Source of the DNA: Ralstonia sp. UNC404CL21Col
GTDB taxonomy: Bacteria; Pseudomonadota; Gammaproteobacteria; Burkholderiales; Burkholderiaceae
Assembly: GCF_000620465.1 (NCBI RefSeq)
Contig: NZ_JIBE01000003.1
Location: 62,001 to 126,000, forward strand
Length of the DNA stretch: 64,000 bases
Direction: 5' to 3'
Positions 1 through 64,000 of this stretch are shown in pieces. Both the position numbers and the translations under genes were made by a program. How positions within the stretch are numbered: the stretch's first letter is position 1; each line of letters starts with the position of its first letter. The notes beneath the pieces are model-generated. The model made no database searches. It was given only the letters and a program-made list of their open reading frames with translations, and had not been told where the DNA came from.

Positions 1-3000
1 CCCGACAGCAGGTGAATGGTCGAGTTCTTCTTGCCCGGCGGCTGCGCCATCACCTGCACGCCCGCATCGAGAATCTCTTCGCCGGTCATCATCAGCTTGG
101 CCTGGCCGCCGCCGAACAGCGTCGGGAACAGCTCGCCAAAGTGATAGTTGACCTGGTCGAACGTGCCTTGCAGCAGCGCGCGTGTTTCCTGGTCGATCTT
201 GCGGATGGCGTCTTCCAGCGTGGTGATGGCGTCGGTCAAATCGGCCGATTGCGCATCGAGGAAGCCCTTGCGCTCGCGCGCCGCCGCCAGTTCGTCCAGG
301 GCGGCCATGTTGACCGGGCCGAGCGCGTTGATGGCGTTGTTGATGCGCGTGACTTCGCCTTGCAGGTACGACGGTTTCAGATCGCCCGTCAGACGTTCGG
401 CCAACGCCGCTTCGTCAACATTGGCAGCGGTGAGTTGCTCGGTGAACTGCTCCTGGTTCAGGCGCGCGGCCTGTTCCTTCAATTGCAGCTCGGTAATGCG
501 ATCGCGCAGCGGTTGCTGGGCGCGCTCGGCGGTCAGGCGTTGCTCGTCGTGCGTGCGCAGTTGCGCGGTCAGCGCATCCAGTTCCATGCGCGCCAGCCCG
601 AGCTTTTCCTCCTTCTCGGCACGGCGCTCCAGCGCTTCCTGCAGTCCGGTATGCGCGGTCTGCTCGTTGATGGTTTCCAGCTCGGCGCGCGCGTTTTCCA
701 GCGTCAGCACGATCTGCTGCGCCTGGTCGCTCGCTACCTGGATGTTGCGCTTCAGTTCGGCAATGCGGTTCTGCAGATTGCGTTCGGCAAAGTGCGCCTC
801 TTGTGCGCCGCGCTCCTGATCGCGCAAGGCGTTGCGTGCGTCGCTCAGGCGAACTTCCAGCGCTTCGAACGCCTGCTGGCTGTCTTCGAAACGGGCCTGC
901 ATGTCGGCGAGCGCCGCGTCGTGCTGTTCGAACGTCGCTTCGGATTCGGCACGGATGGCGCGCTGCTCTTCGATCTGCGCGCGAATCTCTTCCAGCTCGC
1001 TGTCAATCTGGCCGCTGCGCGCGTTGTAGCGCTCCATCGCCTGCGACAGTTTGAGCACATCCATCTGCAACACGTGGACGCGGCGCGTGGCCTGTTCGGC
1101 GCGAGCCCGCACCTGCGTGAGGTTCTGGCTGGCTTGGCTGTACGCCGCTTCAGCGCGCACGGCGGCGCTCTTGGCTTCGTCCGCCAACAGCATCTGCGCA
1201 CGCACTTGCTTGTTCAGGTTTTCGATTTCCTGCGCACGAGCCAGCATGCCGGCCTGCTCGGAATCAGGCGCGTACAACTGCACCGACGACCGGCCAATCA
1301 GGTGCCCAGCCTGGACGACAAACGTGCCGCCTTCCGGCAGCGTCTGCCGCGCGGCGAGCGCAGCCTGCATGTCGTCGGCGATATAGACGTCGGCCAGCCA
1401 GTCTTGCAGCACGGCGCGCATGCCGGGCTCCGTCACTTGCACCAGCGACATCAACGGACGCAACCCGGCGGGCGCTTCCACCGGACGCGCTGCGGGCGGC
1501 GGCGCATAAAAAGCCAGCTTGGCGGGCGGCGCGTCGGCAGCAAACGCTTTGATCCAATCGAGGTTGGAGACTTCCAGCGCGCCAAGCTTTTCGCGCAGCA
1601 CCGCTTCGAGTGCGGGCTCCCAGCCCTGCTCGATCTGCAGCTTCTTCCAGAAGCGCGGCAGTTCGCTCAGTTCGTGCTTGGCCAGCCACGGCTGGACCTT
1701 GCCGTCGGTCTGCACGTTTTCCTGCAGCTGTTTGAGCGCGGCAAGGCGGGCTTCCAGGCTGGCAATCGCGGCGGCCTCCGATTGCACGCGGTCCTGCGCG
1801 GCGCGGCGTGCCTCGTCGAGCTGCGGCACCTGCGTCTCGGCGTCTTCCAGCGCGGCTTGCGCTTCGGCTAACACCTCTTCCTGCTCGGCCAGTTCGGCAC
1901 GCAGGGTTTCGAGCTGCACGTCGTCCGGCTTGTCGAGGCCAGAGGACTCCTGCGTCAGACGTTCGCGGCGCTGCTCAAGCTGCAGCAGCGCCTGATCGGC
2001 ATTGCGCTGGTGCGCGGCTTCGAGCTTGAGCGCCTGTTCCGATTGCAGGATCGCGGCGCGCTGATCGTTCAGCGCGGTCTGCGCATCGCGCCACTGCGCT
2101 TCCATGGCGGGGAGTTCGTCGGCCTTGCGCGCGACGTCCTCGGCGGCCTGCGCGGCACGCTCCTCGGCCATGGCCAACTCTTCCTCGGCGGCGGCGAGGT
2201 CTTCCTGCGCCTGCTCGCCCTGCGTATGCCACTGTTCCTGCTGTGCGGTCAGCGTGGCGATCTGCTGCTGGATCCGGTTGCGCGATTCCACCACGTAGCG
2301 GATCTCGGCTTCCAGGCGGCTGACTTCCGAGTTGGCTTCGTAGAGCGCGCCCTGCGCGGCGTGCATCGCATCGGACGACGCGTAATGCGCCACGCGCATC
2401 GTTTCGAGTTCGGCCTCGATATGGCGCAACTGCGCGGTCTGCGCTTCCAGGTCGATCTGTGCCTGTTCGATGGCGCGCTGATGGCGTTCCTGCTCAGCCT
2501 GCGCTTCCCGCTTGCGGAGCAGCCACAGCAGGTGCTGTTTCTCTTCGCCGTCGGCCTGCAGCGCCTGGAAGCGCTGCGCGACTTCCGCCTGGCCCTCGAG
2601 CTTTTCGAGGTTGGAGCCGAGTTCGCGGAGGATGTCTTCCACGCGTGTGAGGTTTTCACGCGTGTCGGAGAGGCGGTTTTCGGTTTCGCGGCGGCGTTCC
2701 TTGTATTTGGACACGCCCGCGGCTTCTTCCAGGAAGATGCGCATGTCATCGGGCTTGGCCTCGATGATGCGCGAGATCATCCCCTGCCCGATGATGGCGT
2801 AGGCGCGCGGTCCGAGGCCCGTGCCCAGGAAGATGTCCTGGATGTCGCGGCGGCGCACCGCCTGGTTGTTGATGAAGTACGACGAGGTGCCATCGCGGCT
2901 CAGGACGCGCTTGACCGCCACTTCGGCGTATTGGCTCCACTGGCCGGCGGCGCGGCCTTCCGCGTTGTCGAAGACGAGTTCGACGCTGGCGCGGCCAGCC

Positions 3001-3221
3001 GGCTTGCGCTGGGTCGAGCCGTTGAAGATGACGTCCTGCATCGATTCGCCGCGGAGTTCCGCAGCGCGTGATTCGCCGAGCACCCAGCGCACGGCGTCGA
3101 TGATGTTGGATTTACCGCAACCGTTCGGGCCGACGATGCCGACAAGCTGGCCCGGAACATGGAAATTGGTCGGATCGACGAAAGACTTGAAGCCTGCGAG
3201 CTTGATCGAAGAGAGGCGCAC
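1..3221 (-). CDS. smc: Chromosome segregation ATPase SMC (3' end beyond window)
   Basis: SMC is the ATPase of the bacterial condensin complex and acts on the nucleoid with ScpA/ScpB. Reading leftward from a GTG at 3221, the frame gives RLSSIKLAGFKSFVDP, then the Walker A motif GPNGCGKSN and VRWVLGESRAAELRG, which is the typical SMC N-terminal ATPase head. About 1,070 codons follow, rich in coiled coil (Glu, Ala, Arg, Gln). The window stops shortly after GGGQAKLMMTGEEI and KKNSTIHLLS, just before the expected C-terminal signature and Walker B. GTG is chosen because the protein family starts at this point. The gene is incomplete only because of the window edge. Confidence 0.95.
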   Translation of the reverse strand, partial: MRLSSIKLAGFKSFVDPTNFHVPGQLVGIVGPNGCGKSNIIDAVRWVLGESRAAELRGESMQDVIFNGSTQRKPAGRASVELVFDNAEGRAAGQWSQYAEVAVKRVLSRDGTSSYFINNQAVRRRDIQDIFLGTGLGPRAYAIIGQGMISRIIEAKPDDMRIFLEEAAGVSKYKERRRETENRLSDTRENLTRVEDILRELGSNLEKLEGQAEVAQRFQALQADGEEKQHLLWLLRKREAQAEQERHQRAIEQAQIDLEAQTAQLRHIEAELETMRVAHYASSDAMHAAQGALYEANSEVSRLEAEIRYVVESRNRIQQQIATLTAQQEQWHTQGEQAQEDLAAAEEELAMAEERAAQAAEDVARKADELPAMEAQWRDAQTALNDQRAAILQSEQALKLEAAHQRNADQALLQLEQRRERLTQESSGLDKPDDVQLETLRAELAEQEEVLAEAQAALEDAETQVPQLDEARRAAQDRVQSEAAAIASLEARLAALKQLQENVQTDGKVQPWLAKHELSELPRFWKKLQIEQGWEPALEAVLREKLGALEVSNLDWIKAFAADAPPAKLAFYAPPPAARPVEAPAGLRPLMSLVQVTEPGMRAVLQDWLADVYIADDMQAALAARQTLPEGGTFVVQAGHLIGRSSVQLYAPDSEQAGMLARAQEIENLNKQVRAQMLLADEAKSAAVRAEAAYSQASQNLTQVRARAEQATRRVHVLQMDVLKLSQAMERYNARSGQIDSELEEIRAQIEEQRAIRAESEATFEQHDAALADMQARFEDSQQAFEALEVRLSDARNALRDQERGAQEAHFAERNLQNRIAELKRNIQVASDQAQQIVLTLENARAELETINEQTAHTGLQEALERRAEKEEKLGLARMELDALTAQLRTHDEQRLTAERAQQPLRDRITELQLKEQAARLNQEQFTEQLTAANVDEAALAERLTGDLKPSYLQGEVTRINNAINALGPVNMAALDELAAARERKGFLDAQSADLTDAITTLEDAIRKIDQETRALLQGTFDQVNYHFGELFPTLFGGGQAKLMMTGEEILDAGVQVMAQPPGKKNSTIHLLS

Positions 3222-3472
3222 GTTGTGTTCGTCTCGAAGGGATCAGAAAAGGGGGATAAAGCGGGCGCCCCAGGAGCGCGCCTTTACCGTCACACCCACG
3301 CCGTTCGGCGCGGACTGACAAGGCACGCCCCAGGGGCGCGGATGGCGCCATCATACCATTCGCACCCCGGCCTCCCGCCAATCAAATCGCTACAAAAATG
3401 GACGAAATTTGCAGCGCGGGAGGCCAAATTGCTGCGGATTTGTAAGCAGTTTCACCTTCATGACAAACGGCG

Positions 3473-4519
3473 TCAGTCTGGCCGGCGGGTGCGCGAAGGC
3501 TCCGGCGTGGCGAGCCAGTCAAGCAGCGCATTGTGCAGCGCATCAGGATCCTGGATTTGTGGCGCATGGCCCGCATCCGGAAATTCCACCAGCGTCGCGC
3601 GCGGAATGGCCTTGGCAGCTGCACGGCCGAGTTCGGGGTAATGCCCCAGCTGTGCCCGTGCTTCGGGCGGCGCCGCGTCCTTGCCGATGGCGGTGGTGTC
3701 TTTCTGGCCGATGAGCAGCAACGTCGGCGGGCGCAACTGACCGAACTCATAGACGACGGGCTGCGTGTAGATCATGTCGTACAGCAGTGCGGAATTCCAC
3801 GCCACCAGATCGCGCCCCGGGCCGCGGTACATGCCGGCCAGCATCTGCACCCACGGTTCGTATTGCGTGCGCCATTGCCCGGCGTAGTACGTGGACTGCT
3901 CGTAGGCGCGGATGCGGTCGGCGGTGGTTTGCTTCTCACGCGCGAACCACTGGTCGACGGTCAGGGACGGCACACCCTTGGCCTTCCAGTCTTCCAGGCC
4001 GATCGGGTTGATCATCACCAGCCGCGACACCGCGTTCGGATACATCAGCGCGTAGCGCGTCGCCAGCATGCCGCCCGTCGAATGGCCGATCATGATCGCC
4101 TGCTCGATCCCGAGCGACGCCAGCAGCGCATGCGTATTGCTCGCCAGTTGCTGGAAGGTGTACTGATATGCGCGCGGCTTGCTCGACTTGCAGAAGCCGA
4201 TCTGGTCCGGGGCGATCACGCGGTAGCCGGCACCCGTCAGCGCGGCGACGGTGCCTTCCCAGGTGGCCGCGCAGAAGTTCTTGCCGTGCAGGAGCACCGC
4301 TACCTGGCCATTGGGCTGCTTGGGCGCGACGTCCAGATACGCCATCTCCAGCGCGGTGCCCTGAGACTCGAACTTGAAGAGCTTGACGGGCGCCGGGTAA
4401 TCGAAGCCTTCCAGGCGCGGGCCATACGCGGGGCCGGTCTCCGCCGGAGCGGCGTGCGCGCCCGCAGCGGCCGTCGACAGTGCAAACGTCAGCGCGATGG
4501 AAATCGAACGAAGCAACAT
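3473..4519 (-). CDS. Exported alpha/beta hydrolase
   Basis: 348-residue alpha/beta-hydrolase fold protein with an N-terminal signal peptide (LLRSISIALTFALS, then an Ala-rich cleavage region ending AHA), so probably periplasmic. An oxyanion-hole HGKNF motif, a nucleophile elbow GHSTGG and a late GHAPQIQ histidine give a complete catalytic triad framework. The ATG at 4519 is preferred over the in-frame TTG at 4525 because an AAGGAG ribosome site lies six bases before the ATG. It lies upstream of smc in the same direction with a 250-bp gap. The substrate cannot be told; the family includes esterases, lipases and haloalkane-type hydrolases. Confidence 0.88.
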   Translation of the reverse strand: MLLRSISIALTFALSTAAAGAHAAPAETGPAYGPRLEGFDYPAPVKLFKFESQGTALEMAYLDVAPKQPNGQVAVLLHGKNFCAATWEGTVAALTGAGYRVIAPDQIGFCKSSKPRAYQYTFQQLASNTHALLASLGIEQAIMIGHSTGGMLATRYALMYPNAVSRLVMINPIGLEDWKAKGVPSLTVDQWFAREKQTTADRIRAYEQSTYYAGQWRTQYEPWVQMLAGMYRGPGRDLVAWNSALLYDMIYTQPVVYEFGQLRPPTLLLIGQKDTTAIGKDAAPPEARAQLGHYPELGRAAAKAIPRATLVEFPDAGHAPQIQDPDALHNALLDWLATPEPSRTRRPD

Positions 4520-4556
4520 CGGCAACTCCTTGGTTGGTTGGCGAAACGCCGGCAGC

Positions 4557-5477
4557 CTACTTGCGCCGCGACAGCCCGGACAGCGCCCCGGCCAGGATGA
4601 TGCACGCGCCGCCCACCATCTCCTGGGGGGACAGACGCTCCGCCGTCAGCAGCGCCGACGACACGGCCGCGACCACGATTTCGAACAGCATCAGCAGCGC
4701 CGCACGATTGGCCGGCAAGCGTTGCAGGCCGCGCTGCACCATCGCATTGCCGCCGACCAGCACGCACGCCATGCCCGCCAGCAGCAGCCACGTATTGCCC
4801 TGTGAAAAAGCCGCCGGCACCGTGCGCACGCCATCGAGCATCAGCGCAGCCGGAAAGCCCACCAGCGCGCAGCCGGTAAAGACGACCACGGTCCGCATCT
4901 CCGGGCGCATGGTCGGATGACGCTGCCCCGCCAGGCGGGACAGCACGTTGTTGCACGCAAAAGCGAGCCCCGCGATCAGCCCCGCCCATTCCGCTGCGGA
5001 ACCCGGCCATGGCGTGCCGGCTTGGCCCGACCACAGCATCATCACCGCGCCCGACAGCGCCAGCGCGAGCAGCACACCGCCACGCCAGCCCAGCCGCTCG
5101 TGCAGCCACAAGCGCGCCAGCAGCGCCGTCCAGACGGGCGTCAGATAGAACAGGAGCAGCACCCGCATGACCGTGCCGTGCACCGTGCCCCAGACAAAGC
5201 CCGCGTTGGTGATGCCCGCCGCAATCCCGAGCGCCGGGATCAGCCACGACCATTGGAATGTCGAAAAGTGACGACGCAGCACCACGGCAGCCAGCACAGC
5301 CGCAGCCGCGCCCGTCATCGACGATGCCAGCATGCTGCCGAGCCCCCAGCCGGCCAGCAGGCGGTACGGATACCAGGAAATGCCCCAGACCGAGGCGCCC
5401 AGTAGGATGAAGAGTGCCGCCGCCCATTGCGGCTCGTGGTGAGCGGAAGCGTCCGCCGAGGAGGCTATCGATGTCAT
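4557..5477 (-). CDS. EamA/DMT-family inner-membrane transporter
   Basis: 306-residue polytopic membrane protein with about ten hydrophobic helices arranged as two EamA repeats. The first repeat begins with AALFILLGASVWGISWYPYRLL and the second with AEWAGLIAGLAFACNNVLSRL. Such drug/metabolite transporters usually export amino acids or other small metabolites. The start chosen is the ATG at 5477 (TSIASSADASAHHEPQW). The frame stays open much further upstream across the antisense of dapC/dapD, but that part has no membrane character and is a shadow. A terminator-like hairpin sits ten bases before the start. Substrate unknown. Confidence 0.85.
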   Translation of the reverse strand: MTSIASSADASAHHEPQWAAALFILLGASVWGISWYPYRLLAGWGLGSMLASSMTGAAAAVLAAVVLRRHFSTFQWSWLIPALGIAAGITNAGFVWGTVHGTVMRVLLLFYLTPVWTALLARLWLHERLGWRGGVLLALALSGAVMMLWSGQAGTPWPGSAAEWAGLIAGLAFACNNVLSRLAGQRHPTMRPEMRTVVVFTGCALVGFPAALMLDGVRTVPAAFSQGNTWLLLAGMACVLVGGNAMVQRGLQRLPANRAALLMLFEIVVAAVSSALLTAERLSPQEMVGGACIILAGALSGLSRRK

Positions 5478-5486
5478 CTGAGCAAT

Positions 5487-5509
5487 AAAAAAACGGCGGA
5501 AATCCGCCG
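5487..5509 (-). terminator. Hairpin plus U7 tract directly upstream of the EamA gene (attenuator candidate)
   Basis: Read on the minus strand, CGGCGG-ATTT-CCGCCG is followed by seven T. The run ends ten bases before the start codon of the EamA transporter gene at 5477. An intrinsic terminator in a 5' leader suggests attenuation, or it may stop transcription that enters antisense from the dap cluster. Observation is direct; function is inferred. Confidence 0.55.
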
Positions 5510-5549
5510 CATGCAGCATTGTCTTGGGGCGGCCAGCACACGTTGGCCG

Positions 5550-5555
5550 TATAAT
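5550..5555 (+). promoter_or_regulatory. Candidate -10 box for the dap cluster
   Basis: A perfect TATAAT lies 64 bases before the dapC GTG, in the divergent gap between the EamA transporter gene and dapC. No convincing -35 box was found at 16-18 bases (the nearest candidate is TTGGGG, 20 bases upstream), so this is tentative. Confidence 0.35.
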
Positions 5556-5618
5556 TTCGGGCTTCCCGGCAAGCGCCGAGCTTGCCCGCTGACCAGCCCA
5601 ACACCGCCGCCCAACACC

Positions 5619-6818
5619 GTGAATCCGCGCCTGTCCGCCCTCCAGCCGTATCCGTTCGAGAAACTGAAAGCGCTTGTGAAGGACGTCACGCCCAGCGCCG
5701 CCCATACGCCGATCAGCTTCGGCATTGGCGAGCCCAAGCACCCGACGCCGGCCCTGGTGAAAGACGCGCTGACGGCGGCGCTTGGCGGGCTGGCGAATTA
5801 TCCCACGACGCTCGGTTCCGATGCACTGCGACAGTGCATCGCCGCATGGCTGGAGCGCCGCTACGGCTTGCCGAGGGTCGATCCGGCCACCGAAGTGATC
5901 CCCGTCAACGGCTCGCGCGAGGCGCTGTTCTCGTTCGCGCAGACCGTGATCGACGGCAGCAAGCCCGGCGCCCGCGTGCTGTGCCCGAACCCGTTCTACC
6001 AGATCTACGAAGGCTCGGCGCTGCTGGCCGGCGCCACGCCGCTGTTCGCCAACAGCGACCCGGCGCGCAACTATGCGCCCGATTTCGCTGCGATCACGCC
6101 CGAAGAGTGGCGCAACGTGCAGCTCGTCTTCGTATGCAGCCCCGGCAACCCGACCGGCGCCGTGCTCACGCTCGAAGACTGGAAGCAGCTCTTCGCGCTG
6201 TCGGACGAATACGGCTTCATCATCGCGTCGGACGAGTGCTACTCCGAAATCTACTTCGACGAGGCCCATCCGCCGCTGGGCGCGCTGCAGGCGGCACACC
6301 AGCTGGGTCGCGGCTTTGATCGCCTGGTGATGTTCTCGAGCCTGTCCAAGCGCTCCAACGTGCCGGGCATGCGCTCCGGTTTCGTGGCCGGCGACGCCAA
6401 GCTGCTCAAGGCATACCTGCTGTATCGCACGTATCACGGCAGCGCGATGAGCCCGTCGGTGCAATCCGCTAGCATCGCTGCGTGGAACGACGAGACCCAT
6501 GTGCGCGACAACCGCGCGCAGTACGTCAAGAAGTTCCAGCAGGTCACGCCGATGCTGGCCGAGGTGCTGGACGTGGCCCTGCCCGATGCAGCCTTCTATC
6601 TGTGGGCCAACGTCAAGCGCACGGGCCTGTCGGACACCGAATTCGCACGCCAGCTGCTGGCCGCCAAGAACGTCGCCGTCCTGCCGGGCAGCTACCTCGC
6701 CCGCGAGGCGCACGGCACGAATCCGGGCCAGGACTACGTGCGCATCGCGCTGGTGGCCGGCGTGGACGAATGCCTGGAAGGCGCGCGCCGCATCGTCGAG
6801 TTCTGCCAGCAACGCTGA
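5619..6818 (+). CDS. dapC: Succinyldiaminopimelate aminotransferase DapC
   Basis: PLP-dependent class I/II aminotransferase of 399 residues. It converts N-succinyl-2-amino-6-ketopimelate to N-succinyl-LL-diaminopimelate in the succinylase branch of lysine/peptidoglycan precursor synthesis. Visible landmarks are NGSREALF, SPGNPTGAV, SDECYSEIYF and the PLP lysine near residue 244 in SSLSKRSNVPG. The GTG at 5619 gives NPRLSALQPYPFEKL, the expected beginning. The open frame extends upstream to 5427 but without similarity. dapD follows after 45 bases and dapE a little later, which fixes the role as DapC rather than another aminotransferase. Confidence 0.93.
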   Translation: MNPRLSALQPYPFEKLKALVKDVTPSAAHTPISFGIGEPKHPTPALVKDALTAALGGLANYPTTLGSDALRQCIAAWLERRYGLPRVDPATEVIPVNGSREALFSFAQTVIDGSKPGARVLCPNPFYQIYEGSALLAGATPLFANSDPARNYAPDFAAITPEEWRNVQLVFVCSPGNPTGAVLTLEDWKQLFALSDEYGFIIASDECYSEIYFDEAHPPLGALQAAHQLGRGFDRLVMFSSLSKRSNVPGMRSGFVAGDAKLLKAYLLYRTYHGSAMSPSVQSASIAAWNDETHVRDNRAQYVKKFQQVTPMLAEVLDVALPDAAFYLWANVKRTGLSDTEFARQLLAAKNVAVLPGSYLAREAHGTNPGQDYVRIALVAGVDECLEGARRIVEFCQQR

Positions 6819-6863
6819 ACCTGATTTTTCTCTTCTGTTTCCTCTCCGAGAGCCAACAAGACC

Positions 6864-7691
6864 ATGACGCAACAACTGCAATCCCTGATCGACCAAGCGT
6901 GGGAAGACCGCGCCAACCTGTCGCCCAAGTCCGCTCCGGCCGATGTGCGCGAAGCCGTCGCCAACGTGATCGGCCAGCTCGATCGCGGCGCGCTGCGTGT
7001 GGCCGAGAAGAAGGACGGCGAGTGGATCGTCAATCAGTGGATCAAGAAGGCCGTGCTGCTGTCGTTCCGCCTGGAAGACAACGCGCCGATGGCTGCCGGT
7101 GGCTTCACGCAGTTCTACGACAAGGTGCCGAGCAAGTTCGCCAACTACACGGCAGAAGACTTCGCAGCGGGCGGCTTCCGCGTGGTGCCGCCGGCCGTGG
7201 CGCGCCGTGGCTCGTTCATCGCCAAGAACGCCGTGCTGATGCCGTCGTACGTGAACATCGGCGCTTACGTTGACGAAGGCACGATGGTCGACACGTGGGC
7301 CACCGTCGGTTCGTGCGCACAGATCGGCAAGAACGTGCACCTGTCGGGCGGCGTGGGCATCGGCGGCGTGCTGGAGCCGCTGCAGGCCAACCCGGTCATC
7401 ATCGAAGACAACTGCTTCATCGGCGCACGCTCGGAAGTCGTGGAAGGCGTGATCGTTGAAGAGAACTCGGTGATTTCGATGGGCGTGTACCTGGGCCAGT
7501 CGACCAAGATCTACGACCGCGAAACCGGGGAAGTCAGCTACGGCCGCATCCCGGCGGGCTCGGTGGTGGTGGCGGGCAACCTGCCGTCGAAGGACGGCTC
7601 GCACAGCCTGTACTGCGCCGTGATCGTCAAGAAGGTCGACGCCAAGACGCGCGCCAAGGTTGGCCTGAACGAGCTGCTGCGCGGCGATTAA
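6864..7691 (+). CDS. dapD: Tetrahydrodipicolinate N-succinyltransferase DapD
   Basis: 275-residue cytoplasmic enzyme that transfers succinyl from succinyl-CoA to tetrahydrodipicolinate, just before DapC in lysine biosynthesis. The middle and C-terminal part is a left-handed beta-helix of hexapeptide repeats ([40 protein letters not shown]). The full length matches the family. It is co-directional with dapC and probably co-transcribed. A GGLEP-type loop appears as [11 protein letters not shown]. Confidence 0.96.
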
Positions 7692-7751
7692 GCACCGGCG
7701 CAAGGCATGCCTGCTAGTCTTGCGGGCATGCCAACCACTTCAAGCGCAGCC

Positions 7752-8165
7752 ATGTCCGAACGCAATGCCACCGGCTCCCGCTTCGGCAAGCTGCGCCAAC
7801 GCATCATGGGTCTTGATCCAAACACCATCGGGACTGTCCTGTCGCTGCTGCCCACCATCCTGGAGCAGGCGAACAAGACCATCGACAAGTTCAAGAACCG
7901 CAAGAAAACCGGCACCGAAACTGCCCGCGCAGAAGGCGCCGCGCCCGATCCGAATACACGCATCGCCGAGCTGGAAGCGGCGATCCTGCAGCAGGCTGAA
8001 TCCGTCAAGCTGCTGGCTGAGCAGCACGCCATCACCATCGACGCGCTGCGCGACGAAGCCGCGCGGCTGGAGCGCCGCCTGAAGCGCATGACATGGCTGG
8101 CGTCCATCGGTTTTGCCTTGGCCGTTGCCGCCCTCTCGTTTGCCCTGCAAGCTTCTCGACACTGA
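7752..8165 (+). CDS. Small coiled-coil protein with C-terminal membrane anchor
   Basis: About 137 residues if started at the ATG at 7752 (MSERNATGSRFGKLRQR). In-frame starts at 7707 and 7728 are also possible and no ribosome site decides between them. The first half is polar. A heptad-like region (NTRIAELEAAILQQAESVKLL... DEAARLERRLKR) is followed by one hydrophobic helix (WLASIGFALAVAALSFAL) at the very C-terminus, which suggests a tail-anchored inner-membrane protein. It lies between dapD and an ArsC-like gene in the dap cluster. I do not recognise a family with a known function. Confidence 0.75.
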   Translation: MSERNATGSRFGKLRQRIMGLDPNTIGTVLSLLPTILEQANKTIDKFKNRKKTGTETARAEGAAPDPNTRIAELEAAILQQAESVKLLAEQHAITIDALRDEAARLERRLKRMTWLASIGFALAVAALSFALQASRH

Positions 8166-8179
8166 TTGCGAATCCCACC

Positions 8180-9713
<1,534 letters not shown>

Positions 9714-9723
9714 GATTGCCCTG

Positions 9724-10242
9724 ATGGCGCGCAACGTCGAGATCAAGGCATGTGTGCGCGATGTGGCTGCGCTCATCGAGCGCGCGGCCGCCATCGCGGA
9801 TTCCGGCCCCGAACGCATCGAGCAGGACGACACATTCTTCGCCTGCGCAAATGGGCGCCTGAAACTGCGGCAGTTCTCGCCTGAACGCGGCGAGCTGATC
9901 CACTACTTCCGCGCCAACAGCGCCGGCCCGCGCGTGTCGGACTACCACATCGTTCCGACCACCGCGCCCGACGCCCTGCGCGACACACTTGCCGCCGCCA
10001 TCGGCACAGCGGGCCGGGTCATCAAGGTGCGCCAGCTTTATCTCGCCGGCCAGACGCGCATTCATGTCGATGCAGTGAAAGACCTCGGCGATTTCGTCGA
10101 ACTCGAAGTCGTGCTGCGCGATACGCAGTCCGAAGACGACGGCGTAAAGATTGCCCACCAACTGATGCACGCGCTCGGCATTGCCGAATCCGACCTGCTC
10201 GACGTGGCCTACGTCGACCTGCTCGCTGCCACCCAACGCTGA
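9724..10242 (+). CDS. CYTH-domain protein (class IV adenylate cyclase/thiamine triphosphatase-like)
   Basis: 172 residues. The N-terminus MARNVEIKACVRD contains the ExK core of CYTH proteins. KLRQFSPERGELIHYFRA, VIKVRQLY and VELEVVLRD supply the alternating charged strands of the tunnel fold that binds triphosphates with divalent metal. Family members act as adenylate cyclase, inorganic triphosphatase or thiamine triphosphatase, and sequence alone does not decide. It starts 10 bases after dapE and lies 17 bases before prmB, so it is likely in the same transcript. Confidence 0.85.
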   Translation: MARNVEIKACVRDVAALIERAAAIADSGPERIEQDDTFFACANGRLKLRQFSPERGELIHYFRANSAGPRVSDYHIVPTTAPDALRDTLAAAIGTAGRVIKVRQLYLAGQTRIHVDAVKDLGDFVELEVVLRDTQSEDDGVKIAHQLMHALGIAESDLLDVAYVDLLAATQR

Positions 10243-10259
10243 GCCAACTCACGTCACCC

Positions 10260-11162
10260 ATGACCACGCCTACCCTCCCCGCTTCCCACCCGTTCACCAC
10301 CGTGCGCGACCTGCTGCGCTACGCCGTGTCGCGCTTCACCGCGGCGGGCCTCGTCTTCGGCCACGGCAGCGAGAACGCCTACGACGAAGCCGCCTACCTG
10401 ATCCTGCACACGCTGCACCTGCCGATCGACACGCTGGAGCCCTTCATGGACGCGCGCCTGCTGCCCGAAGAAGTGGCGGCCGTGCTGAAGGTGATCGAGC
10501 GCCGCGCCGTCGACCGCGTGCCCGCTGCGTACATCACGCACGAGGCGTTCATGCACGGCATGCGCTTCTACGTGGACGAGCGCGTGATCGTGCCGCGCAG
10601 CTTCATCGGCGAATTGCTCGAAGACGGGCTGGAACCGTGGATCGACCAGGAAGACGGCCCGACCGACGTGCTAGAGCTGTGCACCGGCTCGGGCTGCCTG
10701 TCGATCCTGGCGGCGCTGCAATGGCCCAATGCGACGATCGATGCGGTGGACCTGTCACCGGATGCACTGGTGGTGGCCAATCGCAATGTCGACGAATACC
10801 GCCTGCAAGACCGCATCCGCCTGCACGAGGGCGACCTGTATGCGCCGCTGCCGCCGGGCGTGCATTACGACGTGATCCTGACGAACCCGCCGTACGTAAA
10901 CGAAGCGTCGATGCAGGCGCTGCCGCCCGAGTACCGCGCTGAACCGCACATGGCGCTGGCCGGCGGCAACGACGGCATGGACATCGTGCGCCGCATCCTC
11001 GCCGACGCACCGCGCCACCTCAAGCCGCACGGCGTGCTGGTGGTGGAAATCGGCAACGAGCGTGAAAACGTTGAGGCGGCGTTCCCCGATCTCGACCTGG
11101 TCTGGCTGCCGACCAGCGCAGGCGAAGACCAGGTATTCCTGGTGACGCGCGAGGCGCTTTAA
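10260..11162 (+). CDS. prmB: Ribosomal protein L3 N5-glutamine methyltransferase PrmB
   Basis: 300-residue SAM-dependent methyltransferase that modifies the Gln side chain of ribosomal protein uL3. The SAM-binding motif VLELCTGSGCLSILAA, acidic strand VDLSPDALVVA and catalytic NPPYVNEASMQALP are all present, followed by LAGGNDGMDIVRRIL, which is typical of PrmB rather than PrmC. It is the last gene of the dap-cluster run. A 21-bp repeat array starts four bases after its stop codon. Confidence 0.93.
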   Translation: MTTPTLPASHPFTTVRDLLRYAVSRFTAAGLVFGHGSENAYDEAAYLILHTLHLPIDTLEPFMDARLLPEEVAAVLKVIERRAVDRVPAAYITHEAFMHGMRFYVDERVIVPRSFIGELLEDGLEPWIDQEDGPTDVLELCTGSGCLSILAALQWPNATIDAVDLSPDALVVANRNVDEYRLQDRIRLHEGDLYAPLPPGVHYDVILTNPPYVNEASMQALPPEYRAEPHMALAGGNDGMDIVRRILADAPRHLKPHGVLVVEIGNERENVEAAFPDLDLVWLPTSAGEDQVFLVTREAL

Positions 11163-11165
11163 GCG

Positions 11166-11430
11166 AATGGGGTTCCGAACCGCACGCGTGGGGTTCGGAA
11201 CTCGGCAGGTTGGCGTTCGGAACGCCGTGGTCCGGGTTGTGAACGCCGCGTTTCCGGTTCCAAACGCCGCAATTGAAGTTCCGAACGCCATGTGTGGGGT
11301 TCGGAACGCCGAGCCTCCGGGTTCCGAACCCCACATCTCTGGTTCTGGACGCGATGATTGCCGTTCAGAACCCCATGCGCGGGGCTTTGAACCGGCCATT
11401 TGACGTTCGGAACCCGACGCGCCGAGTGCA
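11166..11430. repeat. 21-bp tandem repeat array, about 12 degenerate units
   Basis: Starting four bases after the prmB stop, the core TTCCGAAC/TTCGGAACGCC recurs every 21 bases (two units are 22), about 12 times. Units are 60-80% alike by eye. The remaining ten bases of each unit vary but often end GTGGGG or CCGG. Because 21 is divisible by three, several frames stay open and encode repeating heptapeptides, but nothing resembles a gene. Fills the 320-bp gap between prmB and the lipoprotein gene. Confidence 0.85.
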
Positions 11431-11482
11431 ACACTCCGGCGAGGCCGCAACGGCCTTCACAGCCGAAACACCCAAAACAGCG

Positions 11483-11848
11483 TCAGGACTTCACCTCATC
11501 ACAGGCGTCTTTCACGACGCAGATGGAAAAGCGCTTATCGAACACCTGGCCGCTCGGGCAGTGGTCGAAGACGGCTTGCGACTGGGCGTCGCAGGTGGCG
11601 TAGGCGGTGGTGCAGTTGGTGCGCACGGGTTGCTTGGGGCCGCGGTTGGTACCGTCGTCGATCATGAAGCGGCCCGAGGGCGCGGGGCATTTGAATTCTG
11701 CGGCGGCCTTGGCGAGCGCGGCGGCGGCCTTCTCGGCTTTTGATGTTTGGGGCGCGGGCGGATTGGGGGATGGGCGGCGGTCGCAGGCGGTTACCGTTAC
11801 GACTGCTAGCGCACACAGCAACGTGGTGAGTGTGAGTGCGCGGGTCAT
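11483..11848 (-). CDS. Small lipoprotein with peritrophin-A/CBM14-like six-cysteine domain
   Basis: 121 residues from the ATG at 11848, which has an AAGGAG ribosome site six bases ahead. The N-terminus RALTLTTLLCALAVVTVTAC is a lipoprotein signal with lipobox VTAC. An Ala/Lys linker leads to a domain with cysteines spaced C-x24-C-x6-C-x10-C-x12-C-x5-C, plus CPSGQVFD before the fifth cysteine. This spacing and the CP-G-x-xFD signature resemble the chitin-binding type-2 (peritrophin-A) domain. Ligand binding is inferred only. It may instead be another small disulfide-rich outer-membrane lipoprotein. The frame extends upstream to 11974 only through the structured repeat. Confidence 0.8.
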   Translation of the reverse strand: MTRALTLTTLLCALAVVTVTACDRRPSPNPPAPQTSKAEKAAAALAKAAAEFKCPAPSGRFMIDDGTNRGPKQPVRTNCTTAYATCDAQSQAVFDHCPSGQVFDKRFSICVVKDACDEVKS

Positions 11849-11911
11849 GGGGGGCTCCTTCGGGGGTTGGATGTCCTGAAGTTTACGCTGTGATGTGCGT
11901 TTTTGGTCCAT

Positions 11912-12133
11912 CCCTGTTTCGTCCCCTGCCGGGGCCGACCTACTTTCTTTGTCTTGCCAAAGAAAGGTAGGCAAAGAAAGGCGCGCCCGAGATGGCGACT
12001 TCCCCTTGAATTTATGTAACCGGGCGGAGACGGGGAAAACTCGCTTCGCTCAGACAGTTCCCCGTCTTTTCTCCGCCCGCTTACAGAAATTCAAGGCGCC
12101 ATCAAGGGCAGGAACGTCAACGGCCAAACCGTC
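11912..12133 (+). repeat. Structured palindromic element, copy 1
   Basis: About 220 bp in the 325-bp gap between the lipoprotein and dppA-like genes. Features in order: CCCC-TGCC-GGGG; hairpin CTTTCTTTG/CAAAGAAAG (11943-11966) followed by a second CAAAGAAAG; GGCGCGCC; then a long imperfect stem. Bases 12004-12037 (CCTTGAATTT...CGGGCGGAGACGGGGAA) pair with 12058-12096 (TTCCCCGTC...CCGCCCG...AAATTCAAGG), with an apical loop containing CTCGCTTCGCTCAGACAG. Nearly the same sequence occurs inverted at 63254-63480, and a variant at 62961-63165. Confidence 0.85.
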
Positions 12134-12173
12134 TGAGCGCGAGCGTTGGCGCTGTGATGTGCTGAGCTGGCGC

Positions 12174-12989
12174 TCAGCGGAGCATCGCTGACATGGCGGA
12201 GAGGCTGTTGAGCATGCGTACGGCATGTTCTACGGAGTCGGCGGCGAAGCGCAGCATCGTGCCGTCGACGCGCTCCAGGGCGGGCCATTGGCAGAACAGA
12301 TCGGCCAATGCGGGCGTTTGCGTTTGCAGGCGGCAGACGATCGGGGCCTGGAGGCGCAGCGGCATGCTGAAATGGCCGCGCCGTACCGTGGCTTTCACCG
12401 CTGCGTAGATGGCTTCGCACGACTGCTCGGGCGAGAGCGATGTGCCGGCGTTCTGGCCTTCGGCCTGCTTGGTCTCGACAAACGTGGTGTGCGGCAGCAG
12501 CGGCTTGGTTTCCTTGATGAACACGTCGTCGCCGCTGGCCACGGCCACCGGCACACCGCGCTCGCCGGCCAGGGCGCCGTAGAGGCCGGCCTCGCCCAGT
12601 TCCTGCTCGTTGAACCACACGCGCGCAAACGCGAAGCTGTTGATGGTGTGTGCCAGCACGCCGCGGCTGCCGGCGCGCGCGTGGTAGCCGATCATGCAGA
12701 CGGCATCGCAGCCGTCCACGCCGGCCATCATGCTGAGGTAGCGCGGCTTGCCGAGGACGAAGCGTGCGCGGCGGTCGATGGAATCGGGGATGAGGTTGCG
12801 GAAACCTCCGTGCGAATCGTTGACGAGCACGTCCGTAGCGCCACCGTCGAAGGCACCACGCACGGCGGCGTCGGCTTCGGCGGTCATCCAGCGGCGGGCG
12901 CGTTCGTATTCGCCGTTGCCGGCGCGCGTCTGCTCGGGGTGGAACACGTTGGCCACGCCTTCGATGTCGGCGGAGATCAGGATTCGCAT
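12174..12989 (-). CDS. dppA: M55-family D-aminopeptidase (DppA-like)
   Basis: 271 residues. It starts MRILISADIEG with zinc ligands Asp8 and Glu10, His60 in NDSHGG, His103 in GYHARAG and Glu133, matching the ligand set of Bacillus subtilis DppA (D8, E10, H60, H104, E133). Such enzymes are zinc decamers that cleave D-amino acids such as D-Ala from the N-terminus of peptides. It is the last gene of the minus-strand operon that carries a peptide importer, so imported peptides with D-residues, for example from peptidoglycan, are a likely substrate. Confidence 0.9.
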   Translation of the reverse strand: MRILISADIEGVANVFHPEQTRAGNGEYERARRWMTAEADAAVRGAFDGGATDVLVNDSHGGFRNLIPDSIDRRARFVLGKPRYLSMMAGVDGCDAVCMIGYHARAGSRGVLAHTINSFAFARVWFNEQELGEAGLYGALAGERGVPVAVASGDDVFIKETKPLLPHTTFVETKQAEGQNAGTSLSPEQSCEAIYAAVKATVRRGHFSMPLRLQAPIVCRLQTQTPALADLFCQWPALERVDGTMLRFAADSVEHAVRMLNSLSAMSAMLR

Positions 12990-12998
12990 GAGGTCAGG

Positions 12999-14024
12999 TC
13001 AGAGCAATTCGGTCAGTGCGCGGCGCGTGTTGCCGTCGCGGCCGGTGACGGCTGTTGCGTGGAACAGCGCGTGCACGATGGCTTGTTCGACGCTGTCGGC
13101 GGCCGCCTGGAACAGCGGGTCGAGGTGCGATTCGTGCGTCATGGCGACGGCCGGCATGGCGCGGCTGCCTTCGTGCGGCACCGTATAGGCAGTGGAGAAC
13201 GCCAGCGCGATGTCACCGCTGCCGTGACCGAACACGGACCCGGTGCGTGCCAGGCCCGCGCCTGCGCGCAAGGCGAGGCGGCGTAGCTGGCGTGCATCCA
13301 GCGGTGCATCGGTAGCGAGCAGCATGATGATCGAGCCCTTCTCGGGCGCCGGCGTGCCGGCGGCCAGCGCTTTTGCCAAGTCCGCACCGACGTTGCGCCC
13401 TGCAAGCGTCAGGTTTTCCGTGACGCCAAAGTTGGACAGCACCAGCGCGCCCACCGTGCGTTGCGTGCCGTCAGTAAGCGCCACCACGCGCGACGCAGAA
13501 CCGATGCCGCCCTTCACGCCGAACGACGACATCCCGCGCCCTGCCCCGACCGCGCCCTGCTCAAACGCTTGGGCCGCCGCCGCGTAGGCCGCGTCGTAGT
13601 GCACGTCCTGCACGGCAAACGCCTGCAGGTCGTTCAGGTAGCCGTCATTGCATTCAAAGACGAGCGGATTGACGGTGGACCATGCGCGGCCGATCTGCGG
13701 ATTGGCGGCAACCGCCTGACGGATCTGCGCTTGCGCCACAGCGCCCACGGCAAACGTGTTGGTCAGCGCAATCGGCGTTTCCAGCACGCCGAGTTCGTCC
13801 ACCTGCACGAGGCCGATGCTCTTGCCGAAGCCGTTGAGCACGACGCTGGCGGCTGGCACCTTGTCGAGGAACGGGTCGCCGGAGTGCGGGCGCACCACGG
13901 TCACGCCGGTCTGGATGTCGCCGCCGGCAATCGTTGCGTGGCCGACCGTGACGCCGGCCACGTCGGTGATGCTGTTGCGTGTGCCGGCCGGAAGCGTGCC
14001 GATGGCAGGAAGGCGGATCGGCAT
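12999..14024 (-). CDS. P1-family (DmpA/BapA-like) aminopeptidase
   Basis: 341 residues. An N-terminal nucleophile hydrolase that matures by self-cleavage. The expected processing site is Gly230-Ser231 in EKGSIIMLLATDAPL, equivalent to Gly249-Ser250 of Ochrobactrum DmpA, and Ser231 becomes the nucleophile. NITDVAGVTVGH-like N-terminus (NSITDVAGVTVGHATI) and FECNDGYLND are also typical. Family members cleave L- or D-amino acid amides/esters or beta-amino acid peptides. The start codon follows the permease stop by one base (TGATATG), indicating translational coupling. Confidence 0.92.
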   Translation of the reverse strand: MPIRLPAIGTLPAGTRNSITDVAGVTVGHATIAGGDIQTGVTVVRPHSGDPFLDKVPAASVVLNGFGKSIGLVQVDELGVLETPIALTNTFAVGAVAQAQIRQAVAANPQIGRAWSTVNPLVFECNDGYLNDLQAFAVQDVHYDAAYAAAAQAFEQGAVGAGRGMSSFGVKGGIGSASRVVALTDGTQRTVGALVLSNFGVTENLTLAGRNVGADLAKALAAGTPAPEKGSIIMLLATDAPLDARQLRRLALRAGAGLARTGSVFGHGSGDIALAFSTAYTVPHEGSRAMPAVAMTHESHLDPLFQAAADSVEQAIVHALFHATAVTGRDGNTRRALTELL

Positions 14025-14025
14025 A

Positions 14026-14925
14026 TCAACGGCGGTCGATCTTCGGGTCCAGCGCGTCGCGCAGGCCGTCGCCCAGCAGGTTGAACGCCAGCACGGTCAG
14101 GAAGATAGCCAGGCTCGGGAAGATCGCCACGTGCGGCGCCGTCACCATGTCGGCGCGCGCCTCGTTGAGCATCGCGCCCCACTCCGGCGTGGGCGGCTGT
14201 GCGCCCAGGCCCAGGAACGAAAGGCTGGCAGCGGTGATGATCGAGGTGCCGATCCGCATCGAGAAGTACACGACGATGGACGAAATCGTGCCCGGCAGGA
14301 TGTGCCGCATGATGATCGTCCAGTCCGATGCGCCGATGCTGCGTGCGGCTTCCACATACGTCAGGTGCTTGAGCATGAGCGTATTGCCGCGCACCAGCCG
14401 CGCAAACGCCGGAATGCTGAACACCGCCACGGCAAAGATCACGTTGATCATGCCGTTGCCCAGGATGGCCACGATGCCGATGGCCAGCAGGATGCCGGGA
14501 AAGGCGAACAGCACGTCGGAAATGCGCATGACGATGCGGTCCCACCAGCCTTCGTAGTAGCCGGCCAGCAGGCCGAGCATGGTGCCCACGATGGCGCCGA
14601 TGATGACCGACACGAAGCCCGCTTCCAGCGAGATGCGCGTGCCCATCAGGATGCGGCTGAAGATGTCGCGGCCCAGCGAGTCGACGCCAAACCAATGCTG
14701 CGCCGACGGCCCCGCGTTGAGCGCGTCGTAGTCGAAATAGTTTTCCGGGTCGAACGGCACGATGTGCGGCGCGAGAATGGCGATCAACACCAGCGCGATC
14801 ACGAACACACCGGCGCCCATCGCCAGATGCTGCTTGCGGAACTTGCGCCAGAACTCCGTCCACGGGGTGCGGACGGGTTCGGTGGCGGCTTGCGGTGCGA
14901 CCGCCTGGCTTGCGGCTTGGGTCAT
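14026..14925 (-). CDS. gsiD: Peptide ABC transporter permease GsiD/DppC-like
   Basis: 299-residue inner-membrane permease. It has an N-terminal OppC_N segment with one helix ([20 protein letters not shown]), then [14 protein letters not shown]. Five further helices follow with the EAA loop [23 protein letters not shown] that contacts the ATPase. It pairs with the gsiC product encoded 10 bases upstream. Together with GsiA and GsiB it forms an importer of the dipeptide/oligopeptide/glutathione type. Confidence 0.93.
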
Positions 14926-14935
14926 GGCGGCCTCC

Positions 14936-15859
14936 TTACTTCTTGTAGCGGATGGTGGGGTTGATGACGGTGTACAGCATGTCCACCACGAGGTTGATCA
15001 GGATGAACTCCAGCGAGAACAACAGCACCTCGGCCTGGATGACCGGGTAGTCGCGCATCTCCACCGCATCTACCAGCAGGCGCCCGAGACCCGGCCAGTT
15101 GAACACCTTCTCCACGACGATCGAGCCGCCCAGCAGAAAGCCGAACTGCAGACCCATCATCGTCACCACCGGGATCATCGCGTTGCGCAGGCAATGCTTG
15201 ATGACCACCACCGTCTCGCGCACGCCCTTGGCACGGGCGGTGCGCACGAAATCTTCCTGCAGCACTTCCACGAACGATGCACGCGTGAAGCGCGCCATCA
15301 CGGCGGCCACGGCCGCGCCCAGCGTGAGCGAAGGCAGGACGTAGTGCTTCCAGGTATCCGCGCCGATGGACGGCAGCCAGCCGAGCTGCACCGAGAACAC
15401 CTCCATCAGCAGCATGCCCAGTGCGAACGCGGGGAACGAAATGCCCGACACGGCGAGCGTCATGCCCAGACGGTCGGGCCACTTGTTGCGCCACACGGCG
15501 GATGTGATGCCGATCACCATGCCGAAGATCACCGCCCACACCATGCTGGTGATCGTCAGGTTGAGCGTCGGCCAGAAGCGTTCGCCAATCTCTTCGCTCA
15601 CCGGGCGCTTGGTGCGGATGGAGTTGCCGAATTCACCGCGTGCGGCGTTGGCGAAGAAACGCACGAACTGCTCGTGCATCGGCTTGTCCAGGCCCAGGTC
15701 CTTGCGTACGAGATCGACCGTCGTCTCGTCGGCTTCGGGGCCGGCGGCCAAACGCGCCGGGTCGCCGGGCAACAGATGCACGAACAGGAACACCAGCACT
15801 GCCACGATCAGCAGCGTCGGGATCACGCCCAGCACACGTTTAATGAAATAGTTCAGCAT
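14936..15859 (-). CDS. gsiC: Peptide ABC transporter permease GsiC/DppB-like
   Basis: 307 residues with six predicted membrane helices. It starts [19 protein letters not shown], a hallmark of DppB/GsiC permeases. It has [17 protein letters not shown] and an EAA-loop equivalent [24 protein letters not shown]. It is the partner of GsiD. A strong GC hairpin without a T-run separates it from the upstream gsiB gene. Confidence 0.93.
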
Positions 15860-15888
15860 GGCAAATCCACCGCAGGCGGCATTTCAAT

Positions 15889-15912
15889 GGCCCGCGCAAG
15901 GCTGCGCGGGCC
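15889..15912 (-). promoter_or_regulatory. Intercistronic hairpin between gsiB and gsiC
   Basis: A perfect ten-base-pair stem GGCCCGCGCA/TGCGCGGGCC with a four-base loop lies 17 bases after the gsiB stop and 30 bases before gsiC. It lacks a T-run, so it is not a classical terminator. In other importer operons such hairpins protect the upstream mRNA and raise binding-protein level relative to permease; that role is inferred here. Confidence 0.6.
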
Positions 15913-15928
15913 GGTACGGCAATGAGGC

Positions 15929-17494
15929 TTACTGCTTGACGTCGATGTCGTCGAAGCTGAACGAACCGTCCGGCGCCACGTAGGCACCCGACAGACGCTT
16001 CGAACGTGCGTAGACGATCTTCTCCGTCACCAGGAAGGCCCACGGTGCGTCTTCCCAGATGCGCTTCTGCGCGTCGGTGTAGAGCTTCGACTTCTCTGCG
16101 CGATCGGTCGTGCGCAGCGCGCCGGCGATGTCGGCATCGACCTGCTCGTTCTTGTAGTACGCCGTGTTGAACGACTTGGGCGGCATGGCTTCCGATGCCA
16201 GCAGCGGACGCAGCGCCCAATCCGATTCACCCGTCGACGACGACCAGCCTGCGTAGTACATGCGCACGCCGGCGTCTTCCGGCTTCGGCACGCTTTCGAC
16301 GCGCTCGACGCGCTGGCCGGCTTCCAGCGCCAGCACCGACGCCTTGATGCCGACCTGCGCCAGTTGCTGCTGCACGAACTGGATGATCTTCTGCGCCGTC
16401 GTGTGGTTGTAGGCCGACCACAGTTGCGTCTCGAAGCCGTTCGGGTAGCCCGCTTCCTTCAGCAGCTCTTTCGCCTTGGCCGGGTTGTACGGCCACGGGC
16501 CCAGCTTGACGGCGTAGTCCACGCCCGGCGGCACCACACCTTCAGACGGCACGGCGTAGCCCGCAAACGCCACCTTGGTCAGCGCATCCTTGTTGATGGC
16601 GTAGTTGATTGCCTGACGCACCTTGGGGTTGTCGAACGGCTTCACGTTGGTGTTGAAGCTGACATAGCGCTGGATGATCGACGGCGCTGCAATCAGGTCA
16701 ACCTTCGGGCTGCTCTTGAGCACCGCGGCCTGCTCGAACGGAATCGTGAACGCAAAGTCGGCTTCGCCCGTCTGCATGACGGTGGCGCGCGTGTTGTTGT
16801 CGACCACCGGCTTCCAGGTGATGGTGTCGATCTTCGGCAGGCCATGCTTCCAGTAGCCGTCGAATTTCTTGCCCTTCAGGTAGTCGGTCTGCTTCCATTC
16901 GACAAACTCGAACGGGCCGGTGCCGACCGGGTGGAAGGCGATGTCCTTGCCGTACTTCTTGAGTGCCGTGGGCGAAATCATGGCCGCCGACGGGTGCGCC
17001 AGCACGTTGATGAACGGCGAGAACGGCTCCTTGAGCGTCACGCGGGCGGTATACGGATCGACCACTTCGGTCTTCGCCACGCGGTTGAACAGCACGAAAC
17101 GCTTGAGCTTGTTGGCCGGGTCCGTCACGCGGTCCAGGTTGGCCTTGACGGCGGTGGCGTCAAACGTGGTGCCGTCGTGGAACTTCACGCCCTTGTGCAG
17201 CTTGAACGTGTAGACCAGGCCGTCCTTGCTGACGTCGTAGCTGTCGCACAGCACGTTGACCAGCTTCATGTCCTTGTCGAAGCCGAACAGGCCTTGATAG
17301 AACGACTTGGCGGCGCTGAACGACAGCGTGTCGTTGGCGTCGTACGGGTCCATCGTGGTGAAGGTCGAGTAGACCGCCATCACGGCGTCCTTGGCGGCAA
17401 AGGCCGGCATGGTGAATGCCGCCAGGGCCAGGCCGCTGGCAACCATGGCTGCGCGCGGGCCGAATGCGACTCGGTGGGCAAAGCGATTGAACAT
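15929..17494 (-). CDS. gsiB: Peptide ABC transporter periplasmic binding protein GsiB-like
   Basis: 521 residues, SBP family 5. The signal peptide covers [11 protein letters not shown]...[19 protein letters not shown], followed by [21 protein letters not shown], typical of glutathione/dipeptide-binding proteins. [18 protein letters not shown] and [20 protein letters not shown] are family landmarks. The ATG at 17494 is chosen because AGGAGG lies about six bases upstream; an in-frame ATG at 17509 overlaps that site. It captures the ligand for GsiC/GsiD. Ligand may be glutathione or small peptides. Confidence 0.92.
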
Positions 17495-17543
17495 TTCCTT
17501 CCTCCTCATCAAAGATGACGTCTCACTGCGTTCTGTATTGCGA

Positions 17544-19433
<1,890 letters not shown>

Positions 19434-19466
19434 GACAAATCTCCTGCTGTCCTGCTTCGCTGCTTC

Positions 19467-20429
19467 TTACCGATAGATCGACACAACCGGCGCCTGCGCG
19501 CCGCGTGCGAACCCGCGGTACATCCCTTCGGTGTTGAACGGCAACGCGACGTTGCCCTGCGCGTCCACGGCAATCAGCCCGCCGCGGCCGTTGATGGCCA
19601 TCAGCTTGCGCATCACCACGTCGTCGGTGGCATCGGCCAGGGACTTGCCGGCGTATTCCATCTGCGCGGCCACGTCATAGGCGGCCACCGCGCGGATGAA
19701 CATCTCGCCCGTGCCCGTGCACGACACCGCCGCCACGTTGTTCGCAAAGCAGCCCGCGCCAACGATGGGCGTGTCGCCCACGCGGCCAACCTTCTTGTTG
19801 GTGACGCCGCCCGTGGAGGTGGCGGCCGCGAGGCGCCCTTGCGCGTCGCATGCCACGGCGCCCACGGTGCCGAACTTGTTGTCGGGGTCGATGGGGGCGG
19901 CTTCCTTGGCCATGAGCGACGCGGCATCGTGATCGAGCAGCGCCATGCCGTCTTGCTGGCGAGCGCGCTGCCATTGGGCGTAGCGCGCTTCGGTGTAGTA
20001 GTAGTCGGGCTCGACAAACTCCAAGCCCTGCGCTTTCGCAAAAGCCTCAGCGCCTTCGGAGGTGAACAATACGTGTTCGCTGCGCTCCATGACCGCGCGG
20101 GCAGCCAGGATGGGATTGCGCAGACGCTTGACGCAGGTGACTGCGCCGGCCTCCAGCGTGGCGCCGTCCATGATCGACGCATCCAGTTCGTACGTGCCGG
20201 CGCTGGTGAGCACCGCACCCTTGCCGGCGTTGAACAGCGGGCACTCTTCGAGCAGGCGCACGGCTTCGGTCACGGCATCCAGCGCGCTACCGCCATCGAC
20301 AAGGATGCGTTGCCCAGCGGCCAGGATGTCGTTCAGGGCCTGCTGGTAAGCGGCTTCCTTATCGGCACTCATGGCCGTGCGGGTGATGGTGCCGGCGCCG
20401 CCGTGGATGGCGAGGATGGGCGTAGTCAT
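19467..20429 (-). CDS. iaaA: Isoaspartyl peptidase/L-asparaginase
   Basis: 320-residue plant-type asparaginase (Ntn hydrolase). It should self-cleave before Thr188 in NKFGTVGAVA, which becomes the nucleophile (Thr179 in E. coli IaaA). Other landmarks are LAIHGGAGTI, FNAGKGAVLT, STGGVTNKKVGRVGDTPIVGAG and GTGEMFIR. It hydrolyses beta-aspartyl dipeptides and asparagine. It lies between the RpiR regulator and gsiA, consistent with digestion of imported dipeptides in the cytoplasm. Confidence 0.95.
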   Translation of the reverse strand: MTTPILAIHGGAGTITRTAMSADKEAAYQQALNDILAAGQRILVDGGSALDAVTEAVRLLEECPLFNAGKGAVLTSAGTYELDASIMDGATLEAGAVTCVKRLRNPILAARAVMERSEHVLFTSEGAEAFAKAQGLEFVEPDYYYTEARYAQWQRARQQDGMALLDHDAASLMAKEAAPIDPDNKFGTVGAVACDAQGRLAAATSTGGVTNKKVGRVGDTPIVGAGCFANNVAAVSCTGTGEMFIRAVAAYDVAAQMEYAGKSLADATDDVVMRKLMAINGRGGLIAVDAQGNVALPFNTEGMYRGFARGAQAPVVSIYR

Positions 20430-20446
20430 GCGTGGCTCGATGTAAA

Positions 20447-21436
20447 TCAGTTTTCAGCGGTACGTTTGCGGCCGCGTCGGGTGGTCGTCGATGTGCGGGG
20501 AGCGTTCGCGGCGTCGTTGGCGCGCGGCGCCGGGGCGGTATGCAGCCACGGCAGCACAAATTCAGTCAGGCGCTCGGCCGATTCAAGCGAATGCGCCGAG
20601 CGATGCGCCACCGCGCCGCACAGCGCTTCGAACAGCGCCACGGCAGCCGTGTCAGACGTGGCGGAGAACTGCCGCTCCGGCCGCGCATACAACGCAATGT
20701 CGGCCAGCGGCGCGAGCGGCGATGTGGGACTGTCGGTCAGCGCCAGCAGCTGGCAGCCTTGCTTGCCGGCCTGCTTGGCCAGCGTGATGGTGTCGGCCGC
20801 ATAGCGCGGGAAGGCGATGGCGATCAGCAGATCCTTCGGCCGGATCTTGCGCAGCTGGCGCGCCGCATCCGATGCGCCGCCCGGCTGCGAAACGGAGATC
20901 ACCGTGTCGCAGTACAGATCGAGCCCATGGCGCAGCAGCCCTGCCAGATAGCCGCTAGCGCCAAAGCCCATCACGTAGATGCGCTGTGCACCGAGGATGG
21001 CGTCGACGGCGCGCTCGCACGCAGCGGCGTCGAGCATGCGGCGCGTGGCATCCAGGTTGGCGATGTCTTCGTTGAGCGAGGCGGCAAAGATCTCCGCGCT
21101 GGTGGCCGGACGTGCCAGCTCGTGGCGCAGTTTTTCCACCGGCGCGAGCGTCGCCTCGAAGCCGCGCAGCAGCCCCGCGCGGAACTGCGGATAGCCGTCA
21201 AAGCCCAGCGCCAGCGCAAAACGGTTGGCCGTGGCAATCGACATGTCGACCGCGGCGGCAAACTCGTCGATGCGCATGGTGGCCGCGCGGAACGGGTTCG
21301 CCAGCACGTATTCCGCCATGCGCTGGTGCGCCGGCGTGAGCGTGGCAAGGGCCGCTCCAATGCGCTCGGAGACCGTCGCATCGGCGGCGAATGCGCCTTT
21401 CGACACATCCGTGCGCGTGCTGGTGGATTTCGCCAT
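20447..21436 (-). CDS. RpiR-family transcriptional regulator of the peptide operon
   Basis: 329 residues. The N-terminal HTH_6 domain (LATLTPAHQRMAEYVLANPF... MSIATANRFALALGF) binds DNA. A central SIS sugar-isomerase-type domain (IYVMGFGASGYLAGLLRHGL, DLLIAIAFPRYAADTITLAKQAG) senses a ligand. A basic, proline-rich tail follows. It is the first gene of the minus-strand run, only 17 bases before iaaA, and has a palindromic candidate operator just upstream. Autoregulation and control of the operon are inferred. Confidence 0.9.
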   Translation of the reverse strand: MAKSTSTRTDVSKGAFAADATVSERIGAALATLTPAHQRMAEYVLANPFRAATMRIDEFAAAVDMSIATANRFALALGFDGYPQFRAGLLRGFEATLAPVEKLRHELARPATSAEIFAASLNEDIANLDATRRMLDAAACERAVDAILGAQRIYVMGFGASGYLAGLLRHGLDLYCDTVISVSQPGGASDAARQLRKIRPKDLLIAIAFPRYAADTITLAKQAGKQGCQLLALTDSPTSPLAPLADIALYARPERQFSATSDTAAVALFEALCGAVAHRSAHSLESAERLTEFVLPWLHTAPAPRANDAANAPRTSTTTRRGRKRTAEN

Positions 21437-21447
21437 GTTCCTGGGCC

Positions 21448-21476
21448 GTGAAAATTTTGTGTAAATGTATTTTCAC
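21448..21476 (-). promoter_or_regulatory. Candidate operator of the RpiR regulator
   Basis: A perfect inverted repeat GTGAAAAT-N13-ATTTTCAC lies 11 bases upstream of the regulator start. A second weaker pair GTGTAAAG...CTTTCAC follows around 21486-21507. RpiR proteins bind as dimers to such A/T-rich palindromes, so this is a plausible autoregulatory site; the overlap with the regulator's promoter is inferred. Confidence 0.55.
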
Positions 21477-21676
21477 GAATCGGCCGTGTAAAGAAAAAAA
21501 CTTTCACGAAGACCTATGGTTTTCCCTAGGTCCAATGCCGCCGCACAGATTGCGGGCGAGCGCTGCTTCGGCACGGTGCAATGCACCAGTCCAAACGCCT
21601 CCGGCGCGCCAGGATCGTGCGACGCAGCACGCTACAATCGCAGCCTTCTCCGATTTGCCTTCAAGTGCAGTTTTTC

Positions 21677-23614
21677 GTGATCCGATTCGACGACCTCGTC
21701 CTCCAGCGCGGCACCAAGGTGCTGTTCGACCACGCCACCGCCACCCTCAACCCCGGTGAACGGGTCGGCCTTGTCGGCGTGAACGGCAGCGGCAAATCCA
21801 CGCTGTTTTCCATGCTGCGCGGCGAATTGCACGCCGACGGCGGCGAAGTCGCCATCCCGCCCACCTGGCAGGTCGCGCACGTAGCGCAGGAAACGCCGGC
21901 CGTCGACCGCAGCGCGCTCGACTACACGCTCGACGGCGACACCCGCCTGCGCGACATCGAACGCCGCCTCGCCGCGGCCGAAGCCGCGCACGACGGCCAC
22001 GCGCAGGCCGAAGCCCACACCGCCTTCGCCGATGCCGACGGCTACACCGCCCCGGCGCGCGCGCAGGCGCTGCTGCTCGGTCTCGGTTTCACGATGGCGC
22101 AGACCACGCAGCCGGTGGCGAGCTTCTCCGGCGGCTGGCGCATGCGTCTGAATCTGGCGCAGGCGCTGATGTGTCCGTCCGACCTGCTGCTGCTCGACGA
22201 ACCCACCAACCACCTGGATCTGGACGCCGTGGTCTGGCTGGAAGACTGGCTGTCGCGCTACGCCGGCACGCTCGTCATGATTTCGCACGACCGCGAATTC
22301 CTCGACGGCGTCTGCAACGTCACGCTGCATATCGAGCACCAGAAACTCAAACGCTACGGCGGCAACTACACACAGTTCGAGACGCAGCGCCTGCAGCAGA
22401 TGGCGCTGCAGGAAGCGTCGTACGCACGGCAGCAGAAGCAGATCGCGCATCTCGAATCGTTCATCACGCGTTTCAAGGCCAAGGCCAGCAAGGCCAAGCA
22501 GGCGCAGAGCCGCGTCAAGGCGCTGGAGCGCATGGAGCGCCTCGCGCCCGTGCATGCGGCGGCAGGCTTCTCGTTCGAATTCCGCGAGCCTGAGGCGGCG
22601 CCCAATCCGATGCTCACGTTTGAAGGCGTCGATTGCGGCTATCCCGGCCCGAGCGTTGATGAGCCCATCACCATCCTCAAACACCTGACGTTTTCGATCC
22701 AGACCGGCCAGCGCATCGGCCTGCTGGGTGCGAACGGCCAGGGCAAGTCGACGCTGGTGAAAACGCTGGCCGAGACGCTGGCGCCGCTGTCCGGCACGAT
22801 CCGGCGCGGCAAGGGGCTGCAGATCGGCTACTTCGCCCAGCACCAGCTCGAAACGCTGGACGATCACGCCTCGCCGCTGCTGCATCTGGCGCGGCTGGCA
22901 CCCGACGTGCGCGAGCAGGAACTGCGCGACTTTCTCGGCAGCTTCAACTTCCGCGGCGACATGGCGACCTCGCCCATCGAGCCGTTCTCGGGCGGCGAGA
23001 AGGCGCGCCTGGCGCTCGCCCTGATCGTCTGGCAGCGCCCCAACCTGCTGCTGCTTGATGAGCCGACCAACCACCTGGATCTCGACACGCGCGAAGCGCT
23101 CACGATGGCGCTCGCCCAGTTTGACGGAACGCTGATCCTCGTCTCGCACGACCGCCACTTGCTGCGCGCCACGACCGACCAGTTCCTGCTTGTCGGCCAG
23201 GGCACCGTCGCTCCGTTTGACGGCGATCTGGACGATTACCGCGACTGGCTGCTCAAGCAAGCCGCAGCCAAGCGCGCAGCCGCTGGCGCGCAGGCTGCTT
23301 CGGCCGATGCAGATGGCGCACCGGCCACCAATCGCCGCGACCAGAAGCGCGAAGAAGCCGCCGAACGTCAACGCCTGAATGCGCTGCGCAAGCCGCTGCA
23401 AAAGAACGTCGACGCCATCGAAAAACGCATGGCGCCGCTGCAAAAAGAAAAGGCGGAACTCGAAGCCTTCCTCGCCGACGGCGCCGCGTATGAAGAGGCC
23501 AACAAGGCGCGCATGATGGAAAGCCTGCGCCGCCAGGCCGAGCTGAACGCCGAACTCGACGAACTCGAAGAACGCTGGCTCGAGCTGCACGAACAACTCG
23601 AACAAATCAATTGA
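21677..23614 (+). CDS. yheS: ABC-F ATPase (YheS-like)
   Basis: About 645 residues with two ABC domains and no membrane part. Walker A motifs are GVNGSGKS and GANGQGKS, signatures FSGGWRMRL and FSGGEKARL, and each Walker B is LLLLDEPTNHLDLD. A long linker and a C-terminal charged coiled coil (RRDQKREEAAERQRLNALRK) are typical of the YheS/Uup branch of translation factors that act on the ribosome E site. The GTG at 21677 (IRFDDLVLQRGTKVLF) is chosen by family start; GTG 21665 or upstream codons are possible. Confidence 0.92.
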   Translation: MIRFDDLVLQRGTKVLFDHATATLNPGERVGLVGVNGSGKSTLFSMLRGELHADGGEVAIPPTWQVAHVAQETPAVDRSALDYTLDGDTRLRDIERRLAAAEAAHDGHAQAEAHTAFADADGYTAPARAQALLLGLGFTMAQTTQPVASFSGGWRMRLNLAQALMCPSDLLLLDEPTNHLDLDAVVWLEDWLSRYAGTLVMISHDREFLDGVCNVTLHIEHQKLKRYGGNYTQFETQRLQQMALQEASYARQQKQIAHLESFITRFKAKASKAKQAQSRVKALERMERLAPVHAAAGFSFEFREPEAAPNPMLTFEGVDCGYPGPSVDEPITILKHLTFSIQTGQRIGLLGANGQGKSTLVKTLAETLAPLSGTIRRGKGLQIGYFAQHQLETLDDHASPLLHLARLAPDVREQELRDFLGSFNFRGDMATSPIEPFSGGEKARLALALIVWQRPNLLLLDEPTNHLDLDTREALTMALAQFDGTLILVSHDRHLLRATTDQFLLVGQGTVAPFDGDLDDYRDWLLKQAAAKRAAAGAQAASADADGAPATNRRDQKREEAAERQRLNALRKPLQKNVDAIEKRMAPLQKEKAELEAFLADGAAYEEANKARMMESLRRQAELNAELDELEERWLELHEQLEQIN

Positions 23615-23645
23615 GGCTGGCGCGTCCGGCCAAGGAGACCTGTTG

Positions 23646-24752
23646 ATGACATCGCCGTCGCCGGACACCGCCACGCATCAGCCACTGACCGGCGTGCGCG
23701 TGCTCGACCTCACGCGCCTGCTGCCCGGCCCAGCCGCCACGCGCCACCTGGCCGATCTCGGCGCAGAAGTCATCAAGATCGAAGACCCCGGCCCCGGCGA
23801 CTACGCGCGCGACATGATGCGCACCTCCGCCGATCGCGCAGCCGAACGCCCGAGCCTGTTCTTCCGCTCGCTCAATCGCGGCAAGACCGAAATGCGGCTC
23901 GACCTGAAACGCGCGGAAGATCGCGACGCCCTCATCGAACTCGTACGCCACGCCGATGTGCTGATCGAGAGCTTCCGCCCGGGCGTCATGGCGCGCCTCG
24001 GTGTCGGCTGGGACACCCTGCGCGCGGCCAACCCGGCGCTCGTCATGTGTTCCATCAGCGGCTACGGCCAAGACGGCCCGCTCGCGCAAGCCGCCGGCCA
24101 CGATATCAACTACGTCGGCTATGCGGGCATGCTCGATCAGCTCGCCAGCGCGGATGGCACGCCCATCGTCCCGAACGTGCAGATTGGCGACCTGCTGGGC
24201 GGCGCGCTCACGGCGGTGGTCGGCATCCTGGCCGCGCTGGTCGACGCGCGTGCCACGGGCCGCGGCCGCTACGTCGATGTATCGATGACGGATTCGGTGT
24301 TCGCACACAACCTCATGGCGTTCTTTTCCGTCGGCACGCGCGGCAAGGCCAGCCCCGCGGGCACCGATCTGCTCAATGGCGGCGTGCCGTGCTACGGCGT
24401 ATATCGCACGGCGGACGATCGCTTCATGGCCGTCGGCGCGCTCGAATTGAAGTTCTGGCAGGCGATGTGCGATGTCATCGGCAAGCCCGAATGGAAAGAC
24501 CGGCACTGGGCGCTCGGCCAGCGCGTCGGCGGCGATGAGGCACGCGCCATTCGCGACGAACTTGCTGCGCTCTTCCTGACCGCCACGCAAGCCGAATGGA
24601 CCGCCCGTTTTGCCGATGCCGATTGCTGTGTCACGCCCGTGCTGCGCATGGAAGAGGCGTTGCAACATCCGCTCTTTGTCGAGCGCAACAGCGTGGTGAA
24701 GGAGAACGGCGAGCCCGTGCAGCTCGCCTTGCCGCTACGGTTTGCCGATTGA
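23646..24752 (+). CDS. CaiB/BaiF CoA-transferase family protein (alpha-methylacyl-CoA racemase-like)
   Basis: About 368 residues. It begins LTGVRVLDLTRLLPGPAATRHLADLGAEVIKIEDP, the family N-terminus. The GHDINYVGYAG motif around residue 153 carries the Asp used by alpha-methylacyl-CoA racemases, so racemase activity on branched acyl-CoA is more likely than CoA transfer. The ATG at 23646 follows an AAGGAG site by nine bases. Its 3' end overlaps the convergent DUF523 gene by 18 bases. Confidence 0.88.
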   Translation: MTSPSPDTATHQPLTGVRVLDLTRLLPGPAATRHLADLGAEVIKIEDPGPGDYARDMMRTSADRAAERPSLFFRSLNRGKTEMRLDLKRAEDRDALIELVRHADVLIESFRPGVMARLGVGWDTLRAANPALVMCSISGYGQDGPLAQAAGHDINYVGYAGMLDQLASADGTPIVPNVQIGDLLGGALTAVVGILAALVDARATGRGRYVDVSMTDSVFAHNLMAFFSVGTRGKASPAGTDLLNGGVPCYGVYRTADDRFMAVGALELKFWQAMCDVIGKPEWKDRHWALGQRVGGDEARAIRDELAALFLTATQAEWTARFADADCCVTPVLRMEEALQHPLFVERNSVVKENGEPVQLALPLRFAD

Positions 24753-25262
24753 CGAATCGGCGCGGTCCTGCGCGTCAAGCGCATCGAGCAGGCGCCCGGC
24801 TTCTTCCAGCTGGTGCTGGCTGAATACGCGGATGCCGTGTTGGCGCAGCAGCGCCGCCGTCACGCCCTCGCCTTCCTGCAGCTGGCTGGAAAACGTCCCG
24901 TCGTAGAGAAACGCAGAACCGCAAGACGGGCTGCGCTCGGTGAGCACGGCGACTTGCACGCCGGCCGCCTGCGCCGCTTCCAGTGCGCGCTGCGCGCCTT
25001 GGAGAAACGCTTGGGTGACATCGTGGCCGTGGTGTTCGACGACACGGGCTGCGCCGCGCAGCACCGCCGCGCCACCGCCCTCGCCGTGAATTTCCGCGGG
25101 CAGACGCGGCACCGGCAAACCGCCGGCCATCTCGGGGCACATCGGCACGATGCGCCCTTCCATCTGCCAGCGTGCCAGGATGCCGCCCTCGGTGGCGACC
25201 GTGCCGCCGTCATAGCGCACCGGCTGGCCCAGCAGGCAGGCACTCACCAGCACGCGTTGCAT
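24735..25262 (-). CDS. DUF523 family protein (YbbK-like)
   Basis: 175 residues. It contains VLVSACLLGQPVRYDGG at the N-terminus and TERSPSCGSAFLYDGTF in the middle, both signatures of DUF523. Conserved cysteines (SACLLG, PMCPE, SPSCGS) suggest metal or Fe-S binding. Function is unknown in general. It is 16 bases from dsbB on the same strand and could be co-transcribed with it. Confidence 0.88.
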   Translation of the reverse strand: MQRVLVSACLLGQPVRYDGGTVATEGGILARWQMEGRIVPMCPEMAGGLPVPRLPAEIHGEGGGAAVLRGAARVVEHHGHDVTQAFLQGAQRALEAAQAAGVQVAVLTERSPSCGSAFLYDGTFSSQLQEGEGVTAALLRQHGIRVFSQHQLEEAGRLLDALDAQDRADSSIGKP

Positions 25263-25278
25263 GATCGGCGGCCCCGGC

Positions 25279-25758
25279 TCAGCGGCGCTCGCGGCGGATC
25301 ATCCCCACCACCAGCGTCAGCGACAGAATCACCAGCCAGATCAGCGACCACACCGGCACCGATAGGCCCAGCACCGGCGGCATCGGCCCGACGCACAGCC
25401 CATCAGCTTCGAACACCTGCGGCAACCATTTGGCAGTCGGCAGCGCGTTGACCCAGTTCTCGATCGGGTCGATGCCGCACGTTGCCTTCGGGTTCAGCAG
25501 CAGCGATACGTGGTACCCCGCCACACACAGTCCGGCCAGCCCCGACAGCATGCCCAGCCCGTGCCACAGCAGCCGCGTGGCCGACGACAGCGCCGCCAGC
25601 AGCGAGAACACGCCGATGCCCAGGAACGCAAACCGCTGCAGGATGCACAGCGGGCATGGCTGCAGCCCCTCAACGTGCTGCAGGTACAGCGCATAGCCGA
25701 CCACCCCGAAGGAGATCACGGCAATCAGCAGGAAAAAGGCGCGCGAGTTGGCTTGCAT
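25279..25758 (-). CDS. dsbB: Disulfide bond formation protein DsbB
   Basis: 159-residue inner-membrane quinone reductase with four helices that reoxidises DsbA. The first periplasmic pair is Cys35 and Cys38 in QPCPLC; the second pair is Cys94 (KATCGID) and Cys122 (DGLCVG). The length fits beta-proteobacterial DsbB. The start is MQANSRAFFLLIAVISFG at 25758. Confidence 0.95.
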   Translation of the reverse strand: MQANSRAFFLLIAVISFGVVGYALYLQHVEGLQPCPLCILQRFAFLGIGVFSLLAALSSATRLLWHGLGMLSGLAGLCVAGYHVSLLLNPKATCGIDPIENWVNALPTAKWLPQVFEADGLCVGPMPPVLGLSVPVWSLIWLVILSLTLVVGMIRRERR

Positions 25759-25867
25759 GGCGGCGTCAGTTCAGAGGAGTCATGAGAAAAGTTGGCGGAT
25801 TATCGCATCGCAACGGCACATGCATTTTCAAATGGCATCAGCGATACCGTTGCGAAATGTTGAACGA

Positions 25868-27238
25868 TCAAGCCTCCAGCGACCGCACACGGTCGATCGC
25901 CTGCTCAATGCGCTCGACGGCAATGACCTCCAGCCCGTCGATCGCCTGCTTGGGGACGTTGGATTTCGGGATCACGGCAATCGAGAAGCCCAGCTTGGCC
26001 GCTTCCTTCAACCGCTCCTGACCACGCGGCGTCGGGCGGATTTCCCCGGCCAGGCCGATCTCGCCGAACACCACCAGCCCGCGCGGCAGCGCCTTGTTGC
26101 GCATCGACGAGTGGATCGCCAACAGCACCGCCAAGTCCGCCGCCGGTTCGGTAATCTTCACGCCGCCCACCGCGTTGAGAAACACGTCCTGATCGAAGCA
26201 CGCAATGCCGGCATGACGGTGCAGCACCGCCAGCAACATCGCGAGCCGGTTCTGTTCCAGCCCCACCGCCAAGCGGCGCGGATTCGGCACGTTGGCCGTA
26301 TCCACCAGCGCCTGGATTTCGACCAGCAGCGGCCGCGTGCCTTCCTGCGTTACCAGCACGCACGAGCCCGGCACCACCTGCTCGTGCTGAGACAGGAACA
26401 GCGCCGACGGATTCGCCACGCCGCGCAGGCCGCGCTCCGTCATCGCAAACACGCCCAACTCATTGACGGCGCCGAAACGGTTCTTGAACGCCCGCACGAG
26501 CCGGTAGGCGGAATGCGTATCGCCCTCGAAATACAGCACCGTATCGACAATGTGTTCGAGCACACGCGGGCCCGCCAGCGCGCCTTCCTTGGTCACATGG
26601 CCGACCAGAATGGTGGTCACATCCAGCCGCTTGGCAATGCGCGTCAACTGCGCCGCGCACTCGCGCACCTGGGCCACGGAGCCCGGCGCCGAGGTCAGCG
26701 CCTCGGAATACAGCGTCTGGATCGAATCGATGACGACGACTTCCGGCTTTTCCGCCTCGATGGTCGCCTGGATGCGCTCAAGCTGGATTTCTGCCAGCAG
26801 CGCAAGGTTCGGGCTTTCGATGCCCAGGCGCCGTGCACGCAGCGCGATCTGCGAGCCGGACTCTTCGCCGCTTACGTACAGCACCCGCCGATCGGTCGAC
26901 AGGTTGGACAGCGCCTGCAGCAACAGCGTCGATTTGCCGATCCCCGGATCACCGCCGATGAGCACCACACCGCCGCTGACCAGGCCGCCGCCCAATACGC
27001 GGTCAAATTCGTCGATGCCGCTGGAGAAGCGCGGCACATCCACCGCGTCAATGTCCGACAGCTTGCGCACCGTCGCGCTCGATGCCAACGACTGGAAGCG
27101 CGCGCCGGCGCCGGACGTCGGCTGCGCGACGGTTTCCACCAGCGTGTTCCACTGCTGGCAATTCGGGCACTGCCCCGCCCACTTCGGTGCCGTGCCGCCA
27201 CATTCGGTGCACGTATAGACCGTCTTGCTCTTGGCCAA
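25868..27238 (-). CDS. radA: DNA repair protein RadA
   Basis: 456 residues. N-terminal C4 zinc finger YTCTECGG...QCPNCQQW; RecA-like ATPase with Walker A GGDPGIGKST; the RadA-specific KNRFG motif in FKNRFGAVNELG; C-terminal Lon-like domain (LAVGLEQNRLAMLLAVLHRHAGI ... GEIGLAGEIRP). RadA is a hexameric helicase that extends recombination intermediates during repair and transformation. It lies directly downstream of alr on the same strand with a 68-bp gap. Confidence 0.96.
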   Translation of the reverse strand: MAKSKTVYTCTECGGTAPKWAGQCPNCQQWNTLVETVAQPTSGAGARFQSLASSATVRKLSDIDAVDVPRFSSGIDEFDRVLGGGLVSGGVVLIGGDPGIGKSTLLLQALSNLSTDRRVLYVSGEESGSQIALRARRLGIESPNLALLAEIQLERIQATIEAEKPEVVVIDSIQTLYSEALTSAPGSVAQVRECAAQLTRIAKRLDVTTILVGHVTKEGALAGPRVLEHIVDTVLYFEGDTHSAYRLVRAFKNRFGAVNELGVFAMTERGLRGVANPSALFLSQHEQVVPGSCVLVTQEGTRPLLVEIQALVDTANVPNPRRLAVGLEQNRLAMLLAVLHRHAGIACFDQDVFLNAVGGVKITEPAADLAVLLAIHSSMRNKALPRGLVVFGEIGLAGEIRPTPRGQERLKEAAKLGFSIAVIPKSNVPKQAIDGLEVIAVERIEQAIDRVRSLEA

Positions 27239-27306
27239 ACAACCCCCTGCTTACGGCGCCGCGCATGGGCGGCCGCCGCTTGATCTTTGTATTGACGATG
27301 CTGCGC

Positions 27307-28431
27307 TCAGGCAGCCTTGCCCAGGTCGCCGGCCTCTGCCGTGCTGACCGGTTCAACGGACACCGGCACGCGCGGCGCCAATGCACACATCAGCTCATAG
27401 CCGACCGTGCCGGACGCCTGCGCGACGTCGTCGATCGGCAAGCCCTCGCCCCACAGCGTGACGGGGGTGCCGACGCGCGCTTCGGGCACGCCCGCCAAGT
27501 CGACGGTGATCATGTCCATCGACACGCGGCCCACGATATGCGTGCGCACGCCATCGACCAGCACCGGCGTATGGTTGCCGTCCCAACCGGGCGCATGACG
27601 CGGGTAGCCGTCGGCATAACCGCACGCGACGATGCCGATGCGCATCGGCTGTTCCACGACAAAGCGCGAGCCGTAACCGATCGTCGCGCCGGGCTGCAGA
27701 TCCTGGATGGCGATCAGCTCGCTCTTGAGCGACATGGCCGGCATCAGGCCCGTGCCGTCGATGTCCGCCGCCACGCCCGTCGGCGAGGCGCCGTACATGA
27801 TCACGCCCGGGCGCACCCAGTCGCGATGCGCCTTCGGGTGCCACAACGTGGCCGCGGAGTTGGAAAGCGACGCCTCGCCCGGCAAACCTTGCGTGGCCTG
27901 TTCAAACGCGACGAGTTGATGCTCGATGCCGCGCGGACCGTCGGCATCGGAAAAATGCGTCATGTGGACGATCGTGCCGACGCCCGAAATGGCGCGGGCG
28001 CGCTCCCAGGCGGCGCGGTAGGCGGCAGGCGCGAAGCCGAGGCGGCTCATGCCCGTATTGATCTTGAGCTGCACGCTGATGGGCCCTTTCGGGCGTGCCA
28101 GTTCCAGCATGCGCAGTTGCTCTTCGCAGTGGACGGTGGTGGTCAGGCGGTACTGCTCGACGATGGCCAGGTCTTCCGGCTTGAAAAAACCTTCCAGCAG
28201 AAGGATCGGCCCCTGCCAGCCGAGCTGGCGCAGGCGGACGGCCTCGTCCAGATCGAGCAGGCCGAAACCGTCGGTCTGGCGCAGGCCTTCATACACGCGT
28301 TCGATGCCGTGGCCATACGCGTTGGCTTTGACGACGGCCCACACACGCGAGTTGGGCGCATGACGGCGGGCAACCTGGAGATTATTGGCAAGTGCTGGGC
28401 CGTGGATGACGGCCTGGATGGGTCTTGGCAT
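27307..28431 (-). CDS. alr: Alanine racemase
   Basis: 374 residues from the ATG at 28431 ([17 protein letters not shown]). PLP-linked Lys35 is in [11 protein letters not shown]; the second catalytic Tyr is in [22 protein letters not shown] and [16 protein letters not shown] are conserved C-terminal signatures. It makes D-alanine for peptidoglycan. Sequence upstream of 28431 in the same frame has no family similarity. Confidence 0.95.
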
Positions 28432-29075
28432 GACGGCAAACCTGCAAAACGTGAATGCGATGGCGCGCTTGTGGCGCGGCGTCGGTGCTGCAATGCAACA
28501 GGCAAATGGACGTTGCGGGGCCGGTGCGCCCGACCTCACGCGATGAGCGTTCTATTTGACCACAGGACGCCAACTGGTTCGCAGCTGTCATCGGCGCGCC
28601 AAAAAGAAAGTGCGCCGCCGTCACCGGAAGCGCACAAGTTTCATGATATAAAGCCGTTCAATTCAGGCATGGGAAAACAGTTGTGATGCGCTGTCAGCAT
28701 AAGGAAAGTTGGGCACCCGCCACTTCTTTTTGCGCGATGCGGTCACATCCGGTTTGACCATGCGAGCAGGCGAGACCAAAACACATTCCGGGCGGAACGC
28801 ATGGCCCGAACGTCTGTCAGTGAAGATTCCCGCGGTTGCCCGGCGATGCATGTCTTACAGCACTGCATGGGCCCCGTCCAAGGGAACCACAACCAGGGGA
28901 GCCCGCGCGGGCACAGGCTTCGATGCCGCCACCGCGCACCTGTGCGCTGCACGGCCGGTCAGCCGTCGCAACGCTTGGCCGGCACCCCCGGGGGGCACTT
29001 CCGAGTGCCGGCATGCTGCCGGCAGGTCGTGAAGAGGAAGATGGCACCGCGGTCTACGGGGATGAATTCGAAGGT
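28432..29075 (+). promoter_or_regulatory. 644-bp divergent gap: long leader region of lplT
   Basis: No convincing gene. An extended -10 motif TGaTATAAA lies at 28644-28652 on the plus strand, about 420 bases before the lplT start. The stretch near 28978-29025 holds an inverted repeat CCGGCAC...GTGCCGG followed by a GCCGGCATGCTGCCGGC palindrome, so the leader may be structured. The lplT frame is open upstream to 28836 without recognisable protein. The alr promoter should lie at the left edge. Confidence 0.4.
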
Positions 29076-30392
29076 ATGAAGAAGGGTTTTTACACCATCA
29101 TGGCGGCGCAGTTTTTTTCGTCGCTCGCCGACAATGCGCTGCTCATTGCCGCCATCGCCCTTCTGACAGAGATGCATGCGCCGCAGTGGATGACCCCGCT
29201 GCTCAAGCTGTTCTTCGTGCTCTCTTACGTTTTACTTGCCGCATTCGTCGGCGCGTTTGCCGATTCCCGGCCCAAGGGCAAGGTGATGCTCATCACCAAT
29301 GCGATCAAGCTGGTGGGCTGCGGTGTGATGCTCACTGGTCTGCACCCGCTGCTCGCCTATGGTGTGGTCGGTTTTGGTGCGGCAGCCTATTCGCCCGCCA
29401 AGTACGGCATCCTCACCGAACTCCTTCCCCCTGAAAAACTCGTCGCCGCCAATGGATGGATCGAAGGCCTTACCGTCGGCTCGATCATCCTGGGCACCGT
29501 GCTCGGCGGAGCGCTGATCTCAAACCATGTGTCGGCTTGGCTGCTGTCGTTCGACATTCCGGGGCTCGAGCGCATCGACACCCCGGCCGAAGCGGCGATG
29601 CTGGTGATCATGGTGATCTACCTGATCGCGGCGCTGTTCAACACGCGCATTCCCGACACCGGCGCGCGCTATCCGCAACAGGAAAAGAATCCGGTACGTC
29701 TCATTTCGGAGTTTGCCGACTGCTTCAACGCACTGTGGCGCGACAAGCTGGGCCAGATCTCCCTGGCGGTGACGACGCTGTTCTGGGGCGCGGGCGCCAC
29801 GCTGCAATTCATCGTGCTGAAGTGGGCCGAGCAATCGCTGGAGCTGAACCTCTCGCAGGGCGCCATTCTGCAAGCCGTGGTGGCCGTCGGCGTGGCGGCC
29901 GGCGCCATGGCTGCGGCCGTGAAGATTCCGCTGCGCCGCTCGCTCGACGTGCTGCCGGTGGGCGTGGCAATGGGCGCGGTCGTCATGCTGATGGCGTTCT
30001 ACACCAAGCACACGATCCCGGAAGTCACGTTCCACATCGGCCATATGAAGCTGCCGCTGTACATGATGATCGCCTACCTGTTCCTGATGATCGTGGGCGC
30101 CATGTCAGGCTTTTTCGTGGTGCCGATGAATGCACTGCTGCAGCACCGCGGACACGTGCTGCTCTCGGCCGGCCACTCGATCGCCGTGCAGAACTTCAAC
30201 GAGAATGTCTCCGTGCTGCTGATGCTGTGCCTCTACGCGCTGCTCATCAAGCTTAACGTGTCGGTGAGCGTCGTGATCGTGTCGTTCGGCATCTTCGTCT
30301 GCGTGACGATGGCGCTGGTCATGCGCCGGCATCGTCTCAACGAAAAGCTGTTTCACACCGCCGCGCTCATCGGCGAAGACAAGCACCACTGA
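29076..30392 (+). CDS. lplT: Lysophospholipid transporter LplT
   Basis: 438-residue major-facilitator protein with about 12 helices. It begins MKKGFYTIMAAQFFSSLADNALLIAAIALL, closely matching LplT, which flips lysophosphatidylethanolamine across the inner membrane for reacylation. Other landmarks are FADSRPKGKVML and YSPAKYGILTELLP. The usual acyltransferase partner Aas is not adjacent. ATG 29076 is chosen from family start; a long leader precedes it. Confidence 0.92.
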   Translation: MKKGFYTIMAAQFFSSLADNALLIAAIALLTEMHAPQWMTPLLKLFFVLSYVLLAAFVGAFADSRPKGKVMLITNAIKLVGCGVMLTGLHPLLAYGVVGFGAAAYSPAKYGILTELLPPEKLVAANGWIEGLTVGSIILGTVLGGALISNHVSAWLLSFDIPGLERIDTPAEAAMLVIMVIYLIAALFNTRIPDTGARYPQQEKNPVRLISEFADCFNALWRDKLGQISLAVTTLFWGAGATLQFIVLKWAEQSLELNLSQGAILQAVVAVGVAAGAMAAAVKIPLRRSLDVLPVGVAMGAVVMLMAFYTKHTIPEVTFHIGHMKLPLYMMIAYLFLMIVGAMSGFFVVPMNALLQHRGHVLLSAGHSIAVQNFNENVSVLLMLCLYALLIKLNVSVSVVIVSFGIFVCVTMALVMRRHRLNEKLFHTAALIGEDKHH

Positions 30393-30423
30393 CGCAGTGC
30401 CCGCCCCGCAGGCGGGCCACTGA

Positions 30424-31230
30424 CTACTGGCCGCCGCGCTCCGCGTAAATTTTGCGCGCCAGGCAGAGGTCTTCCCACGCACGCGCCTTGTCAGTCAGCG
30501 TGCGCAAGAGGTACGCCGGGTGGTACGTCACCACCACGGGCACACCCTCCACTTCATGCACCTTGCCGCGCAGCTTGCCGACAGGCGTTTGCGTCTGCAG
30601 CAGGTTTTGCGCTGCAATGCGACCCAGCACGACGATGATGCGCGGCTTGACCAGCGCAATCTGACGCTTGAGATACGGATCGCACATCGCGGCTTCGTCC
30701 GGCTCCGGATCCCGGTTGCCGGGTGGACGGCACTTGAGCACGTTGGCGATGAACACGCCCTTCTCGCGCGACAGGCCGATCGATCGCAGCATGCTGTCGA
30801 GCAGCTTGCCGGCCTGGCCGACGAACGGCTCGCCCTGCTTGTCTTCCTGCTCGCCCGGCGCCTCGCCGATCAGCATCCATTCCGCCTCGCGATCGCCAAC
30901 GCCGAACACGGTGTTCGTGCGGCGCTCGCACAGCTTGCACGAGGTGCAGTTGGAAACGGCGGCTTCGAGCTGTGCCCAGTCGAACGCGGCGATGCGTTGG
31001 GCGCGCGGCGCGGCCGTGTCAGATGGCGCTGCCACCTCCATGACAGGCGTTTGCGTTTCAAGTCGCACCGACTCGGACTCAGCCACAACAAACGAATCGG
31101 CTTCCACCTCGACGGCCACCGGCTCGGCGACAGCGACCTCGACGGCCTCCACCCCGGCCGGCTCAGCCCCGCGCAAGGTCCATTCGGTCGAAACGCCCAG
31201 CGCTTCCAGCATTCGGGATCGACGATTCAT
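30424..31230 (-). CDS. Family 4 uracil-DNA glycosylase
   Basis: 268 residues from ATG 31230. A 75-residue acidic, low-complexity N-terminus ([20 protein letters not shown]) precedes the catalytic domain. Iron-sulfur ligand candidates are CTSCKLC near 95-101 and a later [19 protein letters not shown]. Motif A is [20 protein letters not shown], and the HPAYLLR motif lies near the end. It removes uracil from DNA. The ATGA overlap with rimI makes a tsaB-rimI-udg operon. Confidence 0.92.
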
Positions 31231-31754
31231 GCGGCCTCCACCCCGCTCGCCTCGCACACCATGCGCATGACGAGCGCATCTTCGCGCGTGTTGTTTTCGG
31301 CCGGGTAATAGCGCTTGCGCCGGCCGATCTCGGCAAAGCCGATACGGTGATACAGCGCAATCGCGCCGGTATTGGATGGACGCACTTCCAGCAGCAGGCT
31401 GCCGAAGCCATGCACCAACGTGAGCGCCGTGGCCAGACGCATGAGCCAATGGCCGAGGCCTTGCCGTTGCCACGCCGGTGCCACCGTCACGTTGAGCAGG
31501 TGCATCTCGTCCACCACAGGCATGAGGATCAGGTAGCCCGCGACCTCGTTGCCGCCGTCACGCAACACAATGCCGAGGTGGCCGGACTTGAGCGAATCCT
31601 CAAAGTTGCCGCGCGACCAGGGAAATTTGAACGCCGCCAGCTCCACCGCCGCAACGCCCTCCAGATCGCGAGCCGTCATGCGCTCTGCGCGCCAGCCCGC
31701 AGGCAGCGGCGCCTGCGTGATGACGCGGGCCAGTGCGTTGTCGATCAGGCTCAT
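31227..31754 (-). CDS. rimI: Ribosomal protein S18-alanine N-acetyltransferase RimI
   Basis: 175-residue GNAT acetyltransferase. [22 protein letters not shown] is the acetyl-CoA loop and [21 protein letters not shown] the RimI signature. It acetylates the N-terminal alanine of S18 and possibly other proteins. It overlaps tsaB and the glycosylase by four bases each, so translation is coupled. Confidence 0.93.
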
Positions 31755-32488
31755 GGCTGGGCACCTGCGGCCGCCTTGGCCTGCTGCACCGCTTGGCGCT
31801 CTTCAATGGTGAGCGCGACCTTGTCACGGACATAGAGCGGCGCCGCATCTTCAGGCCGCACCGTATGGCCGGCGGCCAGTAGGCGCAGACCCACGGTGAT
31901 GATTTCCCGAGCGTGCGGCGCAACTTCGGGCAACACAGCGGCGGCCCCTGCAGCGATGCTCAACTGATCGCCGAACACCGCGGCGGCATTGCCCGCCAGC
32001 CAATACGGCTGCGACGGCGCGACAACGTTTTGTGGGCCGCTGACCTGGATGGCGGAAAGCGCGTGCCAACCGGATGCGTCCTGCGCCGCATCGGCGGGAA
32101 TGAAGCTGGCCCAGTAGCACTCGTCCATACGGGCATCGAGCGCAATGGTCACAGCCGTGCCGGCGGGCAACGTTGCGCGCGTCAGCTCGGCGCAGGCAAC
32201 AAGCGAGTTGACCGGCACGACCGGCAGATCCGCACCAAACGCCAAACCCTGCGCCACGCCGCACGCTGTGCGCAGCCCGGTGAAGGAACCCGGCCCGGCG
32301 CCAAAAGCAATCGCAGCGCAATCGGCCAGGGCGATGCCCGCCTCGGCCAGCAATTCGGAAGCCGCCGGCAGCACGCGGCTACTGGAGCGCGGGCCGGTGT
32401 GTTCATGGCGGAACAGCGTGCGCGTGCCGTCACCAAGGGCGACGGAACAGAACTCGGTGGAGGTATCGAAAGCAAGAATCCAGGGCAT
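31751..32488 (-). CDS. tsaB: tRNA threonylcarbamoyladenosine synthesis protein TsaB
   Basis: 245 residues from ATG 32488 (MPWILAFDTSTEFCSVAL). ASKHA-fold protein that pairs with TsaD and TsaE to make t6A at position 37 of ANN-decoding tRNAs. GPGSFTGLRTACGVAQGLAFG is the diagnostic motif. It is first in the tsaB-rimI-udg operon. Confidence 0.95.
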   Translation of the reverse strand: MPWILAFDTSTEFCSVALGDGTRTLFRHEHTGPRSSSRVLPAASELLAEAGIALADCAAIAFGAGPGSFTGLRTACGVAQGLAFGADLPVVPVNSLVACAELTRATLPAGTAVTIALDARMDECYWASFIPADAAQDASGWHALSAIQVSGPQNVVAPSQPYWLAGNAAAVFGDQLSIAAGAAAVLPEVAPHAREIITVGLRLLAAGHTVRPEDAAPLYVRDKVALTIEERQAVQQAKAAAGAQP

Positions 32489-32661
32489 GGCGGCATTGTA
32501 CCGGCTGGTGTGGCGCCTGAATGCGCAAACCCGTGGCTGCGCCTCTGGAAACCGGGCCAAACATCGCGCAGAAAACCGAAGCCGTCCTCGAATTCAAACG
32601 GCCCGACCGCCCAACCCCGGCGCTATCATCGCCAGACCATTGTTTTCAGCCGGGAATCATC

Positions 32662-32931
32662 ATGAGCGACCTGCAAGCCCGTTTCGACCAAGCCCAAATC
32701 GACGTCAAGGGCCTCTCCGAGCGCCCCGCCAACATGACGCTGCTGCGCCTGTACGCGCTGTACAAGCAAGGCGCTGAAGGTGACGCGCACGGCGACAAGC
32801 CGGGCTTTACCGACATCGTCGGCCGCTACAAGTTTGAGGCGTGGGAAGGCCTGAAAGGCACGGCGCAGGACGAGGCCAAGCAAAAGTACATCGACCTCGT
32901 CGAAGAACTGAAGAGCGGCGCAACGACCTGA
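32662..32931 (+). CDS. Acyl-CoA-binding protein
   Basis: 89-residue all-helical ACBP, which binds long-chain acyl-CoA esters in the cytoplasm. Family motifs: LSERPANMTLLRLYALYKQGAEGD and FTDIVGRYKFEAWEGLKGTAQDEAKQKYIDLVEEL, with the conserved Tyr and Lys acyl-CoA contacts. ATG 32662 gives the standard length. It is monocistronic with its own terminator just downstream. Confidence 0.95.
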   Translation: MSDLQARFDQAQIDVKGLSERPANMTLLRLYALYKQGAEGDAHGDKPGFTDIVGRYKFEAWEGLKGTAQDEAKQKYIDLVEELKSGATT

Positions 32932-32951
32932 TCGTCGAATCGCCAACGAAG

Positions 32952-32976
32952 AACCGGGCCCCGTGCCCGGTTTTTT
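32952..32976 (+). terminator. Intrinsic terminator after the acyl-CoA-binding protein gene
   Basis: AACCGGGC-CCCGT-GCCCGGTT followed by a T6 run, 20 bases after the stop codon. It overlaps the 3' end of the convergent MFS gene by two bases. Confidence 0.9.
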
Positions 32977-34432
32977 ATTGCGCTGCAGGAATGGCGGACG
33001 GTAGCTCGCGGCGGCGCATGCGCCATGCGGCCAGCACGGCCAGTGCGCACAGCGTGCCGAGAAAGACGAAGGTCTCGTCAAAGGCCAGGATGCGCGCCTC
33101 CGGGTCGACTGCCGCACCGTGCACCGTTTCGATACCGCGCGTGGCGAGCCGCCATTGCAGAAAAATGCCCGTAGCCGACACGCCAATCGCCCCGCCCAAT
33201 TGGCGCAGGAAATTGACGGCGCTGGAGCCTTGGGCGATCAACGTGAAATCGACACCACGCATGGCGCCCAGGCTCAGCGACGGCAGCACGAAACCCAGCC
33301 CGATCCGCCCGATGACGGCGATGGCGATCAGCAGCAGATAGCTCGTTGCCCGGGTGTTGGTCGCCATCAGGAAAAACGAAAGCGCCAGCGCTGCCAGCCC
33401 GAACGACACCAACCGGAACGGCTCGATGCGATTGGTCAGCCGCCCCGCCAGCATGATCGTCACGGCCAGCACGAGGCCGGCGGGCAGCAGCACCAGCCCG
33501 GCGCGCGACGGCGCATAGGCCAGCGCCACCTGCATATACACCGGCACGAGGTACGTCGAGCCGTACAGCCCGGCCCCGTAGATGAAAGCCACGACCGCCC
33601 CCATCGCAAACTGCCGGTAGCTGAACAGCCGCAGGTTGAGCAACGGCGACTCCACCCGCCGCTGCCAGAACACAAAGCCCGCCAGGCACACGGCCGACAC
33701 GAGCATCAGCACAACGCCGTGCGCCACATCGCCGTGCAGCGCGACCAGTCCGTTGAGCAGCGTGACGGTCGCACCGCCGATCAGCAGCAGGCCACGCCAA
33801 TCGAGCGGCTTGGGCTCGCCCGCCATCGACGAATTGATGGCCATGAAGCGCCGCGCCATCGCCCAGCCGATCAGCGTGAACGGCATCACCACGAAGAAGA
33901 TCGAGCGCCAGCCGAACAACTCCACCAGGAAACCGCCCACGCTCGGGCCCACGGCCGGCGCCAGCACAACACCAAAGCCGAACAGACCGAACGCCTTGCC
34001 CTGCTCCCGCTCCGGAAACACGCGCAGGATCAGGATGTTGGGCAGCGGCTGCATGATGCCGGCAGCAATCCCTTCCACGACGCGCATGGCGATCATCACT
34101 TCGTAATTGGGGGACAGGCCACCCGCCAGCCCGCCGACGCCCAGCAGCAGCAACGCGCCGATAAACGTGCGACGCAGCCCGAAACGCAGCAGCAGCCACG
34201 GTGTCAGCAGCATCGACAACGTCATCGCGACCATGAAGCTGGCCGATACCCACTGCGCGCGTTCCTGCCCGAGCACGAAATGCCGGCTCAGATCGGGAAT
34301 CGCCACGTTCACGATCGTGGCGGAGATGACGGACGACACCGCACCCACCATCAGCGTGAAGAGAACGAGCCATTTGAAGCGCTCGCCGTAACGCGCGCGC
34401 AGCGCCTCCAGGGTGGGCGTGAATGTCGTCAT
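32975..34432 (-). CDS. MFS exporter of the DHA2 (EmrB-like, 14-helix) family
   Basis: 485 residues from ATG 34432 (TTFTPTLEALRARYGERFKW). The pattern of about 14 hydrophobic helices, VNVAIPDLSRHFVLGQERAQWVSASFMVAM in helix 1-2 loop and FGLFGFGVVLAPAVGPSVGGFLVELFGWRSIFFVVMPF (motif C and B region) identify a DHA2 drug:proton antiporter. It lacks the EmrA partner nearby. Substrate unknown. Confidence 0.9.
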   Translation of the reverse strand: MTTFTPTLEALRARYGERFKWLVLFTLMVGAVSSVISATIVNVAIPDLSRHFVLGQERAQWVSASFMVAMTLSMLLTPWLLLRFGLRRTFIGALLLLGVGGLAGGLSPNYEVMIAMRVVEGIAAGIMQPLPNILILRVFPEREQGKAFGLFGFGVVLAPAVGPSVGGFLVELFGWRSIFFVVMPFTLIGWAMARRFMAINSSMAGEPKPLDWRGLLLIGGATVTLLNGLVALHGDVAHGVVLMLVSAVCLAGFVFWQRRVESPLLNLRLFSYRQFAMGAVVAFIYGAGLYGSTYLVPVYMQVALAYAPSRAGLVLLPAGLVLAVTIMLAGRLTNRIEPFRLVSFGLAALALSFFLMATNTRATSYLLLIAIAVIGRIGLGFVLPSLSLGAMRGVDFTLIAQGSSAVNFLRQLGGAIGVSATGIFLQWRLATRGIETVHGAAVDPEARILAFDETFVFLGTLCALAVLAAWRMRRRELPSAIPAAQ

Positions 34433-34522
34433 GGTCTCGTTGTCGTGATGTGTGAGACGACCAGGGTGCAGGCAGAGCAAACCGGGCCAGCGCCTCCTCC
34501 AGCGCCGGCCGGGCGGGACACG

Positions 34523-35020
34523 TCAGCCGAGGCGGCCGGTGGCGGCGATCTCGCGGATGCGGCGCACGGTGTCGATGTCGGATTCCCGGTAGGCGGATTT
34601 GACGATCTCGGCGTAGCGCGTGTCGCCGGTTTCGTCGGCGTTGGGCAGCGTGGTGTCGTAGATGAAGCGGATGAACGCGGCGTTGGCCTCGTTGCTCTCG
34701 ATCGTCATGGTCAGCGAGCCGCCGGCGTGTTCGCCCGTGGCTTCGGTGGTGTACGTCACGCGCTTGTGGGGCTCGAGCGTCACGCGGTCCTGGATGCGCG
34801 CCTTGCCGAACACGAGTTCGCGCTCGACCCAGCCGTCGCCTTCAGCGGTGATGATGCATTCGTCCAGGCTTTCGACAAATTCGGTTTGCTCGCGCACGCG
34901 CAGCACCAGGCCTTGCCAGATCTGGTTCAGGGTCAGCGTGTCGATGAGGGGGTTCAGTGGATCGTTGACTTCCACCAGGTGTTCAAAGCGCAAAGCGGCC
35001 TCCGCAAGATTTCGTGACAT
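34523..35020 (-). CDS. SRPBCC (DUF1857/AtaL-like) protein
   Basis: 165 residues starting at ATG 35020 (MSRNLAEAALRFEHLVEVND). Alternating strands such as WQGLVLRVREQTEFVESLDE, ERELVFGKARIQDRVTLEPHKRVTY and GSLTMTIESNEANAAFIRFIYD fit the START-like SRPBCC fold that binds hydrophobic ligands. Ligand and role are unknown. It lies 90 bases from the MFS gene on the same strand, which may or may not be co-transcribed. Confidence 0.82.
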   Translation of the reverse strand: MSRNLAEAALRFEHLVEVNDPLNPLIDTLTLNQIWQGLVLRVREQTEFVESLDECIITAEGDGWVERELVFGKARIQDRVTLEPHKRVTYTTEATGEHAGGSLTMTIESNEANAAFIRFIYDTTLPNADETGDTRYAEIVKSAYRESDIDTVRRIREIAATGRLG

Positions 35021-35053
35021 TATCGCGCGGCTTGGCCTGCCTTGCGCCAAATG

Positions 35054-35086
35054 AAAAAACGCCGGCGGGTTGCCCCAGCCGGCGTT
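35054..35086 (-). terminator. Intrinsic terminator on the minus strand
   Basis: On the minus strand AACGCCGGC-N11-GCCGGCGTT runs into T6. It lies between aceB (upstream) and the SRPBCC gene (downstream), 150 bases after the aceB stop, and so probably ends aceB transcripts. Confidence 0.75.
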
Positions 35087-35099
35087 TCCGTTGCGCGCT

Positions 35100-35235
35100 T
35101 TAAGCGTCGCTTAAAAATCGTTCAAGATCCGTAGCGAGCGACCCGAGGTTGGCGCGAGAAGCGCAGCCGTACATGAGTACGGCGAGCATCGCAGAGCCAA
35201 GATCGGGGCGCGCAGTAGGACCGTGAGCGATTTTT
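35100..35235. repeat. Long imperfect hairpin element downstream of aceB
   Basis: The element starts with a perfect palindrome TTTAAGCG-T-CGCTTAAA and is then bounded by AAAAATCG and CGATTTTTT. Inner pairs nest as CCCGA..TTGGC..GCG..CCGTAC-ATGA-GTACGG..CGC..GCCAA..TCGGG. This gives a ~130-base rod with T-runs at both ends. It resembles the intergenic repetitive hairpins common in Burkholderiales; whether it is repeated elsewhere cannot be seen in this window. Confidence 0.6.
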
Positions 35236-36816
35236 TTAGATTTCTTCGTACAGCGGCAGCGTCAGGAATTCCGCAAAGTCTTCCGACGTCGACATCTGTT
35301 CGAAGATTTCCGCAGCGCGGTCAAAGTGGCCCACCGCGCCCGTCTCCTTCACCTTGGCCAATTCTTCCGGGATCAGCTTGCGCACCAGTTCAGCCGTGAC
35401 CTTGGTGCCGTCTTCCAGCTTGCCCTTGGGCGAGCGGATCCACTGCCACACCTGCGAGCGGGAGATTTCTGCCGTGGCGGCATCTTCCATCAGGTTGTGG
35501 ATCGGCACGCAACCGTTGCCGGCCAGCCAGGCACCCAGGTAGTGGATGCCGACGTTGATGTTCATGCGCAGGCCAGCTTCGGTGATCGGCGTTTCCGGCT
35601 GGAAGTCCAGCAGGTCGGCAGCCTTCACTTCCACGTCGGGGCGTTGCTTCTCGAACTGGTTCGGCTTGTCGCCCAGCACTGCCACGAATTCCTTCATGGC
35701 CGGCTCGACCAGGCCCGGGTGTGCCACCCAGCCGCCGTCGTAACCGTCGGTCGCGTCGCGCTTCTTGTCGTTGATGATGCCGGCCATGGCGATGGCGTTC
35801 TTCTCCGGATCGTTCTTGATCGGGATCAGCGCGCTCATGCCGCCGATGGCGGGTGCACCGCGCTTGTGGCAGGTCTTGAGCAGCAGCAGCGCGTAGGCAC
35901 GCATAAACGGCGAGGTCATCGTCACCTTGGCGCGGTCGGCCAGGCAGAAGTTCTTGTCGACCTTGAACTTCTTGATGCACGAGAAGATGTAGTCCCAGCG
36001 GCCGGCGTTCAGGCCCGCGCTGTGCTCACGCAGTTCGTACAGGATTTCTTCCATCTCGAACGCGGCGAGGATGGTTTCGATCAGCACGGTAGCCTTGATC
36101 GTGCCTTGTGGCAGGCCGATCTCGTTCTGCGCCATCACGAAGATGTCGTTCCACAGACGCGCTTCCAGATGGCTTTCCATCTTGGGCAGGTAGAAGAACG
36201 GGCCGGCGCCGCGCGCGATCTGCTCCTTGGCGTTGTGGAACAGGAACAGCGCAAAGTCGAAGATGCCGCCGGACACGCGCTCGCCGTCGATCAGCACGTG
36301 CTTCTCGTCGAGGTGCCAGCCGCGCGGACGCACCTGCAGCGTGGCGATCTTGTCGTTGAGCTTGTAGGTCTTGCCGTTCTGCTCCAGCGTCAGCGTGCGG
36401 CGGATGGCGGCCTTCAGGTTGACCTGGCCCTGGATCTGGTTGTGCCAGCTCGGCGAATTCGAATCTTCGAAGTCGGTCATGTAGCTGTCCGCGCCCGAGT
36501 TGAACGCGTTGATGACCATCTTGGCATCGACCGGGCCAGTGATTTCCACACGGCGGCAATGCAGTGCCGGCGGGATCGGAGCAACCTTCCAGTCGCCTTC
36601 ACGCACGGCCTTCGTTTCCGGCAGGAAATCCGGGCGCTCGCCGGCGTCCAGGCGCTTGGCGCGCTCGACACGGGAAGCCAGCAGCTCTTTGCGACGCGGC
36701 TGGAAGGCACGGTGCAGCTTGGCAACCAGCGCCAGTGCTTCGGGGGTCAGAATGTCTTCGTAGGCCGGCAGAATCTCGGCCTTGATCTCCATGCCTTGGG
36801 GCAGCGTGAGCGCCAT
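35236..36816 (-). CDS. aceB: Malate synthase A
   Basis: 526 residues from ATG 36816, preceded by GGAG. It condenses glyoxylate and acetyl-CoA to malate, the second step of the glyoxylate bypass. Landmarks: MTDFEDSNSPSWHNQ, LQVRPRGWHLDEKH, FFYLPKMESHLEARLW, GTIKATVLIETILAAFEMEEILYELREHSAGLNAGRWDYIFS with the catalytic Arg, and DGGWVAHPGL. The length fits the A isoform (E. coli 533). The partner gene aceA lies about 6 kb away on the same strand. Confidence 0.97.
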   Translation of the reverse strand: MALTLPQGMEIKAEILPAYEDILTPEALALVAKLHRAFQPRRKELLASRVERAKRLDAGERPDFLPETKAVREGDWKVAPIPPALHCRRVEITGPVDAKMVINAFNSGADSYMTDFEDSNSPSWHNQIQGQVNLKAAIRRTLTLEQNGKTYKLNDKIATLQVRPRGWHLDEKHVLIDGERVSGGIFDFALFLFHNAKEQIARGAGPFFYLPKMESHLEARLWNDIFVMAQNEIGLPQGTIKATVLIETILAAFEMEEILYELREHSAGLNAGRWDYIFSCIKKFKVDKNFCLADRAKVTMTSPFMRAYALLLLKTCHKRGAPAIGGMSALIPIKNDPEKNAIAMAGIINDKKRDATDGYDGGWVAHPGLVEPAMKEFVAVLGDKPNQFEKQRPDVEVKAADLLDFQPETPITEAGLRMNINVGIHYLGAWLAGNGCVPIHNLMEDAATAEISRSQVWQWIRSPKGKLEDGTKVTAELVRKLIPEELAKVKETGAVGHFDRAAEIFEQMSTSEDFAEFLTLPLYEEI

Positions 36817-36889
36817 GGTTGTTCTCCAGAGGATGATGTGAGGGTTGAACGGGTTCGGTCCTATGGCTGGACCGATTAAATGCAATGCC

Positions 36890-37588
36890 TTACGTCGCTT
36901 GTGTTGCCTGCACGAACTGCAGCAGATCGCGCATGTCGTGGCCGGCCGCGGTGGGCGCCACGTCGAGCGCCTCGGGCGGATGCCCCAGGCGGTTGATCCA
37001 GAACGTTGTGAAGCCGTACCACGTCGCGCCGCAGGCATCCCAGCCATTGGACGAGACAAACAGAATCTGTTCCGCCGGCACACCAAACGCTTGTGGCGCC
37101 AGCGCATAGGCTTGCGGCGCGGTCTTGTAGAGCTTGACCGCATCGACCGACAGCACGTGATCGAACAGCCCGGACATGCCGGCACTCTTCACGGCAATGT
37201 CGAGCATCTGCGGGTTGCCGTTGGAGAGGATGCCCAGCGGCAAGCCCATCTCTCGCAGGCGGCGCAGCGCAGGCACGTTCTCGGGAAACGCCGACAGGCA
37301 CGCATATTCACGCATCAGCGTGGCTTCGTCGTGGGCGGAAAGCTCTACGCCCAGGCGTGCGGCCGCGTAGCGCAGCGCATCGACGGTGATGTCCCAGAAC
37401 GGCTTGTAGTGTTCGCCCGACGGGCCGGCCAGCGAGCGGATGCGCGTGTAGTCGATCTGTTTGTCGCGCCACAGCACCGACAGCGCTTCGCCCTTGCCCG
37501 CAAACAGTTGCTCGGCGCGCGCGGCCACGGAATACACGTCGAACAACGTGCCATAGGCATCGAAAACCACCGCGCGAATCGAACTCAT
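36890..37588 (-). CDS. Haloacid dehalogenase, type II-like
   Basis: 232 residues from ATG 37588. HAD-superfamily motif I is AVVFDAYGTLFDVYSV (nucleophile Asp), motif II ILSNGNPQML, and the type II signature is FVSSNGWDACGATWYGFTTFWINR. These features match S-2-haloacid dehalogenases that release hydroxyacids from short 2-haloacids. It lies 73 bases upstream of aceB on the same strand, which would feed the two-carbon product glycolate/glyoxylate toward malate synthase; that link is inferred. Confidence 0.9.
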   Translation of the reverse strand: MSSIRAVVFDAYGTLFDVYSVAARAEQLFAGKGEALSVLWRDKQIDYTRIRSLAGPSGEHYKPFWDITVDALRYAAARLGVELSAHDEATLMREYACLSAFPENVPALRRLREMGLPLGILSNGNPQMLDIAVKSAGMSGLFDHVLSVDAVKLYKTAPQAYALAPQAFGVPAEQILFVSSNGWDACGATWYGFTTFWINRLGHPPEALDVAPTAAGHDMRDLLQFVQATQAT

Positions 37589-37739
37589 CAGAAGCTCCAC
37601 GGACCCGAAGGCCACGCGCTCGCGCGTTCCATTACGCAGAACGCCTTGCCGACCTTCGCAACGAGGGCCATTGTAGAAAAGCTGACGCACCGCACAAAGA
37701 CGGCAATGGTCACTTGATCTTTAACTTTTACCGACGGAA

Positions 37740-37767
37740 TGACGAGTGATAACCTTTATATTCGTCA
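37740..37767. promoter_or_regulatory. Inverted repeat in the dehalogenase/LysR divergent gap
   Basis: TGACGA-N16-TCGTCA lies 40 bases before the LysR gene start and about 150 bases from the dehalogenase start. A LysR-type regulator commonly binds such a dyad in a divergent promoter. No independent support. Confidence 0.4.
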
Positions 37768-37806
37768 CAATCCCGCAGGCCCCGGTCGGCACGGTATACA
37801 TCAGGC

Positions 37807-38736
37807 ATGGATCATTTCAAGCAGCTCGAAACCTTTGTCGCCGTCGCAACACGCGGCAGCCTATCCGCCGCCGCCGCCGCTGAAGGCGTGGCGCCTGCCA
37901 TCATCGGGCGCCGCATCGACGCGCTGGAAGAACGCCTCGGGGTCAAACTCCTCGTCCGCACCACGCGGCGCATCACGCTGACGTTCGAGGGATCAGCCTT
38001 CCTGGAAGATTGTCAGCGCATTCTCAATGACCTGCACAACGCCGAGGCCAGCGTCTCGGCCGGTGGCGTGAAAGCCAGCGGGCATCTGCGCGTGACCGCC
38101 CCCGCCGGTTTCGGCCGCCGTCATGTCGCCCCGATGGTGCCGGACTTCATCGAGACACATCCGGATGTCTCGATGACGCTGGACCTGGGCGACCGCGTCG
38201 TCGACCTCGTCAACGAAGGCTTCGACTGCGCCATCCGCCTGGGCGATCTGCCCGACTCGAGCCTCGTGTCGATCCGCCTGTGGGAAAACCGCCGCGTGGT
38301 GGTGGCTGCGCCGTCATACCTGGAGCGCCGTGGCGTTCCGACGCAGGTGGAGCAGCTTTCCACCCACAACTGCCTGGCCTTTGGCGCCAGCGCCAACGTG
38401 CAGCGCGGCTGGGTCTTCCAGCAAGGCGGCAAGGCCGTCACCGTGAAGGTGTCGGGCACGATGGAATGCACCGACGGCGCCGTGCTGCGCGAGTGGTGTT
38501 TGCAAGGCTACGGCCTGGCGTGGCGCTCATGGTGGGAGGTCGGGCACGACATTGCCACCGGCAAGCTGGTGACGGTGCTCGACGCCTTTGAAGCGCCGCC
38601 GATCGGCATCCACGCAGTGTTTCCGCAGCGCAAGCATCTGCCGCTGCGCGTGCGCCTGTTCATCGACTTCCTCAAGAACACGTATGGCAACCCGGCCTAC
38701 TGGCGCCGGGCAGACGCCTTGATCGGGATGGATTAG
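37807..38736 (+). CDS. LysR-family transcriptional regulator
   Basis: 309 residues. The N-terminal winged helix-turn-helix (FKQLETFVAVATRGSLSAAAAAEGVAPAIIGRRIDALEERLGV) is canonical. The effector domain has FDCAIRLGDLPDSSLVSIRL, typical of the subgroup resembling DmlR/AaeR. It is divergent from the haloacid dehalogenase gene, a common arrangement of regulator and target. Confidence 0.9.
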   Translation: MDHFKQLETFVAVATRGSLSAAAAAEGVAPAIIGRRIDALEERLGVKLLVRTTRRITLTFEGSAFLEDCQRILNDLHNAEASVSAGGVKASGHLRVTAPAGFGRRHVAPMVPDFIETHPDVSMTLDLGDRVVDLVNEGFDCAIRLGDLPDSSLVSIRLWENRRVVVAAPSYLERRGVPTQVEQLSTHNCLAFGASANVQRGWVFQQGGKAVTVKVSGTMECTDGAVLREWCLQGYGLAWRSWWEVGHDIATGKLVTVLDAFEAPPIGIHAVFPQRKHLPLRVRLFIDFLKNTYGNPAYWRRADALIGMD

Positions 38737-38820
38737 CAATCACCCCGAGTGGGTGAAACACCGCATGCGGCCTACAATCAAGACAAGAACGTCTTCCCGC
38801 ATCCCACCTCAGGAGGCCGC

Positions 38821-39255
38821 ATGTTCCAGCACATCCTCATCCCGACCGATGGTTCCGAGCTGTCGCGCAAGGCAGTGGCGGGCGCGCTCGACTTTGCCAA
38901 GACGCTGGGCGCGCGCCTGACGGCCTACACCTGCCTGGAGGAATACCCGTACACGCCGTTTTCCGAGATCGTCGTGGAGACGCCCCAGGCGTTCAAGGAG
39001 CGCGTCGAAGCGCAGGCGCGCGTGGTCCTCAAGGACGTGGAAGACGCCGCCGTCAGCGCCGGCATCACGTGCGACACCGACATGAGCTGCTTCGCCGTCC
39101 CGTACATGGGCATCATCGACGCGGCCGAACGCCATGGCTGCGACGTCATCTTCATGGCCTCGCACGGGCGGCGGGGATTGGCCGGGTTGCTGCTCGGCAG
39201 CGAAACGCAGAAGGTGCTCACGCATACCGAGATTCCGGTGATCGTCTACCGCTGA
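38821..39255 (+). CDS. Universal stress protein (UspA family)
   Basis: 144 residues. MFQHILIPTDGSELSRKAVAGALDFAKTLGARL is the N-terminal strand-helix. The ATP-binding motif appears as MASHGRRGLAGLLLGSETQKVLTHTEIPVIVYR, matching the G-2x-G-9x-G-S/T pattern, so it likely binds ATP. ATG 38821 follows GGAGGCCGC. It is a single-gene unit with its own terminator. Confidence 0.93.
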   Translation: MFQHILIPTDGSELSRKAVAGALDFAKTLGARLTAYTCLEEYPYTPFSEIVVETPQAFKERVEAQARVVLKDVEDAAVSAGITCDTDMSCFAVPYMGIIDAAERHGCDVIFMASHGRRGLAGLLLGSETQKVLTHTEIPVIVYR

Positions 39256-39280
39256 AGCGACCTCCCGCAACACGATAACT

Positions 39281-39306
39281 AGCCGCCTTTTCAGGCGGCT
39301 TTTTTT
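39281..39306 (+). terminator. Intrinsic terminator after the universal stress gene
   Basis: AGCCGCCT-TTTC-AGGCGGCT followed by seven T, 26 bases after the stop codon. Confidence 0.93.
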
Positions 39307-39310
39307 CTCC

Positions 39311-39371
39311 TTGACTCTTGGCTTCCTGGCGCATACAACTTTGTACACAAAACAAAAACAAGTTGTGTACA
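39311..39371 (+). promoter_or_regulatory. Promoter and palindromic operator of the NCS1 transporter operon
   Basis: TTGACT (39311-39316), 17 bases, then TACAAC (39334-39339) form a good sigma-70 promoter. Directly downstream is TTGTACACAA (39341-39350) and its mirror TTGTGTACA (39363-39371), an inverted repeat centred about 29 bp from each outer end. GntR/FadR-type repressors favour such TNGTACAN sites, and a GntR-FCD gene ends the operon. The position just after the -10 box suggests repression. Confidence 0.65.
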
Positions 39372-39427
39372 TTTTTGCGCACAAGATCGCCCGGTCCGGA
39401 AACCGGCAAAAAACCAAAGGAGACAGC

Positions 39428-40918
39428 ATGACCACGACCACCGCTTCGGCGGCGCAGGCGGTTGATTCGCCACACGCGCATCCCCACGTCATCATCAAGC
39501 CGCACTACGACCCGCGGCTCACCAACGAAGATCTGGCACCGCTGCGCAAGCAGTCCTGGGGCACCTACAACATCTTCGCGTTCTGGATGTCGGACGTGCA
39601 CAGCGTGGGCGGTTATCTGACGGCAGCGAGCCTGTTCTCGCTGGGCCTGTCGAGCCTGCAGGTGCTGTTTGCATTGCTGGTGGGCATCGTGATCGTGCAG
39701 GTGTTCTGCAACCTCGTCGCCAAACCCAGCCAGGCGACGGGCACGCCGTATCCGGTGATCTGCCGCGCGTCGTTCGGGGTACTGGGCGCCAACATTCCGG
39801 CCATCATCCGCGGGCTGATCGCCGTGGCGTGGTACGGCATCCAGACCTATCTGGCATCGAGCGCGTTCATCGTGCTGGCGCTGAAGTTCATGCCGCAGCT
39901 CGCCCCGTATGCCGACGTTGCGCAGCATGGCTTTGTCGGCCTGTCGACCCTCGGTTGGGCGGCGTTCATGCTGCTGTGGGTCTTGCAGGCGTTCGTGTTC
40001 TGGCACGGCATGGAATCGATCCGCAAGTTCATCGACTGGGCAGGCCCGGCGGTGTATGTGGTGATGATCGCGCTGGCCGCATGGCTGGTGCACAAGGCCG
40101 GCTGGGACAACATCAACCTCACGCTTTCCTTTCTCAAATACGAGGGCTGGGATGCCGTGCCGGTGGTGCTCGGCGGGATCGCGCTGGTGGTGTCGTACTT
40201 CTCCGGCCCGATGCTGAACTTCGGTGACTTCTCCCGCTACGGCAAGGATTTCACCTCCGTCAAACGCGGCAATTTCTGGGGGCTGCCGGTCAACTTTCTC
40301 GGCTTTGCGCTGCTGACGGTCATCACCACGTCGGCCACGCTGCCGGTGTTCGGCGAGATGATCTCCGACCCCGTCGCCGTGGTTGCCCGCATCGACAACA
40401 TCACGGCCGTCGTGCTCGGTGCGCTCACGTTCATGATCGCGACCATCGGCATCAACATCGTCGCCAACTTCGTGTCGCCGGCGTTCGACTTTTCCAACGT
40501 GGCGCCGCAGCACATCAGCTGGCGCACGGGCGGCATGATCGCGGCAGTCGCGTCGATCTTCATCACGCCCTGGAACCTCTACAACAACCCCGAGGTGATC
40601 CACTACACGATCGACGTGCTGGGCGCGTTCATTGGCCCGCTGTTCGGCATCCTGATCGCGGACTACTGCTTTGTGCAGCGGCAGCAGGTGCATGTCGACG
40701 ACCTCTACACGCTGCGCCCCACGGGCCGCTACTGGTACCGCAACGGCTACAACCCCGCCGCCGTCTGGACGATGATCCCGTCCGCGCTGATTCCGATGGC
40801 GTGCGTGGTCTTCGAACGGCTGCATGTGCTGGCCAATTACAGCTGGTTCATCGGCGTGGGCATCGCGCTGGTGCTCTACACCGTGCTCAGCCGCAAGCAA
40901 GGCACCCTCTCCCGCTAA
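39428..40918 (+). CDS. NCS1-family nucleobase/hydantoin/allantoin permease
   Basis: 496 residues with about 12 membrane helices, from ATG 39428 after AAAGGAGACAGC. LRKQSWGTYNIFAFWMSDVHSVGGYLTAASLFSLGLSS and GTPYPVICRASFGVLGANIPAIIRGLIAVAWYGIQTYL are characteristic of sodium- or proton-coupled NCS1 permeases. The neighbouring hydantoin-type racemase favours hydantoin or allantoin over cytosine or uracil; the substrate is inferred. Confidence 0.92.
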   Translation: MTTTTASAAQAVDSPHAHPHVIIKPHYDPRLTNEDLAPLRKQSWGTYNIFAFWMSDVHSVGGYLTAASLFSLGLSSLQVLFALLVGIVIVQVFCNLVAKPSQATGTPYPVICRASFGVLGANIPAIIRGLIAVAWYGIQTYLASSAFIVLALKFMPQLAPYADVAQHGFVGLSTLGWAAFMLLWVLQAFVFWHGMESIRKFIDWAGPAVYVVMIALAAWLVHKAGWDNINLTLSFLKYEGWDAVPVVLGGIALVVSYFSGPMLNFGDFSRYGKDFTSVKRGNFWGLPVNFLGFALLTVITTSATLPVFGEMISDPVAVVARIDNITAVVLGALTFMIATIGINIVANFVSPAFDFSNVAPQHISWRTGGMIAAVASIFITPWNLYNNPEVIHYTIDVLGAFIGPLFGILIADYCFVQRQQVHVDDLYTLRPTGRYWYRNGYNPAAVWTMIPSALIPMACVVFERLHVLANYSWFIGVGIALVLYTVLSRKQGTLSR

Positions 40919-40943
40919 CCGGCGTCATCCACGCATCAACAAC

Positions 40944-41678
40944 ATGAACATCCGCATCATCAATCCCAACACCACGACGAGCATGACCGCGCTCATCGGC
41001 CGCTGCGCGCAAGCCGCGGCCGCATCGGGCACGCGCATCACGGCGGTGAGCCCGAAGATGGGCCCGGCTTCCATCGAAAGCCATTACGACGAAGCGCTCT
41101 CGGTGCCCGGCATCCTGGAAGAAATCCGCCACGGCGAACGCGACGGCGCCGATGCCTACGTCATCGCCTGCTTCGGCGATCCGGGCCTCTACGCTGCACG
41201 TGAACTTGCGCACGGCCCGGTAATCGGCATCGCCGAAGCGGCCATGCACATGGCCAGCCTGATCGGCAACAGCTTCAGCGTGGTGACGACGCTCGAGCGC
41301 ACCGTCGGCATGGCGTGGCACCTGGCCGAGCGCTACGGCATGCGGCATGCGTGCCGCAACGTCCATGCAAGCGACCTGCCCGTGCTGGACCTGGAGAAAC
41401 CCGGCTCCAACGCACGCCAGATCATCCTCGAAGCCTGCCGCAGCGCGCTTGCGCAAGACCGCAGCGACTGCATCGTGCTCGGCTGTGCCGGCATGGCCGA
41501 CCTGTGTGAAGACCTGAGCGCCGAGCTGCACGTGCCGGTCATCGACGGCGTGGTGGCTGCGGTGAAGCTGGTCGAGGCGCTGGTCGGCATGCGGCTTTCC
41601 ACCAGCAAGCGCGGCGACTGGGCCCGGCCGCTTCCGAAACCCTATACCGGGATGCTTGCCCCGTTTGCGTTGGCGTAG
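40944..41678 (+). CDS. Asp/Glu/hydantoin racemase family protein
   Basis: 244 residues. MNIRIINPNTTTSMT is the family N-terminus. The two catalytic cysteines fall at residues 76 (ACFGDPG) and 181 (LGCAGM), the same positions reported for Pseudomonas hydantoin racemase HyuE. Substrates may be 5-substituted hydantoins or allantoin. It follows the NCS1 transporter by 25 bases. No hydantoinase or carbamoylase gene is in the window. Confidence 0.9.
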   Translation: MNIRIINPNTTTSMTALIGRCAQAAAASGTRITAVSPKMGPASIESHYDEALSVPGILEEIRHGERDGADAYVIACFGDPGLYAARELAHGPVIGIAEAAMHMASLIGNSFSVVTTLERTVGMAWHLAERYGMRHACRNVHASDLPVLDLEKPGSNARQIILEACRSALAQDRSDCIVLGCAGMADLCEDLSAELHVPVIDGVVAAVKLVEALVGMRLSTSKRGDWARPLPKPYTGMLAPFALA

Positions 41679-41706
41679 CGCAAAGCGGAGTGGAGCATTT
41701 GCTACC

Positions 41707-42447
41707 ATGCACCATTCCGCTTTTTCTTCTGCAACGCCACCTGCCATGCCCGCACCCGCACGGGAACCTGCCGACAGCCAACCGGCTGCCGAACCGATCT
41801 ACCAGGGCCTGCTGACGGCCATCATGGAGCACCGACTGCCGGCCGGCACCAAGCTGGTCGAAGAACGGCTGTGCGAAGCGACCGGCGCCGGCCGGCCGCG
41901 CATCCGCCAGGTGCTGGCGCGTCTGGCGCATGAGCATCTGGTGACCCTCGTGCCGAACAAGGGCGCGTTCGTCGCGCAGCCTTCCGTGAAAGAGGCGCGC
42001 GACGTTTTCCAGACCCGCCGCATCATCGAACCCGAACTGGCCAGCATGCTGGCAAACGCGTGCACGCCGGCAAAGGCCAAACGCCTGCGCGAACACATCG
42101 CGGCAGAACACGCCGCACGCGAACGAGGCGATCGGGCAGCCACCATCCGTCTGTCCGGCGAATACCACGTCCTCATTGCCGAGATGGCCGGCAACCATGT
42201 GCTGGAACGGCTGACGCGCGAGGCGGTGTCGCGCACCTGCCTGATCATCACGCTCTATGATCGCCCTGGCCTGCCCGCTTGCCCCGAGCACGAGCACGAC
42301 ACCCTGACCGAAGCGATCGCCACCGGCGATGCCAAGCGTGCGCACGACCTGATGCGCGAGCACCTGGAGCACATCGAGCACTCGCTCGACCTCCACGCGA
42401 CACCCACGTCGGCGCTGGATCTGGAATCGATCTTCAAGCGCGCCTGA
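41707..42447 (+). CDS. GntR-family (FCD) transcriptional regulator
   Basis: 246 residues from ATG 41707. The N-terminal winged helix (IYQGLLTAIMEHRLPAGTKLVEERLCEATGAGRPRIRQVLARLAHEHLVTLVPNKGAFVA) is GntR. The all-helical FCD effector domain contains ARDVFQTRRIIEPELA and a metal-binding His in SGEYHVLIAEMAGN. It starts 28 bases after the racemase stop and is likely the regulator of this transporter-racemase operon. A later start at 41746 is possible. Confidence 0.9.
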   Translation: MHHSAFSSATPPAMPAPAREPADSQPAAEPIYQGLLTAIMEHRLPAGTKLVEERLCEATGAGRPRIRQVLARLAHEHLVTLVPNKGAFVAQPSVKEARDVFQTRRIIEPELASMLANACTPAKAKRLREHIAAEHAARERGDRAATIRLSGEYHVLIAEMAGNHVLERLTREAVSRTCLIITLYDRPGLPACPEHEHDTLTEAIATGDAKRAHDLMREHLEHIEHSLDLHATPTSALDLESIFKRA

Positions 42448-42482
42448 GCGGCCACGCCGTACACGTCGCAATATCCCGGACG

Positions 42483-42513
42483 AAAAAAACCGCGCCGTTG
42501 AGGAAGCGCGGTT
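42483..42513 (-). terminator. Intrinsic terminator after aceA
   Basis: On the minus strand AACCGCGC-N10-GCGCGGTT runs into seven T. It lies 66 bases after the aceA stop and 36 bases beyond the end of the convergent GntR gene. Confidence 0.85.
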
Positions 42514-42578
42514 CGAGAGGCCGGCGTGTGGTCAGCACGGCCGGCCCGGATACCCAGGTGCCGGATGCGTCGGCAGCC

Positions 42579-43883
<1,305 letters not shown>

Positions 43884-44268
43884 CGCACTCTCCTGTTTGA
43901 TCGCATCCATCAAATAACCGGTAACTCACTCTGCGCCTTGAGCCGCTGGCGCCTTCTTGGGGCGCCGCTGGGTGGCTCAAGTCATATGTCTTATATAAGA
44001 GTGTAGAAACGGGCAGTGCAACGCAACAAGGAGAAGATGTTTCCAAGCGCAAGTTTTTACTTCTTAATTTTCAAAGACTTACGATCAATATTCCACGATA
44101 CGGAAAGATTTTTTCTATGATGAAAGACAGGGATGGTGCTGTGCGATGCGGAATTTTTGCGGACCAAAACCCCTTTCCGCATTATGAAAAATAGCGGATG
44201 CCTGCCCGTCACATTGCAGGGGCACAAAAAACGCCGCAGATGCGGCGTTTTCCGAGCGGCTAGTCACG
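43884..44268 (-). promoter_or_regulatory. 385-bp regulatory gap upstream of aceA
   Basis: A/T-rich relative to neighbours. It contains the hairpin GGCGCC..GGCGCC near 43947, an A/T block TCTTATATAAGACATATGAC (minus strand, around 43984-44003) suited to a -10 region, and an inverted repeat ATGCGGAA-N21-TTCCGCAT at 44146-44182. The dyad is a candidate operator for the acetate/glyoxylate response. No gene seen. Confidence 0.4.
44226..44249 (-). terminator. Intrinsic terminator after the cyclotransferase-like gene
   Basis: On the minus strand AACGCCGC-ATCT-GCGGCGTT is followed by T6, 20 bases beyond the stop codon at 44269. Confidence 0.88.
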
Positions 44269-44688
44269 TCAGGTGCGCGCCAAGCGATGCGCCACCCAAT
44301 CGCCGCCCGTAATCACAGCACGCCCGGCAATGTGTTTGGGGCTGACCGGATACACAATGCAGTCGACCGGTTCGCTGCCCAGCATGACGGCGTGGTTCTC
44401 GCGCAGGAACAGCGCGTCCCCGCCCGGGTAGACCTCTTCGATCTCGTCCAGCACCGGAACGAGCGCCGCGTCGATCCGATACACATCGCCGCGCACGGCG
44501 GTGCCGGTCGGGTCCAGCACGAGGCCGGGGTACGCACCAAAGTCGTACAGGCGGCCGTGCAACATGGCCGTACCGAGCAGCTCCGGCTCGGGAATGCCGC
44601 GCTTTGCAGCAGCAACCCGCAGGTCGTTCGCCTCACCGGCGCGCAGCGTGCCGTAGACGAACACATGGATGGCATTGGCGTGGTTCAT
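44269..44688 (-). CDS. Gamma-glutamylcyclotransferase-like (YtfP/AIG2) protein
   Basis: 139 residues. [17 protein letters not shown] is the family substrate-binding loop and [18 protein letters not shown] carries the candidate catalytic Glu. Such proteins cyclise gamma-glutamyl groups; YtfP-like members often have unknown substrates. It overlaps the rraA-like gene by four bases and is last in a three-gene run. Confidence 0.88.
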
Positions 44689-45182
44689 TCGAGCATGTCC
44701 TGCGAAACCAGCACGCCGTCTTCATCGGCATAGACCCACTCGCCGGACTGGATGTATGCGCCCGGCATCTGCACGCCCACCTCGCGCTGTCCAGCATTCT
44801 TCTTGATGCTCTTGCGCGGATGCACCGCCAGGGCGTGGATGCCGACGTTGCATTCGGCCAGCTCGCGCGTATCGCGCACGCAGCCGTTGAGCAGAATGCC
44901 CTCCCAACCGTTCTCTTCGGCCAGCTTGCCGAGGTTGCCGCCGACCAGCGCGCAGCGCAGCGAGCCGCCGCCGTCGATCACCAGCACGCGGCCAGCGCCC
45001 TGCTCTTCCAGCGCGGCGCGTACGAGGCCGTTGTCCTCAAACACCTTGAGCGTGGAAGCCGGGCCGGCAAACGCGGCGCGCTTGCCAAAGCTGCGGAAGA
45101 CCGGCGTGAGCACACGCAGGCTTCCGTACACCAGCTTGTCTTCGTGCATGTCGCACAGGTCGGTTACAGGAATCATCGTCAT
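44685..45182 (-). CDS. rraA: RraA-family protein
   Basis: 165 residues from ATG 45182. [68 protein letters not shown] and [20 protein letters not shown] define RraA, named as an inhibitor of RNase E. The same fold serves as 4-hydroxy-4-methyl-2-oxoglutarate/oxaloacetate aldolase; its neighbour, a ThDP enzyme acting on 2-oxo acids, leaves a metabolic role open. The Arg and Asp for metal and substrate are present in NGCVRD. Confidence 0.9.
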
Positions 45183-45228
45183 GGCAATGGGTGAATGGCG
45201 TTGGCGAAAACGAAAAATGAAAGCGGAA

Positions 45229-46944
45229 TCAACTGCGTGACTGCGCGCGCAACGAATCGATCGTCGCGCGCGGGCTGATGATGTTCGGATCGGTCTGCAC
45301 TTCGATGACGGTGGCAACGCTTGCCGCCAGCGCAGCTTCCACCGCCGACTGAAACCCTTCGAGCGAGCGCACCGTGTGCCCCTCAGCGCCGTAGGCTCTG
45401 GCCAGCGCGGCGAAGTCCGGGTTGCGCAGCTCCGTACCGCTGACATGCTCGGGGTACTCGCGCTCCTGGTGCATGCGGATGGTGCCGTACATGCCGTTGT
45501 TGACCACGATAAAGATCACCGGCGCGTTGTACTGCATGGCGGTCGCCAGCTCCTGGCCGTTCATCAGGAAGCAGCCGTCGCCGGCCATGCAGATGACGGG
45601 TGTGTCGGGGCAGACGATCTTGGCCGCCACGGCGGCGGGTGCGCCGTAGCCCATCGCCCCGCTGGTTGGCGCAAGCTGCGTACGCGAGCCGGCCGCCAGC
45701 GGGCCATATTGGTAGAAGCGATGCAGCCACGTGGCGTAGTTGCCTGCGCCGTTGGTCAGGATGCTGTTGTGCGGCAGGCGCTCGCGCAGCCATTGCATGG
45801 CGCGGGCCATGTCGATGCCCTTGCCACCGAACGGCGGCGGCGCGATGTTGGCGCGGTAGTCGGCGTTGGCGGCTTCTGTCCAAGCGGACCAACGCGGCGG
45901 CGCATCCGGCGACACGCCATCCAGCGCCTCGGCAATCGCCGGCATCGAGGCGTGGATCATCAGATCGGCCTGGTAGATACGCCCCAACTCTTCCGCGCCG
46001 GCATGCACGTGAACGAGCGTCTGCTTGGGCCGCGGCACATCGAACAACGTGTAGCCCGAGGTCGTCATCTCGCCCAGGCGTGTGCCGATGGCGAGCACGA
46101 CGTCGGCCTCTTTCACGCGCGCCGCGAGCTTCGGGTTGATGGCGATGCCAACATCGCCGGCGTAATTCGGGTGGCGGTTGTCGAACAGGTCTTGCCGGCG
46201 GAACACGCAGCCCGCGGGCAGATTCCATCGCTCGGCAAACGCTTGCATGCGGGCGGCCGCTTGCGGCGTCCAGCCGGAGCCGCCGAGCAGCAGCATCGGG
46301 CGCTCCGCGTTCTGCAACAGCGTCTTCAGTTGCGCAAGGTCATGCGGGGCCGGCCACGCCATCGCGCGAGGCATCGGCGGTACATCGGCCACGGTGGCGA
46401 CCTCGGTCAGCATGTCTTCGGGCAGCGCCAGCACAACCGGGCCGGGGCGGCCCGCGGTGGCGGTCTGGAAGGCGCGTGCGATGTATTCGGGGAGGCGCTC
46501 GACGCTGTCGATCTGCGCGACCCACTTGGCCATCTGGCCGAACATGCGGCGGTAGTCGATTTCCTGAAACGCTTCGCGATCGACGAAATCGCGGCCGACC
46601 TGCCCGATGAAGAGGATCAGCGGCGTGGAGTCTTGAAATGCGGTGTGCACGCCAATGCTGGCGTTGGTGGCGCCCGGCCCGCGCGTGCAGAAGACAATGC
46701 CGGGACGACCGGTGAGTTTGCCGTAGGCGTCGGCCATGTTGGCGGCGCCGCCCTCTTGCCGGCAGACGATGAAGCGTGCGCGGTCGCGGCGCTGGTAGAA
46801 GCCTTCGAGGACGGAGAGGTAGCTCTCGCCGGGCACGCCAAACGCCAAATCGACGCCGTGGGCCACCAGCGCATCGACAAGAATCTGGCCGCCGTGGCGT
46901 GGCTCGGCAACGTTGCTGGCGGGGCGTGCGGCGGGTGTCTCCAT
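45229..46944 (-). CDS. Thiamine diphosphate-dependent enzyme (acetolactate synthase large-subunit-like)
   Basis: 571 residues from ATG 46944. N-terminal domain with the catalytic Glu in [35 protein letters not shown], a central domain, and a C-terminal ThDP site [33 protein letters not shown]. No small regulatory subunit gene is adjacent, so it is probably not the main biosynthetic acetohydroxyacid synthase. Possible alternatives are a sulfoacetaldehyde- or oxalyl-type decarboxylase or another carboligase. Confidence 0.88.
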
Positions 46945-47011
46945 GGCGGGTGCTCTCGCTCTCGATCCGTTGACGACACGAAGGATCATAGCGGAGCCGC
47001 CGCCGCGGCGA

Positions 47012-47851
47012 CTACATCTGCCGGAACAAATGCGCGTATTGCCGCGCGACGGGCAGCGTCTCGGTGCGCCCGCGTATCTTCAGCCCCAGACGGCCCAGCG
47101 ACAGATGCACGGCGCTCGACACATGCGCCACGTTGACCACCGTACCGCGATGCACCTGCCAGAAGTGCTCGGGGTCGAGCTGGGTCAGCAGCTCGCGCAG
47201 GCTGGTGCGAATCAGCGATTCGCCACTGCCGGCCACCACGTTGACGTATTTGTCGGTCGCTTCCAGATAGATCACGTCGTCCACGGGGATGAACCGCACC
47301 TCCTGCCCCACCAGCGCCTTGATAAAGCGCAGATACCCACCCTGCGGCGTGGCTCGCGTTTGGGCCGCGCCCTGCAGCCCGGCAAGGCGCTCGACGAGTT
47401 CCGCCAGCGTCTGCGCCGGGTCCGTGGCGGCGGTGGTGGCGGCGGCGTTGCCGTTCGGGCGCGCGCCGAGCCGGTCCTTCAGCCGCTTGACGGTCTCGGC
47501 CAGGCGCTCGGTCTGCACGGGCTTGAGCACGTAGTCGACCGCGGCCTGCTCGAAGGCGTCGAGCGCGAACTGGTCATACGCCGTGACGAACACAACCAGC
47601 GGCCGGTCTTCGCGGGCCGACAGCTCGCGCGCCACGTCGATGCCCGACATCCCCGGCATGCGGATGTCGAGAAAGACCACATCGGGCGCCTCCCCGTCGG
47701 CCGCATCGTCAATCACGTCGAGCACGGATTGGCCGTCGTGCACGGCCGGCAGCAGCGTGGCATCGGGCCACAGCGCCGTCAGCTCGGCGACGAGGTTCTC
47801 AGCCAGCGCCGGTTCATCGTCGGCAATCAGCAAGCGGGGGGAAGCAGGCAT
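47012..47851 (-). CDS. LytTR-type response regulator
   Basis: 279 residues. Receiver domain (LLIADDEPALAENLVAEL, phosphoacceptor Asp62 in VVFLDIRMPGMSG) and C-terminal LytTR DNA-binding domain (GGYLRFIKALVGQEVRFIPVDDVIYLEATDKYVNVV...FWQVHRGTVVNVAHV). Encoded three bases after the kinase gene, it forms a two-component pair. Targets are unknown. Confidence 0.94.
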   Translation of the reverse strand: MPASPRLLIADDEPALAENLVAELTALWPDATLLPAVHDGQSVLDVIDDAADGEAPDVVFLDIRMPGMSGIDVARELSAREDRPLVVFVTAYDQFALDAFEQAAVDYVLKPVQTERLAETVKRLKDRLGARPNGNAAATTAATDPAQTLAELVERLAGLQGAAQTRATPQGGYLRFIKALVGQEVRFIPVDDVIYLEATDKYVNVVAGSGESLIRTSLRELLTQLDPEHFWQVHRGTVVNVAHVSSAVHLSLGRLGLKIRGRTETLPVARQYAHLFRQM

Positions 47852-47854
47852 CGA

Positions 47855-49129
47855 TCAGGTTCCGGCAGATGCGCGCGCAGAGAGCGCAGCGGTGGCAGTG
47901 GCATTGGCCGTGGCGGCAGAGCGAGAGAAGCGGCAGCGCCATTCCGGCGCGTCGGCTTCAGACGGTGCAGGCGCCGTTTCATGCGCCAGCGGCAATTCGA
48001 CGATGATCGTCACGCCGTGCGGCACGGTCTCGGTGATCGTCAGGCGCGCGTCGCCATCAAACAGGCGCGACAGACGTTCACGCACGTGCGTGAGCCCCAG
48101 CCCCGAGCCCGTGGCACCGTCGTTGCCGAAACCGACGCCCGTGTCGCGCACTTCCAGCACGAGGCGCTCGCCGTCATGGCCGGCAGCCAGGCGCGCTGAC
48201 AAAGCAATCTCACCGCCCTCGCGCGCGGGCTCGATGCCGTGCACCACGGCGTTTTCCACCAGCGGCTGAATCAGCATGGGCGGGATGACGATGTTGGCGA
48301 TGGCATCGTCCAGCGCCAATGAAAAACGCAGCCGATTGCCGAAGCGCAGCGCCTGGATGTCGAGATACGCGCGCAGCAGCGCAAATTCCTGCACCAGCGT
48401 GCACTGCTCGGCGCGTGCGTGCGAAAGCGAACTGCGTAGAAAGCCGATCAAATGCTGCAGCAGACGCCGCGCGCCGGCCGGGTCGCGCGCAATCAGCACA
48501 TCGACGTGCGCCAGCGAGTTGAAGAGGAAGTGCGGTTCGATCTGCGCCTGCAGGGCCATCAGCTGCGCCCGCACGACCTGCTTCTCCGCCTCCTCGCGCT
48601 CCAGCGCGTCGAGTGCAGCCTGGCGCTGCAATGCCGCAAGCTTGCCGCGCGACCAGTAGAAATACGTTGCACCAAGCGCTGCCAACATGGCGATGATGAA
48701 ACTCATGCGGAGGCTGTCCGCGCGCCAGGGTTCCGGGTTGACGCTATTCAGGCACAGGATCGTCCGTGCGATCCACTGCCCCAGCGGCACGCCGATCAGC
48801 ACCGCGCCCACGATGATCCACGGAAACACCTTCTTGTTGGGTGGGCCGTCGCCCCAGAGCACATGGCGCGGGATGCCGATCAGCGAGAACATCGACAGCC
48901 CGATCGCCTGACTGAATACGAAATCTTTCCAGAACGTCTCTTCCGGCCGGATGCCGAACGCCAGCACAGCCGCAATCAGCGTATTGATGACGATGATGAC
49001 GGCGTAGCGGATCACCCAACGCCGGGCCAGGCGCAGGCAATCCGCAAGCGAAGGGAACGACACATTGGCGAACATGCGGGCGATCTTACCGGAGGGTTCT
49101 CCGGCGTTGAAGCTTGGGGTTTCCCGCAT
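47855..49129 (-). CDS. LytS/YehU-type sensor histidine kinase
   Basis: 424 residues from ATG 49129, overlapping the stop of the upstream 2TM gene (TGATG), with a possible later start at 49075 (MFANVSFPSLADC). Four membrane helices (VIIVINTLIAAVLAFGI; GLSMFSLIGIPRHVLWG; and two more) precede a coiled segment. The His_kinase domain has the phosphoacceptor in IEPHFLFNSLAHVDVL, and HATPase motifs are LVENAVVHG and DTGVGFG. Signal not deducible. Confidence 0.92.
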   Translation of the reverse strand: MRETPSFNAGEPSGKIARMFANVSFPSLADCLRLARRWVIRYAVIIVINTLIAAVLAFGIRPEETFWKDFVFSQAIGLSMFSLIGIPRHVLWGDGPPNKKVFPWIIVGAVLIGVPLGQWIARTILCLNSVNPEPWRADSLRMSFIIAMLAALGATYFYWSRGKLAALQRQAALDALEREEAEKQVVRAQLMALQAQIEPHFLFNSLAHVDVLIARDPAGARRLLQHLIGFLRSSLSHARAEQCTLVQEFALLRAYLDIQALRFGNRLRFSLALDDAIANIVIPPMLIQPLVENAVVHGIEPAREGGEIALSARLAAGHDGERLVLEVRDTGVGFGNDGATGSGLGLTHVRERLSRLFDGDARLTITETVPHGVTIIVELPLAHETAPAPSEADAPEWRCRFSRSAATANATATAALSARASAGT

Positions 49130-49440
49130 CACTGGCGGCCGGCTTGCTGGCGCAAACGGGCGAGTTCCTGGTCGACCATGCGCTGGTAACCGTTGCCTTG
49201 GCTCCAGGCCAGGCTCAGGCCGTGTGCGGCCAGGCCGAGGCCCCAGCCCAGCAGCGGCCAGACAAACCAGAACTGGCCGCGCGACAGCGCAATCACGGCC
49301 AGCCCGGCGTTAATAGCCAAAAACGACAGCAGGTGAATCCGGAACCCCAGGCGCGCGCCGGCGCGGTGACGAGCCCGGCGTAGCAAGGCGGCGTCGGATT
49401 CAGCGGATTGTGGGGATGGTGTATAGGGCACGGCGGACAT
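49129..49440 (-). CDS. 2TM-domain small membrane protein
   Basis: 103 residues. A basic N-terminal helix (LLRRARHRAGARLGFRIHL) is followed by two hydrophobic helices (LLSFLAINAGLAVIAL and FWFVWPLLGWGLGLAAHGL) and a charged tail. This 2TM domain is often found with LytS-type kinases, either fused or next to them. The overlap of its stop with the kinase start indicates coupled translation and a shared signalling role. Confidence 0.85.
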   Translation of the reverse strand: MSAVPYTPSPQSAESDAALLRRARHRAGARLGFRIHLLSFLAINAGLAVIALSRGQFWFVWPLLGWGLGLAAHGLSLAWSQGNGYQRMVDQELARLRQQAGRQ

Positions 49441-49568
49441 GGCGGTCTCTGATGGAACCGAGGATGTCCGCAGTATAGGAATGGCGCCCAGGCAAGCGCC
49501 ATGCGGATGCGACGAATGGTGCGATTGGACGGATGAACGGTGCGCAGCCGGCTCCGCCCGGGAGACGC

Positions 49569-50528
49569 TTACGCCGCCAGCGCCTCCCGCGCGGATTGCG
49601 TCACCACCGTCGAAGCCACCGCCTCCGCCACCGTTTCGCGCGACAGATGCGGCGCGAACATCCCGATGAAGTCATGCGCATAGCCGCGTAGATACGCGCC
49701 ACGGCGCACCGCCACACGCGTGGTGTTCGGCTCGAACAGGTGATCGGCCCCGATGCAGACAAGGTTGTCGTCCTTGCGGCCGTCATACGCCATCGACGCG
49801 ATGATGCCCACGCCCACATCCAGCGCCACGTACGTCTTGATCACGTCCGCATCCATGGCGGTCAGCACGATCTCAGGGTGCAGGCCCGCGCTGGCAAATG
49901 CCGCGTCGATGTTGCGTCGGCCCGTGAAGCCCGCGTCGTACGTGATGAGCGGATACTGCGCCACGTCTTCCAACGTCGGGAGCGGATTCTTCGTCAGCGG
50001 ATGGTCCGGGCTGACCACCAGCACGTGGCGCCAGCGGTACGCCTCGAACGACGTCAGCCCCGGCTCGTTGGCCACGGCTTCGGTGGCGATACCGATATCG
50101 GCCTGCCCCGTCAGCAGCAGCTCGACGATGTGCGAGGGCGAAGCCTCCTGCAGCGCCAGCGTGACGTGCGGATATTCCTTGCGGAACGACTGCACCACCT
50201 TCGGCAGCGCATAGCGCGCCTGGGTGTGCGTGGTCGCCACGGTCAGGCGGCCGGATTGTCGGCCGGAGAATTCCTCGCCGGCCTGGCGCAGGTTTTCGGC
50301 TTCGAGCAGCAGTCGTTCGACAATGCGGACGATCTCGCGGCCCGGTTCGGTCAGGCCCGTCAAACGCTTGCCGTAGCGCTCGAAAATCTCCACGCCAAGC
50401 TCATCCTCCAGCTCGCGAATCTGCCGCGACACGCCGGGCTGCGACGTGTACAGCGCGTTGGCAACTTCGGTCAGGTTGAACTGGCGGCGCACCGCCTCGC
50501 GGATGGAACGCAGTTGCTGGAAGTTCAT
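49569..50528 (-). CDS. cysB: CysB-type LysR regulator of sulfur assimilation
   Basis: 319 residues. FQQLRSIREAVRRQFNLTEVANALYTSQPGVSRQIRELEDELGVEIFERYGKRL is the CysB/Cbl/SsuR helix-turn-helix. HTQARYALPKVV, ALQEASPSHIVELLL and LDVGVGIIASMAYD match the sulfate/N-acetylserine-sensing effector domain. It follows cysA by 41 bases, so it is the last gene of the cysTWA run. Whether it is CysB or the paralogous SsuR/Cbl is undecided. Confidence 0.93.
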   Translation of the reverse strand: MNFQQLRSIREAVRRQFNLTEVANALYTSQPGVSRQIRELEDELGVEIFERYGKRLTGLTEPGREIVRIVERLLLEAENLRQAGEEFSGRQSGRLTVATTHTQARYALPKVVQSFRKEYPHVTLALQEASPSHIVELLLTGQADIGIATEAVANEPGLTSFEAYRWRHVLVVSPDHPLTKNPLPTLEDVAQYPLITYDAGFTGRRNIDAAFASAGLHPEIVLTAMDADVIKTYVALDVGVGIIASMAYDGRKDDNLVCIGADHLFEPNTTRVAVRRGAYLRGYAHDFIGMFAPHLSRETVAEAVASTVVTQSAREALAA

Positions 50529-50569
50529 GGCTCGTGTCCTCTCGTATTGGTTGTCGTCGGAGCGTCGTG

Positions 50570-51679
50570 TTACACGGCGGCTTGCGCGACGGGCCGTGCA
50601 TTGCCTTGCGCGAACACACGGATCGCGCGCGGGCGCACCACCAGCGTTTCGCCTTCACGGAAACCCTCGGCGCGAAAGCGCTCGATGGGCAGGGAGACTT
50701 CGATGATGTCGTCGGTGTCTTCGCGCTCCAGTTCCAGCTGCGCGATGGCGCCCAGCGTGAGCGCGCGGCGCAGCGTCACGGGAATGCCCTCGGCGCCCGG
50801 CGCATAGCGCTCGAGGTCGATTTCATGCGGGCGCACGAAGGCCACCGCCTGATCGGCGCGGGACGAATCCACGCCGCCCGACGGCACGGCGATGGCCGAA
50901 TCGCCCACGTGCAGCACGCTGCCGCCCTCGCCCTCTTCCAGGCGGCCGTGGAACAGGTTCACGTTGCCGAGGAAGCCGTAGACGAACGGCGTGGCCGGCG
51001 TGTTGTAGACCGCATCGGGGCTGCCGACCTGCTCCACCTGGCCGCGGTTCATCAGCACCACGTTGTCGGCCACTTCCAGCGCCTCTTCCTGGTCGTGCGT
51101 AACGAACAGGCTCGTGACATGCAGATCGTCGTGCAGGCGGCGCAGCCAGCGGCGCAGTTCCTTGCGCACCTTGGCATCGAGCGCGCCGAAGGGCTCGTCG
51201 AGCAGCAGCACGCGCGGCTCCACCGCCAGCGCGCGCGCCAGGGCAATCCGCTGACGCTGCCCGCCAGACAGCTGCGGCGGGTAACGATCGGCCAGCCAAT
51301 CCAGCTGCACGAGTTCCAGCAGCTCCTTCACCTTGGCGCGGATCTGCGCTTCGCTCGGCCGCTGCGCGCGCGGTTTCACGCGCAGGCCGAATGCCACGTT
51401 CTCGAACACCGTCATGTGCTTGAACAGCGCGTAATGCTGGAACACGAAGCCGACCTGGCGCTCGCGCACATGCTGGTCCGATGCGTCTTCGCCGTTGAGG
51501 TGAATCGTGCCCGAATCGGCATGCTCCAACCCGGCGATGATGCGCAGCAGCGTGGTCTTGCCGCAGCCCGACGGGCCCAGCAGCGCAGTCAGTTCGCCCT
51601 GCTTGAAGTCGAGCGAAACATCGTTGAGGGCAACGAAGTTGCCAAAGCGCTTGGTGATGTGTTGAACCTGGATGCTCAT
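50570..51679 (-). CDS. cysA: Sulfate/thiosulfate ABC transporter ATPase CysA
   Basis: 369 residues. ATPase domain with Walker [19 protein letters not shown], signature [15 protein letters not shown] and Walker [13 protein letters not shown]-terminal TOBE-like regulatory domain ([13 protein letters not shown]). [27 protein letters not shown] is CysA-like. It overlaps cysW by four bases. Energises sulfate uptake through CysT/CysW. Confidence 0.96.
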
Positions 51680-52656
51680 GCTGCGCTCCCTTCCAGCGGA
51701 GATTGCACGGAGATGTGCGAATTCGAATTGGATGTCTGTTGTGCCACGCGCTGGCCCGGACCTTCGCCCACGCCGGCATCAGCATCAGCCAGCTCACGAC
51801 GGCTGCGCCATTCGACCAGCGTCTTCAGCGCCAGCGTGACAAGCGCCAGCAATGTCAGCAGCGACGCCACGGCAAACGCGGCCGCAAAGTTGTATTCGTT
51901 GTAGAGAATTTCCACGTGCAGCGGCATCGTGTTGGTCAGCCCGCGAATGTGGCCCGACACCACCGACACCGCGCCAAACTCGCCCATCGCCCGCGCGTTG
52001 CAGAGGATGACGCCATACAACAGGCCCCACTTGATGTTCGGCAGCGTTACGCGAAAGAACGTCTGCCAGCCCGAGGCGCCGAGCACGATGGCGGCCTCTT
52101 CCTCTTCACTGCCCTGCGCCTGCATGAGCGGAATCAGCTCGCGCGCCACGAACGGAAACGTGACGAACACCGTCGCCAGCACAATGCCCGGCACCGCAAA
52201 AATGATCTTGAAATCGTGATCGGAGAGATACGGCCCGAACCAGCCCTGCGCGCCGAACAGCAGCACGTAGATCAGGCCCGCAATGACGGGCGACACCGAA
52301 AACGGCAAGTCGATCAACGTCAGCAGCAGGTTCTTGCCGCGAAACTCGAACTTGGCAATCGCCCATGCCGCCGCCACGCCAAACACCACGTTCAGCGGCA
52401 CGGCAATCGCTGCGGTGATCAGCGTCAGGGTGATCGCCGAAAGCGCATCGGGCTCGATCAGCGCTTCGAGATACACATCAACGCCCTTCTTGAACGCCTC
52501 GACAAACACGCTCGCCAACGGCACGAACAGGAACAACGCCAGGAACACGAATGAAACGAGGATCAGCGTTGCACGCACCCAGGCGGACTCTGCGGTGGCG
52601 CCTCGGCGGCCCCCAGCGGGCGCCTGACCAGGTTCACGGGAAACAGTACCGGCCAT
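51676..52656 (-). CDS. cysW: Sulfate ABC transporter permease CysW
   Basis: 326 residues from ATG 52656, one base after the cysT stop. Six helices with [29 protein letters not shown] and the EAA-loop [45 protein letters not shown] is the sulfate-permease signature. The ~30-residue N-terminal extension and Ser/Gln-rich C-terminal tail are longer than in E. coli (291 residues). Confidence 0.95.
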
Positions 52657-52657
52657 G

Positions 52658-53572
52658 TCAGGCTCCAGCTGCCGCATTGGCGGTCGGGGGTTCGGGGGCA
52701 CGCTCGATGGCGTCATTGCGATTGCCGCGGCGGCGCGTCCACGCTTGCAGCAGATTGATCACCAGCAGCAGCGTGAACGAGATACCGAGCATGACGACGG
52801 CAATGGCCGTGGCGCCCGCGTAATCGAATTGCTCCAGCTTGGAATAGATCATGAGCGGCGTGATCTCGGAAACCATCGGCATGTTGCCGGCGATGAAGAT
52901 GACCGAGCCGTATTCGCCGGTGGCACGCGCAAAGGCCAACGCGAAACCGGTCAGCAATGCGGGCAACAAGGTCGGCAGAATCACGCGAGTGAAGGTCTGC
53001 CAGCGCGTGGCGCCCAGGCTGGCTGCCGCCTCTTCCAGTTCGGCCTCCAAGTCTTCGAGCACCGGCTGCACCGTGCGCACGACAAACGGCAGGCCGATGA
53101 ACGTCAGCGCCACCACGATGCCCAGCGGCGTGAACGCGACCTTCAGCCCCAGCGGTTCCAGCCGCGAGCCGATCCAGCCATTCGGCGCGTACAACGCGGT
53201 GAGCGCAATGCCGGCCACCGCAGTCGGCAGCGCAAACGGCAGGTCGACCAGCGCATCGATCAACCGCTTGCCCGGAAAGCGATAGCGCACCAGCACCCAC
53301 GCCACGATCAGCCCGAACACGAGGTTGATCACCGCGGCGATCAGCGAAGCCCCGAACGTCAGCTTGTACGACGCCACCACGCGCGGCGCGGTGACGGTCG
53401 TCCAGAACGCATCCCACGTCATGGTGAACGTCTTGAGGACCGTTGCCGACAGCGGGATCAGGACGATCAGCGCCAGGTACAGCAGCGAAAACCCCAGCGC
53501 CAGCCCGAAGCCGGGCAGCACATTGGCGGGCTTACGCCGCTTGGAGGAAAAAAACGCGGAAGGCAGGCTCAT
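52658..53572 (-). CDS. cysT: Sulfate ABC transporter permease CysT (CysU)
   Basis: 304 residues from ATG 53572 ([20 protein letters not shown]). Six helices, with [32 protein letters not shown] and [51 protein letters not shown], the CysT signature. First of cysT-cysW-cysA-cysB. The periplasmic binding protein Sbp is encoded 8 kb upstream at the head of the ssu run. Confidence 0.95.
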
Positions 53573-53584
53573 CAGCGCACCGAT

Positions 53585-53615
53585 AAAAATGGCCGCAGAG
53601 CAAAACACTGCGGCC
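53585..53615 (-). promoter_or_regulatory. cysT leader with GC hairpin and CysB-like motif
   Basis: On the minus strand GGCCGCAG-N9-CTGCGGCC is followed by ATTTTTAT, 18 bases before the cysT start, like a leader terminator. About 40 bases further upstream, TTCGTTTTCGTCATAAGAACAG (minus strand) resembles CysB-bound sequences containing ATAAGAA. Roles are inferred. Confidence 0.4.
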
Positions 53616-53689
53616 GATATGCAGATGAACCGATTGTGGCGGACTGTTCTTATGACGAAAACGAATATTTGCGCATGTGCATCATCGTT

Positions 53690-54364
53690 TTAGATATAAG
53701 GGGTGCTCGGTAAGACATCCCACTGCGCTTGCCAGTCGGCGCCGTCGCGGGTGGTGTCTTGTGCACTTGCACGGCCGATCAGGCGATCGAGCAAGGCCAG
53801 GCCGGCGTCCCATTCACCGAGGTTGGAATCGGCGTTGATATGGCCGGCCTCGCCGGCATCCACAAACTCCGTGCCCCAACGCGCGGCCCAGTCGATGGCA
53901 CTGCCTTGCGGCATCCACGGGTCATTGCGGCTGGCGACAAGCGTGGCCGGGAACGGCAGCGTGCGGCCGGGAAGCAGATCCCGCACGCCGAACTTGTCCG
54001 GATCGGCCGGCGCGACGAGCAGCACCGCCGCCACCGCCTCCTTGGTCTGCACCGCCCAATGCAATGACGCCAGGCAGCCGAAGCTATGCGCCACCAGGAT
54101 GACCGGGCGCCTGTTGCGCGTGGGCGGACGCTCGGCAAGCGCCGCATGCACCGCTTCACCCACACGGGCCGACCAGCGCGGCAGGTCAGGCGTCGACCAG
54201 TCCGTCTGCTCCACGCGGCGCCATGCCGGGAAGCGCTGCTCCCAGCGCGTCTGCCAGTGGCCGGGGCCGCTGCCATGCAAGCCGGGAACGGTCAGGATGA
54301 CGGCGTCTGCCGGCCACTGCCAGGCAGGTGCGTCCGATGCGGTTGCGGGTGCGCTGCGTGCCAT
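53690..54364 (-). CDS. RBBP9/YdeN-type serine hydrolase
   Basis: 224 residues. VILTVPGLHGSGPGHWQTRWEQRFPAWRRVEQTDW is the family start; nucleophile in LVAHSFGCLASLHW; Asp near RNDPWMP; His in AGHINADSNLGEW. Small intracellular alpha/beta hydrolases of this family have uncertain substrates. It is the last gene of the ssu-linked run, seven bases after the EAL gene. Confidence 0.9.
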   Translation of the reverse strand: MARSAPATASDAPAWQWPADAVILTVPGLHGSGPGHWQTRWEQRFPAWRRVEQTDWSTPDLPRWSARVGEAVHAALAERPPTRNRRPVILVAHSFGCLASLHWAVQTKEAVAAVLLVAPADPDKFGVRDLLPGRTLPFPATLVASRNDPWMPQGSAIDWAARWGTEFVDAGEAGHINADSNLGEWDAGLALLDRLIGRASAQDTTRDGADWQAQWDVLPSTPYI

Positions 54365-54371
54365 GTCGTGC

Positions 54372-55256
54372 TCATTGCGTCAGAGAAAGGCCGGCCGCGG
54401 ATTGCTGCTGTTGCACCAACGGCGCCTGCGCCATTGGCACCACCTGTGGCGCGGGGGCCGCGTCTGGCTCAGCCTCCGCGCCGGGCAGGATGCTGCCCTG
54501 CACATACGTGATACCGGCGGCACGGGCCAGTTCCAGGTCGCTCGGGCGCTCGCAACGCCGCAAGGCCAGCGTGACGCCCAGCTCGCGTGCCGAATCGGCC
54601 AGCGACACCACGTTCCGCGTACGCCAATCGCGACGCGCATCGAGCTTCAGATAGGCGGGCTTGGCATGCACGAGCAGCGCGCCAGCCTCCGCCGGGTCCG
54701 ACGCCTGCACGGCGACGGCAAAACCATTGCGCCGGTAGTTGTCCACCACGAACAGCAGCAGCCCCAGATCGTCATTCGCCGTCGACGGCACCTGGATGAC
54801 GAACTGTTCCGGGTGCAGCCCCAGCGCCGTCACCGCGCGGTGAAACGCCTTGCCGTGGTCGGCCGCCACCGCTGCCAGCAACCGGCCATGCACATTGACG
54901 ACCAGCCGCCCCGCATCGGTGCGCGAGAAATAGTTGAGCGTATGCACCAGCCGGCACAGGCGGTCCAGTTCAACCAGCGTGCTGTCATCCGACGCCAGCG
55001 AAAACACCTTCCACGGGTTCAAGCCCAGCTCGCCGTCGCGCGTCCAGGTGCGCATCAGCGCTTCGTGGCCGGCGGGGGCCAGCGCGCCATCGGCGGCAAG
55101 CTGCCAGACCGGTTCAAACAGGCTGGTGAGCGCGCAGTGGAAGAACTGGCCCTGTACGCGGCCGGTGGCATCACGCCACAAGTGGCGATCTGGCGCGGGC
55201 GCATTCGGCAGCGTGCCGAGAAATTGTGCGACTGCTGTGGTGTGCATCAGGCTCAT
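54372..55256 (-). CDS. Degenerate EAL-domain protein
   Basis: 294 residues of EAL fold. The EAL triplet is kept (GHEALMR, residues 65-67), with FEPVWQLAADGALAPAGHEAL before it. The metal and catalytic residues are largely lost: the TES region reads VIQVPST, the DDFG loop reads VAVQASDP and the late Glu of AEGVE is replaced (LRRCERPSD). It is therefore probably not a c-di-GMP phosphodiesterase and may act as a ligand or partner sensor. It ends with a Pro/Gln-rich tail and sits within the sulfonate cluster. Confidence 0.85.
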   Translation of the reverse strand: MSLMHTTAVAQFLGTLPNAPAPDRHLWRDATGRVQGQFFHCALTSLFEPVWQLAADGALAPAGHEALMRTWTRDGELGLNPWKVFSLASDDSTLVELDRLCRLVHTLNYFSRTDAGRLVVNVHGRLLAAVAADHGKAFHRAVTALGLHPEQFVIQVPSTANDDLGLLLFVVDNYRRNGFAVAVQASDPAEAGALLVHAKPAYLKLDARRDWRTRNVVSLADSARELGVTLALRRCERPSDLELARAAGITYVQGSILPGAEAEPDAAPAPQVVPMAQAPLVQQQQSAAGLSLTQ

Positions 55257-55296
55257 GGGTGAGGCTCCTTGTTGGGTCGCCGTCTCCTCCCCGTCC

Positions 55297-55512
55297 TTAC
55301 AGTTTGGCGATCGAGACTTCAGTCGCCTTCACCAGCGCAACCACTTCGCTGCCGATCTTCAGGCCAAGGCTATCGACCGAGCGCGTGGTGATGACCGAGG
55401 TGACGATGCCCGCCGGCGTCTCCACGTCGATCTCGGAGAGCACGTCGCCCCGGATGATCTCCTTGATCTGCCCGCGAAACTGGTTGCGTACGTTAATCGC
55501 TTGAATGCTCAT
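55297..55512 (-). CDS. Molbindin (TOBE/Mop) protein
   Basis: 71 residues, one Mop repeat: SIQAINVRNQFRGQIKEIIRGDVLSEIDVETPAG, VTSVITTRSVDSLGLKIGSEVVALVKATEVSIAKL. Mop proteins assemble as hexamers that store molybdate or bind related oxyanions such as tungstate or sulfate. Placed between ssuB and the EAL gene; its tie to sulfur oxyanions is inferred from location. Confidence 0.93.
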   Translation of the reverse strand: MSIQAINVRNQFRGQIKEIIRGDVLSEIDVETPAGIVTSVITTRSVDSLGLKIGSEVVALVKATEVSIAKL

Positions 55513-55582
55513 GATGTTCCTTCTTAGGTGACAACGGCACTACGTGCCAATGAATGTTTTCAGGAGAAAGGTTTGCAGCGCC

Positions 55583-56422
55583 TTACACGGCCCAGCGCAC
55601 GGCGGTGGCAGACACGTCAAACGGTGATGCCCACGCCGTGTGCGGGCGCACATCGGTCACTTCATTCGGATCGATCTTGCGCTGCATCACGCGGTTGAGG
55701 ATCGCTTCTTCCAGCCGGGCAAACGCGGGCGAACCACGATGGCGCGGACGCGGCAGGTCGATGCGTTCGTCCAGCGCGATGCGGCCGTCTTCGATCAGCA
55801 CCACGCGGTCGGCCAGCGCCACCGCTTCGGCCACATCGTGCGTGACGAGCACGGCCGTAAAGCCCAGGCGCTGCCACAGGCCTTCGATCAGGTTCTGCAT
55901 GTCGATGCGGGTCAGCGCGTCCAGCGCGCCCAGCGGTTCGTCCAGCAGCAGCAGGCGCGGTCGATGCACCAGTGCACGCGCCAATGCCACGCGCTGGCGC
56001 TGCCCGCCCGACAGGCGCGCCGGCCATTCCCCTGCCCGCTCGGCCAGACCGACTTGCGCGAGCACTTCGGCGGCCTGCGCGCGCTGTGTTTTCGGCAAGC
56101 CGAGCGCGACGTTGTCGAGCACTTTCTTCCACGGCAGCAGGCGGGCGTCCTGGAACATCACGCGAGCATCGTCGTGCAGGCCGTCTTCGGCATCGCCATC
56201 GCGACGCAGGTGGCCATCGTCAATGCCTTCCAGCCCGGCGATCAGCCGCAGCAGCGTGCTCTTGCCGCAGCCGCTGCGCCCGACGATGACGACAAACTCG
56301 CCCGGGGTGATCTCCAGATCGATGCCGTGCAGCACTTCACGGTCGCCATAGCGTTTGACGACGTGCTCGATGTGCAAGGCGGTGCCGGCCAGCGCGGCGT
56401 GTTCAGTGGCGTTGCTTTGCAT
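55583..56422 (-). CDS. ssuB: Sulfonate ABC transporter ATPase SsuB
   Basis: 279 residues from ATG 56422. Walker [42 protein letters not shown] (SsuB/TauB Q-loop), [19 protein letters not shown] and [18 protein letters not shown]. It follows ssuC by 19 bases. Energises import of alkanesulfonates through SsuC. Confidence 0.94.
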
Positions 56423-56441
56423 GCGTCTCTCCAATTCAGCC

Positions 56442-57290
56442 TCAGGCCGCTGCTTGATAACCAGGGTGCCAGCGCAGCCAGAAGCGCTCCAGCGCACGCG
56501 AGAGCAGATCCGCCAGCTTGCCCAGCAGCGCGTACAGCAGGATGCCCAGCAGCACGACGTCGGTCTGCAGGAACTCGCGCGCATTCATCGTCATGTAGCC
56601 GATGCCGGCCTGCGCAGACACCGTCTCCGCCACGATCAGCGTCACCCACATCAGGCCGAGCGAAAACCGCACGCCCACCAGGATCTGCGGCAGCGCACCG
56701 GGCAGGATCACCTCGCGATACAGCTGCGCACGCGACAGGCCGTAGCTGCGGGCCATCTCCACCAGGGCCGGATCGACCGAACGGATGCCGTGATACGTAT
56801 TCAGGTAGATCGGGAAGAACACGCCCAGCGACACCAGGAACAGCTTGGCCGATTCGTCGATGCCGAACCACAGGATCACGAGCGGAATCAGCGCCAGCAC
56901 GGGAATGTTGCGGACCATCTGCAGCGTGGTGTCGAGCAGGGTCTCGGCAGTGCGGAAGGTGCCGGTCAGCAAGCCCAGCGCCAGCCCCAGCGAACCACCG
57001 ATCGCAAAGCCCAGCAGCGCGCGCCACGTGCTCACGGCCACATGCGTCCACAGCTCACCCGAGCGCGCCAGCGCCACGGCGGATTTCGCCACGTCCAGCG
57101 GTGCCGGCAGGATGCGGTTCGACAGCCAGCCCCATTGGGCCGAGGCCTGCCACAGCACCAGCAGCACAAGCGGCACGATCCACGGCGCCAGGCGTTGCTG
57201 GGCGGTGCGCAGGAAGGCGTTTGCCTTTGCCTTTGCCTTCGCCTTAGCCTTCGGTTTCGATGTTGATTTGGATTTCGACTCGGATGCCAT
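56442..57290 (-). CDS. ssuC: Sulfonate ABC transporter permease SsuC
   Basis: 282 residues with six helices. [49 protein letters not shown] is the signature of SsuC/TauC permeases. The N-terminus carries a lysine/alanine run ([14 protein letters not shown]) encoded by a near-perfect six-base tandem repeat. Starts at 57290. Confidence 0.95.
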
Positions 57291-57308
57291 CGCCCTGCTC
57301 CTCCCGGC

Positions 57309-58472
57309 TCAGCTTGCCGCCACGCGCGGCACGATGCCGGTGGCAATCACTTCGCCAAACGGGCCGTTCAGCACATTGCCCGGCAGCTTGTCGCGCACCG
57401 AGCGCGGCAACAGCGGGAACACCAGTTCGGCAAAACGGTAGGCCTCTTCCAGATGCGGATAACCGGACAGCACGAACGTATCGATGCCCAGCTCGGCGTA
57501 TTCCTGCATGCGCGCGGCCACGGTTTGCGGATCGCCCACCAGCGCCGTGCCGGCACCGCCGCGCACCAGCCCTACGCCGGCCCACAGGTTCGGGCTGATC
57601 TCCAGATCCGCACGCGTGCGCTTGACACCATTGGCATGCAGCGCGGCCATGCGCTGCTGGCCGGCCGAATCCATCTTGCGGAACGCCTCCTGCGCACGTG
57701 CGACGGTGTCGTCGTCGAGCTTGCTGATGAGCTTGTCTGCGGCAGCCCAGGCTTCATCGTCCGTCTCGCGCACGATCACGTGCAGGCGGATACCGAAGCG
57801 CACGGTGCGGCCATGCTTGGCAGCGCGCGCCCGCACGTCGGCCAGCTTCTCGGCCACGGCGGCAGGCGGTTCGCCCCAGGTGAGATAGGTGTCGACCTGC
57901 TCGGCTGCCAGTTCATGTGCTGCTTCCGACGACCCACCGAAATACACCGGGGGATGCGGCCGCTGCACGGGCGGATACAGCACCTTCGCGCCCTTCACGC
58001 TGAGATGCTTGCCGGTGTAATCCAGCGCGGCGCCTTCGTGGCTGGCCGCCAGGGTTTCGCGCCAGATGCGGATGAATTCTTCCGAGGCTTCGTAGCGTTG
58101 CGCGTGGTCCAGGAACAGGCCATCGCCGGCCAGCTCCGACGGGTCACCACCGGTGACGAGGTTCACCAGCAAGCGGCCGTTCGACAGACGGTCGTACGTG
58201 GCCGCCATGCGGGCCGCCAGCGTCGGCGCCATCAGCCCGGGGCGCACCGCCACCAGGAAACGCAGGCGCTTGGTGACGGGAATCAGGCTTGCGGCCACGA
58301 TCCACGGGTCTTCGCACGAGCGGCCGGTGGGAATCAGCACGCCCTCGTAGCCGAGCGTATCGGCGGCCACGGCCACCTGCTGCAGATAGGTTTGATCGAC
58401 CTGGCGAGCGCCCTCGGCAGTGCCGAGATAACGGCTGTCGCCGTGCGTCGGGATGAACCAGAAAACTTGCAT
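57309..58472 (-). CDS. ssuD: FMNH2-dependent alkanesulfonate monooxygenase SsuD
   Basis: 387 residues. [46 protein letters not shown]-like segment, [19 protein letters not shown] and [27 protein letters not shown] identify SsuD of the luciferase-like family. With FMNH2 from SsuE it splits alkanesulfonates to aldehyde and sulfite. Length matches E. coli SsuD (381). Confidence 0.97.
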
Positions 58473-58515
58473 GACAGCTCCTTGGACTGTGTTGTTCTCA
58501 GATCAACGCAACAAC

Positions 58516-59547
58516 TCAAGCGCGGGCGATGGCCAGTTGCGCCGGGGTCGGGTGCCAGACCAGTTCGACCGGCTTGACCGGGCGCGGAATCAGCCCCAGC
58601 CCGTGGAAGGCATCGGCCACGCGCTGCTGCTCGGCCACCGCTTCGGGCGTGACCGGCCGCACGGGCGAAGGCGGCCGACGCGACAGGAACAGATGCACCG
58701 TCGCCAGCGACAGCCCGGAGAACTCTGCAATGCGCTGCGCGGCTTCCTTGCGGTTCTCCTGCACGAGGCGATCGGCGCGCGACAGCTCTGCAAAGATGGC
58801 GGCGATGGTGTCGCCGTGCTTTTCCGTAAAGGCCGTCGGCGCGAAGTAGAACGAGTTGTTGGACGACAGCGTGCGCCCGGTGGCCAGCACGCGCGGCTTG
58901 ATCGCCAGTTCCGTGGCGGCGTAGTACGGATCCCAGATGCCCCAGGCGTCCACGCTGCCGCGCTCGAAGGCGGCGCGCGCGTCGGCCGGCGTCAGGTACA
59001 CGGGCTGGATGTCGGCAAAGCTCAGGCCGCCCTTCTGCAGGCCCCGCACGATCAGGAAATGCGCGCTCGAACCCTTCTGCAATGCCACGCGCTTGCCCTT
59101 CAGGTCGGCCAGCGTCTTGAGCGTCGAATCCTGCTGCACGAGGATGGCCGAGCTGTCCGGCTTGGGCGGCTCCACGCCGACGTAGCGCAAATCCTTGCCG
59201 GCAGCCTGCGCGAACACCGGCGGCGTATCGCCCGTGATGGCGAGGTCCAGACTGCCCGCAGACAGCGCTTCGAGCTGCTGCGGCCCGGCCGGAAACTCCA
59301 GCCAGCTGATCTTGGTGCCCGGAAAGCGCTGCTCCAGCGCCCGGTTTTCTTTCACGATGACCAGGTTGACCGCGCTCTTCTGGAAACCGATGCGCAGTTG
59401 CGCGGGCGGCGTCACCTTGGGCAAGCCTGCCGCGGCCGGGGCGGCGGTTGCGGCATTGGCAGCGTGCGCGACCGGCCCCAGCGTGGCAAGCGATGCGCCC
59501 GCCACGGTGGCGCTCAGCAGACGGCGGCGTTGGATGTCGATCGTCAT
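58516..59547 (-). CDS. ssuA: Aliphatic sulfonate-binding protein SsuA-like (1)
   Basis: 343 residues from ATG 59547. N-terminal twin-arginine-like signal (DIQRRRLLSATVAGASLATLGPVAHA). PPAQLRIGFQKSAVNLVIVKENRALEQRFPGTKISWLEFPAGPQQLEAL and IQPVYLTPADARAAFERGSVDAWGIWDPYYAA match SsuA. The gene lies five bases after the second SsuA-like gene. It delivers sulfonates to SsuBC. Confidence 0.92.
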   Translation of the reverse strand: MTIDIQRRRLLSATVAGASLATLGPVAHAANAATAAPAAAGLPKVTPPAQLRIGFQKSAVNLVIVKENRALEQRFPGTKISWLEFPAGPQQLEALSAGSLDLAITGDTPPVFAQAAGKDLRYVGVEPPKPDSSAILVQQDSTLKTLADLKGKRVALQKGSSAHFLIVRGLQKGGLSFADIQPVYLTPADARAAFERGSVDAWGIWDPYYAATELAIKPRVLATGRTLSSNNSFYFAPTAFTEKHGDTIAAIFAELSRADRLVQENRKEAAQRIAEFSGLSLATVHLFLSRRPPSPVRPVTPEAVAEQQRVADAFHGLGLIPRPVKPVELVWHPTPAQLAIARA

Positions 59548-59552
59548 GGCAA

Positions 59553-60545
59553 TCAGCGCGCGGCCTGTTGGGTGGTCGGCTGCCACGCAGCATCGGCCAC
59601 CTTGACGGGACGCGGAATCAGCTTGAGTGCGTGGAACGTATCGGCAATGCGCTGCTGGTCGGCCAGCGCCTCGGCCCCGACCGGCTGGATGCCGTAGGCA
59701 ATGCGCGACACCGAACGCGCCACCACGGCCGGCTCCAGGCCGAGCTGCGGGCCGAGAATGGTCGTCACATCCTTCGGGTTGGCCGCGGCCCAGGTGTCGG
59801 TCTTCTTCAGTTCATCCAGCACGATGTTCAGCACATCGGGCCGTGCGCCCGCATAGCCCTTCGAGGCCAGGAAGTACTGCGAGTTGTTGACCACGCCCGT
59901 GCCGTCGGCCAGCACACGCGCGCCCAGCTGCTGTTCAGCCGCGGCAAAGAACGGATCCCAGATCACCCAGGCGTCGACGGCGCCGCGCTCGAAGGCGGCG
60001 CGCGCATCGGCGGGCGTGAGGTACACAGGCTGGATATCGCTGTAAGGCACATTGGCCTTTTCCAGCAGCTTCACCAGCAGGTAATGCACGTTCGAACCCT
60101 TGTTGAAGGCGACGCGCTTGCCCTTGAGATCGGCCACGCTCTTGAGCGGCGAAGTCTTCGGCACGATGATCGCCTCGCCGGTGGGCGCAGGCGGTTGGTT
60201 GCCGACATAGACGAGATTCGCGCCGGCAGCCAGCGCGAAGATCGGCGGCGCTTCACCCGTGGTGCCGAAATCGATGGCGCCCACGTTCAGGCCTTCCAGC
60301 AATTGCGGGCCCGCCGGAAACTCGGTCCACTTCACTTCGATGCCCTGGGCGGCAAGGCGCTTTTCCAGCGTGCCGCGTGCCTTGAGCACCGTCAGCGTGC
60401 CGTATTTCTGATAGCCGATGCGCAGTTGCTTGGCAGCGGTCGGGGGCGGCGCATCGCTGTTGGCAAATGCGGCGGGCGCGCCGAGCGTGGCAAGCAGCGT
60501 GGCGGCAATGGTCAAAGTCCTGCGCAGGGGCGAATGGGTTTTCAT
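59553..60545 (-). CDS. ssuA: Aliphatic sulfonate-binding protein SsuA-like (2)
   Basis: 330 residues from ATG 60545. Sec-type signal peptide (THSPLRRTLTIAATLLATLGAPAAFA). LRIGYQKYGTLTVLKARGTLEKRLAAQGIEVKWTEFPAGPQLLEGLNVGAIDFGTTGEAPPIF is closest to E. coli SsuA. Adjacent to the paralogue above and clearly related over its whole length, indicating an old tandem duplication. Confidence 0.93.
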   Translation of the reverse strand: MKTHSPLRRTLTIAATLLATLGAPAAFANSDAPPPTAAKQLRIGYQKYGTLTVLKARGTLEKRLAAQGIEVKWTEFPAGPQLLEGLNVGAIDFGTTGEAPPIFALAAGANLVYVGNQPPAPTGEAIIVPKTSPLKSVADLKGKRVAFNKGSNVHYLLVKLLEKANVPYSDIQPVYLTPADARAAFERGAVDAWVIWDPFFAAAEQQLGARVLADGTGVVNNSQYFLASKGYAGARPDVLNIVLDELKKTDTWAAANPKDVTTILGPQLGLEPAVVARSVSRIAYGIQPVGAEALADQQRIADTFHALKLIPRPVKVADAAWQPTTQQAAR

Positions 60546-60662
60546 GGCAAGTTCGGTCGATGCGGGGTGTATGGGCGGCACGATCCGCGCGCAGCGGCTG
60601 CGCGGCGTGACAACAACGGGAAAGCAGTGAGCGGCGTGTGTAACGGCGGCGCGGTCAGCGCA

Positions 60663-61286
60663 TCACGCCAGACATCGCATTCGTTCTTCGTCGGCGGCCT
60701 GGAACGTGGCACGCACCGCGCTGCGGCTCGAAACGATGACCTGCGCCACGGCCGGATGCCGTGCCAGCGCCAGCGCCTGATGCACGCGCTCCACGCCGTC
60801 ATCCAGGCGCTGCTGCAGCGACGGGTCAACGGTCACGCCGTCATCTGCCACAACGATCTGCGAGTCGACTGCAAAGATGCCCGGCAGGATCGAGCGCGCC
60901 GCCAGCGCCGTCAGCACGGGACGCAGCGCGTAGTCGATCGCCAGCGTGTGGGCGAGGCTGCCGCCGGTGGCAATCGGCAGCACGACCTTGTCGCGCAGCC
61001 CGCTCTGCGGCAGCAGATCAAGAAACGTCTTGAGCAGCCCGCTGTAGGCCGCCTTGTAGACCGGCGTGGCAAGAATCACCACGCCCGCCGCTTCCACCCG
61101 CGCCACCGCATCGGCGATGGCGGGGTCGGACACTTGCGCGCCGAGCAGCGCGTCGGCCGGAAGGCTGCGCAGGTCCAGGTGGTCCGCCTGCTCGCCGGCG
61201 CGTTCGAGCTGCGCACGCACGTGGCCCAGCAGGCGTGCAGATCGCGATTGCGCCGAAGGGCTGCCGGAAATCGTCAGGATTTGCAT
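60663..61286 (-). CDS. ssuE: NADPH-dependent FMN reductase SsuE
   Basis: 207 residues from ATG 61286. Flavodoxin-like fold: ILTISGSPSAQSRSARLLGHV binds FMN phosphate, and VVILATPVYKAAYSGLLKTFLDLLPQSGLRDKVVLPIATGGSLAHTLAIDYALRPVLTAL is the SsuE signature. It supplies FMNH2 to SsuD. Confidence 0.95.
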   Translation of the reverse strand: MQILTISGSPSAQSRSARLLGHVRAQLERAGEQADHLDLRSLPADALLGAQVSDPAIADAVARVEAAGVVILATPVYKAAYSGLLKTFLDLLPQSGLRDKVVLPIATGGSLAHTLAIDYALRPVLTALAARSILPGIFAVDSQIVVADDGVTVDPSLQQRLDDGVERVHQALALARHPAVAQVIVSSRSAVRATFQAADEERMRCLA

Positions 61287-61323
61287 GATGCGGATCACCC
61301 GATGTCGTTACGTCGTGTGGGCC

Positions 61324-62331
61324 TTACTTGCCCGGTTGATAGAGCTGATCGAACTGCCCGCCGTCGGCAAAGTGCGTCTTTTGCGCCTTCTGCCAGCCGC
61401 CGAACGTGTCGTCGATGGTCACGAGCTTCACCTTCGGGAATTCGCTCTCGTGCTTCTTGGCCACGGCCGGGTCCGTCGGGCGATAGAAGTTCTTCGCACC
61501 GATCTCCTGCCCTTGCGTCGTGTACAGGAACTTGAGATAAGCCTCCGCGGCCTTGCGCGTGCCCTTCTTGTCGGCCACCTTGTCCACCACCGCCACCGGC
61601 GGCTCGGCCAGGATGGAAATCGACGGCACCACCACGTCAAACTTGTCCTTGCCTTCCACGCGCGCCGCCAGCAGCGCCTCGTCTTCCCACGCGATCAGCA
61701 CGTCGCCGATACCGCGCTCGGTAAAGGTGGTGGTCGCACCGCGCGCGCCCGAATCGAGCACCGGCACGTTCTTGTAGAGCTTCTGCACGAAATCCTTGGC
61801 GGTGGCGTCCGAACCGCCCGGCTGCTTCAGCGCATAGGCCCAGGCGGCCAGGTAATTCCAGCGTGCACCGCCGGAGGTCTTCGGATTCGGCGTGATGACG
61901 GCGATGCCCGGCTTGACCAGGTCATTCCAGTCCTTGATGCCCTTCGGGTTGCCCTTGCGTACCAGGAAGACGATGGTCGACGTGTACGGTGAGGCGTTGT
62001 GCGGCAGGCGCTTCTGCCAGTCCTTGCCGGTCAGGCCCTTCTCGGCGATCGCGTCGATGTCGTAGCCCAGCGCCAGCGTCACCACATCGGCATCCAGCCC
62101 GTCGATCACGGAGCGCGCCTGCTTGCCCGAACCACCATGCGAAGCGCGCAGGGTGATGTCCTCACCCGTTTCGGCCTTCCACTTCTTGGCAAATTCGGTG
62201 TTGATTTCCTTGTACAGCTCGCGCGTCGGGTCGTACGACACATTCAACAGTGTCGTTGCCGCATGCGCACCCACGGTTCCCCCCGCCACGATGGCAGCCG
62301 CGATGGTATTGAACACAAACTTGCGAATCAT
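61324..62331 (-). CDS. sbp: Periplasmic sulfate-binding protein Sbp
   Basis: 335 residues with a signal peptide ([20 protein letters not shown]). [63 protein letters not shown] and [20 protein letters not shown] are Sbp/CysP motifs that hydrogen-bond sulfate. Starts the minus-strand sulfur run; likely serves CysTWA. Its promoter should lie just upstream in 62332-62450. Confidence 0.96.
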
Positions 62332-62509
62332 CTTGCAGCTCCGTTTCTGATCTCTGATGGATTTGGAATAGGAGCAAGACTACCGAGCGGGTCTTGTACG
62401 GGGAACGAATGGTTTCAGGGAATGTTCATCGTTTTTTGCATAAAGGCGGGGTTGGGGGCTGCGCGGATGCAAAGCAAAGGGCCGCGAGCGGGCGTGCGGG
62501 CGTGGTGCT

Positions 62510-62880
62510 TGAGGGTCAAACCCTCGGCGCTGGATGTCGGAGACTCGAGCTTGGGCCTTGGACAGCGGGACTCCAGGGGTTTGGGGTGGAGGTCGGGCCT
62601 TGGAGAGACGTTGGGTCGACTGTTTTTGGGTGGAGCTTGAGGGTTGGAGGGTGGAACTTGAGGGTTTTAGGGTGACGCTTGAGTGTTGGAGGGTCGAGAT
62701 TGAAGGTTTGGGGGTGGAGGTTGGGTCTTTGGGGGTGGAGCTTGAGGGTTTTAGGGTGGAGTTCGGGGCTTGGAGGGTGGAGCTTGAGGGTTTTAGGGTG
62801 GAGTTCGGGGCTTGGAGGGTGGGACTTGAGGGTTTTAGGGTGGGGCTTGGGTCTTAGACGGTGGGGCTTGAGGGTTTTGG
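62510..62880. repeat. Second 21-bp tandem repeat array, different consensus
   Basis: G/T-rich on the plus strand. Core TTGAGGGTTTTAGGGTGG and variants (TCGGGGCTTGGAGGGTGGA) recur every 21 bases. Two exact 42-bp copies lie at 62734-62775 and 62776-62817, showing recent duplication of a two-unit block, with a diverged third copy following. Several frames stay open and give heptapeptide repeats of type LEGFRVE and FGAWRVE on plus and HPKTLKL on minus; not accepted as genes. Part of the 1,240-bp gap between sbp and clpB. Confidence 0.88.
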
Positions 62881-62960
62881 GGGCGCGGGGGGGGAGTGTC
62901 AGGATTTCGGTGTTCAAAAGGGGCTTCCTTGCCGGTTTTTTTGGTGGTGGTGGATCCCTT

Positions 62961-63165
62961 GTTTCATCCCCTGCCGGGGCTGACTCACTTTCTTTGTCTT
63001 GCCAAAGAAAGTAAGCAAAGAAAGGCGCGCCCGATGCGGCGACCCCCTCCTTGAATTTATGTCGCAAGGAGGGAGGGGAGGCAAACTCGCTGCGCTCAGA
63101 CAAGCCTCCCCTCTTTTTCCTCCTTGCAACAGAAATTCAAGGCGCCGCATAGGGCAGGGAGAAGC
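62961..63165 (+). repeat. Structured palindromic element, copy 2 (stem sequence variant)
   Basis: Same design as copy 1: CCCC-TGCC-GGGG, the CTTTCTTTG/CAAAGAAAG hairpin with a second CAAAGAAAG, GGCGCGCC, then outer pairs GATGCGGCG/CGCCGCAT and CCTTGAATTT/AAATTCAAGG. The inner stem, however, is GCAAGGAGG..GAGGGGAGGC against GCCTCCCCTC..CCTCCTTGC instead of the CGGGCGGAGACGGGG type, so both strands of the stem changed together. Confidence 0.82.
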
Positions 63166-63253
63166 CAAACCATCGATCACCTGTGCAGCAGGCACCAACA
63201 GCACAACGCGAAGCAAAGCGAGCAACACCAGCAGCAAACCAGTGCCACCCAGG

Positions 63254-63480
63254 CCAGCACACCGACGGTGTGGCCGTTGACGTTCCTGCCCTTGATGGCG
63301 CCTTGGATTTTTGTAAGCGGGCGGAAAAAAGACGGGGAACTGTCTGAGCGCAGCGAGTTTTCCCCGTCTCCGCCCGGTTACAAAAATCCAAGGGGAAGTC
63401 GCCATCTCGGGCGCGCCTTTCTTTGCTTACTTTCTTTGGCAAGACAAAGAAAGTGAGTCGCCCCCGGCAGGGGGTGAAAC
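63254..63480 (-). repeat. Structured palindromic element, copy 3 (inverted)
   Basis: Reverse-oriented copy, nearly identical to copy 1 and facing copy 2 about 90 bp away. In copy 3 the outer stem is CCTTGGATTTTTGTAA with TTACAAAAATCCAAGG, where copy 1 has CCTTGAATTTATGTAA with TTACAGAAATTCAAGG: the A-T pair became G-C on both sides. The flank GGCAGGAACGTCAACGGCC is shared with copy 1. Confidence 0.85.
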
Positions 63481-63520
63481 AGAGATGCACCACCAAAAAA
63501 ACAAAAAGCCAAAAACAAAA

Positions 63521-63556
63521 AAGCCGCTCCGGAACCCTCCGGAGCGGCTTTTTAAC
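63521..63556 (-). terminator. Intrinsic terminator after clpB
   Basis: AAGCCGCTCCGGA-ACCC-TCCGGAGCGGCTT, a 13-bp stem with T-runs on both strands, 16 bases beyond the clpB stop. Confidence 0.9.
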
Positions 63557-63572
63557 GCACCACTACACAGCC

Positions 63573-64000
63573 TCAGTGCACAACCCTCTCAAACGAAAAC
63601 GCCCCATCCCGATAATCCACCGGCACCACATCCTTGGGCGCGAACTTGCCCTCCAGAATCATCCGTGCCACCGGATTCTCGAGCTGCTGCTGGATCGCCC
63701 GCTTCAGCGGCCGTGCCCCAAACACCGGGTCGTAACCCGCTGATGCCAGCTTGGCCACCGCCTCGTCGCTGATCTCCAGCGCCAGGTCCATCTGCGCCAG
63801 GCGTGCCGACAGACGCTTGAGCTGGATCCGCGCGATCGATTCGATGTTGCGTTGGTCCAGCGCGTGGAACACCACCACCTCGTCGATCCGGTTCAGGAAC
63901 TCGGGGCGGAAATGCGTCTTCACTTCCTGCCACACGGCACCCTTGATCACATCCGCCGGTTCGGTCGCCATCTGCTGGATGAGCTGCGAGCCGAGGTTCG
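63573..64000 (-). CDS. clpB: Chaperone ClpB, C-terminal part (5' end beyond window)
   Basis: About 142 C-terminal residues. NLGSQLIQQMATEPADVIKG..., then VKTHFRPEFLNRIDEVVVFHAL (sensor-1/Arg-finger region of AAA-2) and the D2-small domain YDPVFGARPLKRAIQQQLENPVARMILEGKF. This is the ClpB/Hsp100 disaggregase that works with DnaK. Truncated by the window end. Confidence 0.95.
   Translation of the reverse strand, partial: NLGSQLIQQMATEPADVIKGAVWQEVKTHFRPEFLNRIDEVVVFHALDQRNIESIARIQLKRLSARLAQMDLALEISDEAVAKLASAGYDPVFGARPLKRAIQQQLENPVARMILEGKFAPKDVVPVDYRDGAFSFERVVH

What the first reader, a model, noticed from the sequence alone, without database searches (positions are those of the whole stretch)
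11912..63480. Three copies of a ~215-bp element whose stems change together (covariation)
Copies at 11912-12133 (+), 62961-63165 (+) and 63254-63480 (-) share unpaired blocks (CTTTCTTTG, GGCGCGCC, CTCGC..GCTCAGACA) but differ in paired blocks in a compensated way. The inner stem is CGGGCGGAGACGGGG-type in copies 1 and 3 and GCAAGGAGG..GAGGGGAGGC-type in copy 2. The outer stem is GAATT/AATTC in copy 1 and GGATT/AATCC in copy 3. A further pair is GATGGCG/CGCCATC versus GATGCGGCG/CGCCGCAT. This is what a selected RNA (or cruciform) structure leaves behind, not a neutral repeat. I do not know a named family for it.
Basis: seen in the sequence. Interest (0 to 1): 0.8.

Follow-up and report, generated by a model that had tools for sequence, protein, structure and literature searches.

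The report
Ralstonia intergenic hairpins with swapped stems
About sixty copies of an unnamed 200-base hairpin element sit between genes in this probable Ralstonia genome; their stems are swapped between copies as matched pairs of arms, and two copies that face each other nearly always carry different stems, which suggests a folded element at the ends of genes whose neighbours must not match.

Summary
The three copies belong to an intergenic family with at least 60 members in this genome and matches in all 15 same-genus genomes searched. No Rfam family matches; four stretches of its sequence were not found in the paper library.

Each copy has three hairpins: CCCC/GGGG, CTTTCTTTG/CAAAGAAAG and a long one of about 113 nt. 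In 247 of 255 copies the inner stem has at most one mismatch in nine pairs. Columns co-vary by pairing far more than by distance.

At orthologous sites stems are often replaced whole, both arms together, from a shared pool. So much of the covariation is cassette swapping with few broken chimeras, not pair-by-pair mutation.

New rule: in inverted tail-to-tail pairs the two copies carry different stem classes (18 of 19 here; 58 of 69 overall, about 35 expected). A second genus shows the same at 7 of 7 parsed sites.

Most likely function: a transcript-end hairpin with T5 on one strand (197 of 255). RNA or DNA is not settled.

The parts
11905..12112 (+). copy 1, a single element; head near the start of a small lipoprotein-like gene (11483-11848, - strand), tail facing the 3' end of the gene at 12174-12989 (- strand)
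   Evidence: same place and orientation in relatives L041, L042, L045, L047, L133, L158 (L190 and L197 are second views of the genomes of L041 and L042)
11923..11934 (+). C-hairpin CCCC-TGCC-GGGG of copy 1
   Evidence: its outer pairs vary together across copies
11939..11971 (+). AAAG hairpin CCTACTTTCTTTG / CAAAGAAAGGTAGG of copy 1
11991..12103 (+). long hairpin of copy 1 (GATGGCG ... CGCCATC)
   Evidence: fold z -7.7 (whole element); pair counts
12028..12067 (+). inner stem and conserved loop CTCGCTTCGCTCAGACA of copy 1 (stem allele AGACGGGGA)
12067..12072 (+). T-rich run on the 3' arm only (TTTTCT in copy 1; T5 in 197 of 255 copies)
62948..63159 (+). copy 2, left member of an inverted tail-to-tail pair between the 5' end of a sulfate-binding-protein-like gene (61324-62331, -) and the 3' end of a clpB-like gene (63573 on, -)
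   Evidence: gene names are my reading of the translations, not a family search
63033..63150 (+). long hairpin of copy 2 (GATGCGGCG ... CGCCGCAT), outer module CGCAAGGAGG (63063-63072), inner module GAGGGGAGGC (63073-63082)
63114..63118 (+). T5 run directly after the inner stem of copy 2
63160..63284 (.). spacer between the facing tails of copies 2 and 3
63285..63493 (-). copy 3, right member of the pair; stem class opposite to copy 2 (AACCGGGCGG with AGACGGGG)
63294..63406 (-). long hairpin of copy 3 (GATGGCG ... CGCCATC, GGATT/AATCC)
63325..63330 (-). T6 run after the inner stem of copy 3 (A6 on the + strand)

Best explanation
This is an old family of intergenic elements that mark transcript ends. 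Shown: each copy is a chain of three hairpins, and the long one keeps its two arms complementary although its stem sequence differs from copy to copy. Shown: most copies stay at the same gene junctions across the genus while many of their stems are replaced as whole cassettes. Inferred: replacement is by gene conversion between copies in one cell, and chimeras with unmatched arms are removed by selection. Inferred: on the + strand the inner GC-rich stem followed by U5 ends transcription, and the long hairpin shields RNA 3' ends on either strand. Shown: two copies placed tail to tail nearly always carry different stem classes. Inferred: matched partners would make a long near-perfect inverted repeat and are lost, so diversity of stems is kept.
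For: Structure: among 21 variable pairs mean normalised mutual information is 0.70, against 0.44 for 26 unpaired column pairs at most 2 nt apart (p 0.005) and 0.09 for 2398 unpaired pairs at matched distance; shuffled and slid controls. Broken inner stems (2 or more mismatches) 3.1% of 255 copies versus 68% when right arms are dealt out anew; outer module 1.2% versus 51%. Cassette exchange: 75 of 84 cluster-by-locus comparisons hold the same number and orientation of copies, yet stems often differ with both arms changed together; one outer module occurs with many inner modules. Arm-to-arm copying is unlikely as the driver, because asymmetries persist: T5 on the 3' arm in 197 of 255, no A run opposite in any of 255, a T-C mismatch in 25 copies. 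Transcript ends: of 36 classified own sites 16 are convergent, 19 co-directional, 1 divergent, against 15, 60 and 39 in 114 gaps of 200-1000 bp without the element. Partner rule. Two of six element-free orthologous sites keep clear head remnants, as loss of a pair would leave.
Against: No transcript or termination data. The terminator scanner finds nothing at the inner stems because its loop limit is 8; the loop here is about 17-20 nt. In co-directional singles of this genome the + strand lies antisense to the genes (7 versus 1; G005 2 versus 0; but G007 1 versus 2; ortholog groups 12 versus 5, p 0.14), which a simple terminator role does not predict. The clpB-like gene has its own canonical terminator before copy 3, and 11 of 33 own copies with a gene 3' end at their head have another terminator candidate before or at the head. 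A-C mismatches outnumber G-T on the + strand (74 versus 42 cells in 243 distinct hairpins), the opposite of what + strand RNA selection alone would give. In relatives the convergent bias is weaker (G007 5 convergent, 10 co-directional, 2 divergent; G005 2, 7, 0; in the smaller set 1, 9, 2). One stem type of the second genus has TTCAT instead of a T run. Four of six element-free sites show no clear remnant, so loss is not the only possible history.
Confidence: 0.47

Rival explanations
1. Parasitic, non-autonomous mobile hairpins of the REP or MITE kind: spread in the past by a transposase acting on folded single strands, structure kept because the enzyme needs it, orientation and place set by what the host tolerates.
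For: About 60 dispersed intergenic copies, heads close to stop codons, few divergent promoters; such an origin was argued for pneumococcal BOX, RUP and SPRITE (PMC3049150, abstract); four of six element-free orthologous sites have no clear remnant of the element, so some could be sites never occupied.
Against: 75 of 84 orthologous comparisons hold the same number and orientation of copies; two of six element-free sites are scars; the only Y1-transposase-like match in the genome has no element within its 3.3-kb locus. Terminal repeats and target duplications were only looked for by eye in the and 37 outputs and none was recognised.
Confidence: 0.24
2. A DNA-level element: cruciforms or hairpins on single-stranded DNA that bind a protein (nucleoid, gyrase or replication-linked), with transcription irrelevant.
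For: No wobble excess on the + strand; the partner rule fits avoidance of long inverted repeats in DNA, since in genome G486 direct neighbours share stems (5 of 5) while inverted neighbours differ (7 of 7) among the copies parsed.
Against: The one-sided T run and the placement at gene 3' ends are transcript-like features.
Confidence: 0.2
3. Arm-to-arm repair: when the palindrome folds during replication, one arm is copied onto the other, so arms match by mutation alone and no selection is needed.
For: Would explain matching arms and two-sided changes in any long palindrome (general knowledge, no call).
Against: It would erase the T bulge and the internal mismatches, which persist in most or many copies.
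Confidence: 0.07

Closest known systems
REP / BIME elements with TnpA-REP (RAYT)
   Same: many intergenic palindromes, often in alternating orientation (PMC2817692, abstract start)
   Different: REPs are 20-40 bp (PMC3733652, abstract start); here one hairpin alone is about 113 nt with two more in front, and no RAYT was found beside a copy in this genome
BOX, RUP and SPRITE repeats of Streptococcus pneumoniae
   Same: structured intergenic repeats nearly limited to close relatives (PMC3049150, abstract)
   Different: no sequence comparison was made; stem swapping and the partner rule were not looked up beyond the abstract
Enterobacterial RU-1 (127 bp), RU-2 (168 bp), RU-3 (103 bp) repeats
   Same: similar length, intergenic, MITE-like (PMC2759123, abstract)
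   Different: other hosts; no sequence or layout comparison was made
Intrinsic (Rho-independent) terminators
   Same: GC-rich stem, median -16.5 kcal/mol, followed by T5 in 197 of 255 copies
   Different: loop of about 17-20 nt, embedded in an outer hairpin that closes over the T run

Membership tests
REP/BIME | palindromes of 20-40 bp | tested here: not met
   long hairpin about 113 nt inside an element of about 200 nt
REP/BIME | associated RAYT transposase next to repeats | tested here: not met
   one PF01797 match in the genome, no element motif in its 3297-bp locus
REP/BIME | GTAG or CGTC tag at the foot of the palindrome | not tested
   -
MITE | terminal inverted repeats and target-site duplication | tested here: inconclusive
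   six element-free orthologous sites compared with the head: two clear scars, the other four without a clear remnant (five of them printed); no duplication recognised by eye
Known structured RNA family | Rfam covariance model above its gathering score | tested here: not met
   0 matches in the window; 12 of 13 below-threshold matches around copies 2 and 3 are microRNA models
Intrinsic terminator | GC-rich stem directly followed by a T run | tested here: met
   T5 in 197 of 255, median inner hairpin -16.5 kcal/mol
Intrinsic terminator | short loop (3-8 nt in the scanner) | tested here: not met
   searches report none at the inner stems
Intrinsic terminator | transcripts end at the T run | not testable with these tools
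   no RNA data
Protein-coding repeat | overlapping ORFs match protein families | tested here: not met
   0 families for 5 overlapping ORFs in Pfam and in NCBIfam

The most novel reading that the evidence does not exclude
Stem class works as a compatibility tag. Each gene junction may hold hairpins from a pool of interchangeable stem cassettes shared by the whole genus, but two facing hairpins must come from different classes, so neighbouring copies cannot pair with each other. If so, this is a natural set of mutually non-pairing hairpins, kept orthogonal over a genus by exchange between copies and loss of matched pairs, and the same rule evolved or was kept with wholly different stems in a second genus.
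Probability: 0.35. Interest if true: 0.8.

Novelty: new variant of a known kind. Interest (0 to 1): 0.64.

Why it matters
Covariation in repeats is usually read as pair-by-pair compensation. Here it can be seen to arise largely from exchange of whole stems among some 60 copies per genome with pairing kept, which gives a natural test of selection on structure: linkage follows pairing rather than distance. The rule that facing copies carry non-matching stems was not met in any of the listings or texts seen here. It makes a testable link between inverted-repeat instability and sequence diversity of repeats. The family fills dozens of gene junctions per genome in the genus, and no curated library searched here names it.

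Tried and rejected
Rfam at gathering and relaxed thresholds: nothing credible. Four stretches of element sequence as text in papers: 0 papers; keyword searches on repeats, stem-loops, Ralstonia, Burkholderia and gene conversion listed no paper on this family (listings only); the word 'Ralstonia' does not occur in the main text of PMC2267715, PMC3733652 or PMC12306157. RAYT association: not supported. Coding: not supported. Phage records: no match; plasmid records: 2 partial matches, both to the head region. Orientation bias of co-directional singles looked strong in the raw table (41 versus 12 elements) but fell to 12 versus 5 ortholog groups, p 0.14, so it is not claimed. Head differences between partners: C-hairpin identical in 5 of 58 pairs versus 13.7 expected (p 0.0004; own genome 1 of 19 versus 4.1, p 0.047), but AAAG hairpin 18 versus 21.7 and whole head 5 versus 7.2 are not significant. 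My first reading that all element-free sites are scars did not hold: the head gives a clear match in L060 and L067 only; L164 and L096 are weak (1 of 300 and 12 of 300 shuffles as good in the better orientation); L159 and the second site in L198 show none. For that reason confidence in the best explanation was lowered from 0.50 to 0.47 and the mobile-element rival raised from 0.20 to 0.24. Pattern scans: the class-wide one hit only the own genome in 274 genomes sampled evenly over the class, only 2 others of them from the own order; the order-wide one had a spacing error of mine and is void (it misses the own genome). One search had loci turned wrongly and parsed nothing; both were redone. In one search the grouping of orthologous pairs merges some distinct sites. 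The 84 comparisons include some loci from the same genome. Genes are from my own hexamer script, not an annotation; by it 0 of 54 own copies and 3 of 211 copies in all overlap a gene.
Full report
What is there. The window most likely lies in a Ralstonia genome: a 29-base piece of the element occurs in at least 109 stretches of named genomes (the scan stopped at its limit), and the 80 rows shown are all Ralstonia or an unnamed Burkholderiaceae bacterium. BLAST, a hairpin pattern and a loop pattern place at least 60 copies in this genome: 56 by the hairpin pattern, one with a degenerate loop at C3:1214515, three more at C3:745338, C3:745554 and C3:1380458, and one or two interrupted by N on C10. 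All 15 same-genus genomes among 61 searched have matches (17-31 each, with 37-71 first-look candidates); of the 45 genomes of other genera 6 had any, all weak.

Anatomy, in the + orientation of the element: a small C-hairpin (CCCC-TGCC-GGGG and variants); the AAAG hairpin (CTTTCTTTG/CAAAGAAAG) with a further GCAAAGAAAGG; GGCGCGCCC; a long hairpin closed by GATGGCG/CGCCATC or GATGCGGCG/CGCCGCAT, then a bulge of variable sequence on the 5' arm, CCTTGAATT/AATTCAAGG, an outer variable module, a T-rich run on the 3' arm only, an inner variable module and the conserved loop CTCGCTKCGCTCARACA; then AGGGC. From there to a gene's stop codon it is 50-70 bp in 17 of 26 ortholog groups of single copies with a gene 3' end at the tail; heads lie at most 40 bp from a stop codon in 41 of 56 groups with a gene 3' end at the head (my counts on the lists).

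Is the covariation real? On 60 copies picked for diversity from 204, 97.4% of cells pair, 25 of 52 pairs have changes on both sides, covariation score 0.263; 500 shuffles average 0.108 and slid structures 0.043-0.073. On 255 copies, 21 variable pairs have mean normalised mutual information 0.70; 26 neighbouring unpaired column pairs 0.44 (p 0.005); 2398 distance-matched unpaired pairs 0.09. Since relatedness would favour neighbours, linkage that follows pairing rather than distance is hard to explain by descent alone. The inner stem has 0 or 1 mismatch in 247 of 255 copies; 2 or more in 3.1%, against 68% when right arms are dealt out anew. A few clear chimeras with unmatched arms exist (L067, L078, L079 and others), so broken stems do arise and are rare.

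How the stems vary. Flanks of 500 bp were matched between own sites and fetched loci (identities 71-99%, mostly above 80%). In 75 of 84 cluster-by-locus comparisons the same number and orientation of copies is found; 6 comparisons have none and 3 have one fewer, one of these with 81 N in the stretch. At these shared sites the inner stem is often a different member of a shared pool, both arms at once. Orthologous copies share the inner module in 23% of 199 comparisons and non-orthologous ones in 10% of 7802 (outer module 41% and 15%). The same outer module occurs with many inner modules. I read this as gene conversion among copies with purging of mismatched products; the conversion itself is inferred. 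Members of the pool differ by single compensated pairs (AGACGGGG, AGGCGGGG, AGATGGGG and AGGTGGGG each differ by one or two), so pair-by-pair compensation also happened, but earlier or rarely. Copying of one arm onto the other within the palindrome is disfavoured because the T run stays one-sided (T5 in 197 of 255; no A run opposite in any) and some mismatches recur.

The partner rule. Of 39 own clusters, 18 are inverted tail-to-tail pairs; C3:745338/745554 is a 19th. In 18 of these 19 the two outer modules belong to different classes (xACC versus CGC). Over 69 unique pairs from all loci of the genus 58 differ and 11 are of the same class, where shuffling gives 34.2 of the same class on average (lowest of 10,000: 19); no pair has identical outer and inner modules. 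After grouping by flanks 17 of 19 groups with a majority are of the 'different' kind, p 0.0007. Orthologs of single copies change class in 14 of 43 comparisons, members of pairs in 7 of 53 (Fisher p 0.027); in 24 comparisons with both members read, 20 are still of opposite class. In genome G486, another genus of the family with 33 full-length matches and quite different stems and loops, inverted neighbours are of types A and B at 7 of 7 sites where both were parsed, in either order, while direct neighbours are of the same type in 5 of 5 (recent tandem amplification could explain the latter). Avoidance in inverted but not in direct orientation fits selection or instability against long inverted repeats better than avoidance of RNA mispairing. 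Of six element-free orthologous sites two keep clear pieces of both heads, as deletion between inverted copies would leave; two are weak and two show nothing.

Function. By my gene of 54 own copies and 3 of 211 copies in all overlap a gene. Of 36 classified own sites 16 lie between convergent, 19 between co-directional and 1 between divergent genes, whereas 114 gaps of 200-1000 bp without the element split 15, 60 and 39 (window and one relative). Sampled sites in G007 (5, 10, 2) and G005 (2, 7, 0) are less convergent, as is the small set (1, 9, 2). On the + strand the inner stem (median -16.5 kcal/mol) is followed by T5; a relaxed terminator test finds such a site in 33 of 33 own copies that have a gene 3' end at the head, and in 13 of 18 on the other strand for tail-facing singles, where the hits look weak. 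Of 16 own pair centres examined, 7 hold a terminator-like hairpin on the + strand, 11 on the - strand, 6 on both. Against a plain terminator stand the antisense position of most co-directional singles in this genome, the clpB-like gene's own terminator, and more A-C than G-T mismatches (74 versus 42). I therefore hold 'transcript-end element' at just under 0.5 and structure under selection higher.

Wider family. The model of the element matches 78 of 200 genomes of the family, in 9 of 25 genera, at E up to 1e-4, the 16 genomes of the own genus included; outside G486 the matches read are mainly the head (C-hairpin plus AAAG hairpin). A Variovorax plasmid copy has the AAAG hairpin followed by AACTCGCTTCGCTCAAACA between stem-like sequences, downstream of an ABC-transporter gene. 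A Paraburkholderia plasmid copy has the head only.

Known kinds. It resembles REP/BIME, enterobacterial RU and BOX repeats as a class, and is a member of none by the tests made. Of papers I saw listings, word counts with passages or none in three, and two abstracts with outlines.

Noticed in passing
window 62600-62900: A long GT-rich stretch of imperfect repeats (GGGTGGAGCTTGAGGGTTTTAG-like) lies between the sulfate-binding-protein-like gene and copy 2; other imperfect repeat tracts lie beside or between copies in L016, L020, L048 and L051.
   Followed up: no
L246, L303, L304, L306 (genome G486): Tandem arrays of two or three direct copies of one stem type, ended by one inverted copy of the other type where the end was parsed.
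   Followed up: partly
L031, L011, L014, L018, L024 (pair centres): Several inverted pairs hold a terminator-like hairpin readable on both strands (AAGGCCAACC...GGTTGGCCTT with T-rich tails) between the facing tails.
   Followed up: partly
L161 (G000:C6:96817-97113): One Y1-transposase-like (PF01797) match in the genome, with no copy of the element in its locus.
   Followed up: yes
L035:1852-2077 (C3:1214863): A copy whose loop carries its own extra mini-hairpin (GGCCC-TAAA-GGGCC), like the loops in genome G486.
   Followed up: no
cluster 8 in L126: An orthologous site where the + copy keeps its head and its AGGGC tail but lacks the long hairpin.
   Followed up: no
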